Assembly (NCBI GenBank): GCA_011033025.1
Contig: WFMF01000557.1
Span: 1 to 64,000, forward strand
From: Beroe forskalii
Taxonomy: Eukaryota; Ctenophora; Nuda; Beroida; Beroidae
Direction: 5' to 3'
Length of the DNA stretch: 64,000 bases
Under the pieces are notes generated by a model. The model was not told where the DNA came from. It was given only the letters and a program-made list of their open reading frames with translations, and did no database searches. Positions 1 to 64,000 of the stretch are shown one piece after another (the first letter of the stretch is position 1; every line of letters starts with the position of its first letter). Position numbers and translations under genes: made by a program.

Positions 1-10
1 AGACTAAATT

Positions 11-144
11 AGATTAGCTCCTGGGGGCTGCTGGTAGCCGGGGTAACCAGCCTGAGGGAAAAGATTGGGAATTAATTAGATTAGCTCCTTGGGGCTGCTG
101 GTAGCCGGGGTAACCGGCCTGAGGGAAAAGATTGGGAATTAATT
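11..144. repeat. Tandem duplication, 2 x 67 bp, containing an acceptor and GYPGYQQP-coding sequence
   Basis: Positions 11-77 and 78-144 are near-identical direct copies. On the minus strand each reads a pyrimidine tract ending in ttttccctcag followed by codons for A-G-Y-P-G-Y-Q-Q-P, which suits the Pro/Gly/Tyr-rich exon at 262-545. Both copies reach a stop or lose the frame within about 15 codons, and no GT donor is seen. It is therefore uncertain which copy, if either, is spliced. This is another case of a duplicated intron-exon edge. Confidence 0.75.
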
Positions 145-261
145 AGAATCATCTCTAGGAGGATTTAATTGTGGAACTCAATGTAAAACATAATGAGAAG
201 CCCTGAAAAGTGGGAAGCGTCACTCTCAGATTCTAAGAATTGAGGCTCCACAGACTCTTAC

Positions 262-545
262 AGAACAGAATTGTAAAGATTTCCACCAGCCGGCGGTTGT
301 CCGGGCTGGGCGGGGAAGGGTCTGCCTGCAGGTCCGTAGCCCGCAGGAGGTCTGGCTGAGTAAGCGGGCGGGTGTTGACCGGGCGGGTGCTGTGTGGGCG
401 GGTATTGCCGCGGTGGGGGAGCGCCCCCTGCGGGCGGCGGCATTCCGGCGCCGGGCGGCCGCGGCGGGTAGCTGTACCCGGCGCCGCCTGGCTGCGCGGG
501 CGGCGCGTAGCCACCGTACCCTCCGTAGCCGTAGGGTCCTGACAT
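262..545 (-). CDS. First exon of a Pro/Gly/Tyr-rich protein (partial, runs off left edge)
   Basis: The ATG is at 545-543 and the frame is open for about 94 codons. The translation begins MSGPYGYGGYGGY and continues as a low-complexity run of PPG, GYG and PPA repeats. A strong donor (TTCT|gtaagag) ends the exon at 262, so the rest of the gene lies to the left. Such N-terminal tails are typical of penta-EF-hand proteins (sorcin, peflin, PDCD6) and of annexins A7/A11, but no calcium-binding domain is visible here, so the family is not assigned. Local GC content is far above the surrounding DNA, consistent with a real coding exon and possibly a CpG-rich 5' end. Downstream sequence at 1-144 (- strand) carries two acceptor-like segments that would encode GYPGYQQP, fitting the same gene. 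Confidence 0.6.
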
Positions 546-3009
546 GGCTAGGAAGAGGGGCGGGATTAGAGGTTACATTGTAGGAATCTCTATGGGAAAC
601 AGTGGTGAATGAAATAAACTTGTAAGTACAGATAATATAACATAGAGTCTTCTTAATAATGGATCATATACCGATTAACCAAGAGACAACAGTGAAACTA
701 AGAATATGGCGAATCCTGCGCACACAATGATCGAATATATTGAAATTAGAATAAAATCCGTGAAATTAGAAATATAACATTTTAGGATGTTAACATAAAT
801 TACCATTATTTCAAGTAACATTATCATAATTAACAATTAACCACCACCTCCGAGCCACCAGAAATTTTACCTTCCAAAATTGGGTTGTACGGGTTAAATG
901 ACTAGGAGTAAGGAGGGATTTTTCCGCTTTAGCGGACATAAATTTGCTTTTCATTTAAACTTCGAAGGTCACACGATACAGGCAAAACTCAAAAAATTGG
1001 GTTGAAAGTGAGGGGATGTTAGCCGAGGGGATTTTCCTTTTTGGAAGGTAGAACTAAATTTATTTTCACGGAAAACATCGATCTCTAACACTCAAACAAA
1101 CACAAAGATTTATTAAAATACCCTGGTCACACTAGAAATTATCTGATAAAATACCTTTAAAATTATCAAATTAACACGCGAACACACAAAATTAGATCAC
1201 TTATTTCACCATAATCATCTGTTACAGTAAAGTTCACACTTGCTTGGTGTAACCTTAGTAATAGTTCAACACTTAAGTTACAGACTGAGGTGAATTTCCC
1301 CAGGGCTGTCACGAGATTACTTTAACAATCAACACTGTCCCTTATCACCAGTGAACCAGTCATATATTAAAGCCGATACCGACGTTAAGTAGCCTGGTTT
1401 AATTTTTGGCTGCATGAAAAAAAACATTAACATTTACAAATTACTTAATATTGCTAAAAATTCACAAATTAACAGTAGGAAAAACTGTGCACTATAAAGC
1501 TTATTCAGGAAACCAAACAGAATGCAAGAGATTCAGGCAAAGATATGATTTCTTGAAGGGAACACTATTATATAACCTTCGTGCAAAACGTTTACTTCCT
1601 TCAAGATATTCTTCCTCATAAAATTCACTTCCAAATATTTAATAAATGAGGCATTCAGAGAACAGAATATCCCTTAACTCAACTAAACATTCCTCGTATA
1701 TTCATCTCTTCGACCCTTCGGTTATTTTACGTTTTATCTAGCACCACGATTCATACATCTTATCACCTACTTTCTAGCTTGTAACAGAGGGTACTTATAC
1801 ATAAAAACTTATTTTACTTACATTGTTACACATATAATATAATAATAACATAATATAAATTAAAATATAAAATAATGATTACCATTCTTTTCTTGGTCAT
1901 AACTCATTACGAAACCTCATTAATCAATTAATCATTGAACTTCATACTCGCTATAATGCTCCTATAACTCTGCAATATTGTCACACTTAGATATGGTAGC
2001 GTGAAATTAATTAAACCAAAATATGATATTTAACTGCTTCGACAAGCTCATATTTTTTGCAGCTACATACAGGCTTATAATTGCTAGGAAATGTGTAAAT
2101 ATGTCTTGACAGCTTCCTGGAGTAATTGGCTAGGGGCGTCATGAAGATCAAACTCTGTAGTTTCTAGTTCTAGTCGGTTGTTTTTTACACCATCAAACAC
2201 CTTAGCTGGAACTTAATAACAGAGCTCTGTAAGCTGCAACTCAGTAAATTGTTCATATTATGCTCATATATTGTTCATATTAGGCTCATATATTGTTCAT
2301 ATTATGCTCGAAAAGTAATTAAAATGCTCCTATCTTATGCTACGAGTCAAATATTGCATGCATTTATCCAACAAAAACAGGCGGATTGCCTTCACCGTGT
2401 GACTTTGAACCATATAATGACTGCAGATATTTGAGCCGTTACTATTCTAATCGGCAACGTATTATCTTATTCTCACCCATAGATCCATTCGACATTGACC
2501 AATCAATGTATCAGTTCACCGTCAACTCGGGCGCTGATTGGTCAATTCCAAGACTTTAAGATAAGCTAATACACCATACTTAAGCAGAAACTTCAAAATT
2601 CATAATGAATGAATGGGCGGCTATATAATGATGATGTTGAAAATACCAACTTCCTTCGCATGATATCGATAATACTATGCTTCCTCAATCTTCAGATCAA
2701 ACCACTTAACAAAGGTCACCAAACTATCAATAAATATTACTTAGAATTATTGCATTATTGAGTAGTTAAATGATCATTTACAGTTGGGGTAAAGAAAACA
2801 TCTTCTCAGAAAAAGTCAATTGGGGAGGTAAAAATACCGCTTTTATCGCCGGGTTGAAGGTCATGAAGGATCAAATATACGACGTCTCATAAAACTTAAA
2901 ACACGTATCCCATGTTTAATGCCATGCTCATTGCTCATTGGTCTACCACCCTAACCATCCCGTAACCCTGAATTCGCTGACCCTAACAACTTCGACTCCC
3001 CAAAATATC
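546..3009. other. Intergenic, AT-rich, no gene recognised
   Basis: I see no exon with family resemblance here. Around 870-1050 an imperfect inverted pair (taccttccaaaa and ttttggaaggta) suggests a short degenerate TIR element. Around 2249-2310 the motif ttcatattatgctcatata is repeated about three times. The rest is unstructured AT-rich sequence between the divergent-from-left exon and the 3' end of VAC14. Confidence 0.5.
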
Positions 3010-3386
3010 GCTTTTCTAACAACCCCCCTCTAACTCTCGCTTATCTAACAACCAACCCTCTAACTCTAACTAATAACCCTCCCTCTAACTCTCACTTACC
3101 TAACAACCCTCCCCTAACTCTCGCTTATCTAACAACCCTCTCCTAACTCTCGCTTACCTAAAACCCTCTCTAACTCTCACTTATCAAGCTACCCCCTCTC
3201 ACTCCTACTTATCTAACAACCCTCCCTCTAATTCTTGTTTATCTAACAATTCCCCCTCTAACTAACAACCCTCCCCACTAAATCTTCTTTTCCTAACAAC
3301 CCTCTCCTAACTCTCGCTTACCTTACAACCCTCCCCTCTGACCCTTGCTTACCTAACAACCCTCCCCTAACTCTCGCTTATCTTCA
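3010..3386. repeat. Minisatellite (~28 bp unit) overlapping the VAC14 stop codon
   Basis: About a dozen degenerate copies of a unit read on + as taacaaccctcccctaactc plus tcgcttacc. On the minus strand each unit contains AGGTAAGCGAGAGTTAG. The last codons of VAC14 exon 15 (AAGATAAGCGAGAGTTAG) are the first copy, so the stop codon lies inside the array. Most other copies have AG|GTAAGC, a strong donor-like motif, where the coding copy has AAGATAAGC. Confidence 0.85.
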
Positions 3387-6300
3387 AGTTCTGTAGGGCG
3401 TGTTGAGCTTGCACCTCGTTGAAATGACTCAGCATTTCCTTGACTAGTTTGCTGTCTGCTTGCTCCCCGGACGCTGCTTTGTTTCGTTCAGTCCGCTCCG
3501 CGGCTCTTACCACGCCGACACACTCCAAACGATTGCGCGAGGAGCGTGAAGGCTTCGGATTGGGGGAGCAACATCAGAATACCTGAGGGAGAGCACATTT
3601 GTTTGAGAAATACAAAGACCTATCAGTCCATTTTGGGATTCTTCCCGAGTGAGCTGCCAGAGGGATGTATCCCATTTAGACCCGCAGGCTGCAGGCAAAT
3701 GTCTATGCATTTTACACGCCGAGAAAAGCGTCAGAGGGTTCTATTATGACAAATAATGTCTGGGAATATTCGTTTAGGTACACTTAAGTACTTGGGTGAG
3801 TGGGAACCCCGTTATAGAATTCACAGGTCGTGGGCACATCGATCCCACAAAGCATTCCTAAGAATTCAAGTTATTGGTGTCTCGATTTTGTGAGAAACAT
3901 GTCATGGGAAATCACTATATAATATGACAGAGAGGGTGATTATAATCTGGGCTCATTATTAGAAAATTTGGGAGACTTTCACTTTCTGATGGTTCGTCAT
4001 TTGACGACATTGAAATGACGTGGGGCCTCGTATTTCAGAGATTTATAATACTGGATTTGAGGACGATAATCACGAGATTTTTCGTATCAGTTATATCGTT
4101 TAAACTTCAATCTCTTGAGTACTGGATTTGATTGGAGACTCATGGCATATAATCAGGACCCCTACTTATGAAATATAGTTAACGACTCCTACGTTAGTAG
4201 TCGTAACTATATTTCATTCTGTTTAACCCAGCATATTTAGGTTTTAGCGTTTAAATAATGTTGCAGTGGAATTTATTCCAAAAGGTATGATGTAACTCCT
4301 GTCTCGATTGGTGGTCATTGGTCATCTCAGGGGGAAATGGACTGATTGTTGTGAGATGTTACACACTTCCTGCTTCTCTACTTCGCGTATTTGAAATTGG
4401 CGCACTGCCTGTCACGTGTTACCAAATTGACCAACCCCAGGCCCACGGTTTCAATCTCATGTTGGAAAGTCGGATCTAACGGTCTAATCTGTTTATTTGA
4501 TCGGGTATAATTTCAAGGCCAAAAAGGGGCAAATATACTAATATAGATACCTTTTTGTAATCTTAATAAGTGACATAGGTACCTTTTCGTTGAGTTAAAG
4601 TGTCACATAGGTACCTTTTTGAAAGACCTCAATTTTGCAGGTGTACATTTTTGAATTCATTTTGATTTTCCCTTTTGCATCTGTTACAATCTGTAGTAGT
4701 AACATTAATTATCAATAATAATTATCTATGCTTCTATTCTTCTGGATCTATGCGTCTATGCTTCATGATGAACTAAGTTCTTCAGGCAGCAATGCATATG
4801 AAATTATCATTTATCAATCACATAAGTCATCAGACTTCCGTTCATGTTAATATTTGAACTTCACCCAACGATCCACTTCAGGATAGGTCTGTCATAGGGG
4901 CCAAACAACAACTTCTATTAGCTATTCAGCTGTTTAAAGTTATAAGTTGACAGCCATAGCCACTGAAGGGTGGTACTCAGAACTTCAGTAGACATCATAA
5001 TTACCCGGGAAGTCGGAATGGGTTTCAAAATAAAAGGCTGTCAAATAGAGGGTTTAGTTTGTTCTGCATTTCCGAAGAATGAAAATTTTGATTACTATCA
5101 TGTAGCATGAAGGAATCGAATATATTCACCGTTAAAAATCATGCCAGAGCCTAATTCAGCGGTGTAGTATCAAGAAATCAATTTTCAAAATTAAGTTTTA
5201 TAACTGTGTAGTTGCAGGCAGTGACTTTTTCCTCAAAAATTGAAACCAAAACTTTATATCATATTCAACTGTTATATTATATTCAACTTAGCCAGTCTGC
5301 AAAGATAAGCCTGTCAGTAACAGTCTGTCAGCGATGCAAACTCCAAAACGAACAGGACTCTTAAGGACATTACGGACCAGTCAGACTCCTAAGTTACAAA
5401 CCTGCCAGACTCCTAAGAGGTCACAAACCTGCCAGACTCCTAAGAAGTTACGAACCTGCCAGACTCCTAAGAAGTTACGAACCTGCCAGACTCCTAAGAG
5501 GTCACGAACCTGCCAGACTCCTAAGAGGTCACGAACCTGCCAGACTCCTAAGAAGTCACGAACCTGCCAGACTTCGGAAGAGCTCAGGGTTGGTATCCGG
5601 CTGCACCAGTTCCAGACGCAGTGCGGAGAAGACAGGGCTCTCTAAGAGCTGCACGAGCTTGTCCAGCCCGGTCAGCGTCATTTCCGTCATCTGCAGGAAG
5701 TTAGTAGATGACAAGAGAGCATGATAAGTGGTATGTCATTTGAAGACATATTTTTGATCAATTCCATGATTTTGCGGCGAATATAAAAATACGAAATTTT
5801 AATCTTCGATGATTGACTTAGTTAAACATCCAGGTATCCTAGGGGCAGCTAATACGCCATTGGTGACGTATTAGCTCACTCGTGATACCTCGAAATGGTC
5901 ATGAACTTAACCAATCAGCGCGCAAGATAATGATCAATTTGCGCTCTGATTGGTCAATATTTCAAGTGAACTTGTGGGTTAGCAGCTTACAGAGGTGTCG
6001 TGGGTTCGAGAAATGAAAATCTTTCTGAAATTTCCGATCGCGCGGCGCCATGAATGTGCGTGGATAATCTGTAAGATTAGTATTACGTACGTTCAAATGG
6101 CAATCGTGTGAAAATTTCAGAAGGCGATCTCAGACCCTCTTTATTGCCCCGAAATGGTCATGAAATTAACCAATCAGGCATCAACACGCGAATTCACGAT
6201 CAGGCCGCGCCGTGATTGGTCAATTCAAGTGGATCAGTGAGTTATATTCACCTCGTAGTTGCCGAGAGCATGAATTACGTCACTAGCATGGTGGTAGGAG

Positions 6301-9300
6301 TGCGCTATCATACAGAGCGCTATTGTAGACACTGGGTCATGGCACCATGTTGTGTAAAGAGTGTTGAAGACTGCCCCATTTCCTCCTTCCTTCCTGAAAT
6401 AGTGCAAAGCTTGTTAAATTATGACATTTTATTGCAGCAAGTCATAAATTGAACTATTACGATGTTCTGAATGCAGAGGTTTTTCCAAATTCATGACTTC
6501 CTGACTTCCAGGAACAGTTTATGTCAGTAAAGCGTTTAAATCGGCCCAAGCTATCTTTCATCTGAAGGCTTTATAATGATATGGGGACTTATTATGAGCC
6601 CACCATTAGGGGCCATCCATAAAGGACGTCCGCAATGAGGGGGGAGGGGGGAGTCTGGCCAATGCGGACGTTTGCGGACATAGGGGGAGGGGGTGTTTGG
6701 CCAAATGCGGACGTCTGCAGTTATAAATGGAATTTTTGGTCGATTTGACGGCTTTTCACTAGAAAATTGTGAAATTTTATCCCTAAAATTGATGACTGAA
6801 AAGATTTTTAGGAAAAATGCGGACGTCCTTTCGGGAATGCGGACGTTTGCAGACAAGGGGGGAGGGAGGGGTCTAAAATGGCCGAATTTTTGCGGACGTC
6901 CTTTATGGATGGCCCCTTATAAGATTGGGCATTGGTGCGTTATGAATTTTCATTTGAGATGGCACCATAACTCAACGTGATATGTTTATGATCTTGATGC
7001 AGCGAAGGGCATTATTTCGATGCATGCAACTAAACTCTTGAAGTTAACTCTATCTTATAACTGTTAAGTCGGTGAAGTCATCTTTAATCATTCAACTCCA
7101 TTTAATATTTTAAACTATGAGAACTGTATCTACAGCATATCATTTGATATTTTGCTTTGTCAACCTGTCACGCCATAAAAGCATTAAATGGGCCATCTTT
7201 AGTTGCTAAACCTTCCATTTTGTGGAAAGTAAAAGGTTTAGCAGCTGAAGAACAGTTGTTTAATGGCATGACCACGACAGTGCCTTAATCACTGTCTGAA
7301 AGATAATATTTTTGTTTTCAATCAACCTGTAACGTATAGCACATAATAACTTAAAGCTTGATAGCTCCATGGTCGGGATTTAAAAGTTTGAACATGCCAT
7401 TAGAAAGCACTTTAAAATAATATGCAATTTGAACTTAGTAATTTTCTGAGTTCTGATTTTCTTTGTTAAACTCGGATATGAAAGTAAATTAGACTTTAGC
7501 AGTTAGATTTTAGAGTATAAGTTTGACGAGACATCTAAGGTGATAAGATTATACCTGCGCCCGAATCATGCTTAATCAATGCAATTTTTGGAAAAGACTG
7601 TTCTGATGTTTCAAGAATTGAGAGAATAAGATAAAACAATTAGACATATCCCATGACCACAATGCGGTAGCCTCACTCCATGATAGGCAGTTTTTATACC
7701 CACCAATAGTTACCTTCCCTTGTTGTTGTTTGGAGGATGTCTGTTTGGTGGCTCCCTTCCTCTTAAGAGTCTCTCTGAGAGAGGCAAGGTGGGGTGAGGT
7801 TAGCAGGATCCAATTCAGGTACTGTACCACCAGGGCCGTAAACACGATATCTGGTTCTTCTGCCAGCAGGGAAGCTAGACTCGTGAAAACCTGATGGTAT
7901 ATCAGAAGTGGGTTGGTGGTTAATAAAGCCGGGGTGAAACTCTTTGCAAGAGTATTATTAAATCATTCCAGCAGCTTTAAACATAATTTCATCATGATGT
8001 GCAACAAACAGTGTGGAAATAAGGACAAGTCGACATGCATCTAAATGGGACCAAATTGCATTTGCATTAATTCTTCAATTCTACTAAAAATGGTTTTGAA
8101 ATCTGCCGTTATTAACTTAATAAGAGACATTAAATATAAATTTGCCTAAATGGCCCATTTATAGAGAGAACGCAAGAGTAACAACAACCATTTCATTTAG
8201 AAATGGTTGTACAGTTACTAACTATACAACCATTTCTAAATGAAATGAATTGCTACCAGTATCACTAATTCGCGGGGGTTAAGTGCAAAATTCCTCAATC
8301 GAGATTCATGATGTGACATATGTGAAGCATTTTTCTTATACTTAGAATTCACAATTCACATGGATTAAGTGGTCAGTTGGTCACACGCAGTGAAAGTAAT
8401 TGGTGTAATGGTATCAAGACTGGCTCGTGATCAACAGATCCCAGGTTCGATTCGCTGCCATTCCCACTGTGACAGTAATTGGTGTAATGGTATCACGTCT
8501 GTCTCCTGATCAGCAGATCCCAGGTTCGACTCCCTGCCATTCCCACTGTGCTAAAGGTGAGAGAAGTATCTCAAACTTAAGCAGTCACATAGTTCACTCA
8601 GGAAACTGTGCAAATATGCAGGTTACGTGAGGAATGAGGAGCTGTCCATTGCAGCGAAGTCTCAGGCGAATAAAGAATGGATTACACAGTCACTGGCAAA
8701 ATAGATAAACTTGAATCCTTTGGTTCATGTCAATGGCTGTTCCAGCTGTTGGCATAAAAAACCTTGAGAAGAAGTCAGTTATCACCTTTTCACTATCAAC
8801 ATGAGCACACAGGGTCTGTATTATGAAGGAGCACCGTCTGTCCAAGAGCTTCTCATCGTTCTTGAACTTTGCCAACAGGCTCCGCAGGAAGTTCTCGAAG
8901 TTTGCTTTATCTTGGTCGGTGTTTTGCATACACCTGCCGAAAGTTATATTTCGTTTATATTGGTGCCAATATGGAAAGATTGAAGTAGAATTACAGAAAT
9001 TTGCTACCCGGTTGAGTTTATCATCATCGTTAATTAATTGCCTCTAATGCGTAGTACTAATATGTTCTAAAGTTCTAATAACTGGTTGGTAACACCAAAT
9101 TGCGCGTCACGTACAATAAATAACTGGTGTCATGTATTGTCAAAATTACTAATTTAAGGTCACGCATAAGAAATAGGTTGCATAATCAGAAAAGCAGGTT
9201 AAAGTCGAGAGTGGTGCCATTTAATCAAGATTTTATAAGTGGTTAGTTAGTGGTTCTATGATCCTTATATAAGGTTCTTAATCCAAATATCGCTCTTAAT

Positions 9301-12300
9301 ATAAGAGGTTCAAGTTTAAACTTAAAATATTCACATCTCAAGTTTGAACGTTTTACAAATATTCACATAAGGGATTAAAGTTTAATAAGCTTTTAAAATA
9401 TTCTCACATTGCAGAGAGGAGCTGAATGGACAGCACCACCACCCCATCATGAGGATCTGATACCGTTCTGATGACAGCCGGGAAGATCTTATCATGTTCC
9501 ATCTTCATTGGTACGTGAGAGTGGAGGGACCGGATCCACTGCAGTACGCAGATCTTAGTGGTCACGGAGATCTGAGAGGGGGATACGTACTCTCTACCTG
9601 GAATAGAAGGAGATTTGAGAGGGGGATACGTACTCTCTACCTGGAAAAAAGAGGATATTTGAGAGGGGGATACGTACTCTCTACCTGAAAAGAGGGGATA
9701 CGCCTCTACCTGAAATAGAAGGAGATTTGAGATACGTACTCTCTACCCGTCCTGAATAGACAGAGGTTTGAGAGATGGGGATAAGTAGTCTCTACCTGGA
9801 ATAGACAGAGGTTTGAGAGATGGGGATAAGTAGTCTCTACCTGGAATAGACAGAGGTTTGAGATGGGATACGTAGTCTCTACCTGGAATAGACAGAGATT
9901 TGAGAGGGGTATACGTACTCTCTACCTGAAATAGAAGGAGGTTTGAGAGGGGGATACGTACTCTCTACCTGGAATAGACAGAGGTTTGAGAGATGGGGAT
10001 AAGTAGTCTCTACCTGGAATAGACAGAGGTTTGAGAGATGGGGATACGTAGTCTCTACCTGGAATAGACAGAGATTTGAGAGGGGTATACGTACTCTCTA
10101 CCTGAAATAGAAGGAGGTTTGAGAGGGGGATACGTACTCTCTACCTGAAAATAGACGGAGGTTTGAGATGGGGATACGTACTCTCTACCTGGAATAGACA
10201 GAGATTTGAGAGGGGAATACGTACTCTCTACCTGGAATACCTTACGAGACATATTTAAAAGGTACGAAATTTGGGGATTTTACGAAAAAATCCCCATATT
10301 TTCGTTCCCCCAAAATTTCGATCCCCAAAATTATTTCCCCAAATTAGTTAATTGCGGGTTTGTGATTTGACTAACAGTGCATAAAATATGGAATTCCCAG
10401 ACAAATTTCAATAAGTATATCAGTGCAGAAGAGTTAAAAATATCTTAAATGCAGTAATTCCTAATAAAACCTCCTACACTCGACTCGATGAAAGGGATCT
10501 TGTACTGGAAATTCTACTACTTCAATCACCTCAGTAATATTGGCCTTTCTGAAGTACTGATTTATTCCCAAAAGTTACCTTATTTTTTTCGAATTTGAAA
10601 AAAGGTGAAAATCACCTGATTTAATTTGGGGTACGAAATTTGGGGATTTTTGAAAAAAATCCCCATATTTTCGAACCCCCAAAATTTCGATCCCCGGAAT
10701 TATTGTCCCATGTTATTTTGTCTTGTAAGGTAGACACAGAGATTTGAGAGGGGTATACGTACTCTCTACCTGAAATAGAAGGAGATTTGAGAGGGGGATA
10801 CGTACTTTCTACCTGAAAATAGACGGAGATTTGAGATGGGGATACGTACTTTCTACCTGTAAAAAACAGAGATCTGAGAGGGGGATACGTAGGAAAAATC
10901 TTGCTGTAAAAATAGATAGAATTTCAGTTGGGGATCTGTTATAATTTCTTTAAAATTTACGAAATTTTTAGAGATGGTGAGTTTGAGGCACGAACCGTTA
11001 CTGAAACGCGCTGCCCAAACATCCTATACATAACATAATATGGTAACATAATATGGATGTTTATTCAAACTCAATATTTCTAAAGGGAGGTTCGATATAA
11101 GTAATAAAATTCAATATTTGAATTTTTGATATTTCAAAATCTTATTTTATATTTCTTGAGCATCGTCCACATTATGTGCATAAATTGTAGACGATTTTCT
11201 TTGCAATATACTAAGAGAAGAAGGGAGCGGTTTGCTAAACCTGCTAATTTTACTTTAATAAGTGGTGTTTACGGTTATTCTCAAATCTATATTTACATCG
11301 TGAATATTACATAATTTAATATCGCAAGGAAGTCAACGTGTCCAACTGAGGTCCAATAACATGTCTCAACAAAGTTTCAGAAGCCTGAAGTATCCGTTAC
11401 CTTAAAAGTAGGATGATTTAACGCTCTTAAACCTATGTTAGTATGTAGTTTAATTTAGAAAGTAGCACCATCTACAACAGAGTTAGGTATGATAAAGCCG
11501 ATTTTTGCAGGGATGGCCTAGAACTGTTTATAACGATTCATATCCGGTTTCAGGGGCTAGTTTAGGGGCTCAGGACACCACAACAGAAAGTTTAAGATCA
11601 ATGAGGTCTTTTTTGCCGAAAATTTGAATAATGAATATTTGATATTTTCAATTTGTACATTTTATGTAATGTACAATGTAAATTTTACAGTTTAACAGTG
11701 TACATCAATTATTGTACCATGTACAATTCCATGTTTAATGTACAATGTTCAGTGTAAACTTTACACTACAAGTCAGTGTATAATGTACACCAAGTCCACA
11801 AACCGTTGCTGTCCTTGTAGGAGGAGGACGGCACCACGTGAGCCAGCAGTACACTCAACATGTCCGTTATGTCCATGCTGTTCAGAGTGCCGGGGGTTTC
11901 TGTCAGCAGTGCTAGCAGCTTCTCCTGCGGGAATAGAGGTTTATTACGCAGACAGGAAAACTAACTTGTGATAATAAACTTGATTTATTAGGGAAGGATA
12001 AAATAAGATGATTCACTTATATTTAAACCATTATGTAAATCAATGCATTTCGAAGTCCTCAACTATTGAAGGTAACAAATATTGAAGCTCTTCAATTGAG
12101 ACTTGTTTTAGTCGAATCACTGTAACTTTATTCTGTATTTTGTAGATGAAAATAAAATACTATTCTAAAAGATGAACCTTGGTACGGACGGCAGTCTCGA
12201 AGATGTCCGTTTTGTTCTGCTGCTCTGCGAGACATGGCAACACAGAGTTGAGGATACCCGCACTGTAATCGTTGGGCCTATTACTGCCAAATAAAACAAA

Positions 12301-15300
12301 ATTATTGGACATTCTGGCCAACTTATATCTCAAATTCTTGTTCTCCAAAATATGGAGGTGAGCCTCCCTTAAAGGTGCATAATTCTTAATAAGTAATCCG
12401 CCGGCCAAAAAATGACGTAATTGACGGATTATTAGTCCGCCGATATTACTGAAAGTGGCAGGACCTGCAAGAGATCCAGCCAGGTTACAGGATAGTTCAT
12501 TTAAGTCTCCTTGTCTATCTGTAACTATCTCTGAGGGTCTGGCATGGAATAACTGTCGTTTAGGTATTCAAAGGACTGTGTAAGTGTACCAGCGCGGAAA
12601 GGACTTAGTCAGAGTTACTGCGCAGAAAGTTCGGTACTTTTCTACTTTTCTAGCTACGGTACGTTCGTGTGGCTCAGCACATTCGGAACATTTATAACCG
12701 CGCTTTGTTCCATTTCATTCGTTGCCATCAAGCAACCTGGCACCCATGTGTGGCAATAAAGATCAATGGTGTCACTTTTCACGCTTACTTTAACTACTTG
12801 AGTCTACCGCATGAACAATATTTCCTTAATTTCAGCTGTGTCGTATATACCGGGTATTTAATGAAAATTTGTCTTGGCTGAAATTCCTGCTAAAATTGAT
12901 CTTAGCGGACACTATAAATGTGATGGATGATGGACGTGTATGTTGTAATTGGGCCCTACGTAAGATGGACTCTAAATCAGATGGCACCCCTGAAATTTTC
13001 TCATGAAACCTTTTAGTTTTTAGACATTCGCGTCACTTTAATGCAAACTGTCTCCCGAGTAACTGATCAAAATAATTCACATGTTGCCTAAAATAGCTGC
13101 CATCTATTACGATAAACACAAGAATTTTAAATATGTCTATAAATATTACATTCTATGACAAATACTAACCGAGTGATGCTTCATTAAAAGTTTAAATGGT
13201 TAAATAGTCGCACTAGGTTATTAAATAGGAGTTTGACTGAAGGAAAGGTGTGAAGTTTAAAAGATCGAATAATAGTGGCCTTAGGTTATTAATAGGAGTT
13301 TGACTGAATAAAAGGGGTGTAGTTTAAAATATTAAATAGTGGTACTAGGTTATTAATAGGAGTTTGACTGAATAAAAGGTGTGTAGTTTAAAAGATTAAA
13401 TAGTGGTACTAGGTTATTAATAGGAGTTTGACTGAAGAAAAGGGCTGTAGTTTAAAGGATCAAATAGTGGCACAAGGCTATTAATAGGAGTTTGACTGAA
13501 TAAAAGGTGTGAACTTTAAAATGGTTGAATAGTGGCACTATAAAGGTACAAAAAAGGGGTGAATAAAAGGGGTGTAGTTCTCAATATGTTTTGGGTGTTA
13601 CCACCACGTTCGGGCTGAAAATTACGACAGCTTGCTGGACAACTTGAAAAGTGAGAAGGTTGATTAAACATGTAGTTTGAGACTCATGTAGTGGGGGTTG
13701 ACACCCACTAAAAACCCAGATTAACTGTTCATGGGCTCAGTTATTCAATCAATTACACGTGTTGGGTTGGTATAAAGTATTAACTCCTCGAGCCTATGCA
13801 TGACAAACTCCTCGAGCTGATATTCACGATTCAATCCTCGGACCTTTACATGATTAACTCAAGAGATATTCCTCGGAATCAGCCCTAGCAGGTGATTCCG
13901 CTGCTGAGGCGGTTTAAACATAATACGTTTACACGTACGTTGCAAAGACTACCCGGTATACTATTTACCAACCAAGTAGCCGTGAACAATGCTGCACACA
14001 GTAGTATCAGGCATGCCTCACCACCAGAAAACAAATCCTTATCTATGTTTGGGAGGACTGGCAAACAGTCCTTTCAGTTCAATTCATCGCCCAAATTTCC
14101 TGGTTTCCAACTAAGAACGTCCCATTTTAAAATTTATGGTAAAAATTTTCTCATTTGCATCAAATAATTTGTAGATTTCCCTCATAATTTCTCAAGAAGC
14201 TATTAAAAGTCAGTTAGACCTTTACTAGGTGAGATCTGTAAAACTCAACCAGTCTAACTAAGTAACTGAGACAGTAGTTGGATCACTCTAAAAATGTAGG
14301 AATATGTACCTGTACGATGTGAGATTAGCCCCATCTAACTCCAGGAATCTCAGTATCCAGATGAGGGCTATGAGCTGAGTTGAGGGGTTGCTGCTCTGAC
14401 TGTGTCCCAGCAGCACGGATATCATAGCCTTGAAGTTGGTCGTGCTGTTCTTCCGGTTTATCTCCATCAGGAAATCGTTAAGCACCTGTCAGGGAAGTGA
14501 TTTTATTAAGAAGGTCCACAAATTATATGTCTTGTTAGAGTGTTGTCAGGGAAGGGATTCTATAATAATATAAGACGCATTTTGCGTATGTTTTGTTAGC
14601 TGTAGGTATATTATATCTATGTCAACCGGAAAGAGCTCTGTTTAGATGGATGATTCCATTCAACGCTAAATTCTCTGCATCTTCGAATTAGGGGCCATGG
14701 GAGCTTCAAAAGTTCAAAGCGTTTTATAATTTATGAGGATAATTTGATTTTAATCTATTTGAATATTTATAATTTTCCTGATTGAATATTCCTAAATTGA
14801 ATATTCCTAAATTGAATATTCCAGTTCCAAAATTAGATATCGGCCTCGAAGACTCCCATTTCCACAGTCCATGACAGTGAATTTCCACTGTCATAAAATA
14901 AAGAAGTATTGTGAAATAGGTATTAAGCCGGGGACTGGACCTTCAATCTCTAAATCAATATCAAATAATCGTTACATAACGCTTATGTGAAATAAGGAGG
15001 TAGTTTGGTGAAATACCTTATTGGCATTTACTTAACTGGCTCTTAAGGACAAAAATGGCTTCGAGATTTTTTTCCAAAGGGCCGGTTAAAAAGGCCGGTT
15101 AAAGTGGGGCCGGTCAAATTAAAGGCTAGTAAATTTAGGTCAGAGAAAATAGTTATGAATTGCCTTATGCAGTGTTAAATTCTCTTGAATGTAATTATGT
15201 AGTTCACGATAATGACCTAAATAGGCATATCAGACCAGGATTTGGGTCTTTTGGTGCAATCTATAAAGTACAAATGGGTTTTAATGGCCATTTTAGAGCA

Positions 15301-18300
15301 TAAAATCCTTCATCCGGCGACCGGCAGAGAAATGTTTTGTCCAAGGGGTCGGCTAAAACGTTTAAAAGTGATGCTTTTTTTGTCCATTGGGCCGATTAAA
15401 AAGGGCCGGCTAAAAAGACCAAAAAGGTAACCGAGGTATCTTCTGTGAATACTTAAATGGAGTTGAAGCACGCATCTGTTGCAACAAAGCACGTACCTGT
15501 TGCGTCATAGCACGTACCTGTTGCGTTATAGCACGTACCTGTTGCGTTATAGCACGTACCTGTTGCGTTATAGCACGTACCTGTTGCGTCATAGCACGTT
15601 ATAGCACGTACCTGTTGCGTCATAGCACGTTATAGCACGTACCTGTTGCGGCATAGCACGTAATATCACGTACCTGTTGCGTCATAGCACGTACCTGTTG
15701 CGTCATAGCACGTATCTCGTCCTTCTGGTCGCCCAGTATAACAAAGAGCCCATCCAGCAGCATGGGCAGGTGTGAAACCAGCTCGATATCCGGCACTGAA
15801 CTGAGCAGCTGTATCCAGCTCACAAGGTACTGTCGCACGTTGTCGTTGTTAGTGTAGATACGCTCCCGAACCTGGGGTCAAGTAGCCCGACTTGAGAGGT
15901 AGATAGTATATTATATGCCTACAATCTCAAAAGTACACGTTTATTATCTTCAAAGTAGACGTGAACTATCTCAATTCTCAGAGCAGACGTTTACAACCTC
16001 AGTAGTTGAGGCAGAAAACATACAACGTTCGAATACAAGACGTAACCTAACACTTCAGATCCTAAGATTTCCGATCACACCTACCAGTTTCACGAACAAG
16101 TCCACATCGAAGATATTTGACTCCGTGACGATATCCTTTATCAGCCGATCTAGCAGCTCAGCACCGTTCTTGACGTGAGTGTCAGGGTCACAGATCAATT
16201 TGCTCACGCCATCAAATATCTGGAATAGGTGTTATCATTTCTCCATATCATTTCACAGTATCGTTTCACTGTATCATTCAACTGTTTCATTTCAATGTGT
16301 CAAATATTATCTTCCCGACAGGAATTCTGCGAAAAGTTAATTTGCACGCCCATCTAGAAACGATTTAACAATACGTGACCGGTTTACCGGATACCTATAT
16401 ATTGGATTCTATATGGTGCGGAATCATTTCCTGAAGATTTTAAACAGAATCATACTTTAATATAATTATCGGGCACCCATGCAATCCGATTTATCGATTT
16501 CGGTGTCTGCATATTTCTTATGTACCTTAAACTGCCGGATGACGCAACTCTTTTTCAAAACATCACATACATAATATTATCATGCACATAGCAATGTAGC
16601 GGTAAATCAATGAAAATGTTAAGTGTTTCACTCCGCTTGTTCGAAGGGCGCGGAAGCAAATGTTAAAGTTCCACAAGGATAGCAATCGGTTTTGACACCA
16701 TCACTATGAAATTATTTATTTCAAAGCCCTTGTGGGTACCCAACCGTGGGTTTTATACAAAGTAAGTCTTGTACAGCGTGCAATTCCTTGGCAAGTTTCA
16801 TTTAATATTATCTCAGTAAATTCGTATAATAGTCTCACGCACATTTAACATAGCTCCTCTGCGAATTACATCCCTTGATATCTAGCGTCTCTCACATACA
16901 CTTTATAAGGATGCTAAATGAAAAACCCATCTATTACATGAGCTCTATTTGATAAATCCGACACCGCATCAATGTTATATCTTCTCTACATCAACATTAT
17001 ATAAAATAGATCTTTGCTAATTCACATGCCAAGTTATCATGCGTCTTCTTTGTATCTTCATGTAATTTATAGCCCCAAGATGAATATTATTCACAGTCGT
17101 CCCCAAACCACAGCTACATATAACCTACGTGTTACAAATATGCAGAACACGTTCGACTATTATGAGTAGTTATTGGTCGTGTAACAGAGTGGAGTGCCGA
17201 AGGCACGACACGATGTTACACGACCAATAACGCTCTTATTTTTCGCTATGGAGATAAGAGGGATCGATTGCCGTCAAAAAAGTTGACCTAAATGCATGCA
17301 TTCATGCATTTTCATTCACGTGACTTAGTGCACCAATAGCAGTCCACTACGGACCTCCCCTGACCGTGTCTCTCGTGGCATTTGTGCTTCTACTAGTGAC
17401 TTCAATGCTGCTACATTACTGGCTGATATGTCTGACACGTCAGTTCCACGTGCTACGCATAATTCACTCTTGAACACGTGACCGGTCAGGTTGAATGGAG
17501 GAGAAAATACGAGATTTATGGAACGGCAAGCTCAGGAGGATCAGCTGCGGTACTTGTAATTGATAGGAAGTAAATGCAGTCACTTTTTACGCTTGCTCTT
17601 CACATTTGCTGCTGACTACTTATGTTTTAATAATTTTCGACACCAACGTTCACAGATAGTATCAATCATGTGCGCTCAACTACATACTTACATAAATCGT
17701 TTGATAGAACAAAAACATGCTAATTAAAATCTATTTGTCTCATGTCTATTGTAGTATTTCGCAGGGCCGTAATTCCCGGGGGGGCTAGGGGGGCTGAAGC
17801 CCCCCCAAGATTTTTGAACTGACTCGAAAAAAATTATACCTTCCAATCAAAATTTACAACTTAACTGATTTTTTAAACTTTAGAGAATGATATTGATACA
17901 TCATTCGTAATTATGAAGGTTTCAAAATCATATCAACACTTCATATAGGCCATTTTGTTGGTTCATCATGGTATTTTTCATCTACAAACGACAGTACAGA
18001 AGTGCTGTAATCAATCCATGTGGCATGTCTCCATAGTTAGTTGACAAAATGATAATAAATAGTTAGAAAGTAATAACTAAATATCATGATCATAAGCTCA
18101 TAACATGTTCATAGATGAAAGTGACATACTGGAATGGATTACTGTAGAATATGATCATAATAATTTGACGTCTAAAAAACCAACGAGTGCTCTGGGATAG
18201 CAAACTTGGATCATCAGTAAGACACGGCTGATTATGAGGCACAGTATGTTCTACACAATTCCACAGGTTTTTAACATGAAAACTTGCTCAAGACTAGTCA

Positions 18301-21300
18301 AAGTGCCATTGTCTGACACTCATAATCTTCACGATTCCTTCCCATTTCTGTTGCCCAAAAATTCATTCTCAGGCATTCAAAAACCCAAAAATTTTCCGGC
18401 TCCGCCCCCATCCCCAGCCAGGGCTCTGCCCCTGACCCCGCTGGGGCTGCGCCCCAGACCCTGCCTCCGGGGCTCCGCCCCTATTTAGCTCCGCCCCTGG
18501 ACCCCGTCCTCCGGGCTCGCTTCGCTCGCCCAGCCCCCCCAACTCAAAATTGAGAATTACGGCCCTGGTATTTCGGTCATCTACACCATTCGCAACGCCT
18601 ATGATCGTATCCATGAATGAATGAAGTTCCAATTATGACGTCAAAGGATTAGGAATTAGGGTGTTTTTAAAAAGCAATCCTACGTGATCACTAAGTCTTA
18701 ATTTCGATACGTTTTCATAACCCGCCGACGAAAAATTCTAAGTATAGCGTTTCGAGATTCTCCTATGACGCAATTATGCTCTTCCTCTCTCGTGGGGCAT
18801 CCAGAATATTCATATTGGCCCTCATCCAAGTTTTTTACTCCATAGATAATAGATATCATCATGATTCACGTACATGGGTGCAGTACCTTTTTCTTTGAAA
18901 TAAGCTCATGATCAGGTATCAAAGTAGCAAGTTGATAACATACGACCGCCTATTTTCCGTGCGTGGATATTTGTAGAATTGCTATAGTATTTTAGTTTGG
19001 AATCGGATTATTCTGCTGGGGCAGGTCAAGTCTTAGTCACGTGACACGGTCAGGTGACACGTTCACGTGGTAACAGCCTACCACAAGGTTCGTCACGTGG
19101 TCACCACGTGACCTTTAGGTGGCTACCACGTGGCAGGCACGGCCAACAGAGCGAAAAATAAATTACTTTAGCGAAAGCCATTCATAACATATCTAAATTT
19201 ATCACGGCTCCACTCTTCGAGTGTCGCGTGATAAATTAGATATAAATATTTCGTAGCAAGCTACTCAATATTTATATCCTATTACATACTCATTTCATTC
19301 GTATGTAATAGAGATATGTTAATTCCTGGTCTTTCGCTAAAGTACATATCATGTAATTTCGGGGTTCCTTTGAGTTTACTAGTCATGTCTGTAAACTGTA
19401 AAGTACCAATATCAAGTTTAAAAGTCTTTGATGAATTAGCAGTTTCCTGGGAGATACGAGATACAATGCTACTTCAGAATTACCAGGCTTCTTCCATGCT
19501 GTTGCCTGACCAGTAACAACACCAAGACTGAGTCATGTGATTCAAGTAGCATTGATACGCTTCATTCATTGGTTACTAAGAGTTACGATAATTTAGGTGC
19601 TAGTAACTGCAATTCAGTTGTATCGAGTTAGTGTCAGTTATGGGATTCTGAATTCTCCACCGTTATCGAGAGAGTTCTTTACGCGCATCATCCTACTCTA
19701 GTTTTTATCCGAGCTTGTAGTTTTCATTTGTCCTAATGAACTATTGGAACTGAACGAAGTCGGGAAACATGAGGGTTACGGCATTTGGGGATTTGGTTTC
19801 CAGAAACGAGACGCAGCTACGGCCACAACATGAAAACGCCAAATCGATTTTTTACCCACAAGTGGCTACATAAATCGATCAATGAAAGGATTGATGAATA
19901 CACGCATTTTACAGTGCGCGCATTTCTTTTCCAATAGACTTTCTGTCGAAAATACAGTATTTTACACGTTTTTATCGATCGATCCATGTGCAGAAATATG
20001 GTTTACCAGCGCCATCAAATATTTCCTTGAAGAAGAGCAGCATGGAGGCCCGGCCCACTTTGGCAATGTTGTACATGCTCTCACACCCAAAGTACCGGAC
20101 CCGACAGTCAACGTCGATAAAGGACTTGAGCACCGGAGGCACCTGAAAGAAGGGACAGTTAGGTTAAAGAAAGGGCGTGGCCTGATATTTGAGTTGGAAT
20201 AGTGGGTTGCAACTCATACCTCCCCCCCATTGAGTTGGGTTAAGGTTGCAACTCCGACTTCCCCCTTTGAATTTGGTTAATTTGTTGCGATTTTTTCGGT
20301 TTTATTGGATCGTCTCAAAAGCATATGTCTAGAAAATGTCGATAAATGGCTGATTAAATGCTTACGCGGCATAATGCACACATGCAACTTACCATGGCAA
20401 CTTGCTTAGAAGATAATACATTGTATCTAATTTTTGGCGTATTTTTTAGTCTTTGACATTGATTACAGAAAATCTAATCCAAAAAGATGAAGTCCACTGA
20501 CCAGTTCTCCTATTTCTGCTATCTTCCAGCAAAAATAGTGGGATTTCAGCTCCATTAAGCCGTGATAGCGTGAAACTTAAATATATTAACGTCAGTTCGT
20601 TTCTGGGAATAGTGATAAATTAATAAATCATGCATATCCGGTCATTTCTTGGTATGCAACTCACCTTAGTCATCTGTTGATTGTTCATTCACAGCGCAAT
20701 TTATTGAAAATCATTTATTCTCAATTGATTGCAATGAAAAGCTGTAGTTAAATTTGTAACATTTACTTCCTCCGAAAAATACCATAAAACAACTTAATCG
20801 TTCGCGTTAAATAGAAATCAATCAGTTTCTAAGCATTAAATACCTCAGTCGACAGACAGTAATGGTTTCTAGGAATAGTAATAGACCCGGAATTAAAAAT
20901 TCCTTATATGAATAAGGAATATGTGGTGTGAAACACAGCGTTACGGGGATTAAATTGTGTTTTAATCTGCAAACCACAGCACAGAAATGCCGTGATTATA
21001 GATCCGCTCATACCTCTGTGTTATAAATGGCAAATATGAAATGCAGGAAAATCACGCATTCAGATTCAGGTTAGTAAAATCTGGAAATGTGGGGCAGAGG
21101 AACGGACGAGGGAGACAAAACTTCAGGGGGAGACCGGAATTTGGAGAACAAAATGAAAATCGCATTATGATGCGAATCATAATCTCTGAGACCCTCAGAG
21201 GGCTGCCCAAAACACCAGCTCTTCATTAGAGGTAATAGTGAAATACTTGAGTCTTGACAATTTCTTCGTATAGCTGCTTACCAAAGTAGTCATCGTTGAT

Positions 21301-24300
21301 TGCTATTCTAAAGGTGCTTGAAGAAAACATGGCAGCCTTTTCCAAAACTTTAACAAACATTTGGTTATTGGTACAATTTCGGCCTACCGACAAGAGCGCA
21401 CATAAGAATCTATTTCCCACGGTCTAACAGGGTGGCCTGTCAATGATTTGAGCTGAGTGAGCACTTCAGATGCTGAAAACGACAACTGCACTTATTGCAG
21501 CACAGCCTAGTCTGAATCTAATCCAAACTACAACAAACGACAAGTGCCTAGTTGTCATTCAATGGAATTCAATTCCGGAGAATATTTTTGAAAGAAAAAC
21601 ACCAACAAATCTGTGTGAGTAGCCATTTCATTGAAATTCTGGGTGCTGTAGCCAAAGAAGAGTAGATAATTTCAAAATTCTGGGAGAAATTTTCCCAAGG
21701 GAAAAGAAAAAAGTGGGCGGGGGTGTTGTTGACCCCAGGATGAAGCTATGGGCTTATGGCTATGCGAAGTCACTTCTTCACTGGTTGAAACCCATGCGCT
21801 TAGATGACAACTAGTCCACTACAACAAAGACTAGCAACAAAGTGCCAACGTAAATTTAATATCATTCTTCCACATTTTCATACTTATTGGGCTTGAAATT
21901 GCCTGCGGAGGCCTAAACTCAGAACGCTATCATCTTTACGACATATTTCATTCCATGTTTCCATTGGGGCAGCAAACCATGTCATTATGACATGGTTATT
22001 GTCATTGCCTGTCAATCATTATTCTTATGAAAAAGCGCAGGCTGTTTACAGTCATTGTTCATTTTGAAGCGTGTACAATGCGAACAATAGTCCGATCCAT
22101 GACGTAAGAAAGTAATATCACAACACTCGTGATACAGAAACCTTTTCCGCGCAGCGCCGCGCGTTGACATAGTGAGTGGTTGACGAGTGTACTTTCATCG
22201 TAAATCAGCAGATATTTTCAAGTGTCAGCATTCCAAAAACGCGCGTGCAAAAAACGTGCAAAGCAAATGGACAATGTGGGACGAAGTGATTGAGATGGAC
22301 ATGAAGTGGAGAGAAATCATGTATGGGATGAGCCCAAGTATGCTGTCCTTCTATATGAATGCAGTCCAAGACACCCTACCACACCCACAGAACCTAAGAA
22401 GATGGGGAAAGGGCCAAGAAGCAGCATGTGCCCTTTGCGGGTGGAAGAACGCAGGACTCCCGCATATTCTATGTGGTTGTAGGGTTGCATTGGATCAAGG
22501 GAGGGTGTCGTACAGACACGATAGCATACTGAAAGTGATAGAAGGAGCACTGAAAGAAAAGATAGATGCTATCACAGAGCCTATCCCAATACATGATACC
22601 ATCAAGGAGGTCAAATTTGTAAAGAAAGGACAAAGAGTAAGGAAAGAAAAAGACAAAAGAAAGAAACATGTTGGACTCCTGGACCATGCAGATGATTGGA
22701 AGATGAATGTGGACACGAGAAAGAACCAGATCCATTTCCCTCCACATCACAACAACATCAGACAGACCAGATATCGTTTTGTACTCTGAGTCCAGTAAAA
22801 TGGTGATAATGATAGAACTTATCACCAGTAGGGAAAACATGGGAAAAATGGAGAGAGATCAAAGACCAAGTACGAAGCTTGCAGAAAACATCAGAGAAAT
22901 GGGAACATGGAAGCCATGGGTGTTCACCATAGAAGTTGGTGCCATGAGCTATGTAGCCAAAGAGAACACAGGGTCTGTGGAAGAAGTTGGGTGTAGGAGA
23001 CAAGGAAGGAAGACAGCTGTCAAAGAAAATATCCAGGACAGCTTTGAGGCTCCACTTCATCTGGATCTCAAAACACAGAAAAGATAGGGTGAACCAGGAA
23101 TGGAGATAGTTTGGCATACAAAGATTGTAAATACGTTATTACGGATCCCGAGATGTATCTGGCTGTGACTGTTCCCTTAACACGGGCGCACGTGTGAAAC
23201 GTAGTGTGAGGACGTAGGGGCTGTGACACTGCTACACCTTACATACGCCGCATGCAGTACCGCGACAGCATAGGATGTTGTGCTTCGTTCAGTTGCATTA
23301 TTTAACTTTCTTTGATAAACAAACACCACATAATGTATATCTTCTCTACATAGCATTATATAAAATAGATCTTTTGCTAATTCACCCAAGTTATCATGCG
23401 TCTTCTGTATCTTCATATTAATTATAGCCCCAAGATGAATATTATTCACAGTCCCCCAAACCACAGCTACATATAACCTAAAGTGTTGCAAGTATAGAAC
23501 GTTCGACTATTGAGTAGTTATTGGTCGTGTAACAGGGGAGTGGAGTGCCGAAGGCACATTTGATACACATTAATAACAACATATTCGCTATGGAATAAGA
23601 GGGATCGGTGCCGTCAAAAAGTTATTCATGCATGCATTCATGCATTTCATTCACGGCTTAGTGCACCAATAGCAGTCCACTACGGACCTCCCTGACCGTG
23701 TCTCGTATTTTGTGCTTCTACTAGTGACTTCAATGCTGCTACATTTACTGGCTGATATGTCTGACACGTCAGTTCCACGTCTACATAAAATTCCTCTTAG
23801 TTGTGACCAGTCACTGAAGTTGAATGGAAATACAGATTTATGGGCAGCAAGCTCAGGAGGATCTTTAGAATACTTATGTAATTGATGAGGGAAGTAAATG
23901 CAGTCACTTTGCTCTTACATTTGCTGCTGACTACTTATGTTTTAATTTTCGACACCAACGTTCACAGATAGTATCAATCATATTGCGCTCAACTACATAC
24001 TTACATAAATCTGATAGAACAAAAACATACTAATTAAAATCTATTTGTCCATGTCTATTGCCATTATTTCTTAGGGCCGTAATTCCCAGGGGAATAGAGG
24101 CTGAAGCCCACAAGATTTAGACTGACTCGAAAAATTATGCCTTCCAATCAAAATTTACAACAACTGATTTTTGGCTTTAGAAGATGATATTGATACATCA
24201 TTCGTAATTATGAAAGAGTTTCAAAATCATATCAACACTTCATATAGGCCATTTTGTTGGTTCATCATGGTATTTTCATCTATGACAATTACCAAAGTAC

Positions 24301-27300
24301 TATGATAATCATGTGGCATGTCTCCATAGTTAGTTGACAAAATGATATAAATAGTTAGAAAGTAATAACTAAATATCATGATCATAAGCTCATAACATGT
24401 TCATAGATGAAAGTGACATACTGGAATGGATTACCAGAATATGATCATAATAATTTGACGTCTAAAACCAACAGTGATGCTCTGGGATATGAAACTGGAT
24501 CAATAAGTAAGACATGACTGATTATGAGGCACAGTATGTTTCTACTACAATTCCACAGGTTTTTACTTATAGAAAACTATCAAGACTAGTCAAAGTGTTG
24601 TCTGACCTCATAATCTTCACGATTCCTTCCCATTTCTGTTGCCCAAAATTCATTTCTCAGGCATTCAAAAACTTAAAAATTTTCCGGGGCTCCGCCCTGC
24701 TTCGAGGCTCTGCCTGGACCCCTTTAGAATACGCCCCCAGACCCTGCCTCAGGCTCGCCCTGGCCCCCCGCCAGGGAGCTCCGCCCCTGGACCCCGTCCT
24801 CCGGGCTCCTTCGCTCTTAGCCCCCCAACTCAAAATTGAAATGCGGCCTAGTATTTCGGTCATCACACCCATTCGCAACGCCTATGATCGTATCCATGAA
24901 TGAATGAGTTCAATTATGACGTCAAGATTAGGGGTTAGGAGTGTTTTAAAAAGCAATCCCGTGATCACTAAGTCTTAATTTCGATACGTTTTCCTGCTTA
25001 TGCGACGAAAATTTAACAGTATAGCGTTTCGAGATTCTCCTATGACGCAGTGCTCTTCCTCTCTCGTGGGGCATCCAGGAATATTCATGGCCCCTCATCC
25101 CAAGTTTTCTCCATAGATAATAGATATATCATCATGATTCATTACATGGGTGCGATGCCTTTTCTTTGAAATAAGCTCATGATCAGGTATCAAAGTAGCA
25201 AGTTGATAACACGACCGCCTATTTTCCGTGCGTGGATATTTGCTTAGAATTGCTATAATGTGTTTAGTTTGAGATCGGATTATTCTGCTGGGGCAGGTCA
25301 AGTCTTAGTCACGTGACACACGGTCAGGTGACACGTTCACCCCGTGGTAACAGCCTACCACAAGGTTCGTCACGTGGTCACCGTGACAGGTGGCTGCGTG
25401 GCGGGCACACGGCCAGCAGAGCGAAAAATAAATTACTTTAGCGAAAGCCATTCATAACACCTCTAATTTATCACGGCTCCGCGGAGTGTCGCGTGATAAA
25501 TAGATCTCATGTTCATCATGGCAGCTTCTCAGCTATATCCTATTACATACTCATTTCATTCGTATGTAATAGAGATATGTTAATTCCTGGTGCTAAACTA
25601 AGGTATATCATGTTCATGGGGTTCCTTTGAGTTTTAGTCATGTCTATAAACTGTGAAATTATAATATCAAGTTTAAAAGTCTTTGATGAATTAGCGTTTC
25701 CTGGGAGATACGAGATACAATGCTACTTCAGAATTGCAGACTCTTCCATGCTGTTGCCTGACCAGTAACAACACCAAGACTGAGTCATGTGATTCCAAGT
25801 AGCATTGTTTTGCTTCATTCATTTGGTTACTAAAGCACGATAATTTAGGTGCTAGTAACTGCAATTCCAGTTGTATCAGTTAGTGTCAGTTATGGATTCT
25901 GAATTCTCCACCGTTATCGAGAGAGTTTCTTTGCACATCATCCTACTCTAGTTTTATAAAGGCTTGTAGTTTCATTTTGTCCCTAATGAACTATTGGAAC
26001 TAGACAGAAGTCGGAAAAAGGGTTACGTTACGGGCATTTTAGGGGATTTGGTTTCAAAGCAAGACGCAGCTACGGCCACAACGCAGAAAACGCCAAATCG
26101 ATTTTTACCCACCCTGGTATTTCCATAAATCGATCAATGAAGAGATGATGAATACATTTACAGTGCGCGCATTTCTTTTCAATAGACTTTCTGTCGAAAA
26201 TGTTGATATTTTACGTTTTATCGATCGATCCATGTGCAGAAATAATTTCCAGCGACAGCATACTTCCTTGAAGAAGAGCCAGCATGGAAGTGACCCTTGT
26301 GATATTTGCCCATGCTCACACCCCAAAAGTACCGGACCCAGACAGTCAACGTCGATAAGGGCTTGAGCACAGGCACCTGAAAGAAGGGACAGTTAGGTCA
26401 AAGAAAGGGCGTGGCCTGATATTTGAGTTGGAATAGTGGGTTGCAACTCGGACCTCCCCCCATTGAGTTGGGTTAAAGGGTTGCAACTCCGACTTCCCCC
26501 TTTGAATTTGGTTAATTTGTTGCGATTTTTTTCGGTTTTATTGGATCGTCTCAAAAAGCATATGTATGTCTAGAAAATGTGTGATAAATATTTGTGATTA
26601 AATGCTTTCGCGGCATAATGCACATACCAACTTACCATAGCAACTTGGCAGAAGATAATACTGTATCTAATTTTGGCTATTATTTTTTAGTCTTTGACAT
26701 TGATTACAGAAAATCTAATCCAAAAGATGAAGTCACTGACCCTTCTGCTTCTGCTATCTTCCAGCAAAAATGGTAGTTCAACTCCAAATACTAGCGGTGG
26801 TGGGGAGAAACTAAATATATTAACGTCAGTTCGTTTCTAGGAATAGTGATAAATTAATATTCATGCATATCAATCATTTCTTAGGTATGCAACTCATAGC
26901 CATCTGTTGATTGTTTCATTTTCACAGCGCAATTTATTATAAATCATTTTATTCTCAATTGAGTGCAATGAAAAGCTGTAGTTAAATTTGTAACATTTAC
27001 TTCCTCCTTAAACTAACCAATGTTCTAGTTAAATAGAAATCAAATCAGTTTCTAAGCATTAAATACTCAGTCGACAGTAAATATTAATAGTTTCTAGGAA
27101 TAGTAATGGGCCAGATTAAAATTCCTTGAATAAAATAGCGAATTGAAACACAGCGTTACGGGAATTAAAATTGTCTTTAATCTATGACCACAACAAGCGT
27201 GCCCGTGATTATATAGATCCGCTCATACCTCTGTGTTATAAATGGAAAATATGAAATGCAGGAAAATCACGCATACAGGTTAGTAAAATCTGGAGAGGAG

Positions 27301-30300
27301 GGGCAAAGGAACGGACGGAGACAAAAATTCAGGGGGGACCGGAATTTGAAGAACAAATGAAAATCGCATTATGATGCGAATCATAATCTCTGGGACCCTC
27401 AGAGGGCTGCCCAAAACACCAGCTCTTCATTAGAGGTAAAAGTGAAATGCTTGAGTCTTGACCATTTCTTCATGTAAATACCAAAGTAGTCGCTCGTTGT
27501 TCGCATATTCTAAAGGTGCTTGAAAACATGGCAGCTTTTAATTATCATACATCCTGGTTCTTGGTACAATTTCGGCCTGAAGCAAAGAGCGCACATAAGT
27601 CTTCCCACGGTCAACAAATTTGGCCTGTCAGTAGTTGAACTGGTGAGCACGCCCCAGATGCAGAAAACGACAACTGCATATTGCAGCACAGCCTGATCCA
27701 AACTGTTCACAAACGACAAGTGCCTAGTTGTCATTCAATGAATTCAATTAAATAGAATATTTTTGTGAAAGAAAATATAACAAATCTATTGAGTATGCAT
27801 TTCATTGAAATTCTAGGAGCTGTAGCCAGAAAGTAGATAATTTCAAAATTCTAGGAGAGATTACCATAGGAAAGAAAAAAGGGGTTGTTATTTGGGACTA
27901 TGGGCTTATATGGCTATGCAGAGTCACTTCTTCACTGGTTGAAACCCAGCAGGTTAGATGACTAGTCCCACTACAACAAGACTAACCAAAGTGCCAGCGT
28001 AAATTTAATATCATTCTTCCGCATTTTGCCCATACTTATTGGGCTTTAAGGTACACAAGGCCCTAAACTCAGAACTAGCTATCATCTTTACGGTATATTT
28101 TGTTTCCGTATTTCCATTGGGGCAGCAAACTACTCATTGACATAGTTATTGTCATTGCTATCCCAATCTTCATTTCTTATGAAAAGCGCAGGCTGTTTAC
28201 GAATACATTGTTCATTTGTGGCGTGTACAATGCGAACAATAGTCCGATCCATGACGTAAAATTAATATCTGGCTCGTGATACAGTAACCTTTTTCCGCGC
28301 AGGCGCCGCGTGACATAGTGATGGTTGACGAGTGCTTTCATCGTCAATCAGCAGATATTTTCAAGTGTCAGCATTCCAAAAACGCATTAAAAATGCAAAA
28401 CAAATGGACAATGTGGGACGAAGTGATTGAATGGACATGAAGTGGAGAGAAATCATGTATGGGATGAGCCAGTATGCTGTCCTTCTATATGATACAGTCA
28501 AGACCCTACCACCCACAGAACCTAAGAAGATGGGAAAGGGCCGAAGCAGCATGTGCCCTTTGCGGGTGGAAAACGCAGGACTCCCCGCATATTCTATGTG
28601 GTTGTAAGGTTGCATTGGATCAAGGGAGGGTGTCATACAGACACGATAGCATACTGAAAGTATTAGAAGGAGCACTGAAGAAAGATAGATGCTATCACAG
28701 AGCCTATCCCAATACATGATACCATCAAGGAGGTCAAATTTGTAAGAAAGGACAAAGAGTAAGGAAAGAAAAGACAAAGAAGAAACATGTTGGACTCCTG
28801 GACCATGCAGATGATTGGAAGATGGATGGACACGAGAAAGAGCCAGATCATTTCCCTCCACATCACAACAACATCAAGACCAGACCAGATATCGTTTTTG
28901 TCTCTAGGTCAGTAAAAAATAGGTGATAATGATGGGCAAACATCACCAGTAGAGGAAAACATAAATAGAAAAATGGAGAAGATCAAGAGATGCAGGAAGC
29001 TTGCAGAAAACATCAAAAATGGGGAACATGAAGCCATGGGTGTTCACCATGATTGGTGCCATAGGCTATGTAGCCAAGAACACACAGGGTCTGTGGAAGA
29101 AGTTGGGTGTAGGGAGACAAGGAAGGAAGACAGCTGTCAAAGAAAATATCCAGGACAGCTTTGAGGAGCTCCCCACTTCATCTGGATCTCAGAAACTTAC
29201 GAAGAATGGGGTGAACCAGGAATGGAGATAGTTTGTACATACAAGATTGTAAATACGTTATTACGGATCCAGATGTATCTAGCTGTGACGCTGTTCCCTT
29301 TTGGGCGCACGTGTGAAGCAGCGTAGTGTGAGGACGTTGGGGCTGCGAGCACCTCACACGGACAGCTAGCCTTGCCAGTGACAACTTATCCAGTCATGCA
29401 GCACCGCAGTGGCTGAAGTTAACCTGCACCAAAGGAGATGATGGGTGTGCAGTGGAAAAAGGAGATGCGGACTCTCATTGGCAGGGTATCATGTTGTGGG
29501 ACCTGTCTGACACCTACCTTCTAAAGGTAACTAAGATGCGCCGGGGTAACAACCGAGTAGTATTGGGCGTAGACAGGGTTGTACTAACACAGATTAGTAC
29601 AATTGTTAATAATTCGTAATTCGTTCTTCGACTCTGTAGAATTTAAGAGATTAAGTGAATGAGATAAACATTCTGCTTATAATGGGGGAAATGAAATGAG
29701 AGAAAGGAAAGGAGCTCTTATCGTAATAATATTTGTGTGCCTTCAATGTCATCGAATTGGTATGTGCACGTAACATTTTCGTCATGCTCGATTGGAAGTA
29801 AAGTGGTGTCAACGTCATGGGTTTGGTATGTGGAATGTGCATACGGTGTTATTCGTCACGCTCAATATGGTGCAGAGTGGTGTCAACGTCATAGTGTTGG
29901 TATGTGCACGTAACGCTATTCGTCATGCTTGATTGGATACAAAGTGGTGTCAGTGGCATATATAAAGGCATGCACTGCGCCCTCTCGTCATTAGTTCTGC
30001 TCGTTGGTTTTCAATTGTGTTGCTTAATATGTCGTTAATAAAATTAAAATGTACCGTTGTTAATAGGTACCGTTGTTAATAGGTACCGTTGTTAATAGGT
30101 ACCGTTGTTAATAGGTACCGTTGTTAATAGGTACCGTTGTTAATAAGGTACCGTTGTTAATAAGGTACCGTTGTTAATAAGGTACCGTTGTTAATAAGGC
30201 ACCGTTGTTAATAACGTAACGTTGTTAATAATGTACCGTTGTAAATAAGGTACCGTTGTAAATAAGGTACCGTTGTTAATTAGGCACCGTTGTTAATAGG

Positions 30301-33105
30301 TACCGTTGTTAATAAGGTGCCGTTGTTAATAAGGTACCGTTGTTAATAAGGTACCGTTGTCGATAAGGTACCGTTGTAGATAAGGTACCGTTGTTAATAA
30401 GGTGCTGTTGTTTATAAGGTGCCGTTGTTAATTAGGTGCCGTTGTAAATAAGGTACCGTTGTTAATAAGGTGCCGTTGTTTATAAGGTGCCGTTGTTAAT
30501 TAGGTACCGTTGTAAATAAGGTACCGTTGTTAATTAGGTACCGTTGTTAATTAGGTACCGTTGTTAATTAGGTACCGTTGTTAATAGGTAATAAATTTGC
30601 AGTTAAGGTTAATAAAGGTGCCGTTGTTAATAAAAATTTGTTAATGAGTTACCGTTGTTAATAAGGTATCGTTGTTAATAAAGGTACTTGTTACCGTTGT
30701 TATAGTACCGTTGTTATTTACTGTCAGGGTTGCTTTGTTAAGGTGCCGTTAAAAAAAAGTTTCGTCATAAGGTCGATTGGATAGTACCGTTGTCGGCAAA
30801 CATGCTATTAATCACGCTCAATATGGTGCAAAGTGGTGTCAACGTCATAGTGTTGGTATGTGCACGTAACGCTATTCGTCATGCTTGATTGGATACAAAG
30901 TGGTGTCAGTGGCATATATAAAGGCATGCACTGCGCCCTCTCGTCATTAGTTCTGCTCGTTGGTTTTCAATTGTGTTGCTTAATATGTCGTTAGTAAAGT
31001 AATAAAGGTACCTTTGTTAATAAAATTACCGTTGTTAATAAAGTACCGTTGTTAATAAGGTACCGTTGTTTCTAAGTACCGTTGTTAATAAATTTACCGT
31101 TGTTAATAAAGGGACCGTTGTTAATAAGGTGATCCGTTGTTAATAAGGTACCGTTGTTAATAAGGGACCGTTGCTAATAAGGTACCGTTGTTAATAAGGT
31201 GCCGTTGTTAATAAGGTGCCGTTGTTAATAAGGTACCTTTGTTAATAAGGTACCGTCATTGATAAGGTACCGTGGTTAATAAGGTACCTTTGTTAATAAG
31301 GTACCTTTGTTAATAAGGTACCGTCATTGATAAGGTACCGTCATTGATAAGGTACCGTCATTGATAAGGTACCGTCATTGATAAGGTACCGTTGTTTATA
31401 AGGTACCGTTGTTATTATGGTACCGTTGTTTAATCTTGTTTATGTGGTACCATTGTTAATGCCGTACCATTGTTAAATGTTAATGAGTACCGTCCTTAAT
31501 ACGGTACCGTTGTCGACACGCCTGCTACTGCTACCACGCCTTCCTTGACGAGTGATGACCAGCTCCTCGAACTCCTACCACGCCTTCCTTGACGAGTGAT
31601 GACCAGCTCCTCCAACTCCTACCACGCCTTCCTTGACAGGATCAGCCCCTCCTATTACCACCGCCTTCCTTCCAGCGAAAGTGATGAACAGCCCCACCTA
31701 CTCTTACCACGACTGTTAATTTGCTGATAAAACATTTTTGACAGAGTGATGACCAGCCCCTCCTACTACTACCACACCTTCCTTGACGAGTGATGACCAG
31801 CTCCCCCAACTCCTACCACGCATTCCTTGACGAATGAAGAGTGATTACCAGCCCCTCCTACTCCTACATCTTTTGACGATTATTATACCCCTAAAAACCA
31901 GCCCCTCCTACTGGGGCTATATGAATCACAGATGATAGTCAGAATCTGGTCGGGGCCTTCAGACTATCAAGTTGAGACGTGATGTATATCTAGGGTCCAG
32001 TCCCTTAAGTTACAAGTGATATGAATCACCTTCATAGTCCGAAGACCCCGACCAGATTTGAGAGTACGTCAAACCGTGTGTATCATTAGCTCCAGTAGGA
32101 GGGGTTGATCATCACTCGACAAGGAAAGCTAGTGTTGTGCCTTTCGTGTTGATCACTAGCGCTCGCCGCTTGAAAGAAGTTGCCACAAATCACAAAGCTG
32201 TCTGTATAACGAATCCATCTCCTACTCCTACCAACATAATATGTTTCCGCAAATGAGAGCATATGGTAAAAAAGCGAAAAAAGCAATGCCATCGTTCCAA
32301 TTTAAGATATTTCATCACTCTTAACCAATTTTGAAAAAAAAAATCTATTTGAAATTTTTAAAACACGTCCGGGCGGAATGAGTTAACGGCAAATACTCAC
32401 AATTTCACTGACGAATAAGCCGATATCCTTCCCCAGGGCAATGGCGGCCGCAGCAACTCCAATCAGTCCCCCTTTCTTAGCGTTAGGGTTTTGTGATAAC
32501 ACGAAGTTGTTAACCAGTATGTCGATCACTTTCTTGACCTGTGACGGATTTAGTGAATTAGTAATTACAACTAGCAACAGGCTAACATCTAGCTATCAGG
32601 GCAATAAAGGAATAAGTTAATGTGAAATAGTGATGACTTGAAAATGTCACAGATTACTTGAAATAACAATCATTTACACGACAACGATTGTTCCTTAAAT
32701 TGCTACTCATCTTATGGCCGATCCAGCTGTGAAATCACCTGTTTGATATCGTTTTTGCTGACGAGCTCCCTTACAATCCGTTCTACTTCCAGTGCTGCCA
32801 TCTTCCTCTTCTCATACACCCTGGTAATACAAGTTTGGGAATAAGTAACCGATATTAAAATCATGAAACCAATGGTCAATCCATGGCCTTATCATCATTA
32901 AGTTCTTAAATAACGTACTCGTACGCCCTTGATGATGCCGAATGTTTTGATTTCAACTCGTGAATTAAAATTAAAAAAAAATCAACATCAAGTGTTACAA
33001 TTAATAAGCAATAAAAAGGCATCCTAGAAGTTCCTTTAACCTGTCGTTGAGTCCCCGTATAACGGTGACCGGCAAGACGACACTGTCCACGCTTGTATTC
33101 GACAT
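3367..33105 (-). CDS. VAC14: VAC14 homologue (PIKfyve-complex scaffold), 15 exons
   Basis: VAC14 is the HEAT-repeat scaffold that holds PIKfyve and FIG4 on endolysosomal membranes and controls PI(3,5)P2. Exons in transcript order: 33041-33105, 32739-32820, 32401-32538, 20023-20142, 16085-16219, 15695-15871, 14310-14485, 12178-12262, 11835-11924, 9408-9571, 8786-8933, 7714-7890, 6252-6389, 5564-5690, 3367-3582. The product is ~678 aa (human 782; the disordered middle is shorter). Diagnostic stretches: [19 protein letters not shown] (N-terminus), [18 protein letters not shown] (exon 3), [16 protein letters not shown] (exon 4), [18 protein letters not shown] (exon 5), [13 protein letters not shown] (exon 12), [13 protein letters not shown] (exon 13), [20 protein letters not shown] (exon 14), [13 protein letters not shown] (C-terminus). 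Exon phases agree throughout except at intron 4 (non-canonical, see findings) and for a one-base frameshift in exon 15. Exon 13 uses a GAAG acceptor to keep phase. The exon 9 donor (CACGTG|gtgccg) is the least certain edge. The start is set by ATG at 33105 and the length match to the human N-terminus. Confidence 0.93.
4170..4215. repeat. Inverted repeat, ~17 bp arms
   Basis: The arms gaaatatagtt/aacgact (4170-4187) and agtcgt/aactatatttc (4199-4215) are complementary across an 11 nt loop, with one bulged base. It lies in the last intron of VAC14. It could be a small foldback element remnant; no flanking duplication was identified. Confidence 0.7.
5377..5564. repeat. 27 bp minisatellite starting at the VAC14 exon 14 donor (7 units)
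   Basis: Seven 27 bp units, on + cagactcctaag followed by agg/aag-tcacgaacctgc. On the minus strand each unit carries AGTCTGGCAG|GTTCGT, identical to the last ten exon bases plus the intron start of exon 14. The array therefore reiterates the 5' splice site of this exon. Confidence 0.9.
6606..6919. mobile_element. MITE with 26 bp TIRs and TTA target-site duplication (PIF/Harbinger-like)
   Basis: The terminal inverted repeats are ggggccatccataaaggacg and onward at 6609, and the exact complement ending ...tatggatggcccc at 6916. TTA flanks both ends (6606-6608 and 6917-6919). The 308 bp interior has no ORF of note and contains several repeats of gcggacgt. A 3 bp TTA duplication is the mark of PIF/Harbinger elements, so a non-autonomous member is the best call. 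It sits in a VAC14 intron. Confidence 0.85.
8189..8247. repeat. Perfect 23 bp inverted repeat, 13 nt loop
   Basis: Left arm 8189-8211 (begins catttcatttagaaatgg) is the exact reverse complement of 8225-8247. The arm itself folds (accatttcat/tagaaatggt), so nested cruciforms are possible. It lies in the VAC14 intron between exons 11 and 12. Confidence 0.9.
8395..8547 (+). repeat. Two tandem tRNA-like units (tRNA pseudogene pair or SINE head)
   Basis: Units at 8395-8468 and 8474-8547 both start agtaattggtgtaatggt and carry a B-box-like GGTTCGATTC / GGTTCGACTCC at 8453 and 8523. TGGTGTAATGG is A-box-like. The second unit has the better T-arm. A 7-nt anticodon loop does not form cleanly, and no acceptor stem closes with certainty. 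I therefore prefer a tRNA-derived repeat over a functional tRNA. Confidence 0.55.
9572..10248. repeat. ~44 bp minisatellite abutting the VAC14 exon 10 acceptor
   Basis: About 15 degenerate units on + of the form gagatttgagagggggatac then gtactctctacctggaatag. On the minus strand each unit reads CGTATCCCCCTCTCAAATCTCC. The unit touching exon 10 reads CGTATCCCCCTCTCAG|ATCTCC, which is the real acceptor and the first exon bases. Each unit also contains CCAG|GTAGAG, which resembles both acceptor and donor. The array resumes at 10733-10895 after an insertion. Confidence 0.9.
10249..10732. mobile_element. ~480 bp insertion with imperfect TIRs splitting the exon 10 minisatellite
   Basis: The same minisatellite continues on both sides. 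The insert starts ccttacgagac and ends gtcttgtaagg, imperfect inverted termini. Inside are two direct copies (10261-10345 and 10625-10710) of a hairpin-forming block containing tacgaaatttggggattt, a short A-run, then aatccccatattttcg. No ORF is seen. A non-autonomous DNA element is likely; the target duplication is unclear. Confidence 0.65.
10733..10895. repeat. Continuation of the exon 10 minisatellite
   Basis: Four further degenerate units with gagatttgagaggggtatac and ctctacctgaaatag, interrupted from the main array only by the insertion at 10249-10732. Confidence 0.85.
13190..13570. repeat. ~65 bp minisatellite in VAC14 intron 7
   Basis: About six units containing ttaataggagtttgactgaa, taaaaggtgtgtagtttaaa and aatagtggtactagg. 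It is mid-intron and is not joined to an exon edge, unlike the other arrays of this gene. Confidence 0.85.
15478..15715. repeat. 21 bp minisatellite reiterating the VAC14 exon 6 donor (~10 units)
   Basis: Units on + are gttgcgtcatagcacgtacct, some expanded to 31 bp. On the minus strand each reads CAACAG|GTACGTGCTATGACG. The exon 6 end itself is one unit: ATGACGCAACAG|GTACGT. Alignment to the human protein ([14 protein letters not shown] against EIR-KMCEV-VLGEFL) shows that the exon-proximal copy at 15695 is the conserved splice point. The rest are extra donor copies. Confidence 0.92.
17169..17231. repeat. Perfect 18 bp inverted repeat
   Basis: gttattggtcgtgtaaca (17169-17186) is complementary to tgttacacgaccaataac (17214-17231). 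The loop holds a smaller hairpin (gtgccgaaggcac). The downstream copy at about 23517 has lost one arm. Confidence 0.9.
17754..18575. mobile_element. hAT-type non-autonomous element with 8 bp TSD
   Basis: The element spans 17762-18567, starts cagggccgtaattc and ends gaattacggccctg, giving perfect 14 bp TIRs. The 8 bp gtatttcg occurs directly on both sides (17754-17761 and 18568-18575). An 8 bp duplication and a CAGGG terminus are hallmarks of hAT superfamily elements. The 806 bp interior has GC-rich subterminal blocks (ggggggctgaagccccccc and ctccgcccct repeats) and no transposase ORF. Confidence 0.93.
19020..19140. promoter_or_regulatory. Cluster of CACGTG E-boxes
   Basis: Within 120 bp there are five CACGTG palindromes, including gtcacgtgac at about 19037, plus related ggtgacacg motifs. 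GTCACGTGAC is the CLEAR element bound by TFEB/MITF, and CACGTG is also bound by CLOCK-type bHLH-PAS factors. It lies about 1 kb from VAC14 exon 4. A regulatory role is inference only; the block may be a local repeat. Confidence 0.35.
22187..23087 (+). pseudogene. 3' fragment of a LINE with CCHC finger and restriction-like endonuclease (R2/NeSL-like)
   Basis: Two overlapping frames (22187-22789 and 22707-23087) encode the C-terminal end of a retrotransposon polyprotein. The first holds [17 protein letters not shown] and the finger C-x2-C...H-x4-C (CALCGW, PHILCGC), then a VSYRHDSIL motif. The second holds the endonuclease core RPDIVLYS...MVIMIEL and [16 protein letters not shown], matching the PD-(D/E)XK-type domain at the C-terminus of RLE LINEs. 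A frameshift near 22745 separates the two. There is no reverse transcriptase upstream, so the copy is 5'-truncated and dead. It lies antisense in a VAC14 intron. Confidence 0.8.
24072..24850. mobile_element. Degraded second copy of the hAT-type element
   Basis: It begins tagggccgtaattc and ends tgcggccta, followed by gtatttcg. The left target duplication reads ttatttct. Same order of interior blocks as 17762-18567 with many small losses. Confidence 0.8.
26245..26376 (-). pseudogene. VAC14: Broken copy of VAC14 exon 4
   Basis: It corresponds to 20007-20142, including the acceptor ctttcag. Several indels destroy the frame of the [16 protein letters not shown] stretch. Because it lies between exon 3 and the good exon 4, splicing of this copy would break the transcript. 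It is therefore skipped or does not exist in the true genome. Confidence 0.8.
28330..29220 (+). pseudogene. Broken copy of the LINE 3' fragment
   Basis: Same landmarks as 22187-23087 (finger, RHDSIL, endonuclease region), shredded by short deletions into fragments of less than 85 codons. Confidence 0.8.
29856..30040 (+). promoter_or_regulatory. TATA-containing direct repeat, copy 1
   Basis: A ~180 bp block, nearly identical to 30813-30992, contains ggcatatataaaggcatgc (TATATAAA at 29959) followed about 30 bp later by tcattagttctgctcg, an initiator-like site. Upstream are three ~65 bp sub-repeats with caaagtggtgtcaacgtcat. It immediately precedes the first ggtaccgttgttaata array. It could be an LTR fragment or a satellite promoter. 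Confidence 0.5.
30050..30780. repeat. 16-17 bp satellite array (GGTACCGTTGTTAATAA), block 1
   Basis: About 40 units of ggtaccgttgttaataa with drift (ggtgccgttgt, tgtaaataa). It lies in VAC14 intron 3. No ORF survives because taa recurs in every unit on the + strand. Confidence 0.95.
30813..30992 (+). promoter_or_regulatory. TATA-containing direct repeat, copy 2
   Basis: Almost base-for-base copy of 29857-30036, with TATATAAA at 30915. It again sits directly before a satellite block, making a repeated 'TATA block + array' cassette. Confidence 0.5.
31000..31510. repeat. 16-17 bp satellite array, block 2
   Basis: About 30 units of the same ggtaccgttgttaataa family, including a homogenised sub-block of ggtaccgtcattgataa at about 31245-31380. 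Confidence 0.95.
31515..31900. repeat. ~42 bp minisatellite
   Basis: About eight units with ctcctaccacgccttccttg and acgagtgatgaccagctcc, directly following the satellite. Confidence 0.9.
31905..32070. repeat. Imperfect inverted repeat
   Basis: Left gatagtcagaatctggtcgg ggccttcagactat and right atagtccgaaga followed by ccccgaccagatttgagag are complementary across about 80 bp. Probably a foldback element remnant. Confidence 0.65.
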
Positions 33106-33127
33106 GTTATCCGTTACTGTTACTAGG

Positions 33128-33565
33128 AGTCCACTCACAGACTCCACCTCACTTACTGAAATAGAAGCATTAGAACTAGGAGTACACTCACAGACTCCAC
33201 CTCACTTACTGAAATAGAAGCATTAGAACTAGGAGTCCACTCACAGACTCCACCTCACTTACTGAAATAGGAGCATTAGAACTAGGAGTCCACTCACAGA
33301 CTCCACCTCACTGACTAGAGTCCACTCAAACTCATCAGAAACATTAGAACTAAGGGAGTCCACTCACAGACTCCACCTCACTTACTGAAATAGGAGCATT
33401 AGAACTAGGAGTCCACTCACAGACTCCACCTCACTTACTGAAATAGGAGCATTAGAACTAGGAGTCCACTCACAGACTCCACCTCACTTACTGAAATAGG
33501 AGCATTAGAACTAGGAGTCCACTCACAGACTCCACCTCACTTACTGAAATAGGAGCATTAGAAAG
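33128..33565. repeat. 53 bp minisatellite fused to the 5' edge of VAC14 exon 1 (~8 units)
   Basis: Unit on + is ggagtccactcacagactcc, acctcacttactgaaatagg, agcattagaacta. On the minus strand it reads CTATTTCAG|TAAGTGAGG...TCT|GTGAGT, with an acceptor-like and a donor-like motif in every unit. The exon-proximal unit is in frame with the VAC14 ATG (codons SEVESVSGLL lead into it), so the upstream sequence may be exonic. Confidence 0.9.
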
Positions 33566-34314
33566 TGGCAACCGTAGGGAAAGGTGTTTTACAATTAATG
33601 ATGATTAAGGGAGGGAGAGGTTAAAGTTCTGTTGACGTCAGAAACACAGAAAGCGAGCGTTTGAGACTCAAAACCGAGAAAATACTGAGGTCAAGACCAC
33701 TTTAATCTAGAAAATACCATAAGACGATCAAAAACTGTTACCGTAAAAAGATCAAATGGTGTCTAGAAACTATACTACTATAGTAGTCTCACGACAAGTT
33801 TTGACCGATTTAAAGGGTAGTACTATATGCATAGAGTCGTGTTCTACTCGCGCTTTATATCATGTATTTGTTATGACACACCAATTTAAATACACATCTA
33901 CGCGACCTTTGCTTTTGCGTTACAAAATGTGCATATCTCCGAGGTTTTTGAGCAAACTTGATGAAACTTTCAGGATATTTAGAGCTTCATAAAAGAAAAC
34001 ATCTCAGTGAAGTTTAGATTCATTTTTGAGCTCCAGAAGCGGAGTTATGACCGAAAAGCCAGTTGTTAAGCGGTAACTTTAAAACAAAACGCCGGTTTTA
34101 TCTGTCATATCTCAATTTCTGAGGTCAGAAATGTTAGCTACTCCAGGAATGTATTGGTCATATCTTGCTCGTAATATCCTGAAAGTTTGATCAAATTGCT
34201 CAAAAACGGCTGAGTTATGCGCTTTTTTGTTTTGTGTTAACAAGCATTTTCTATTATTACCATATAAGGTAATGTGTGCTTGTTGTGTACAGGGTGTGTC
34301 TTTTGTACACCGTT

Positions 34315-34515
34315 CGACTACTATAGTACTTTAGAGGCTCAGACTCACCGCAGAAATATGATTTAGAGCACTCGGCTCAGTTTCGCTTCGCCTCGCACTC
34401 TAAATTATTTAAATGTCTCCAGCTACGCTGTCGACATTTAAATATTATATCTGAGCCCTGCTCTCGCAGGGCTCTATATTATCTGCGTGTTCGTCTTACG
34501 CCTCTAAAGTACATA
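34315..34515. mobile_element. Multi-hairpin element with actttagaggc / gcctctaaagt ends
   Basis: The outer inverted ends are tagtactttagaggc (34325) and gcctctaaagtaca (34500). Inside are consecutive hairpins: gagcactcgg...tcgcactc, atttaaatgtc...gacatttaaat and gagccctgctctcgcagggctc. There is no ORF. The architecture resembles foldback-type elements; the family was not identified. A related outer motif (actactatagtag) occurs at 33770, so the element may begin there. Confidence 0.6.
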
Positions 34516-34989
34516 TACACTATACAGTCACCTTTTCACTCACACCCATTTGTGATTTGATAGTCAATAAATTTACAAACCTGTGTGTATCTTTAGACTT
34601 TTGACCAAATGATTAAATCAGCTTTAAAACTAGCATATCGATGTAGATGTCTCTTTTATCTAACACCATACATCCTCGGATAGTCGGAAAAGTTAGTTTT
34701 GTTTGTTTGAAAAACCCGTAGGGCACCACTAAGGGCTTTGAAATGTGAAATATAAAACATAAATTGAATAAATGAAATAATCAACAGCGATCATTTTGGC
34801 AAATTGACCCCCCCCCCCTTTCGTACAGTTTTATTTATCACTTTATCAGTACAATAACGTAGCGTGAAATAATTTGAGCCCATTTCCTTCCCGAGCTGAT
34901 AGCGTTATCTGTGAATGAGCCCTTATTTATAGATCCTAAGATCAGTGTTAATAACGATATTAGTGTAAAAGTGTCAACTGAGTTAGTGT

Positions 34990-35275
34990 AGAGTGGTGTC
35001 AGTGTGAACTGGTGTCAGTGCGAACTGGTGTCAGTGTACACTGGTGTCAGCGTACACTGGTGTCAGTGCAAACTGGTGTCACTGCAAACTGGTGTCAGTG
35101 TGAACTGGTGTCAGTGCGAAAAGGTGTCAGTGCGAACTGGTGTCAGTGTAAACTGGTGCCAGTGTAAACTGGTGTCAGTGTGAACTGGTGTCAGTGTTAC
35201 TGTGTCAGTGTTAACTATGTCGGTGTGAACTGGTGTCAGTGAGAACTGATGTCACTGCAAACTGGTGTCAGAGTT
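34990..35275. repeat. 15-16 bp minisatellite upstream of the lectin gene
   Basis: About 18 units of aactggtgtcagtgtg, between the divergent VAC14 and double-CTLD genes (about 220 bp before the latter's ATG). It may influence the shared promoter region; no TATA box is evident. Confidence 0.9.
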
Positions 35276-35495
35276 AGTCTCATTGCATACAATAGAATCG
35301 AGCAGTTGTTACACCATCCATAACACAAAGACTCACAACTTCACTACACTGCCCATTTTCTAAGTGTAAACACCCATCGCTGCATCACTTCGCCTTTTAA
35401 CACCCAATGTTTTGCACTGTTATTTCCTCTTTCGTATCACTGAGGAGTGAGTACCTATCATGATTTCCTGAGTCTCAGGTTTCCAGTTTTTCAAG

Positions 35496-36632
35496 ATGTG
35501 GCAGTTTATTTTAGCACGATTCTATTTGTCTGTTATCCTGCAAGTTTCATACTCGTCATCGGCTCAGTTCATAACGTCACGACCCTACGATGCTGCTACT
35601 CATTTACCGGATGAACCAGTGGTTGGAATGCGTCCAATTGATCTGGACCCGAATGAGGGACAGGCAGAAGATGGACAAAAAGAACAGGATAAAGGACCAG
35701 AGGATGGGATAGCAGAAACTGATATAAGAATAGTAGGTCATAGAAAGCAGCGTAAAAACCGACGTGGCAGGAGGAAGGAATGGAATTTAGGACTCATAAT
35801 TCTTCAACAACATTCGACGAAAGGTGCCTTGTCGACCTGCAACGCGATTCTCTTCACAGAAAAAGTTAATTATTCGACGGCTGATCAGAGATGCAGGGAG
35901 CTTAATGCTGGGAACTCTACCCAAAGTTATTTGTTGACAGCCAATAATCGGGCGAAGAAGTTCATAAATTTGATGGAAATTGCAATCAAAGGTGACAGCA
36001 CCAAATTAGCTTCAAAAGAATGGATTTGGTTGGGACAGTCTAAGAAAAGAAATAACAGGGGAAACAGGCAATGGTTGAAAGATCGGGAATGGACAAACGG
36101 CAAGCCTGGAAAGAGGATGAGGAAAGGGAGAAAACAGCGCCAGGTGGTAATGAACAGCAAGGGAAGATGGCGTGACAGGTCGCCAGACAGACACCACGCC
36201 TACGCGTGTTCCTACCCCACCAAGTACATAATATCAGCCACACCCCTCCCCTGGCGTGAGGCTGCAGCAGCATGCCGGGCAGCAGGGATGCAGCTAGCTA
36301 GAGTCAGGGACGAGGGTGAGGTGGGAGAGATGAGGCGAGCAATGGGACTCTTCCTGGGAAAAGAGGGTGAGGAGGAGGAGAGTGATTTGAACTGGGTGCT
36401 GTTAGGAGGGAGTAACTTGGGAGAGGAGGGGAGGTGGGTGTGGGAGGGGATGGAAGAGATTAGGAACTTCACGGGATTTCCCTGGATTAACGGAGCACCG
36501 AGTGTTGTGGGAAGGCAAGTAAGTGAGGAGGAGGGAGAAGTGATGAGCATTTCAAAGTCGGGACAGTTCGATAGCAGCCCGTTAATGACGACACAACGAC
36601 CTTTTGCTTGCCAGTGTTGGGGGACTTTGTAA
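35496..36632 (+). CDS. Secreted protein with two C-type lectin-like domains, single exon
   Basis: Single open frame of 378 aa with ATG in good context (caagATGt). Residues 1-23 form a hydrophobic signal peptide ending SSSA. Residues 45-100 are an acidic then strongly basic linker (HRKQRKNRRGRRKEW). The first CTLD (about 105-243) shows Cys, WIWLG, EWTNGKP and SKGRWRD...YACSYP. The second (about 245-376) shows the AAACRAAG Cys, LNWVLLGG, FPWINGAP and a terminal FACQCW. The canonical EPN/QPD and WND calcium-ligand motifs are not clear in either domain, so calcium-dependent sugar binding is doubtful. The absence of introns contrasts with its neighbours and could mean retrocopy origin. Extracellular recognition or matrix function is inference. 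Confidence 0.85.
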   Translation: MWQFILARFYLSVILQVSYSSSAQFITSRPYDAATHLPDEPVVGMRPIDLDPNEGQAEDGQKEQDKGPEDGIAETDIRIVGHRKQRKNRRGRRKEWNLGLIILQQHSTKGALSTCNAILFTEKVNYSTADQRCRELNAGNSTQSYLLTANNRAKKFINLMEIAIKGDSTKLASKEWIWLGQSKKRNNRGNRQWLKDREWTNGKPGKRMRKGRKQRQVVMNSKGRWRDRSPDRHHAYACSYPTKYIISATPLPWREAAAACRAAGMQLARVRDEGEVGEMRRAMGLFLGKEGEEEESDLNWVLLGGSNLGEEGRWVWEGMEEIRNFTGFPWINGAPSVVGRQVSEEEGEVMSISKSGQFDSSPLMTTQRPFACQCWGTL

Positions 36633-36773
36633 ACAGTTGCATTTGTTACCTACTTAAATATCGGAACGGCCTATCTGATGGTTGAATCTGGTTATAGATA
36701 ATCATCCAATTATTCGTTTACATCCAATCTAGTACCATACTGATAATTTGCATTTTCACAAACAGGTGTTCTT

Positions 36774-38316
36774 TTAAAGGCCCCACAAGCTCTAGGTCGA
36801 AATTTCAAATTATGTCACAAAATTACCGTATACATGTACTGAGTCGATCTAGCGTAAAAGAACAGTACATAAATAATCCAATTAGCGACAGGGCGTAATC
36901 TAATAAACGCGCGATTGGAGAGGGCCAGCATGTACCGGCAAGAATAACAAACGTATCTTACATCTTTACATATCTACTGTGTTTAGCTGTTCGTTTCTCT
37001 TGATTTGTTCCATTTTATACATTCAATACAAGCAACCGTGGATTAAATATTCGCATATTGCTTTTGCAATGTTTTTGAAGTCAATCTCATTGTCTTAGTC
37101 AAGTATAATTATATCATAATAAGTGTAATAAATAGGGTCATAATTCATAAATGAAAATTTATAACAGTATCATTCAATATCCCGATTTGTTGTGTTCTAG
37201 AGTTCTAGATAAGACGTCTGAAGTTACTCACCATAATTTGGTATTCAAATTCTAAATTTACCTATTCGTTGATTTAATACCAATGGCAATAGACTTAACA
37301 TGGTTTTGAACTTAAGACTATTATGAATTTAATCGTCATAACCCACACAAATTTAGCCAAGTATCAAGTACTGCATTTATTGGTTTGTCTGCGATCACTG
37401 CCCACATGGATGCTGAATCATCCTCTTCTTCGGAGCCTCCGAAGAAGAAGCAAAAGTCTGGTGGTTCGTTTTGTTCTTTTGCATCATGCTCAAACGGATT
37501 CACAAACTGTCTCAAAAGCATCATTTCGCGAATGTGACAAATGTTTCGACAGTAAAGTTCAGGAAGCTGTATTTTGTAGGAAGTGTGATGAACTCTCTGA
37601 CCTTATATCTGAGCTATACAATTGCGTAACAGAAACAAATATTTTTGACGGTTTGGTCTCGCTAGGACTAGAGTCTAGAGTACACCCGTTTCATACACGG
37701 TTCATCAATCAAGGATTATAAGAAAAGGGATGAGTATCTTTCTAAGCCCTTAAATAACGGCCTAAAACACTAAAACGTCATTTACTTCATCGTAACTTCG
37801 TAATCATGGCCAATAAAGGACATCCATTAGGCAAAAATACTCGAACTGTAATCCCAGCTGCGTTGTTGGCAAGATCAGAGAAAATTACCCGCAAGAATAT
37901 GGTTCCTATGAGGGTTTCATGATGTACGGGTGATAGAATAACTACATGAGGGATATGTCATATATTATGTGTCCCAATTACTATAATAATGGATGTTTCA
38001 GGCATGTTATATTCATAGAAACATATTGGTAATTTGAACTAATTAGTTCCATCACCTGCCCAAACATTCTATATTGCACTAATTACATAACAAGTTCGCA
38101 TAAAAACAAACGATTATCCATTGTACTATTGTACAACACGTATCACACATTACACTATAGCGCAACATGCTGGCCCTCTCGGATTACAAGCAACTACGTG
38201 CCCTAATATCTCGTAATCCAATTAACTCTAGAGGGTGGGACAAAGCGCATTCTCTACATCAAGCTAATATCTATCTATTAAGATAAAGTTGTTTCTAGAG
38301 CTTGTGGGCCCTTTAA
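36774..38316. mobile_element. piggyBac-like non-autonomous transposon (TTAA target site)
   Basis: The element spans 36778-38312, flanked by TTAA at 36774-36777 and 38313-38316. Termini are aggccccacaagctctag and ctagagcttgtgggccct, 18 bp TIRs with one mismatch. Subterminal inverted repeats agagggccagcatgt (36918) and acatgctggccctct (38166) are also present. A TTAA duplication is diagnostic of piggyBac-type insertion. The interior includes short open stretches but no complete transposase. Confidence 0.85.
37323..37721 (+). pseudogene. Broken Cys-rich ORF inside the TTAA element
   Basis: Two frames overlap. One holds MDAESSSSSEPPKKKQKSGG, with an NLS-like PPKKKQK and FASCSNGFTNC, and stops at about 37535. 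The other continues with ECDKCFDSKVQEAVFCRKCDE, a CxxC...CxxC pair, to 37721. They probably derive from one ancestral protein carried by the element. Family not recognised. Confidence 0.4.
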
Positions 38317-40070
38317 TCAAAGACAATTGACAATTGTCACTAAACTGTATGTTCTCTTTTTTATGATTTTTTTCGAATTCATGGTAAGAATTCAGTCACA
38401 GTCTTGATTGTTCTATGATTCGAATGAAAGCTCAGCCAAGATTAATGTGTCTTTATTCAATGGTTCAAAGGAAGTATGAAATATTAATTGAAACAGTGAA
38501 ACAATAAATTTTTAAACTTTACTGGCCATTGATGAATAAAAAGAGTTGTCTACAGAACAGAAATTACACAAAATAATCGTCAACTCTAGAGAAAGAAAAA
38601 ACACAATTAATAAATACAACTTAAACAGAATGATACATCACTTTTCAATACATCTTTGCTTTTCAAACAGAAATACTTAATATTATATACTATTAAAATC
38701 ATATCACGTCATGATCTACACTAATAAATATAATACGTACAATGTCAATGAATATAAAGAAAGAAAGATTGGTGAATAATTACAATTGTGAAAGCTAATT
38801 ACTTAATTACAAGATATTATGAAATTATGAAAATTTTATTTGTCATGGTGAAATAATCCCAATAAGCTAATAAATTATTAAAGAAAGTAGAAATAGAATA
38901 ATTTCAATATAGATTTTAAGATGATATAGAATCGTCATATTATACTGTCCGCTACTGTATACTTGTGTAGGAAAATATTCCTTAAAAACATATCTTGAGT
39001 TAATCAGATTTATACGAAATATTATGAAAATCATCGAGAAATTTATGAAATTGTGATCTAATGATTTTACTTATTAAATACGTCTCTTATACGTTACACA
39101 TCGTGATATGGGTGATTGTAATTCAAATTCTCATAAGCAAAGTTAATAAACAAACAAATAAATACAAAGGTAATGCCATGTAAAATCATGTATTATCAGT
39201 ACAAGGCATCTAATAGTTGACAAATTATGATGGATGATTGTAAAATGAAAAAGATCTTGTCAAAATTAAAATTTTCTTCCACCTTTATATTTAGGTATAT
39301 TATGATCCATCTAATTAATATTTCGATGACTCATGACTCTGATGAGAACCTCAATTGTTGCAAGAAAAGTGAAGATAAGTTAGCAAGTAATTGACTTATT
39401 GACAAGTACATCACTCCAGTTTGTCACTTCCTAGTTCGTACAGCCTTACAGCAACTCGAGGGAGAAAATTCGGACGTCAAACATATCGCTGCACGAGAGC
39501 AGCAGGAATGAGTGTTAATCCACAGCTTGCTGCGATGCTGGTTATTGCTATATCGCAGATTAACTGACCTGCTCTGAACTGCGGTCACGCACACAAAGTG
39601 TCTTGATATAAACTGAGCGATTAACTAACGAATGGGAGTGTTGTAGTAGCAGTGCGCTGTTTCTGAGTCTCATGATAACTGATATTCCAAAAATTCTCGT
39701 TCTTTATGGGAGTGTGTTATCGAAAATTATCCAGGAGGCGTCTTGATATATTCTGATATATTTCTAGCAATTTATTAATATAACAGTTCTGTGGTACTGA
39801 TATTATTCAACGTTTCCAACGGATATTAAATTATTATGTGCGTGACTGCTGCTCAATGACAAATTAAATTTTCGTGGATATAATATGGAAACTACAGTTA
39901 TCAAATCTTTAAATATAATGTTAATTTAGTTTGAAGCAGGTCAAATAATGAAATATGATCAACATTTATGATTGACATCGTGCAGTTCACAGCAGGTCAT
40001 TACAATATCATATTATAGTTGCAACACTCCAACCATTGACTTCAAGGATAAACGAAAAAGTGCATCTTCT
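38317..40070. other. Intergenic, very AT-rich, no gene recognised
   Basis: I find no exon-like conserved stretch, repeats of note or structured element between the TTAA element and the ABCG8-like 3' end. Confidence 0.5.
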
Positions 40071-40074
40071 TTTT

Positions 40075-40080
40075 TTTATT
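40075..40080 (-). terminator. Candidate polyadenylation signal of the ABCG8-like gene
   Basis: AATAAA on the minus strand, about 245 nt past the stop codon. Position and orientation fit; no transcript evidence. Confidence 0.35.
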
Positions 40081-40269
40081 GTGATCAAGTTATCTATATT
40101 CATGATGTAACTTCATTCTGATCATAGTTTAATATAACAGACAACAAATTGATGCCTTCTTTGAGTCTTTGGGAGAAAGTTGAAAACGTTTTCAATGATT
40201 CGAGAGGGTTTAATAAAAGGAGCTTTTGAAGAATAGCATTCTGGTTCCTGCTATTCGTCGTGAACCCTC

Positions 40270-40311
40270 AGGTTTCTGATTGATGAACTTGTGAAACACG
40301 AAGTTGATGCC
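40270..40311 (-). pseudogene. Partial tandem copy of the last ABCG8-like exon
   Basis: On the minus strand this reads INFVFHKFINQKPEG, a degenerate repeat of the true C-terminus [14 protein letters not shown] at 40333-40374, offset 63 bp and downstream of the stop codon. It now lies in the 3' UTR. Confidence 0.7.
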
Positions 40312-40322
40312 CTCCTTACAGG

Positions 40323-43300
40323 TTACTTCTTAGGTTTCTGGTTGATGAACCTGAGAAAGACGAAGCTGAGGACCAGGAACAACATGATGATGCCAAAGAG
40401 GGCCGAGAAACACTCGGTCAGACTTTCCTGATCCAGATCGTAACTCTTCAACGCTACGCTACCTGTGAAAAATGCAAATCATACGATTCAGGTTTCGATT
40501 TGAATCGTCCAGGGTATCTGATTTTTTACAATTTGCAATCATTTATAATCCCTAATTTATCCACAATAACGGTAAGCGCAATTTGCGTTGTGTAATAATC
40601 CCTCTGAGCTTGAGATGCTACTAATGTAGGAAACAGACACAAACACGACACATCAACTGACCATTAGCAATAGGACATTCCCCGTAGACATGAATCATGG
40701 TGGAGTTGCAAGTGAAGGTCAACCCTTCGAACTCGATCTGGTTGAGCGCTTGGAAGGACCATTTCAAGTAGGATGTCCACTTCAGCCACCGTACCCCCAG
40801 CCACAGGGACTCAAGATTGATGATAAAACCTGGGAAGAAAGCACAAACTGTAATCACAAACTGTAATCAACTAATCAAGAAGCCAAACCAATCAAGAAGC
40901 CAAAAGGTAACCTGGGCTTGAATGAATAGGCATGTAATCCTTTTCTTAAATTATAGAAAGTAATACTACACGAAACAGCCCCACACTTGAAGTTCCACCT
41001 AGGTTACCTGAACTGAGGAGGAAGACACTGAAGAGAAGGTTAGCCACAAAAGCAGCCACTTGGAAGCTAGTGATGGCTGAAGCTATAGCCATAGCCATAC
41101 ACCTGCTGCTGTACACTGCCATGTACGTGTAGAGACAGTTACCCAGGAATGCACCCACCTGAAATGGATAAATTGGAATGCTCTTAGAATGTCCCTAGAC
41201 CATCCTATTTCTCTTGTCGAATCGTATCATCACCAACAGGGATGATTACAGATGACGTCACCAAAAATGATTGAAGGGGGTATGAGATAGAGGCTTAGAT
41301 GTGCACCTAGTTACATTATGCACCTTCCAGGCATGTTTTTGCTATGTATTCAAAAACCCTATAGGCACCAGGGTACCGTGCGCAATAAATTGTTACGCAC
41401 TGAAGTGCCAAAATCAGGATTTATTACGCACTGTAGGTCATAATAATTTATTATGGTGCAGTGGAACAGTGCGTAATAACCCAGTTGTAGCTTCATATCA
41501 TAGATTAAAACATTTCCTTGTGTTTAAAATTATCCCCTTTTTTACGAGTAATTACGGTACATAATTCAGTTTAATAACTCGTAAACTCTGCAATAAAAAC
41601 CTCGGCCTTCGGCCTCGGTTCTTAATGCGATATAACACACTGGGGCCTTCGGCCCTCGTGTGTTATATCCCGGTTAGCAATTCTTACTCGTTACTAAACC
41701 CTTCAATTACATTAACCAAAATTAAGAGATTGCGCCACTCTCTAAAACAGTAGAACGCCACTCTCGTTAAAACGCCCTAGCTTCAATGACTCTAATGCGA
41801 CATGCGTTTCCAACTTTCCATGATATATACACGAATGTGTGCGTGTTTTGGAGTGTACGTCACATTAAAAGCCCGTGAACAGGTGTCATTTCCAGGTATC
41901 ATATGTCAGTGCTTCTCCGTGTAACCTTCATTACTTTTAGGGGATGGCTTTTTACTCGGTTTTACTAAATTTTAAAGAAGAAATAGAACACAGGTTTAAT
42001 TTCTAATAGCAATGTACTTTTTCTTTTCATTGAATATACTTTACATGACAGTACATGAGTACTTGATGAAGTAATAATGTAATATTACCCGTATTAGACG
42101 TTGTACTTCGTATAATATGACAAAATGACAAAAGATTATTGTCAGTACAATGTCACACACGTGTAAAGTGCTGTCTGACCACTGTAGTACTGTATACAAT
42201 GATACATTATTATATTGTGTGGTGCCATCAACCTTATATCATGAACTAAGCGTTACTTATACCACATACATTAGCCCGCATTAGCACTTAGCATTACAAT
42301 ACAATACCGACGCAGTGCTGAGTGCAGTGAACACATGACTATAATTGCTGATGTTGATGACGTACTAACATAATATAGAGGTGGTTGAATGAGTATAGTG
42401 GAAGAGACAGTAAACATTAGAAAGAATAAGAAATGAACGATGTTATGAACATTGATTGATGTTCAGTACTCACGACTATGTATAATGTATACTTGAGAAC
42501 TCTGTACATCACGATTAGATAATTCGAAATTGATAAGTGATAAGTCAGGATAAACAACACACAATGTCCAGGATATTTTCATTCATCCTAGAACACTAGA
42601 AAACCAAAAAGTTGGGGAATTCTAACCGTTGGCTGTAATCCAGCAAGCCAGTACATGGGCACCGTGTAAAGCACAAGGAATATGGTATGGAAGGGAAGGG
42701 TGGAGAGGACTTTGGAGAAGAAGTAGGGGGCTGTGGAGTAGAGCCCATCCTCCATCTCACGGTAAAATATCTCACGTTCTGCATTAAACTTAGCAATGGT
42801 GTCCAGAATCACGATGAAAGGGTACAGTCCCCCCATGATGAAGAATAAACCCTGGAAGAGAGGGGTTAATTATTAGCCTTCATAAGATGGGTTGGTTGGG
42901 ATTGGCTTTCATTGAAGAGCTTCATTTCGATGAAACAGTCCAACAGTTTGAGCGATTAGTGTTTTTCGATTCAGCATAGGCCATTACGCCAAAGTCCGTG
43001 AGCAGCCAATACAATAATCTGTGGATCTATAGTACTTTTTCTGCTTATATCTAATCCCTTGAAGTCATACATTTATTCAGCAACCAATACAATAAATAAA
43101 AACTGTAGTAAATACCTACCACTCTGTCTCTGACTGATATCTGATCGAATCCCAGGTTAATAAAGATACATCCTATCATTATACTCATGAAGAGTGCCTC
43201 TACAGCCTGGATCAGTAGAGAGCTGTATCCTGGGAAAGAGAGGGGAGTTGAGTGGGGAAGAGAGGGGAGTTGAGTGGGGAAGAGAGGGGAGTTGAGTGGG

Positions 43301-46300
43301 AAAGAGAGGGGAGTTGAGTGGGGAAGAGAGGGGAGTTGAGTGGGGAAGAGAGGGGAGTTGAGTGGGCAGTTGAGTGGGGAAGAGAGGGGAGTTGAGTGGG
43401 GAAGAGAGAGGAGTTGAGTGGGGAAGAGGGGGGAGTGGAGTGGGGAAGAGAGAGAGTAATTGTAGAGTTGAGGGGATGTAGACAGGGGAGTTGTGGGACT
43501 GTAGAGAGGGGAGTTGAGTGGGGAAGAGAGAGGAATTGTAGAGTTGAGGGTTACAGAAATGGGAGTTGAGGGGATGTAGAGAGGGGAGTTTCGGGACTGT
43601 AGAGAGGGGAATTGAGATGATGTAGAGAGGAGATTTGCAGGGTTGTAGAGAAGAAAGGTGCGAATGAAGAGATATTACAATTTAGAGAAGTTGAGGCAGG
43701 AGAGAGATGAGCTAGCTCATAAAAGTTGAGACATTTTAAATTTTTAATCGAAATTCTGCAATATCTAATTACTACAAAAGTACAATACAAGAATACAATC
43801 ATCAAGCATCTACATTACGAACAGTACCCTCGCTAATTGTGGCCTCACTAACCCCTTTAGTTCGTTCTTGAAAGCCCTGACTATGAGGATTCTGAACTGC
43901 TTCAAGACACTCTTAGTGTCCATGATCCGGGGCAGAGAATCGAATGTGATGCTCAAACCAGAGTCATTGTCGGTGATCCTGCTGCTTGAAGGAGTGGGTA
44001 AAGAGTGACGGAATAATAATTGAAACTAAATCAAATCTACGATTCAGCCACGTGATCAACTTAATCTCGTATCGACTCCGCTCGTATCGATTCCATTCGA
44101 TTTTTTAAAATCATTTAATTTTACATTTTTACAAAATTAACAATCCTCGATAAGTCTAAGAATTCTCCTCACCACTACAGCATGACAGACCCCTAACTCT
44201 CGAACAACTGAATAACATGATCCTAAAGTCAGAGTGACATACCCCTTACTCTCGAATAACTGAATAACATGATCCTACAACAGACCCCCTAAAAGTTTTC
44301 GTACCTGCTCCTGTTGCCTGACTCGCAGGACTCACTCTCCACTGAACTACCCATACTGAGTTTGGAGGAAGTGTACATGTTGGTTGTAACGTCTCCCAAT
44401 GCTTCCTGCGGAAAATAAAATAATAATATATGAGACTGAGTGAATTATGCCTCATGCGGAATGCGGATAAGAGTTCGAGGAAAATAGGAGGATTAGGAGG
44501 AGATAAGAGGAGGATTAGAAGAGGATAAGAGGAGGAGAATAGGAAGAGGATGTGGAATAGATAACACCTGGAATTTCATTAATTTAGAAGGCAGTAGGCA
44601 CTTAACTATAGTCTACACATATAGTACATATGTGTATACACATAACATAAGTCAATTATATCAGAATACAAAAGGTGACAATGCGTAGTAAATAGCTGAT
44701 GAATCTAAATATTTAAATAGAGAAGCAGTCCCAGTATCCAAAAGTTTAATCATTCGGCATTCCGAACCTTGAAGAAGTTGAGTAGTTTAGTAAGTCGCTC
44801 CCTGCTGACGGCCTCATTCTCCTTATGCCTATGGTCGATGGTGGTGAGGTCGATGTAGAAGTCGCAGGGGTTGGTGAGGGGCGGGCAGGGGTATCCAATG
44901 CTCGTGAAGTACTCCAACATAGCCCGCGCCTGCCCAGCGTACACAACGTGACCGTCTGCGAGGGGTATCTTTGTTAGGCAATTAAGCAAGGTCAAGCTGC
45001 TATTATAAGATAGTATTTCTGTGGTTATAAAAGTACCAAGGCTAAAATACTGGGTATATAAGTATTAAGTATATGAATAAGATAATACACTGGATATACA
45101 GAATAAGAGGAAAATACACAGAACACTAGAAATTAGAATACTATGACTAGGTACATCGTTTATGTGAAAAAACTTGATGATCACTTTCCTTCTTCAAAAT
45201 TTTGAAATGAAGAACAAAAGGGCAAACCTGATAAGATTGTCATGAGATCAAATAACTCGAATATATCTGATCTGGGCTGGTGAATGGTGAGAATGACTGT
45301 TCTCCCAGACTTAGCCAACTCAGACATTGTCACAATTAGATGGTGGGCAGTGAAACTGTCCAAACCTGATGTGAGGTTTACTATTTAAGGAATGTAACAG
45401 CAGAATGAAAATAGGATACAGTAGGTTTTATAAGTTTTGAAAATAAGCGCAAGTAAGAAACAATTACGTTGTTGTTTCAATGGTTACGCCTCTTGATTTA
45501 ATAATTCAAACATACGTTTGCCCCAAAATTCGACAATTGTATACTTTATAACTTTCACAAATACAATTAGCTTACCAGAGGTAGGCTCATCCAGGAAAAG
45601 GATGTGAGGGTCCATGAGCATCTGCACCCCAATGCTGACCCTCCTGCGCTCTCCTCCACTACAACCCCGGACCTCCGGACCACCCACCTTGCTGTTGCTG
45701 ACGTGGCGCAGCCCCAACTCACACAGGACACTGCAGGGGAAGTCTGATTCATGTTAGTTACTGACTATAGCCGAGATTTTATAAAAAATAATGGTAAAAA
45801 ATTGAAAGTTGTCACACAGGGCTCCTAGTTATATAATGCAGATGACTGAATGCAAACCTATTGACACGCTCTAGCTTTTTCTCCTCAGGGAATGAGGATG
45901 GAAGTTTGAGTTGAGCCACAAAGAGCAGTGTTTCCCTAACTGTGAGGTTCGGGAGCAGGTAGTCATCCTGCCTAACATATGCTGATATCTCCTTCATCAT
46001 TTCCTTAGTGCGTCCTTTGTTGTTAACCAGAACCTGACACATTCATAGTACTAGACGATATATCAAGTAATTGCATACAATTCATAATTTTGTACTCTAT
46101 CCCACCACACTAATACACAACTTTTCCATAATTACTCACCTCCCCCTCCACATATCCATTCTCATGGCGATTTGCAATGACATCTAGAAGAGTTGTTTTG
46201 CCACTGCCGGAGCCTCCCAAGATAGCCAACATCTGGCCACATTTGACTGTGACACTGACATCCTTCAAAATAACCTTGCAATCTTCTTCTTGAAGATTAT

Positions 46301-46664
46301 TGCATTCTATAGATCGTAGTGTTTGCTGTGATAAGGGGACCTGAAAGTTTATAGGTTTACCATATAGGTACTGTTACTGCCTGCATTGCTTTTATGAGAA
46401 CAGTTCAAGCTATTCAATTGGATCTGCATGTTCATTGTTCATTAACTACATAGTTGCTTTTAATTACCTATTTTGCCACTTTGAACTATTTTAACCTAAG
46501 AAAAGTTTTTCTTGAAATGAGATATTCATTATTGAAATAAGATATTCATTATTCATCACCTTGTAAAATAAATGTCGAACTGCAACTGTCTTCTTGCTTT
46601 TTTCTTCCAAACCTATGTCAAGTGAGTTCTCTGTTCCACAGCTGTCATCTCTGCTATTATGCAT
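40323..46664 (-). CDS. ABCG8-like sterol half-transporter (sterolin-2 type), 13 exons
   Basis: ABCG5/ABCG8 family half-transporters pair to export sterols across the plasma membrane. Exons: 46560-46664, 46140-46340, 45858-46033, 45576-45730, 45228-45365, 44768-44955, 44305-44405, 43853-43981, 43120-43229, 42627-42851, 41008-41158, 40662-40829, 40323-40462; about 661 aa (human ABCG8 673). Walker [10 protein letters not shown] (exon 2), [19 protein letters not shown] (exon 3), signature [12 protein letters not shown] and Walker [11 protein letters not shown] (exon 4), H-loop TIHQPRSD (exon 5), [17 protein letters not shown] (exon 6). The six-helix membrane domain spans exons 8-13, with [19 protein letters not shown] (exon 10) and C-terminal RFINQKPKK (human RFIKQKP). 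Closest to ABCG8, but unlike human ABCG8 its Walker A is canonical. The start is the first ATG after an in-frame stop. The exon 8/9 phases disagree by one base (extra G at the donor); exon 8 has an NAGNAG acceptor. Confidence 0.92.
41370..41680. mobile_element. Hairpin-rich foldback element
   Basis: It contains several inverted pairs: accgtgcgcaataa / ttattacgcac, cggccttcggcc, and atataacacactggggcc / ggccctcgtgtgttatat. No ORF. It lies in the ABCG8-like intron between exons 10 and 11. Superfamily unknown. Confidence 0.55.
43231..43640. repeat. 22 bp minisatellite built from the ABCG8-like exon 9 acceptor tract
   Basis: About ten regular units of gggaagagaggggagttgag tg, then degenerate ones with gtagagagggga. 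On the minus strand the unit is CAACTCCCCTCTCTTCCCC. The copy touching the exon reads CAACTCCCCTCTCTTTCCCAG, the real polypyrimidine tract and acceptor. Confidence 0.92.
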
Positions 46665-46833
46665 ATTCCTCAAATTTGATGGCAATTATGCATATTTATG
46701 AGTTTATAAATCTAGAAATTAATAAATCCTGTTGAATATAATCTTCTTAAGGATACAAAGTGAAATACCTTCATCAAAGATCTAAAAGCAGATCAACCTA
46801 AATCATAGTGAAACACCAATAATTATGCCTTAT

Positions 46834-47355
46834 CAGGGAGAGTGTCCCAATTGCCCTAGTCCCAATTTACTTTTTTTTTTTCAGTTTGGGACCTGTTTTT
46901 GGAGCAATTGGGACATTTGGGACAATTGGGACAAACAAAAAAGAAACAAAATTGAAATGAAAGTTATATTCATATTACTATACTAAAGTATTAAGTACAT
47001 TTTTGGTTGTGTTTGTTTGCAGTGGTTAAGTGTTCACTCTTCCCTATCCCAAACCCATGATAGGAAAAATACAGTGGCGGTTGCAACACAGCAAGTGCTG
47101 CTATGTAACAGGCTCTGAAACGAAAATAAAAACTAAAATGCCACTCAAAAACACAATCATTTCCCAGTTGTCTCTGTCACTTTGGTCCCAAGTGGCTCAT
47201 TTGTCCCAAATGTCCTATTTGTACCAGTGTACATTCACTTTTTTGAGTCCCACTCATTCCATTTTCTCTGTCCCTTTTGTCCCAAATGTCCCATCTGTCC
47301 CTGTCCCAATCCACTTTTCCTTAAGTTTGGGACAATTGGGAAGTGACACCCCCTC
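46834..47355. mobile_element. TIR element with GTCCCAATTG termini
   Basis: Ends cagggagagtgtcccaattg and caattgggaagtgacacccc plus ctc are imperfect inverted repeats. Internal tggga/tccca motifs recur (gggacatttgggac, tttgtcccaaatgtccc). About 520 bp, no transposase. The target duplication could not be fixed. It lies just upstream of the ABCG8-like start, so it may affect that promoter. Confidence 0.65.
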
Positions 47356-48185
47356 ATCTAAAACTTGAGCAACCTGAGCAAGCATCATGAGCCTAATTTG
47401 TGGAAAATTTTTGGTCTTCCTAGTGCCATAGACTGATATACCCCCCCTCCCATATAACAGTAATCAAAAGGATAAAAACAGTCAAAAAGGACTGCCAAGT
47501 GGCAAAACACTGCTGATCTTCTATGCTCAGCATGGCAACAAGAAATAATTTTAGCGAAAGAATGACATTGAAATTAGTTTAAATTGATCATAATCACTAT
47601 AGCTTTGGATGCAAAAGGGCAATTCAACATTCATGACAATTGCAATTTCACCAAATTTTGTTGCAGTATAAATACCCCATTTCTAACAGCATGTTATCAT
47701 GTTATCATAGCTTAACTAGCCTTGGCCATGGACTCAATATTTAGTCAGAAAATGACAATATAGCTCTCACAGAGACTGAGATCGCTGTGAGAATGATTTC
47801 AGATCATAACTGGGATAACTGCTCTCTCAAATCAGCATTTTGCCACTCTCCTCAACTAGGGACATGATTTGAAAACCATGTCTCTGTGCTGAGCATGTAA
47901 AAATGCTCATCTGAGTGTGCAGACCTGATCTGAAGTCAACTCTCTGTTCTGAAAGTTGAAAAAACTGATCTCAGTTTGATATTATTATTATTATTATTAA
48001 ATCTGAGATCTTCTTTGTAGAACAAGTACAGTCATCTTAAAGACACATAACATGTGGTAATAAAAATGTTCAATGTGCCCCATCCAAATTAACATTAAGC
48101 AAATGCTTAAACTTTACAACACTACTTCATACAATAAAATTTGGGGTAACTCAATGACTTTTGCACTGATTGTTGGACCCCGATA
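47356..48185. other. Intergenic, nothing recognised
   Basis: A short (att)n tract near 47980 and a few gatctgagatc-like motifs; no gene or structured element seen. Confidence 0.45.
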
Positions 48186-48189
48186 TGTC

Positions 48190-48385
48190 ACCCATACCTA
48201 TTTGTCACCCAAAGTGTAATCAGTATACCACGTGTTATTACTTCATGTATCCGACAGACGACTGATTTGATTGACTACAGACTCTACCCGTACCGATTTG
48301 TCACCCGAAGTGTAATCAGTATTCCACGTGTTATTACTTCATGTATCCGACAGACAACTGATTTGATTGACTACAGACTAAAAAA
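48190..48385. repeat. Tandem duplication, 2 x ~105 bp
   Basis: The block with tttgtcacccaaagtgtaat, cacgtgttattacttcatgt and gatttgattgactacagact occurs twice in a row. Confidence 0.9.
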
Positions 48386-48529
48386 CCACCCAGGAGTTCA
48401 CACCCTTGGCCTAGCGTATTAGGGATAGTCTCTATACTCAGCATGGCTGCCACCGGCCTGGTCGATTAAACCGACCTTGGCCTTTCTACTAAGACTAAGA
48501 CTCTACTTCAGGTGACAAATCGGAGTGGA

Positions 48530-48880
48530 TTCCAAAAACTCAAACACCAGTTTGTCATCCTCGTACCGATTTGTCACTAGAAGTTGAAGTGAACCTCATA
48601 TAATAAAACGTTAAAACATACACTATTGCATGGAAATTTTATGGAAGGTTTCCTCCTGCATTCCATGTTTGCGCCTGATGATTCTATATGGATCTTCATA
48701 TCACAGAATAGAATAGAGATTAATTTAGGGTAATTTATGATAAAGGTACCATGCAATAGTATAGGTATATTTTATTATATGAGATTCACTTCAACTTCTA
48801 GTGACAAATTGGTACGAGGATGACAAACTGGTGTTTGCGTATTCCAAAAACTCAAACACCAGTTTGTCATCCTCGTAAAT
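48530..48880. mobile_element. Foldback element with >60 bp inverted arms
   Basis: Left arm from 48540 (aaacaccagtttgtcatcct ...gaagtgaacctcatataat) is complementary to the right arm ending at about 48836. The complementarity continues inward (actattgcatgg / ccatgcaatagt). A third copy of the arm end starts at 48847. No ORF. Confidence 0.85.
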
Positions 48881-48959
48881 CAAAAATAATTTACGCCATC
48901 AACTGATTAACTGAAACTTCAATACTGAAAAAGTCCAAAATAGGGCAAAAATACAACTT

Positions 48960-49320
48960 CAAGTGTTTTCATTGTGCGACGCGCTTCCACAAAACAGTGT
49001 GTCTTGTTGGATAGCTCTTTGCCACATGCTATGTGTCCCTGTTTGTTCGCGCACGCGTGCCTTTTCTTCGTTCTCTGAGCACGCGCGCTTGCGCGCGCAA
49101 AATAGGTTCTACAACGTAGGACAATGTCTGCCCCATATTTTTTGGCGCGCGCGCTTGCCGTTTCGCGCGCAGGCGGCCAGGCAACGCCTGAGCCATAGTT
49201 TTGGGTATGTCTCTCATTTCCTTAGCCCGCATAGGTGTGTGTACGCGCGCGGCGCTAATTCCCTACTGTTCTGAGGAAGCGCGCCGCTCAATGCAAACAG
49301 GGATATACGTGTTTAGCAAG
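48960..49320. other. CpG/GC-rich patch with gcgcgc runs
   Basis: Runs such as cacgcgcgcttgcgcgcgca and ggcgcgcgcgcttgcc interrupt AT-rich DNA. A small CpG-rich element or an old promoter is possible. No conserved coding potential found. Confidence 0.4.
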
Positions 49321-49489
49321 TCTCCCATATAAAAGGCTCTGAATGACGTCACAGATCTAAACGTCAAGATCCTATAAATTAGTGCACATGCAGTGCAGTT
49401 ACAGTATCAATTTAGATGGATTTTAGCGGAAAAAAATGGCGCGCAGTAGAGGGTAGGGTAAAATCCTACGCTACTAGTGTCATGGTCTA

Positions 49490-50072
49490 ATCAGGCAAGT
49501 GGTCACTGCACGTGCACTTGATGGTGCTATACCCTGGTACCAGGTACTGTGTGACTGCTGGGGGCCAATTTGAACACCCAAAAAGCTGAGGTAGATATTG
49601 GACTGATGATGCCTGCACACCACTCATCTTGGTGTGACACACTTGGATCTTGATATTCTTGCAAAGCATTTCTCATGGAATCATGTTTATGTTCAAGTCT
49701 TGAGTTGGAGAAAAGTCTTGCAGATCAATGTGTTTCAAAGGATTGATTCTTTAATTGTTGATCATATATCAGAGATATAACAACAATTAAAGAATAAATC
49801 CAAATGAGTCACACCTATATAATTGGTGTGCAGGCATCTTCAGTCCAATACCTACCTCAGCTTTCGGGGTGTTTAAATTGCGAGAGCTATTTATGAGGTA
49901 GGCCCCCCAGCAGTCACCCCCTGGTACCAGGGTAAATCACAGATTGGCCAATGAATCATTGACATGTGTATTGACATGTTTATGATATTAGTGTTGATGT
50001 AGTATCAAAATTTTTTATTTTATTTTATTTTATTTTACTGTCAAGTGCAGTGACCACCTGCCTGACAGTGAT
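49490..50072. mobile_element. Foldback/TIR element with ~130 bp inverted arms
   Basis: Left aggcaagtggtcactgcacg ...ccctggtaccagg...ctgaggtagatattggac is complementary to right gtccaatacctacctcag...ccctggtaccaggg...gtgcagtgaccacctgcct. The centre is a smaller palindrome around cagagatataacaa. About 580 bp, no ORF. Confidence 0.85.
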
Positions 50073-50394
50073 AACTTAGATAAACTATTAAGTGTTATGT
50101 TTTTAAGAACAGTCTTTGAGGAAAGACTTGCAGATTGAATTCTTGAAGAAAGATTTCTTTATGATTTTTATTTTTTATAGACTGCTTGTGTAACCATCTG
50201 GCCATGAGCCATATTTTTTTTTGAATTTGAATATGTTTGAAAATGGTGCACAAGTGGTAATCATGCTCAGTTTTTGTAATTACTTCTTTAAGATATTTTT
50301 CACTCAGACTGTGGCATATGACCCTGAAGCACCTTATTAGGGTGCCCTCACTCACACACTGTCACATTCATCATTGTGTACATGTACTTAAACA

Positions 50395-50640
50395 GTGACA
50401 TTTTCCCTTGTCTAGTCATTTTTCCCCTTGTCTGTGACATTTTTCCCTTGTCTATGACATTTTTTCCTTGTCTATGACATTTTCCTTGTCTAAGAGGTTG
50501 ATAATGCATAGTTTCTGTTGTTCATGTTATTTTGATTTAATGATAATAATAATTCCCTTGTCTATGACATTTTTCCCTTGTCTATGACATTTTTCCCTTG
50601 TCTATCATTTCTCCCTTGTCTATCATTTCTCCCTTGTCTG
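50395..50640. repeat. ~20 bp minisatellite (cccttgtctatgacattttt)
   Basis: About ten units in two blocks, 330 bp upstream of the bHLH-PAS ORF. Confidence 0.9.
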
Positions 50641-50969
50641 AAGTTTTAAACTTAACAACACTACTAATTACAATCAAATTTGAGAATGTTGTGTTACACT
50701 ATGTGGAGATCCTGAAGAAGAAATATTTAATTTCGAAACTGGCAGTCAATTAGTGGTATACATAGTGTGTGGGTTTGATATCATTTTTGAGATTTGTGTT
50801 TCACTGCATCAATGATCAATCACTTCAAACAAGTCTGAAGATAATATTATCAATTTACTGTAAAATAACAATTCACTGTAAAATAATGCAAATATATCTG
50901 TAAAAATGAAATTATTCACCTTAACAAATTTTGGTTTATTTGAGTGTTTATGAAAGCTCCTACAACCAA

Positions 50970-51965
50970 ATGCTATGTGAAAGTAGTCTTATTGTTCCAA
51001 ATTCTCCCCTAGTTATTTCATCTGGACAATCACTCAATAAAAACCGTGCTAAAGAAAACAGATTACGTTTCCGGAATATCATCACTGAAATCAGTGATTT
51101 AATATGTGATCAGCAATGTTCAACAAATCAGGTATTATCTCAGGCTATTGCCCATATTTCTCTGAGCAAATTTGCAGAGAAGTTTGAAACCAAATGTACA
51201 TCATCAGCTTTCAATCTTGATGAGGTTCTTTATGCATTTAATTCAATTGGTTTTGCTATTACATCTCAAGGGAAAATCATTTATGGATCTAAAAACTTGG
51301 TCAAATTTTTAGGAATAAAGAATTGCTTTATGGGAGAACATATAAGCACACTAATAACAAATGCAAGTGAGTTCATGTACCAGGTATTTCAATGTAGGCA
51401 TAAGCATTTACTCACATCCCTGATTACACCTGAGAAAACATATCCTAAATTTTTGCTCAGAGGCAAATTTTCAAGAGATGAACAGGACAATGAATTATTT
51501 CTAGCTATTGCAGAAAAGATTGAAGCACCAACTAAGTCAATTGGTTCACTTTTTGGTATACATGAAATTGTTATGGAAGAATCATTTTCAATTGTGAGTA
51601 AATCATGTACATACCTTGATAAACTGCTTGGGTTTGATACATATCAAAATAACTTATTAGACTATGTCATTGAAGAAGATCTTTTCAGAGTTTTTGGAAA
51701 CATTAAGAATGATATTTTGCGATTTGGGTATAAAGATGCAGTTATAAGACACTATTGCTCTGACAGTTGCCAATTATTTGTCTATGCAAAATTCTTTGCT
51801 GTTGTAACTCCTGGTAATTCAATGCTATTGGTTTGCTATTGTATTCCATTTGCATTTGGTGTATCAGAAAGTGAAGTTGCTCCAGGTACAAGTATCAATG
51901 CCATGAGGATGTTGAGTGATGCTGATACTTGGTTAGCTCAGTTGCCATGTGTCCCAGTGAGTTGA
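50970..51965 (+). CDS. Divergent bHLH-PAS protein (CLOCK/NPAS2-like), uninterrupted ORF
   Basis: Open frame of 331 aa from the first ATG. Residues ~22-62 (NRAKENRLRFRNIITEISDL, then NQVLSQAIAHI) fit a weak basic helix-loop-helix like CLOCK (RRDQFNVLIKEL...STVLQKSIDFL). Residues ~80-140 (EVLYAFNSIGFAITSQGKII YGSKNLVKFLG) fit PAS-A. Residues ~205-300 (FSIVSKSCTYLDKLLGFDTY, ...EEDLFRVFGNIKNDILRFGY, FVYAKFFAVVTPGNSM) fit PAS-B. The typical glutamine-rich activation tail is absent. The basic region lacks a clear DNA-contact Glu-x-x-Arg pattern. The ORF ends at a TGA overlapping a strong donor motif (CCA|gtgagt), so a longer spliced form is possible. Intronless and AT-rich, it could be a diverged retrocopy. 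Frame integrity over 1 kb argues for a real gene. Confidence 0.7.
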   Translation: MLCESSLIVPNSPLVISSGQSLNKNRAKENRLRFRNIITEISDLICDQQCSTNQVLSQAIAHISLSKFAEKFETKCTSSAFNLDEVLYAFNSIGFAITSQGKIIYGSKNLVKFLGIKNCFMGEHISTLITNASEFMYQVFQCRHKHLLTSLITPEKTYPKFLLRGKFSRDEQDNELFLAIAEKIEAPTKSIGSLFGIHEIVMEESFSIVSKSCTYLDKLLGFDTYQNNLLDYVIEEDLFRVFGNIKNDILRFGYKDAVIRHYCSDSCQLFVYAKFFAVVTPGNSMLLVCYCIPFAFGVSESEVAPGTSINAMRMLSDADTWLAQLPCVPVS

Positions 51966-54830
51966 ATTTCTACAAACTAGTTCACAACTCCCATTATGAT
52001 GAAGTTGAATACCAGATCTACATTCTACATAAGTGATAGGCAGGATATAATTTGCCTTAGCCTATGTTATATGGTCCATATAGACTCATGTATATCTTGA
52101 TGGATTCTCTAATCACAAAATGTAAACATTTCTCATTTCTCAATAACGAACATTATCACAGGGAATTTAGAAATTATGTTATATTAGAAGATTACACACC
52201 CACCCATTTTTACTATTTGATATCACATATCTTGGTCTTGGAATCCTTGAAAAGCTTGAATTCAGTGCAACATTTGAATTAAACCAAAGTGTACCTTGAT
52301 CCAGTTTCATTATTATAGAGATCACAATTAAGTAGCATTTCAATTCAGAATGTCAGGAAGTATCAATCACCTTCATATTGTTATGAAAGTTGCTTTTGAC
52401 TAGAGTAATGTGACTGTTTCTATAATGGTAAATTGTTAGCTCCTAATTTCACAGTAAAACCCTGATTATTAGTTGGCAGTAAGTGTAATTTAGAGGGATC
52501 AGGGTTATGCTGTTTAATGTTCAAGCTCTTGTAAGGCATAGCTAAAGAGTTGCCATGTTACTTTTTCAAAAATTGATTTTTGTCCATATCAATTATTCTA
52601 TTGAACCAAGTTTCAATACTGTAGTCTGTACCCTTGCCAAACTGTTGTACACAGTATATTCAAATTAGGGTGATCTCAATTTTTGAAAAAGTAGCAACAA
52701 ATACACAATTACTATTGTGTGCAGGTATTATGACATTCACAAGATTTTATGAATCTTCTCAATTTAAAATAAGGATGTGGGTTGCTTTCATATAACAAGG
52801 ATTGTTATGAAGTTTATTAAAGCTATGATTAATTTATATTCATTTTGATTATTGTTGTTACATAATATATTGATAGACCAAGGGTTATAACTCGATAACC
52901 AGAGCTATTAGTTTATAGTTGCAGCCAGTTGGTCAGGTTGCGGGTACTTATTAATAAGCACTCAGGAAGCCAGGAATTTTAACAGTCATACAGAATTCCA
53001 AATTTTATGAAATTGCCTTCAATATCTTTCAAATCTTGTTTCTCAATCAAAAAGTTTCTCATACAGATATTCTGAGTACCCAGCACAGATAGAATTCCTT
53101 CTAGAAAAGTAGAAAAACTGCCTCCCATGTATTGCAAATGGTGGGGATGACAACAGATTTTATAATAAAAGAGATACTTACATTTACTCACCCTTTTCAC
53201 TATTTCACTTTTTACTAGGTATCCTTTTGGCTGATTAAACTCAATTCATTCCTGTCATTCATGACATTCAGGGATTGAGTCTTGGAGAGAGCCTCACTCA
53301 TAATTAAGTAGTAAATGTGCCTGACTGCCTGAAAGCTTACCTTGGTAGTCCACCTTTTCTGATTCTAATACTACAAGGATGCATTTCATAATCATAGAGT
53401 GAAGTTCCTTAAGACATTATTAGATAAATCATTGCCCTTTTGATAAGTTCTTGTTGACTTCTTGTCATTATTTAATGAATGGATCCCTAGGAAGCTTATT
53501 TATTAGTTATAAAATCATACTTTTATATGACAGAGTAATGATACATTGGCCAATCAGGTAACAGGCTGATTGTGAGGTAACTCTCTGATTGATCAGTGCT
53601 GTGCAAACAATTTTTGAATTTCATGAATGAGAGTCATTCCATCAGGACCATTGCCCTAATTCTCTAAATGCAATAGGTAGTAGCTTCAATGTGGTGCCTA
53701 TCTAAGCCCCTGCAACCGGTGTTTCTATGTTGTGTTGAAAAATGAAATGGAATTGTTCACATATTACCTAATCAATTTTTGGCCAATTTCACCCCCTTCC
53801 TTCCCTCTTTTAATCCATTTTACAGTTGTATTTGTTACAATAACATGTACAATGTAATCTTTCAGAGCCCCCCCCAGGTGATTATGGTAATATGTGAACG
53901 ATCCTGATGAACTTTATTTGCACTTTGTAAATGTTGTTCTGTACATGATCTACATTATTATTGGTTGTCATTTTAGTGGTTTTCAAATGAATCATCATAG
54001 AACCATAATAAATCTACATGTTATTAGTCTCATATGATAAATAGCTGATAATAATGCATTATAATTTTTAGTTTAGAAGGTCACTTGAGAATAATCTAAA
54101 TCTAAACCAGTGTACATCAATTGAATTCATGCAAAATTCCCTTCCACCATATCAACTGATCATCTATACAAATGAAAAATGTAATACATATAACCATCAA
54201 GTTGACAAGGAAGCTTCAAAATCATTTGTTTTGAAAAATCTTTTGTCAAAAGAAATCCAATACCAGTATATTAAGCTATACTTAGAGCTCTTTTAATTGA
54301 GTTGAACATCTAATTGTACCTACTCCTCTACTTTATGTATACTTAAACAAGAAATAATATTTAATTTTATTACTGTGAATTGTAAGTACTCTATGAAATC
54401 AAAATTGAATCTTATGATCATAAAACAATATCTTAGAATATAAGATATAAATTAGAACTTTAGAACTCTGACCTAAGTTTAAATTATTCCCTAGCAATTA
54501 TTACTGTATTTACTATTTAGTTTGTTATAGCTGATTATTGTGATTTTTGCATAGAAAACAAAAACATGAGCGTTAATTTGACTAATAATTTCATACCTCA
54601 ATCATCAACAAATTGATCAATCATGGTGTTTTTGTTTTCTCATGTATATATTATTAGATTCATAATATACAGTTGATTGGCAAGTTAGATCCACTTCCAG
54701 AAAACGTCTTTTTTGTTTGCATACATGCATAATCGTAGTAGCTCCATTTCTTTGGAGCAATTCTGTGTAGCCATCATAAATATCAAAATAGAAAATTGCC
54801 AGTGGTAGCCATGGGACTGTTCTGGATGTG
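51966..54830. other. Intergenic, AT-rich, no gene recognised
   Basis: No conserved exon seen on either strand. If the bHLH-PAS ORF is spliced at its gtgagt, a downstream exon would lie here, but none was recognised. Confidence 0.45.
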
Positions 54831-54831
54831 G

Positions 54832-55198
54832 GTCGAAAACTTTTCTTTTATATTAGTCTGCTTAAAACAGATCCAATTTTACATGTTGTTAGCATGTTTC
54901 AATTTTTCAAGGGTTGTGAGAGATTATTTAGTTCTTTATTAAAGTATTAATAAGTTCTATCTTCAAATTATAAATTTCCTTGTTGTTATCAAGGGTAGCA
55001 GTATCTCAATATGTCTCAATATGTCGAAAACTTTTCTTTTATGTAAGTCTGCTTAAAACAGATCCAATTTTACATGTTGTTAGCATGTTTCAAGTTTTCC
55101 AGGGTTGTGAGAGATTATTTAATTCTCTATTGAAGTATTAATAAGTTCTATCTTTAAATTATAAAATCCCTTGACGTATTAAGGGTAGCAGTATCTCA
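54832..55198. repeat. Direct duplication, 2 x ~180 bp
   Basis: 54832-55010 and 55023-55198 share gtcgaaaacttttcttttat, acagatccaattttacatgt and gggtagcagtatctcaa with about 90% identity. Confidence 0.9.
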
Positions 55199-55569
55199 AA
55201 CTCTCAAAACTTAATAACTATACGAGCAATATTTTGTGATTAAATTTGTAATGTTGAATGGGTACTTCTTGGAACTTGGCATTTCCACGATTTCTTTCAT
55301 AATCTAGTAAATGAGTAAATGAATCAATAAACTTTGATTTACAGCAGCATTGGGATATCTTGCATTTTATCAGCATTCAAGCATTCAAGAATCCACAATC
55401 AGAAATATTCTCAATTTTTCTTAAAATTGAGACCACACCAGTCCTACTTTCGGTTGGGATTCTTGGATACTGTCCATTCTCCATGCAAACCAAATTTCGT
55501 AAGTTAGCTCAATTAAGACACATCTGAAAAAAATTTATTACCATAAACATACTTGTTGATGCTAGAAAC

Positions 55570-55930
55570 AGGAACTGGTCATATCAATCTGAATCAAGCT
55601 GAAACAAGCAGAAAAAAACAAAAAAAAAAAACAAAACCACCCCAAAGCAACCATAAAACTTCCCTGAATCAAGCCAAAACGATCCGAAAGAAGCAAATTA
55701 ACCCACAATCAATCAAATCAACCCTAACCTGAATAGATTTGGGTTGATCAGGTTGATTTACTTGTTTTGGGTTGTTGTGAGGTTATTCACTTGTGTCCAC
55801 TTGATAAGTTGATTTGGGGAGGTTTTGGGTGGGTTTGTGATGGTTTTGGGCTGTTCCACTTGTTTCAGGTTGTTTTGCCTTGATTTGGGTAGTTCCTGCT
55901 TGTAATATCGATGTAAAGATACTTGATACT
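55570..55930. mobile_element. Imperfect foldback, CA-rich left and TG-rich right
   Basis: Left gaactggtcatatcaa...aagctgaaacaagcag and right cttgtttcaggttgttttgc ...gtagttcctgctt are loosely complementary. The middle shifts from caaaaccacccc to ggggaggttttgg. Old foldback element or expanded simple repeat. Confidence 0.5.
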
Positions 55931-55995
55931 ACCAATGTTTCATATGCAGTGATACATATATTCTGAAGTTTTCTTAAGTGCATCTTATACCTTAA

Positions 55996-56053
55996 TTGTT
56001 TATGTATTATGTGTATTGCATAGTTATCTAACTATGCGTAACACATAATACAT
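55996..56053. repeat. Inverted repeat, ~25 bp arms
   Basis: ttatgtattatgtgt..gcatagtta is complementary to taactatgc..aacacataatacataa. Confidence 0.85.
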
Positions 56054-57293
56054 AAGAAATTTAAGTATTATTATATGTGCCGCTTAAGGAAACTTGAGAA
56101 TAATTGTAAAAATAATTTTATATACAATTATTTGTATGATCCAGGTTTTGAACTCTGGTCGATAGTACATCCTAAATTATGTGCATACTGCATGGGTAAG
56201 TCACTAGTGATGCAATGAGGCACAAAAAATAGGGAGTACAACAGGATAACAATCTTAGGAACTTAATCCACAATTGTCTTGTAATAACAACACTTCCTAT
56301 CAGGAGAATGGTGAGCATAATATATGAGCCAAAATAAATATAGAGTATATGAGAGCAAGGGATCTAATATCTTAATATGATATCAGAGAATCCCTTAACA
56401 CATGCCACAAGTACTATTTAATTGTGTAACCTCCACCACTATTCACAAGTTAAGTTTCTGTTTTTAGGATTTGTAATTTAATGATAATTATATATAATAA
56501 TGAGGCTTGTCAATGTTTGAAAAAGCGAGAATATGAGCTAGAGATATAAGATGTGGGTGAAAATATATTTTGGTTACAAGATTTTCCAGTTTAGAATTTA
56601 GGTAGGTAAATTTGCTTTTTAACCCTTTATATTACATCGCACATGGTTGTTAATCTATAAGATTTTGTGAATTATCAAAACATTATCTGTTTGCAAGCAC
56701 ATACTGTATCTTGACAAATTTATTTTATTTTCTGAGCAGAGCTAACAAGTCAAAAATTCCTAATAATTTTGAATTATTCAAATAACCATTGAGAAGTAAT
56801 ATCAGGGCATAATCAAGCAATGGTTTCGTTTGTATAAGTCATGTATAAACTTACAAAACTGTAGACAGGTGTGCACCAATCAAAACAATTACAATATATT
56901 TGCATGGAAGTCCAATGATGCTCTTTTGAAATGTAACTATGATCATGTGATTGATTTTCGTTGAGCTATTCATAACCAGTTGTTTTATTGCTTATTAATT
57001 TAATAAATGTGTATCTCATAATCATTGCACTTGAATTATTACAGTCAAATAGACTCCTTTATTCCTTGTATTCTTCTATGTGACCATATGAGCTTATGGG
57101 CACCTTGTAAGTACTTGTTTTTTTAAACTAAATATCATCCAGATATTATAGCAGTAGGTATAACCTCTCATAAAAATCATTTCAAGTCAGAAAAATCAAA
57201 TTGATGATGGCAAATGTAATTACTCATTAAAAGGACGTGTTCATAAGAGACAGCACCTAGAAGATCCCATTTTGTATCTGCACTCCCGTGGCC

Positions 57294-60200
57294 ATGCCAA
57301 CAAGTACTGCCATTGCAAATAATCTCATTCGTGATGTCTGGAGAGATAATCTAGAGGAGGAGTTCGAGAAGATTCGCCAACTTGTCCCATCATACAATTA
57401 CATTTCCATAGATACAGAATCATTGTTTATTTTACTATTTTTTTCTTTGTTTACTTGATAATGGCATCTCAATTAATTAGTTTATATCAATTGATTTCTA
57501 TTGAAATTAAGAAATTATTCACTCTAGCACAGAGCTTAAGCTCTGAAGTTCAGCAACAAACAACATTCGCAATTTTTAACCCGTTTTTCAAGAACACAAT
57601 CTAACTGAACATTGCATCAAGTCAGTGATCACAGATCTAAATACCACCTACAGATACAGAATTCCCTGGAGTTGTTGCACGACCTTTGGGGGAGTTCAGG
57701 AGCAACAATGAGTACATGTATCAACTTCTCAAAGTCAATGTGGACATGCTGAAGATCATTCAACTTGGTGAGTTTATTGTTCAATGCTGCCCCGAACCTT
57801 TGAAAACATTTCGAACATGGTTAAAATAATTGTAGTATAGTTGGAGCATTATTAACTGTCCTCAAAATTATGAAGTATCAAACAATATTATAATCATTGA
57901 TGAGTAAATAATTTCAAATGTTTTAGGCATTACACTAGCAGATGAACAAGGAAAGCACCCTAAGGGGCCATGTACATGGCAGTTCAACTTCAAGTTCAGC
58001 CTCAACGAAGACATGTACGCTCAGGTTAGGGACATGATCCTTTTTATTTTGCATTAAAATATTTATAAAAAATAACTAAAATGTAAGACCTCTGTCACTT
58101 TTTAGAACTGATTGCTCCTAATTTTAAACATCTGGTATGCCACCAATAGGTCAATATAAAATATTCCAATCCAAAAATTACACTGTATTATAATAGCACT
58201 CCACCTTGTTATAACCTTACAGGACTCCATTGACCTACTCAACCGCTCTGGTATTCAATTCAAGCGCCATGAGGAAGAAGGGATTGACGTTGATGACTTT
58301 GCCGAGCTTCTCATTCCTTCAGGATTAGTCCTGGTCGATACTCACTTCGTGAGCTTCCACTCCCCCTACGACTTTGGATATCTCCTCAAAATCCTAACAT
58401 GTAAAGACATGCCTGCAGATGAAGAGGTTAGAGTTATTTAGCATTTTGATAAGTGAATTTGGAGATTTTGTTGTACGTTTATGATAACATTCGGTTCTCA
58501 GATTTTCTCAACATGATTTGATTGATATTTATCGTGATAATTTGATTTTGTAGGCAGTGCAAGATGTCAACTTAACTAGCTTTTAGCTTTTTATCATTAA
58601 CATAATATTATCATATCTAAATACTTAATAAATAGTGTGTTCTGTGTTTTAATAATTTGATTAATCAAATAGCACTCTCTCTCTTAAATTCGCTCCTTCC
58701 TTGCTGGGAACCATGATAAATTCTTCAGTTGATATACCTCATGACATACAATTTATCATCAAAACTGAAGGCAGATAGGTACTGAAGTACTGACTAAATG
58801 TAACAAAAATCATCACGTCATTATGATTTTCGAAAATTTGAAAGGTCCGAATGTTTTTTTTTCTATTAAAGTATGAACTTTCTGTTTCATAGTTGGAAGA
58901 TCATCCAACTATTTATCGTTTTCTTATTCTACCATATTTTGAATACATTATGTATTCTTCAGGAGTTCTTCGAGCTACTCAGATTGTATTTCCCTATTGT
59001 CTATGATATAAAGTACCTCATGAAGAGCTGCAAGACGTTAAAAGGGGGCTTGCAGGTGGGTACTTAGTTACTTTAATATTAACTTTTCATATTAACAGGC
59101 CTTTGGGTAGTATAATATTAGGAGGTCTACTCATTCAATAGTTCATATCCAAACTTTTCTCCAACTTGTCTCATATCAATAATATCAGTTTTAACTTTTT
59201 AATATAGTACTTATAACTGTTGATTATAGTCAAATATATTGTGATAGTCGAGAGTTTTTATGTCCAGTTCAACCTTAAGCGCCCCACCAAATATTACTGA
59301 TTTACAGGAAACAGCTGACCACCTGGAAATTGAACGGATTGGTTCTCAGCACCAGGCTGGCTCTGACAGTCTCCTGACATCCTCAACTTTCTTTAAAGTG
59401 AGTAGTCACTAGTCTCGATCTCCTAACTTCCTCAACTTTCTTTAAAGTGAGTAGGTCTCCTAACTTCCTCAACTGTTTTCAAAGTGATTAGTCTCCTAAC
59501 TTCCTCAACTTTCTTTAAAGTCAGTAGGTCTCCTAACCTCCTCAACTTTCTTTAAAGTGTTTAGGTCTCCTAATTTCCTAAATTTTCTTTAAAGTGATTA
59601 GGTCTCCTAACGTCCCCAACTTTCTTTCAAATGAGTGCGTAACTTCCCTTAAGAAACTTTTAAAGTTAGAAGCCTGCCTTATGCCCTTAAAAACTTTAAT
59701 AGTCAGTGGTCACATACAACACTCAAAGAATTGATAATGGCATCATTTTAAATAATGAGCGATAAATCATTCTTTGTAACCAAGTTTAGGTAGTTACCCA
59801 GTTACCAAGTTTAGTTATTCTTAATGCCTGGCATTATATGAAATGTTTGTGTGGCCCATCCAGGAAATGCAGCGGAACATGTTGCGTTGAACATCTTGCG
59901 CGGAATTTATTCTGTAATGTTGCAGAATCTAGCCATGAACTTACACAATCTTTTAAGATTCGTAATTCTGAGCTTGCGACCGATTCACATTACTACATTA
60001 ATGATAAATATAAATTATCAGTCACGTACTGTTTTCTTTGTAAGCTTATAACGGTAAGCTACCTTAGGAGGTGTATTTATGTGGAGTAAAATTTTGGTGT
60101 TCACAAATTTGATGGGTTGTAATTTGGGGATCTTTCTCAAGTCATTACTCTAGTTAAAATATGATAATGACGTCATTTCGAACTGTCATGGTGGGTAAAA

Positions 60201-60511
60201 ATATTTGAGAAGAATATTTCTTGATCATATTATCATTAGCAACTTATAAATTTGAGATTTCATCCGTCTAACTACTTCCTTTCTCTCCAGATAAAGTTTC
60301 ATCTAACCACTTCCTTTCCCACCACCAGATGAGACGTCTGTATTTTGAGGACTACATCGACCTTGACAAGTACAGTGGGAGACTGTATGGGTTGAGTTGC
60401 AGCTCGGTGCCTGTATCTCAGATGGAAAGCAGGCTACCCCCACCCCCTCCTGTTGTCCCAGTCTCCTTGGTGCAGACTACTGAGCCTGACACTGCCATCT
60501 GCGCGCAGTAG
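57294..60511 (+). CDS. CNOT7: CCR4-NOT deadenylase CAF1 (CNOT7/CNOT8), 7 exons
   Basis: CAF1 is a 3'-5' exoribonuclease of the CCR4-NOT complex that shortens mRNA poly(A) tails in the cytoplasm. Exons: 57294-57411, 57654-57767, 57927-58024, 58223-58426, 58963-59055, 59308-59397, 60329-60511; 299 aa (human CNOT7 285). All DEDD catalytic residues are present at the family positions: D40 and E42 (IDTEFPG), D~160 (SPYDFGYL), and H~224/D~229 (GSQHQAGSD). [19 protein letters not shown] and [15 protein letters not shown] are near-verbatim family motifs. Phases agree everywhere. Intron 1, however, has no usable GT donor and is flanked by a 10 nt repeat. The C-terminal ~35 residues ([11 protein letters not shown]) are lineage-specific. 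CNOT7 and CNOT8 are vertebrate paralogues, so the symbol stands for the single invertebrate orthologue. ATG at 57294 matches the family N-terminus. Confidence 0.95.
59398..59640. repeat. CNOT7: ~37 bp minisatellite reiterating the CNOT7/8 exon 6 end and donor
   Basis: The exon 6 tail plus donor is tcctcaactttctttaaa|gtgagtag. This segment recurs with GT at 59447, 59484, 59520, 59557 and 59594, then degenerates. About 26 exonic nt and the donor are copied each time. The second copy keeps a full gtgagt; later ones read gtgatt, gtcagt or gtgttt. Confidence 0.95.
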
Positions 60512-60544
60512 ACACACAGATATCTAGTTATTTTTATCTAGTGA

Positions 60545-60755
60545 GCCAGTGCTTCACTGGCACTAGACACTACTCAGTAGTAGATACTACTGGCACTAGG
60601 CACCCAACCACCTTGTTCTTTTTACTCTCACTCGCACTAGGCACCCAAATACCCTGTTCTTTATACTTAGTGGATTTCACTGGCATTAGACACCCAAATA
60701 CCTTGTTTTTCCATACGTATAGCTGCTCTCACTGGCAGTACTGGCATTAGACACT
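60545..60755. repeat. ~65 bp degenerate tandem repeat in the CNOT7/8 3' UTR region
   Basis: About four units with cactggcattagacacccaa and ataccttgttctt, starting 35 nt after the stop codon. Confidence 0.85.
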
Positions 60756-61915
60756 TGTTAAAACACATTTAACATGTACAGCCCTGTAAAATACAGTACA
60801 TCAACTTAAAGTTGGCATCAAACCTTTAAATCAGTCAGCAATCAGCTGCCTGTAAGCTGCTTTCAGACCCGGTCCCATAATTATCTTTGTGTAGTATTCA
60901 TATCATAGCAAACGCTGAAAATCGAACTTATAACTTTTGTGTGTCTAAATATAATTAATCTTTTAAATTTTAATGGTAAACATTGGATGATGTCTAGACG
61001 AATCCAGTGAGATTTCATAATGTTTCTGCTGTCAGTAGCAATCCTTGAAACCTATTGCAGGAAGTAGAAAATTTTGAGTCATCTCAAATTCTGATCAAGA
61101 ATTCATTTCTATTGCAGCAGTAGCACTGACGGCCAAAAGGGCTACGTTGATAAAGTCACAAATGAAAATGGTCTCGGTCTTGATTATTCATCAGTCCGGC
61201 CTAGGTTGATTTTGAATAAATTGACGCAATTTGACCTTTGGATGCCCAAGTATGGATAAAAGTTCATGTGTAGGCTATCAGTAGCATACACGAGTACAGA
61301 GAAAACCACATGGACTATTATTATAATCCAAGTGTGTGCACCCCCTCATAGATATTAACTAAGTAACTATTTGCAAGTCTTGAATGGAATTCTAATCTTG
61401 GGACTCTTTTTCGTTAATCATTCATCTTCTGAAACCTGCTGTCAACTGCTTATTGTCTAATCACAGTACTCATTACTCATCTATTGAGGTTATCAATCCA
61501 CATTAAAACTTAAAGTGCTCGATTTTATCTGATATTGGATGACGGACTTACTAACTACCTAATATTAAACTGATATTGATTTTTTTTCTATTTCCCAGAG
61601 CAATTTTGAATGTCTAAATTCAATTGTACTATTATAGATATGATAATATCTCATTTATTTGTCTAAATCATTTGTGTTTCCTATTCTGCCTCTGTTTAGC
61701 TTTATTCATTTTTATGCTTTTATAATTGAGCTGCTTACAGTAGGTATAGAATTACCATTCTATACTGCAAACTGTTACCACTGAAGACTGAAGTGATAAA
61801 TTGATAAAGATATGGATAGTTTCCAGAATATCATAGATTCCAGCATCTCATTTAGAAAGTTAGAATGGTTTTATCACAGAACTGATTTGTCTTTTTCAGG
61901 CTTAGAAGTAGTACC
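60756..61915. other. Intergenic between CNOT7/8 and the TANGO6-like gene
   Basis: AT-rich with no recognised exon. An AATAAA at about 61215 is a candidate polyadenylation signal for CNOT7/8 but is 700 nt from the stop. A ctttttcag just before the downstream ATG may be an acceptor for a 5' UTR exon. Confidence 0.45.
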
Positions 61916-64000
61916 ATGAATATCCAAGAATCTATCTTTTCTTTACAGCAGATACTTTGTGAAACGATTGAAAACGAAGAAATCTCCACAATCCTTGCAT
62001 CAAACACATCAAAATATCTCAGCTCTCGTCGAGGCAAAGCAAACCTTCCTCCCCCTTCCCTCACTGCACTACCCCTTCCCACCTCAGAAACCTCCATCAC
62101 TGGAAGCTTCGTCTACTGCTGTCTAGACTCACTTCAGCTCCTCACTCCTACCCTTCCCACACCCCCTGATTTCGTCATTTCCGTCACGCATCAGAACACC
62201 ATGTCTCAAGTGCTACAGATGGTTGCAGGACTTGGCATTTCTGTTCTTTGTGATCCTGGGGTTTGTCCAGTGACTGTGAGTTCAGAGAGATTTGAAAAAT
62301 GTCCTGTTCAGAGCAATTTAATGTTGCAGGAGATAATTTCTGTTATCAAACCTCTAGTTACAGATAACTTTTATGGGTCGTTGGTTCTATCCAAGAACCT
62401 TGGAGTTCTCATAGCAGCGTTGGTGAATGTTCTGTATGGCCCTAATAATCCGAATAGGGTTATCAAACAAAACAAGTCACAAGAATTAGTACAAAAGAGC
62501 AAACTGATAGATGTTCCCATGCTCAAACAATTTCTTGATGATCTTCTCTACAAATCACCCAACGCTGTCACGGAAATCATCAGCCTCCAGCTGCCAAAAG
62601 GTAGCGTCAAACCACCTGTTTGGCTGTTGGCAGTGACAAATGACTTGATGAGACTTCAGGTAACAAGACCTAACGGAGTTATCAATGTAACAAGGTCCTT
62701 GTTCGAACACTACGGCGAGATCCTGGCGTATGAGGATCAATCATTCTGTGATAAGATCTCAGCTGTTATAATCAGTCCACCTCGAACCAAACCTGATGAG
62801 TATGTGGACAATGTCATTGAACAGGCTAGTGAAATGCTCGATAAGTTCAAAAATGATGTGCTGAGGAAGCAGTACCTTAGATTGTACAAAAACATTGTTC
62901 ATAAACTTTCTGCAGCATATCCAGACCAAATGTTCAAATTATTCTGGTGCAAAGTTTTTGAGCCCTGCTTCCTGTGGAATGAAAATAAGATCAATAATGT
63001 TTTGTCTCAGAAAATTTTGGTGCAGGAAAAGGAGTGTGAAAATTGGTTGCACAGGCTTCAAACAATCTCTTCTTTGAGCTTGTTCCAGAGTAACTTATCA
63101 GATAGACTCAGCAATGAATTTCTCTTCCCTCTGCTTCACCTTTATCACCATATAATTCAGAGTGTTTCACCAAAGAAGTCGACTGTTCACTCGATTCTCA
63201 CTGAACTGATAGCCTCTTCAACTTCATGGATTGAAATCTTCATGCGGTTTTTGTCGGTGGATCTCAGTGAATGTAGGAATGTTTCTTGGGTGCATGGTGA
63301 GTCAGGTGGTGTTCTTCTGATTAACTCATCCTCTGCTGATACTCCTAGCATTCCGACAGGTACTTTATCCTTAGACCCTAACGATATTCTCGGTACGGAA
63401 GATCATGTTGTGGACGTGTCTATGAAACTTCTAACATCCTTACCTCCAGATAGGAATGACCAGATATCAGATTTCTTTCTGAGGCTATTTCGTGTTCTTA
63501 TTGAAGATGTTTCTTTGTCACAACCTGTGGAAAATTTCTTGGATTGCCCAAAAGATTTGCATGATTTCCAATCATCACTTCGTAAGGGTCTTCTCCTCGA
63601 TCAAATGTGCCAATCATTTGGGCAGAAGCTTTTCAAAAATACTACTCAGACAATTGAACTTCTTAAAATGATAATTTTACAGAAGTCTGAAAATCTCAGC
63701 TCTGAGAAGGATGAACTTTTATTGCTCAGCTTTGGAATACTCAGCACCTACCTCCGTGATGAAATAGAGCTATCCAAAGATGATGAAAATGAAATAAAAT
63801 CATTGATGGATCCATTGTCTACCATAAAGGATTTCAGCCAAAATCTTGAAGTGAGTGAAATGGCCAATGATCTTCGGATTTGCATAGCCACGAAAATTAA
63901 TGTTGAATCGTTGCCCAGCTTTAAGAATTCAGAAAAGGACAAAACTATAGGTTCTCTGCCAGAAATTATCAGAGATCTGGCAGACCCTCTAATCCCCTCT
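61916..64000 (+). CDS. TANGO6/TMCO7-like protein, 5' part (open at window end)
   Basis: Uninterrupted frame of 695 codons from ATG at 61916 to the last base, with no stop or intron. The sequence is helical and hydrophobic-patterned, as in armadillo/HEAT-like proteins (for example MSQVLQMVAGLGISVLCDPGV, LVLSKNLGVLIAALVNVL). The last residues, LPEIIRDLADPLIPS, match the start of the RTP1/TANGO6 C-terminal repeat (DPLVPVRAHGL type). TANGO6 is implicated in Golgi organisation and secretory transport. The frame is closed by a TGA 30 nt upstream of ATG. A ctttttcag lies between, so the first codon could be in a second exon. The family call rests mainly on the C-terminal motif and overall pattern. 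Confidence 0.6.
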   Translation, partial: MNIQESIFSLQQILCETIENEEISTILASNTSKYLSSRRGKANLPPPSLTALPLPTSETSITGSFVYCCLDSLQLLTPTLPTPPDFVISVTHQNTMSQVLQMVAGLGISVLCDPGVCPVTVSSERFEKCPVQSNLMLQEIISVIKPLVTDNFYGSLVLSKNLGVLIAALVNVLYGPNNPNRVIKQNKSQELVQKSKLIDVPMLKQFLDDLLYKSPNAVTEIISLQLPKGSVKPPVWLLAVTNDLMRLQVTRPNGVINVTRSLFEHYGEILAYEDQSFCDKISAVIISPPRTKPDEYVDNVIEQASEMLDKFKNDVLRKQYLRLYKNIVHKLSAAYPDQMFKLFWCKVFEPCFLWNENKINNVLSQKILVQEKECENWLHRLQTISSLSLFQSNLSDRLSNEFLFPLLHLYHHIIQSVSPKKSTVHSILTELIASSTSWIEIFMRFLSVDLSECRNVSWVHGESGGVLLINSSSADTPSIPTGTLSLDPNDILGTEDHVVDVSMKLLTSLPPDRNDQISDFFLRLFRVLIEDVSLSQPVENFLDCPKDLHDFQSSLRKGLLLDQMCQSFGQKLFKNTTQTIELLKMIILQKSENLSSEKDELLLLSFGILSTYLRDEIELSKDDENEIKSLMDPLSTIKDFSQNLEVSEMANDLRICIATKINVESLPSFKNSEKDKTIGSLPEIIRDLADPLIPS

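Follow-up and report, generated by a model that had tools for sequence, protein, structure and literature searches.

The window, i.e., the whole stretch of 64,000 nucleotides of Beroe forskalii DNA analysed here, carries a VAC14 gene on the minus strand (3367..33156). This gene was modelled by homology as 15 coding exons and a probable 5′UTR acceptor, with exon positions taken from tblastn searches using human VAC14 and the Mnemiopsis protein P0121 as queries, together with a match to Pfam Vac14_Fab1_bd. VAC14 of the window is 82% identical to that of Mnemiopsis, and the window is ctenophore DNA. The initial annotation had described minisatellites that start at an exon edge and repeat a copy of it, and TRF returned tandem repeats at all the places it named, with periods of 21, 43, 27, 53, ~29, 22 and 37 bp. 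Combined with sequence reading and the homology-based exons, these repeats confirmed that exon edges are copied at VAC14 exons 6, 10 and 14, where all arrays lie on the minus strand. At the exon 6 donor (array 15467..15714; exon end 15695), the 21-bp unit consists of the final 20 exon bases and the G of GT, giving an edge copy of 20/20. At the exon 14 donor (5370..5573; exon end 5564), a CAG|GTTCGTGAC-like junction is repeated about seven times, with approximately 10 exon bases per 27-bp unit. The 43-bp unit at the exon 10 acceptor (9566..10239; first exon base 9597) joins the intron end with its acceptor AG to about 32 exon bases; copies of the exon start surfaced as tblastn matches and the edge copy was again 20/20. 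A second block of this array, found by TRF (10739..10891), is separated from the first by an insertion-like segment with inverted arms at ~10240-10738. A 53-bp array (33122..33563, minus strand) lies where the exon with the VAC14 start codon probably has its acceptor (first exon base 33156), a site read from sequence only, where the claimed copying of the edge likewise held at 20/20. The array assigned to exon 15 proved to be something else: this degenerate ~29-bp repeat (3008..3383, minus strand; TRF and sequence reading) begins over the final codons and the stop codon (3369-3367), and, thus, no splice junction is present there. The C-terminus reads NLKISES here and NLKLSEN in Mnemiopsis, and tblastn placed a frame break within exon 15.

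An ABCG-like transporter with nine exons read is located at 42625..46340 on the minus strand, on the basis of Pfam ABC_tran and ABC2_membrane pieces and sequence reading. The 22-bp array at its exon 9 acceptor (43231..43651, minus strand; TRF and sequence reading) does reach the acceptor as had been proposed, but its unit copies the pyrimidine tract and not the exon edge, since the array terminates with the A of the acceptor AG (43231) and no exon bases are part of the unit. On the plus strand, tblastn identified a CNOT7/8 gene of seven coding exons (57294..60508; homology model) whose product is 99% identical to a relative's protein P0001. The end of its exon 6 (59369..59397 by sequence reading) matches the 37-bp unit of an array following the donor (59419..59636; TRF and sequence reading), the edge copy being 19/20 with ~29 exon bases per unit, and the proposed copying of this edge was therefore upheld, with a 13-base spacer between the donor copy and the array. 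A tRNA scan of the window with bacterial settings found none. Sequence reading bore out that several units contain CAG|GT, usable as donor and as acceptor. It was also correct that the units are unlike in sequence and length and are not one mobile repeat; the VAC14 exon 6 array matched only itself in the 216 Mb assembly (in a search that ignores simple repeats), and we found no single mobile sequence family of the introner type behind the junction arrays.

An array boundary fell within -60..+30 of 7 of 59 window edges, against 1.41 expected from 5000 random placements (p = 0.001; p = 0.0096 and p = 0.0008 in the other two settings), in a window that was picked for this very feature and with one of the seven matched edges (array 16233-16302) being no junction copy. 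A test independent of the repeat finder searched the next 500 intronic bases for a copy of the 20-base exon edge (at least 17/20). Such copies occurred at 4 of 57 usable window edges, compared with 0 of 57 for a 20-mer taken 45 bases inside the exon and none for reverse complements; this test is blind to VAC14 exon 14, which has too few exon bases per unit, and to the ABCG case.

The recurrence of the pattern across unrelated genes was substantiated outside the window, in myosin, USP and kinase genes. Junction arrays were found in myosin genes on contigs C225 (34 bp), C580 (25 bp), C29 (198 bp) and C163 (44 bp, two copies), in USP genes on C581 (55 bp) and C514 (30 bp, read by eye), and in a USP7-like gene on C180 (37 bp x10), for which no transcript from the same species was present among the 88 matches listed (43-69% identical). 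Further junction arrays were located at a C29 donor (37 bp x3), on C209 and, on C248, at a kinase exon most similar to NEK1. Stages of only two copies were seen at three acceptors, in kinase genes on C1048 and C214 and in a myosin gene on C262. Units holding both exon-edge and intron-edge bases were those at VAC14 exons 6, 10 and 14, CNOT7 exon 6, and on C225, C580, C29, C581, C163, C180, C209 and C248. Donors are affected (VAC14 exons 6 and 14, CNOT7, C581, C180) as well as acceptors (VAC14 exon 10, C225, C580, C29, C163).

We assessed enrichment over the edges of exons from three further gene families, sampled as 78 of 78, 21 of 50 and 20 of 135 rows of the family listings. Choice of the kinase rows and of the additional myosin stretches preceded sight of their DNA; the repeat table had already been seen when the 21 UCH rows were listed. 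Rows were dropped if they had no fetched DNA or comprised a complete single-exon domain, as were some with internal stops, other stop-bearing rows being kept. An array boundary lay near 14 of 211 edges, against 6.0 by random placement in a simulation that permitted exon overlap of up to 60 bases (p = 0.0015), and across eight settings p ranged from <0.0005 to 0.065. With a setting of -45..+15 and a score of at least 60, the 10 matched edges comprised seven myosin, two UCH and one kinase edge; the sampled edges are coarse, the matches come mostly from myosin genes, and not all paralogous loci are independent. Again with no repeat finder involved, the final 20 exon bases recurred in the adjoining intron at 7 of 210 edges (one being a duplicated exon), compared with 0.03% in introns of other contigs. 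At a laxer threshold of 15/20, 9 of 210 edges scored, compared with two for an inner 20-mer and one for the reverse complement; the figure for other contigs was 0.41%. Arrays occupy 6.1% of the 286,139 sampled bases, and array birth is therefore common in this genome. Their coverage showed no rise toward the 211 edges and was no higher there than deeper in introns (5.0% at 0-30, 7.8% at 30-60, 8.2% at 200-300 and 6.7% at 500-700 bases); over the 97 edges backed by an adjacent exon it was not flat (5.7% at 0-30, 14.7% at 200-300 and 1.3% at 500-700 bases). Because coverage was flat over the 211 edges, the coverage form of the enrichment claim was dropped, whereas its boundary form stood, at a modest level. 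Given the boundary excess and the edge copies, the effect is genuine and genome-wide and of modest size, and junction duplications occur at about 4% of sampled exon edges.

If randomly placed duplications were simply tolerated, no excess would be expected; outside the window, however, boundaries at edges reached about twice the random expectation. This twofold excess, along with the 7 edges against 1.4 in the window, is what would be expected if splice junctions were preferred seeds, with transcription or splicing (for example R-loops or junction breaks) or the junction sequence itself raising local duplication. The same reading gains from the perfect donor word CAGGTAAGT, which repeats within 6-36 bases 177 times against 19 times for its reversal (single words: 1734 and 1365). 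By hand count the first 100 of these 177 pairs fall at 13 places and the 19 reversal pairs at six; the 177 come largely from a few very large arrays, and two of seven fetched places, hand-picked from the 13 after their units had been seen, were clearly at coding exons. The missing coverage peak over the 211 edges, the setting in which the excess falls to p = 0.065 and the coarse, myosin-heavy and partly non-independent sample argue against preferred seeding, as does the composition of arrays off known edges, which are not splice-like (donor-like 2/30 and acceptor-like 1/30 at p<0.05). The 48 arrays outside the window gave no overall signal of splice-likeness either (p<0.05 for donor in 5/48 and acceptor in 2/48), scored against mononucleotide shuffles of the unit with splice matrices from general knowledge. 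We regard preferred seeding as possible though unlikely, and its stricter form, in which ctenophore splice junctions are true hot spots of minisatellite birth via transcription- or splicing-linked duplication, as slightly more doubtful still. If the hot-spot reading were true, a few per cent of edges would carry junction duplications ranging from two copies to dozens, and this lineage would offer a natural series in which to watch whether duplicated junctions ever turn into introns.

The CAG|GT units would also suit intron gain under way by tandem genomic duplication of AG|GT segments, a model accepted elsewhere (PMC3443670) and proposed for the amphioxus repeats termed mirages (PMC3087553). 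The introns themselves argue otherwise. In five of the six window splice-site arrays the repeat occupies one intron end only, the intron holding other sequence, so that no new intron flanked at both ends by a duplicated segment was found among these five; the sixth is the 5′UTR case, whose far end was not located. Mnemiopsis VAC14 keeps the same exon edges (AMTQQ-VLNDF, TGREFTSPPQISVTTK and RSLAG-ILML), the 99%-identical CNOT7 relative reads FFK-MRRLYF, and relatives' proteins (the annotated P0121, and P0001 and P0122 from short contigs) neither gain nor lose residues at the VAC14 exon 6/7 and 14/15 junctions or the CNOT7 exon 6/7 junction. Since the relatives share these edges, the copy within the exon predates the others, and splicing in the relatives uses the site nearest the exon. 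Two array-bearing intron positions in myosin are approximately common to paralogous exons, near profile positions 376 (8 rows, 8 contigs) and 29 (4 rows), and, thus, those introns look old. Near position 376, C225 carries a junction array and C262 a junction duplication of two copies; the array of C173 is unrelated and 19 bases off, and the other five rows had no array listed within 60 bases of the acceptor; the different duplications of C225 and C262 at about the same edge fit preferred seeding. Intron gain is accordingly a highly improbable explanation in our judgment, and the suggestion that new introns arise at a high rate found no support in view of the one-ended arrays, the ordinary junctions of the relatives, the approximately shared myosin positions, the flat coverage over the 211 edges, the arrays' lack of splice-likeness as a class and the neutral-looking dinucleotides described below.

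A further possibility is that the extra copies are retained because they are useful, whether as backups, as decoys or as alternative splice sites under regulation. No splice dinucleotide had changed in four of nine arrays (VAC14 exon 14, 0/16; exon 1, 0/14; C180, 0/20; C581, 0/6), which is in line with such retention, but over the nine arrays 10 of 174 were changed in intronic copies against 199 of 2841 positions elsewhere (p = 0.64), with 5 of 22 in the VAC14 exon 6 array. The extra splice dinucleotides thus look neutral. In addition, use of the next donor is predicted to bring in a stop in VAC14 exon 14 and CNOT7, and to add seven residues in frame at exon 6. Functional retention is therefore quite improbable. 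It is most unlikely of all that the assembler inflated or invented the repeats. The assembly yielded no second haplotype of the window, Vac14_Fab1_bd matching only C644, and this, like the frame break in VAC14 exon 15, would be compatible with an artefact; copies within arrays have, however, diverged by 1 to 16%, the arrays lie on many contigs, and a two-copy stage is common to the C1048 and C214 kinase loci, which are 88% alike. That pair is the only one among the similar segment pairs with a junction array in both, and 8 kb of C177, a possible counterpart, contained none of the C29 arrays.

Together, these data indicate that the arrays are probably mirage-type minisatellites, mostly harmless growth beside existing splice sites and not the birth of new introns. 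In a minisatellite-rich ctenophore genome, a short tandem duplication, possibly by slippage or unequal exchange, would happen to span the exon/intron edge of an existing intron; the copy adjoining the exon would keep the splice-site role, and the remaining copies would turn intronic, expanding and diverging as an ordinary minisatellite. Since one intact site remains, junction-spanning duplications would be tolerated like intronic ones, at donors and acceptors alike, and such tolerance may be why the arrays persist.

Such junction-spanning repeats are already known as the mirages of amphioxus, which likewise have tandem units across 5′ and 3′ exon edges that are unrelated between genes and in many cases contain AG/GT. 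The amphioxus arrays change length between haplotypes and are described as not interfering with regular splicing, with intron gain proposed (PMC3087553, PMC3902484). Most ctenophore units measure 21-55 bp and a single one 198 bp, compared with 10-72 bp in amphioxus Adh3 and 150-160 bp in its globins (PMC3087553). Internal tandem repeats in human segmental duplications are similar: they are minisatellites whose units average ~30 bp, and a subset lies at exon edges. In the human case, transcripts give evidence of new introns and of repeats that are retained (PMC2812944), whereas the ctenophore analysis covered genomic DNA and proteins of relatives. As in tandem-duplication intron gain, a leading intron-gain model (PMC3443670), the duplicated segment contains AG|GT, but the ctenophore duplications sit in existing introns and no new intron was shown. 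The junction-spanning minisatellites we found in the literature come from a handful of lancelet genes and human segmental duplications (PMC3087553, PMC2812944). New here are the phylum, Ctenophora, and the first rate estimate, given over sampled exon edges. Occurrence at this rate in a ctenophore suggests that the process is no lancelet oddity, provides many staged cases, from two copies upward, for asking if extra splice sites are ever used, and calls for caution in gene prediction, as a gene finder may settle on an incorrect copy where a splice site is repeated.

Homology placed three genes in the window (C644:1-64000; the assembly examined comprises 216.1 Mb in 1134 contigs), namely VAC14 (3367..33156) and an ABCG-like transporter (42625..46340) on the minus strand and CNOT7/8 (57294..60508) on the plus strand. 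The best protein match of VAC14 was from Mnemiopsis leidyi (82% identity), followed by a second at 61% and by cnidarians at ~43%, and CNOT7 matched a relative's protein, P0001, at 99% identity. These matches place the source organism among the ctenophores, close to Mnemiopsis. At the sites named in the initial annotation, TRF gave periods of 21, 27, 43, 53, ~29, 22 and 37 bp, and together with sequence reading it confirmed arrays whose unit is the exon edge at VAC14 exons 6, 10 and 14 and CNOT7 exon 6. Read in transcript order, the unit at VAC14 exon 6 holds the 20 last exon bases and then the G of the donor GT, that at exon 10 ~11 intron bases, the acceptor AG among them, and then 32 exon bases, that at exon 14 ~10 exon and 17 intron bases, and that at CNOT7 exon 6 ~29 exon and 8 intron bases. 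By the same reading, the array preceding the VAC14 start codon, which had been tentatively assigned to exon 1, repeats an acceptor, but this 5'UTR acceptor is only probable. The array at ABCG exon 9 does sit at the acceptor side, but its unit is a pyrimidine tract only, and the VAC14 exon 15 array was dropped as a splice-junction case since it starts over the stop codon.

Several further features were observed in the window. The VAC14 exon 10 array is split by a ~500-bp segment (10240-10738) with inverted arms of 35 nt that are 83% complementary, a picture resembling the insertion of a small mobile element into a pre-existing array. Exon 15 (3473-3592) shows a frame break relative to Mnemiopsis, with two overlapping tblastn frames, which is either a frameshift or an assembly error. 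Open frames were found at 35472-36632, with a C-type lectin domain, and at 22184-22789, where the similarity to a reverse-transcriptase zinc-binding domain is weak and falls below the cut-off. Two tandem 79-bp copies at 8390-8550 look tRNA-like by eye, and ARAGORN with bacterial settings called no tRNA there. The stretch 33997-34517 is a dispersed repeat, 94% identical to one on C725 over 524 bases. A dispersed minisatellite of ~16 bp with the core TGGTGTCA lies at 34994-35271, at C225:1030936-1031795, on C863 (L037 378-606), C177 (L102 6606-6977) and C179 (L107); in contrast to the junction arrays, it recurs at several unrelated places.

Arrays were then compared with exon edges, taken from homology matches. 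With TRF score >=60 and copies >=2.4, an array boundary fell at -60..+30 in 7/59 window edges against 1.41 expected (p=0.001, 5000 random placements; p=0.0096 and 0.0008 at the remaining two settings), an excess that is biased upward because the window was selected for carrying this feature and that includes one match (16233-16302) with no junction copy. Outside the window, DNA chosen via exon matches to the myosin head (78 rows), UCH (50) and protein kinase (135) families was surveyed over 222,139 bases, with 119 rows counted (78 myosin, 21 UCH and 20 kinase) and 211 internal edges, of which 97 had confirmation from a neighbouring exon. Here the boundary excess at -60..+30 was 14/211 edges against 5.98 expected (p=0.0015, 2000 simulations allowing arrays <=60 bases of exon overlap; eight settings spanned 0/2000 to 0.065), the edges being not fully independent because myosin genes account for most matches and certain loci nearly duplicate one another. 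Array coverage at 0-30, 30-60, 200-300 and 500-700 bases outside the exon match was 5.0, 7.8, 8.2 and 6.7% for the 211 edges and 5.7, 6.9, 14.7 and 1.3% for the confirmed ones. Introns thus commonly contain arrays, and it is boundaries near the edge that are in excess; the proposed association with exon edges held for boundaries in the sampled families, but not as a rise in coverage.

The final 20 bases of each exon match were also sought, independently of any repeat finder, in the adjacent 500 intron bases. Identity of >=17/20 was found at 4/57 window edges (0 for inner 20-mers, reverse complements and other-contig pairings) and at 7/210 usable edges outside, where inner 20-mers (45 bases into the exon) and reverse complements gave 0 and other-contig introns 0.03%. 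At 15/20, these outside values were 9 edges, 2, 1 and 0.41%. Five matches were inspected. C1048 and C214 (related kinase loci, 88% alike) carry a two-copy junction duplication, C225:1041854 is a duplicated exon, and C539 is a pyrimidine-tract repeat that reached 16/20 only. In C262 (219678-219912; L075) an acceptor junction is present in two copies with a long array of ~7 bp units (CATTATA) between them, as though a short repeat had grown inside a junction duplication. Clear junction arrays were seen at C225:1033093, C580:1236260, C29:5452 and C581:514628, a two-copy one at C163:297484 and another, by eye, on C514; with C1048, C214 and C262, junction duplications having roughly >=10 exon bases were counted by eye at 9/211 edges (~4%). 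Clean cases outside the counted edges were a USP7-like gene on C180 (~ten copies of 37 bp), a C29 donor, C209 and a C248 kinase exon with NEK1 as best structure match. The donor unit of this last exon occupies two blocks ~11 kb apart (400124-400943 and 412219 to at least 414958), and its second block extends over at least 2.7 kb.

Genome-wide counts were 1734 for the donor word CAGGTAAGT and 1365 for its reversal. At a spacing of 6-36 bases, the reversal formed 19 pairs and the donor word 177, most of which come from a handful of very large arrays (C122, C248). By our own count, the first 100 of the 177 pairs represent 13 separate places and the 19 control pairs 6. Seven of the 13, picked after units had been seen, were examined: two sit clearly at coding exons, another is an additional block of the C248 array, and four showed no obvious exon by eye. 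This pairing leans towards some junction preference without settling the question.

The annotated Mnemiopsis VAC14 protein reads AMTQQVLNDF across exons 6/7, TGREFTSPPQISVTTK at exon 10 and FRSLAGILML across 14/15, joins that match the edges adjoining the arrays here; a second relative, P0122 (61% identical), has identical joins at 6/7 and 14/15, and P0001 reads FFKMRRLYF. The sources of P0001 and P0122 (labelled 'lgn') are 1.4-2.2 kb long against genes spanning 3 and 30 kb here, from which we infer spliced transcripts. Because the relatives' VAC14 and CNOT7 proteins show these joins, the exon copy is the old one and the exon-adjoining site the one in use in relatives. By reading, splicing from the next donor would run into a stop codon in VAC14 exon 14 and in CNOT7, and would lengthen the protein by seven in-frame residues at VAC14 exon 6. 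Splice dinucleotides of intronic copies in nine arrays differ from the unit at 10/174 positions against 199/2841 others (p=0.64), as would be expected of unused copies. Two myosin intron positions, at profile ~376 and ~29, are approximately common to 8 and 4 rows. At 376, a junction array occurs in C225 and the two-copy duplication in C262, and the array of C173, 19 bases off, is unrelated; at 29, C580 alone showed an array. The shared-intron argument is weakened because a second paralogue at one of the two positions also carries a junction duplication.

Junction arrays are real and recurrent in this genome. A modest junction preference is suggested, short of proven, and the intron gain proposed in the initial annotation was not shown. 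The best reading is neutral growth, in which junction-spanning tandem duplications would expand inside existing introns of a minisatellite-rich genome. Searches of a limited literature collection found no paper on ctenophore minisatellites; TRF marked 13% of the genome of the ctenophore Hormiphora (PMC8527503), and one C. elegans minisatellite is enriched close to regions of alternative splicing (PMC4039745). The arrays described here are a further example of an already-known type of repeat, the 'mirages' of amphioxus (PMC3087553, PMC3902484), and human repeats at exon-intron boundaries are described as able to yield novel introns (PMC2812944).
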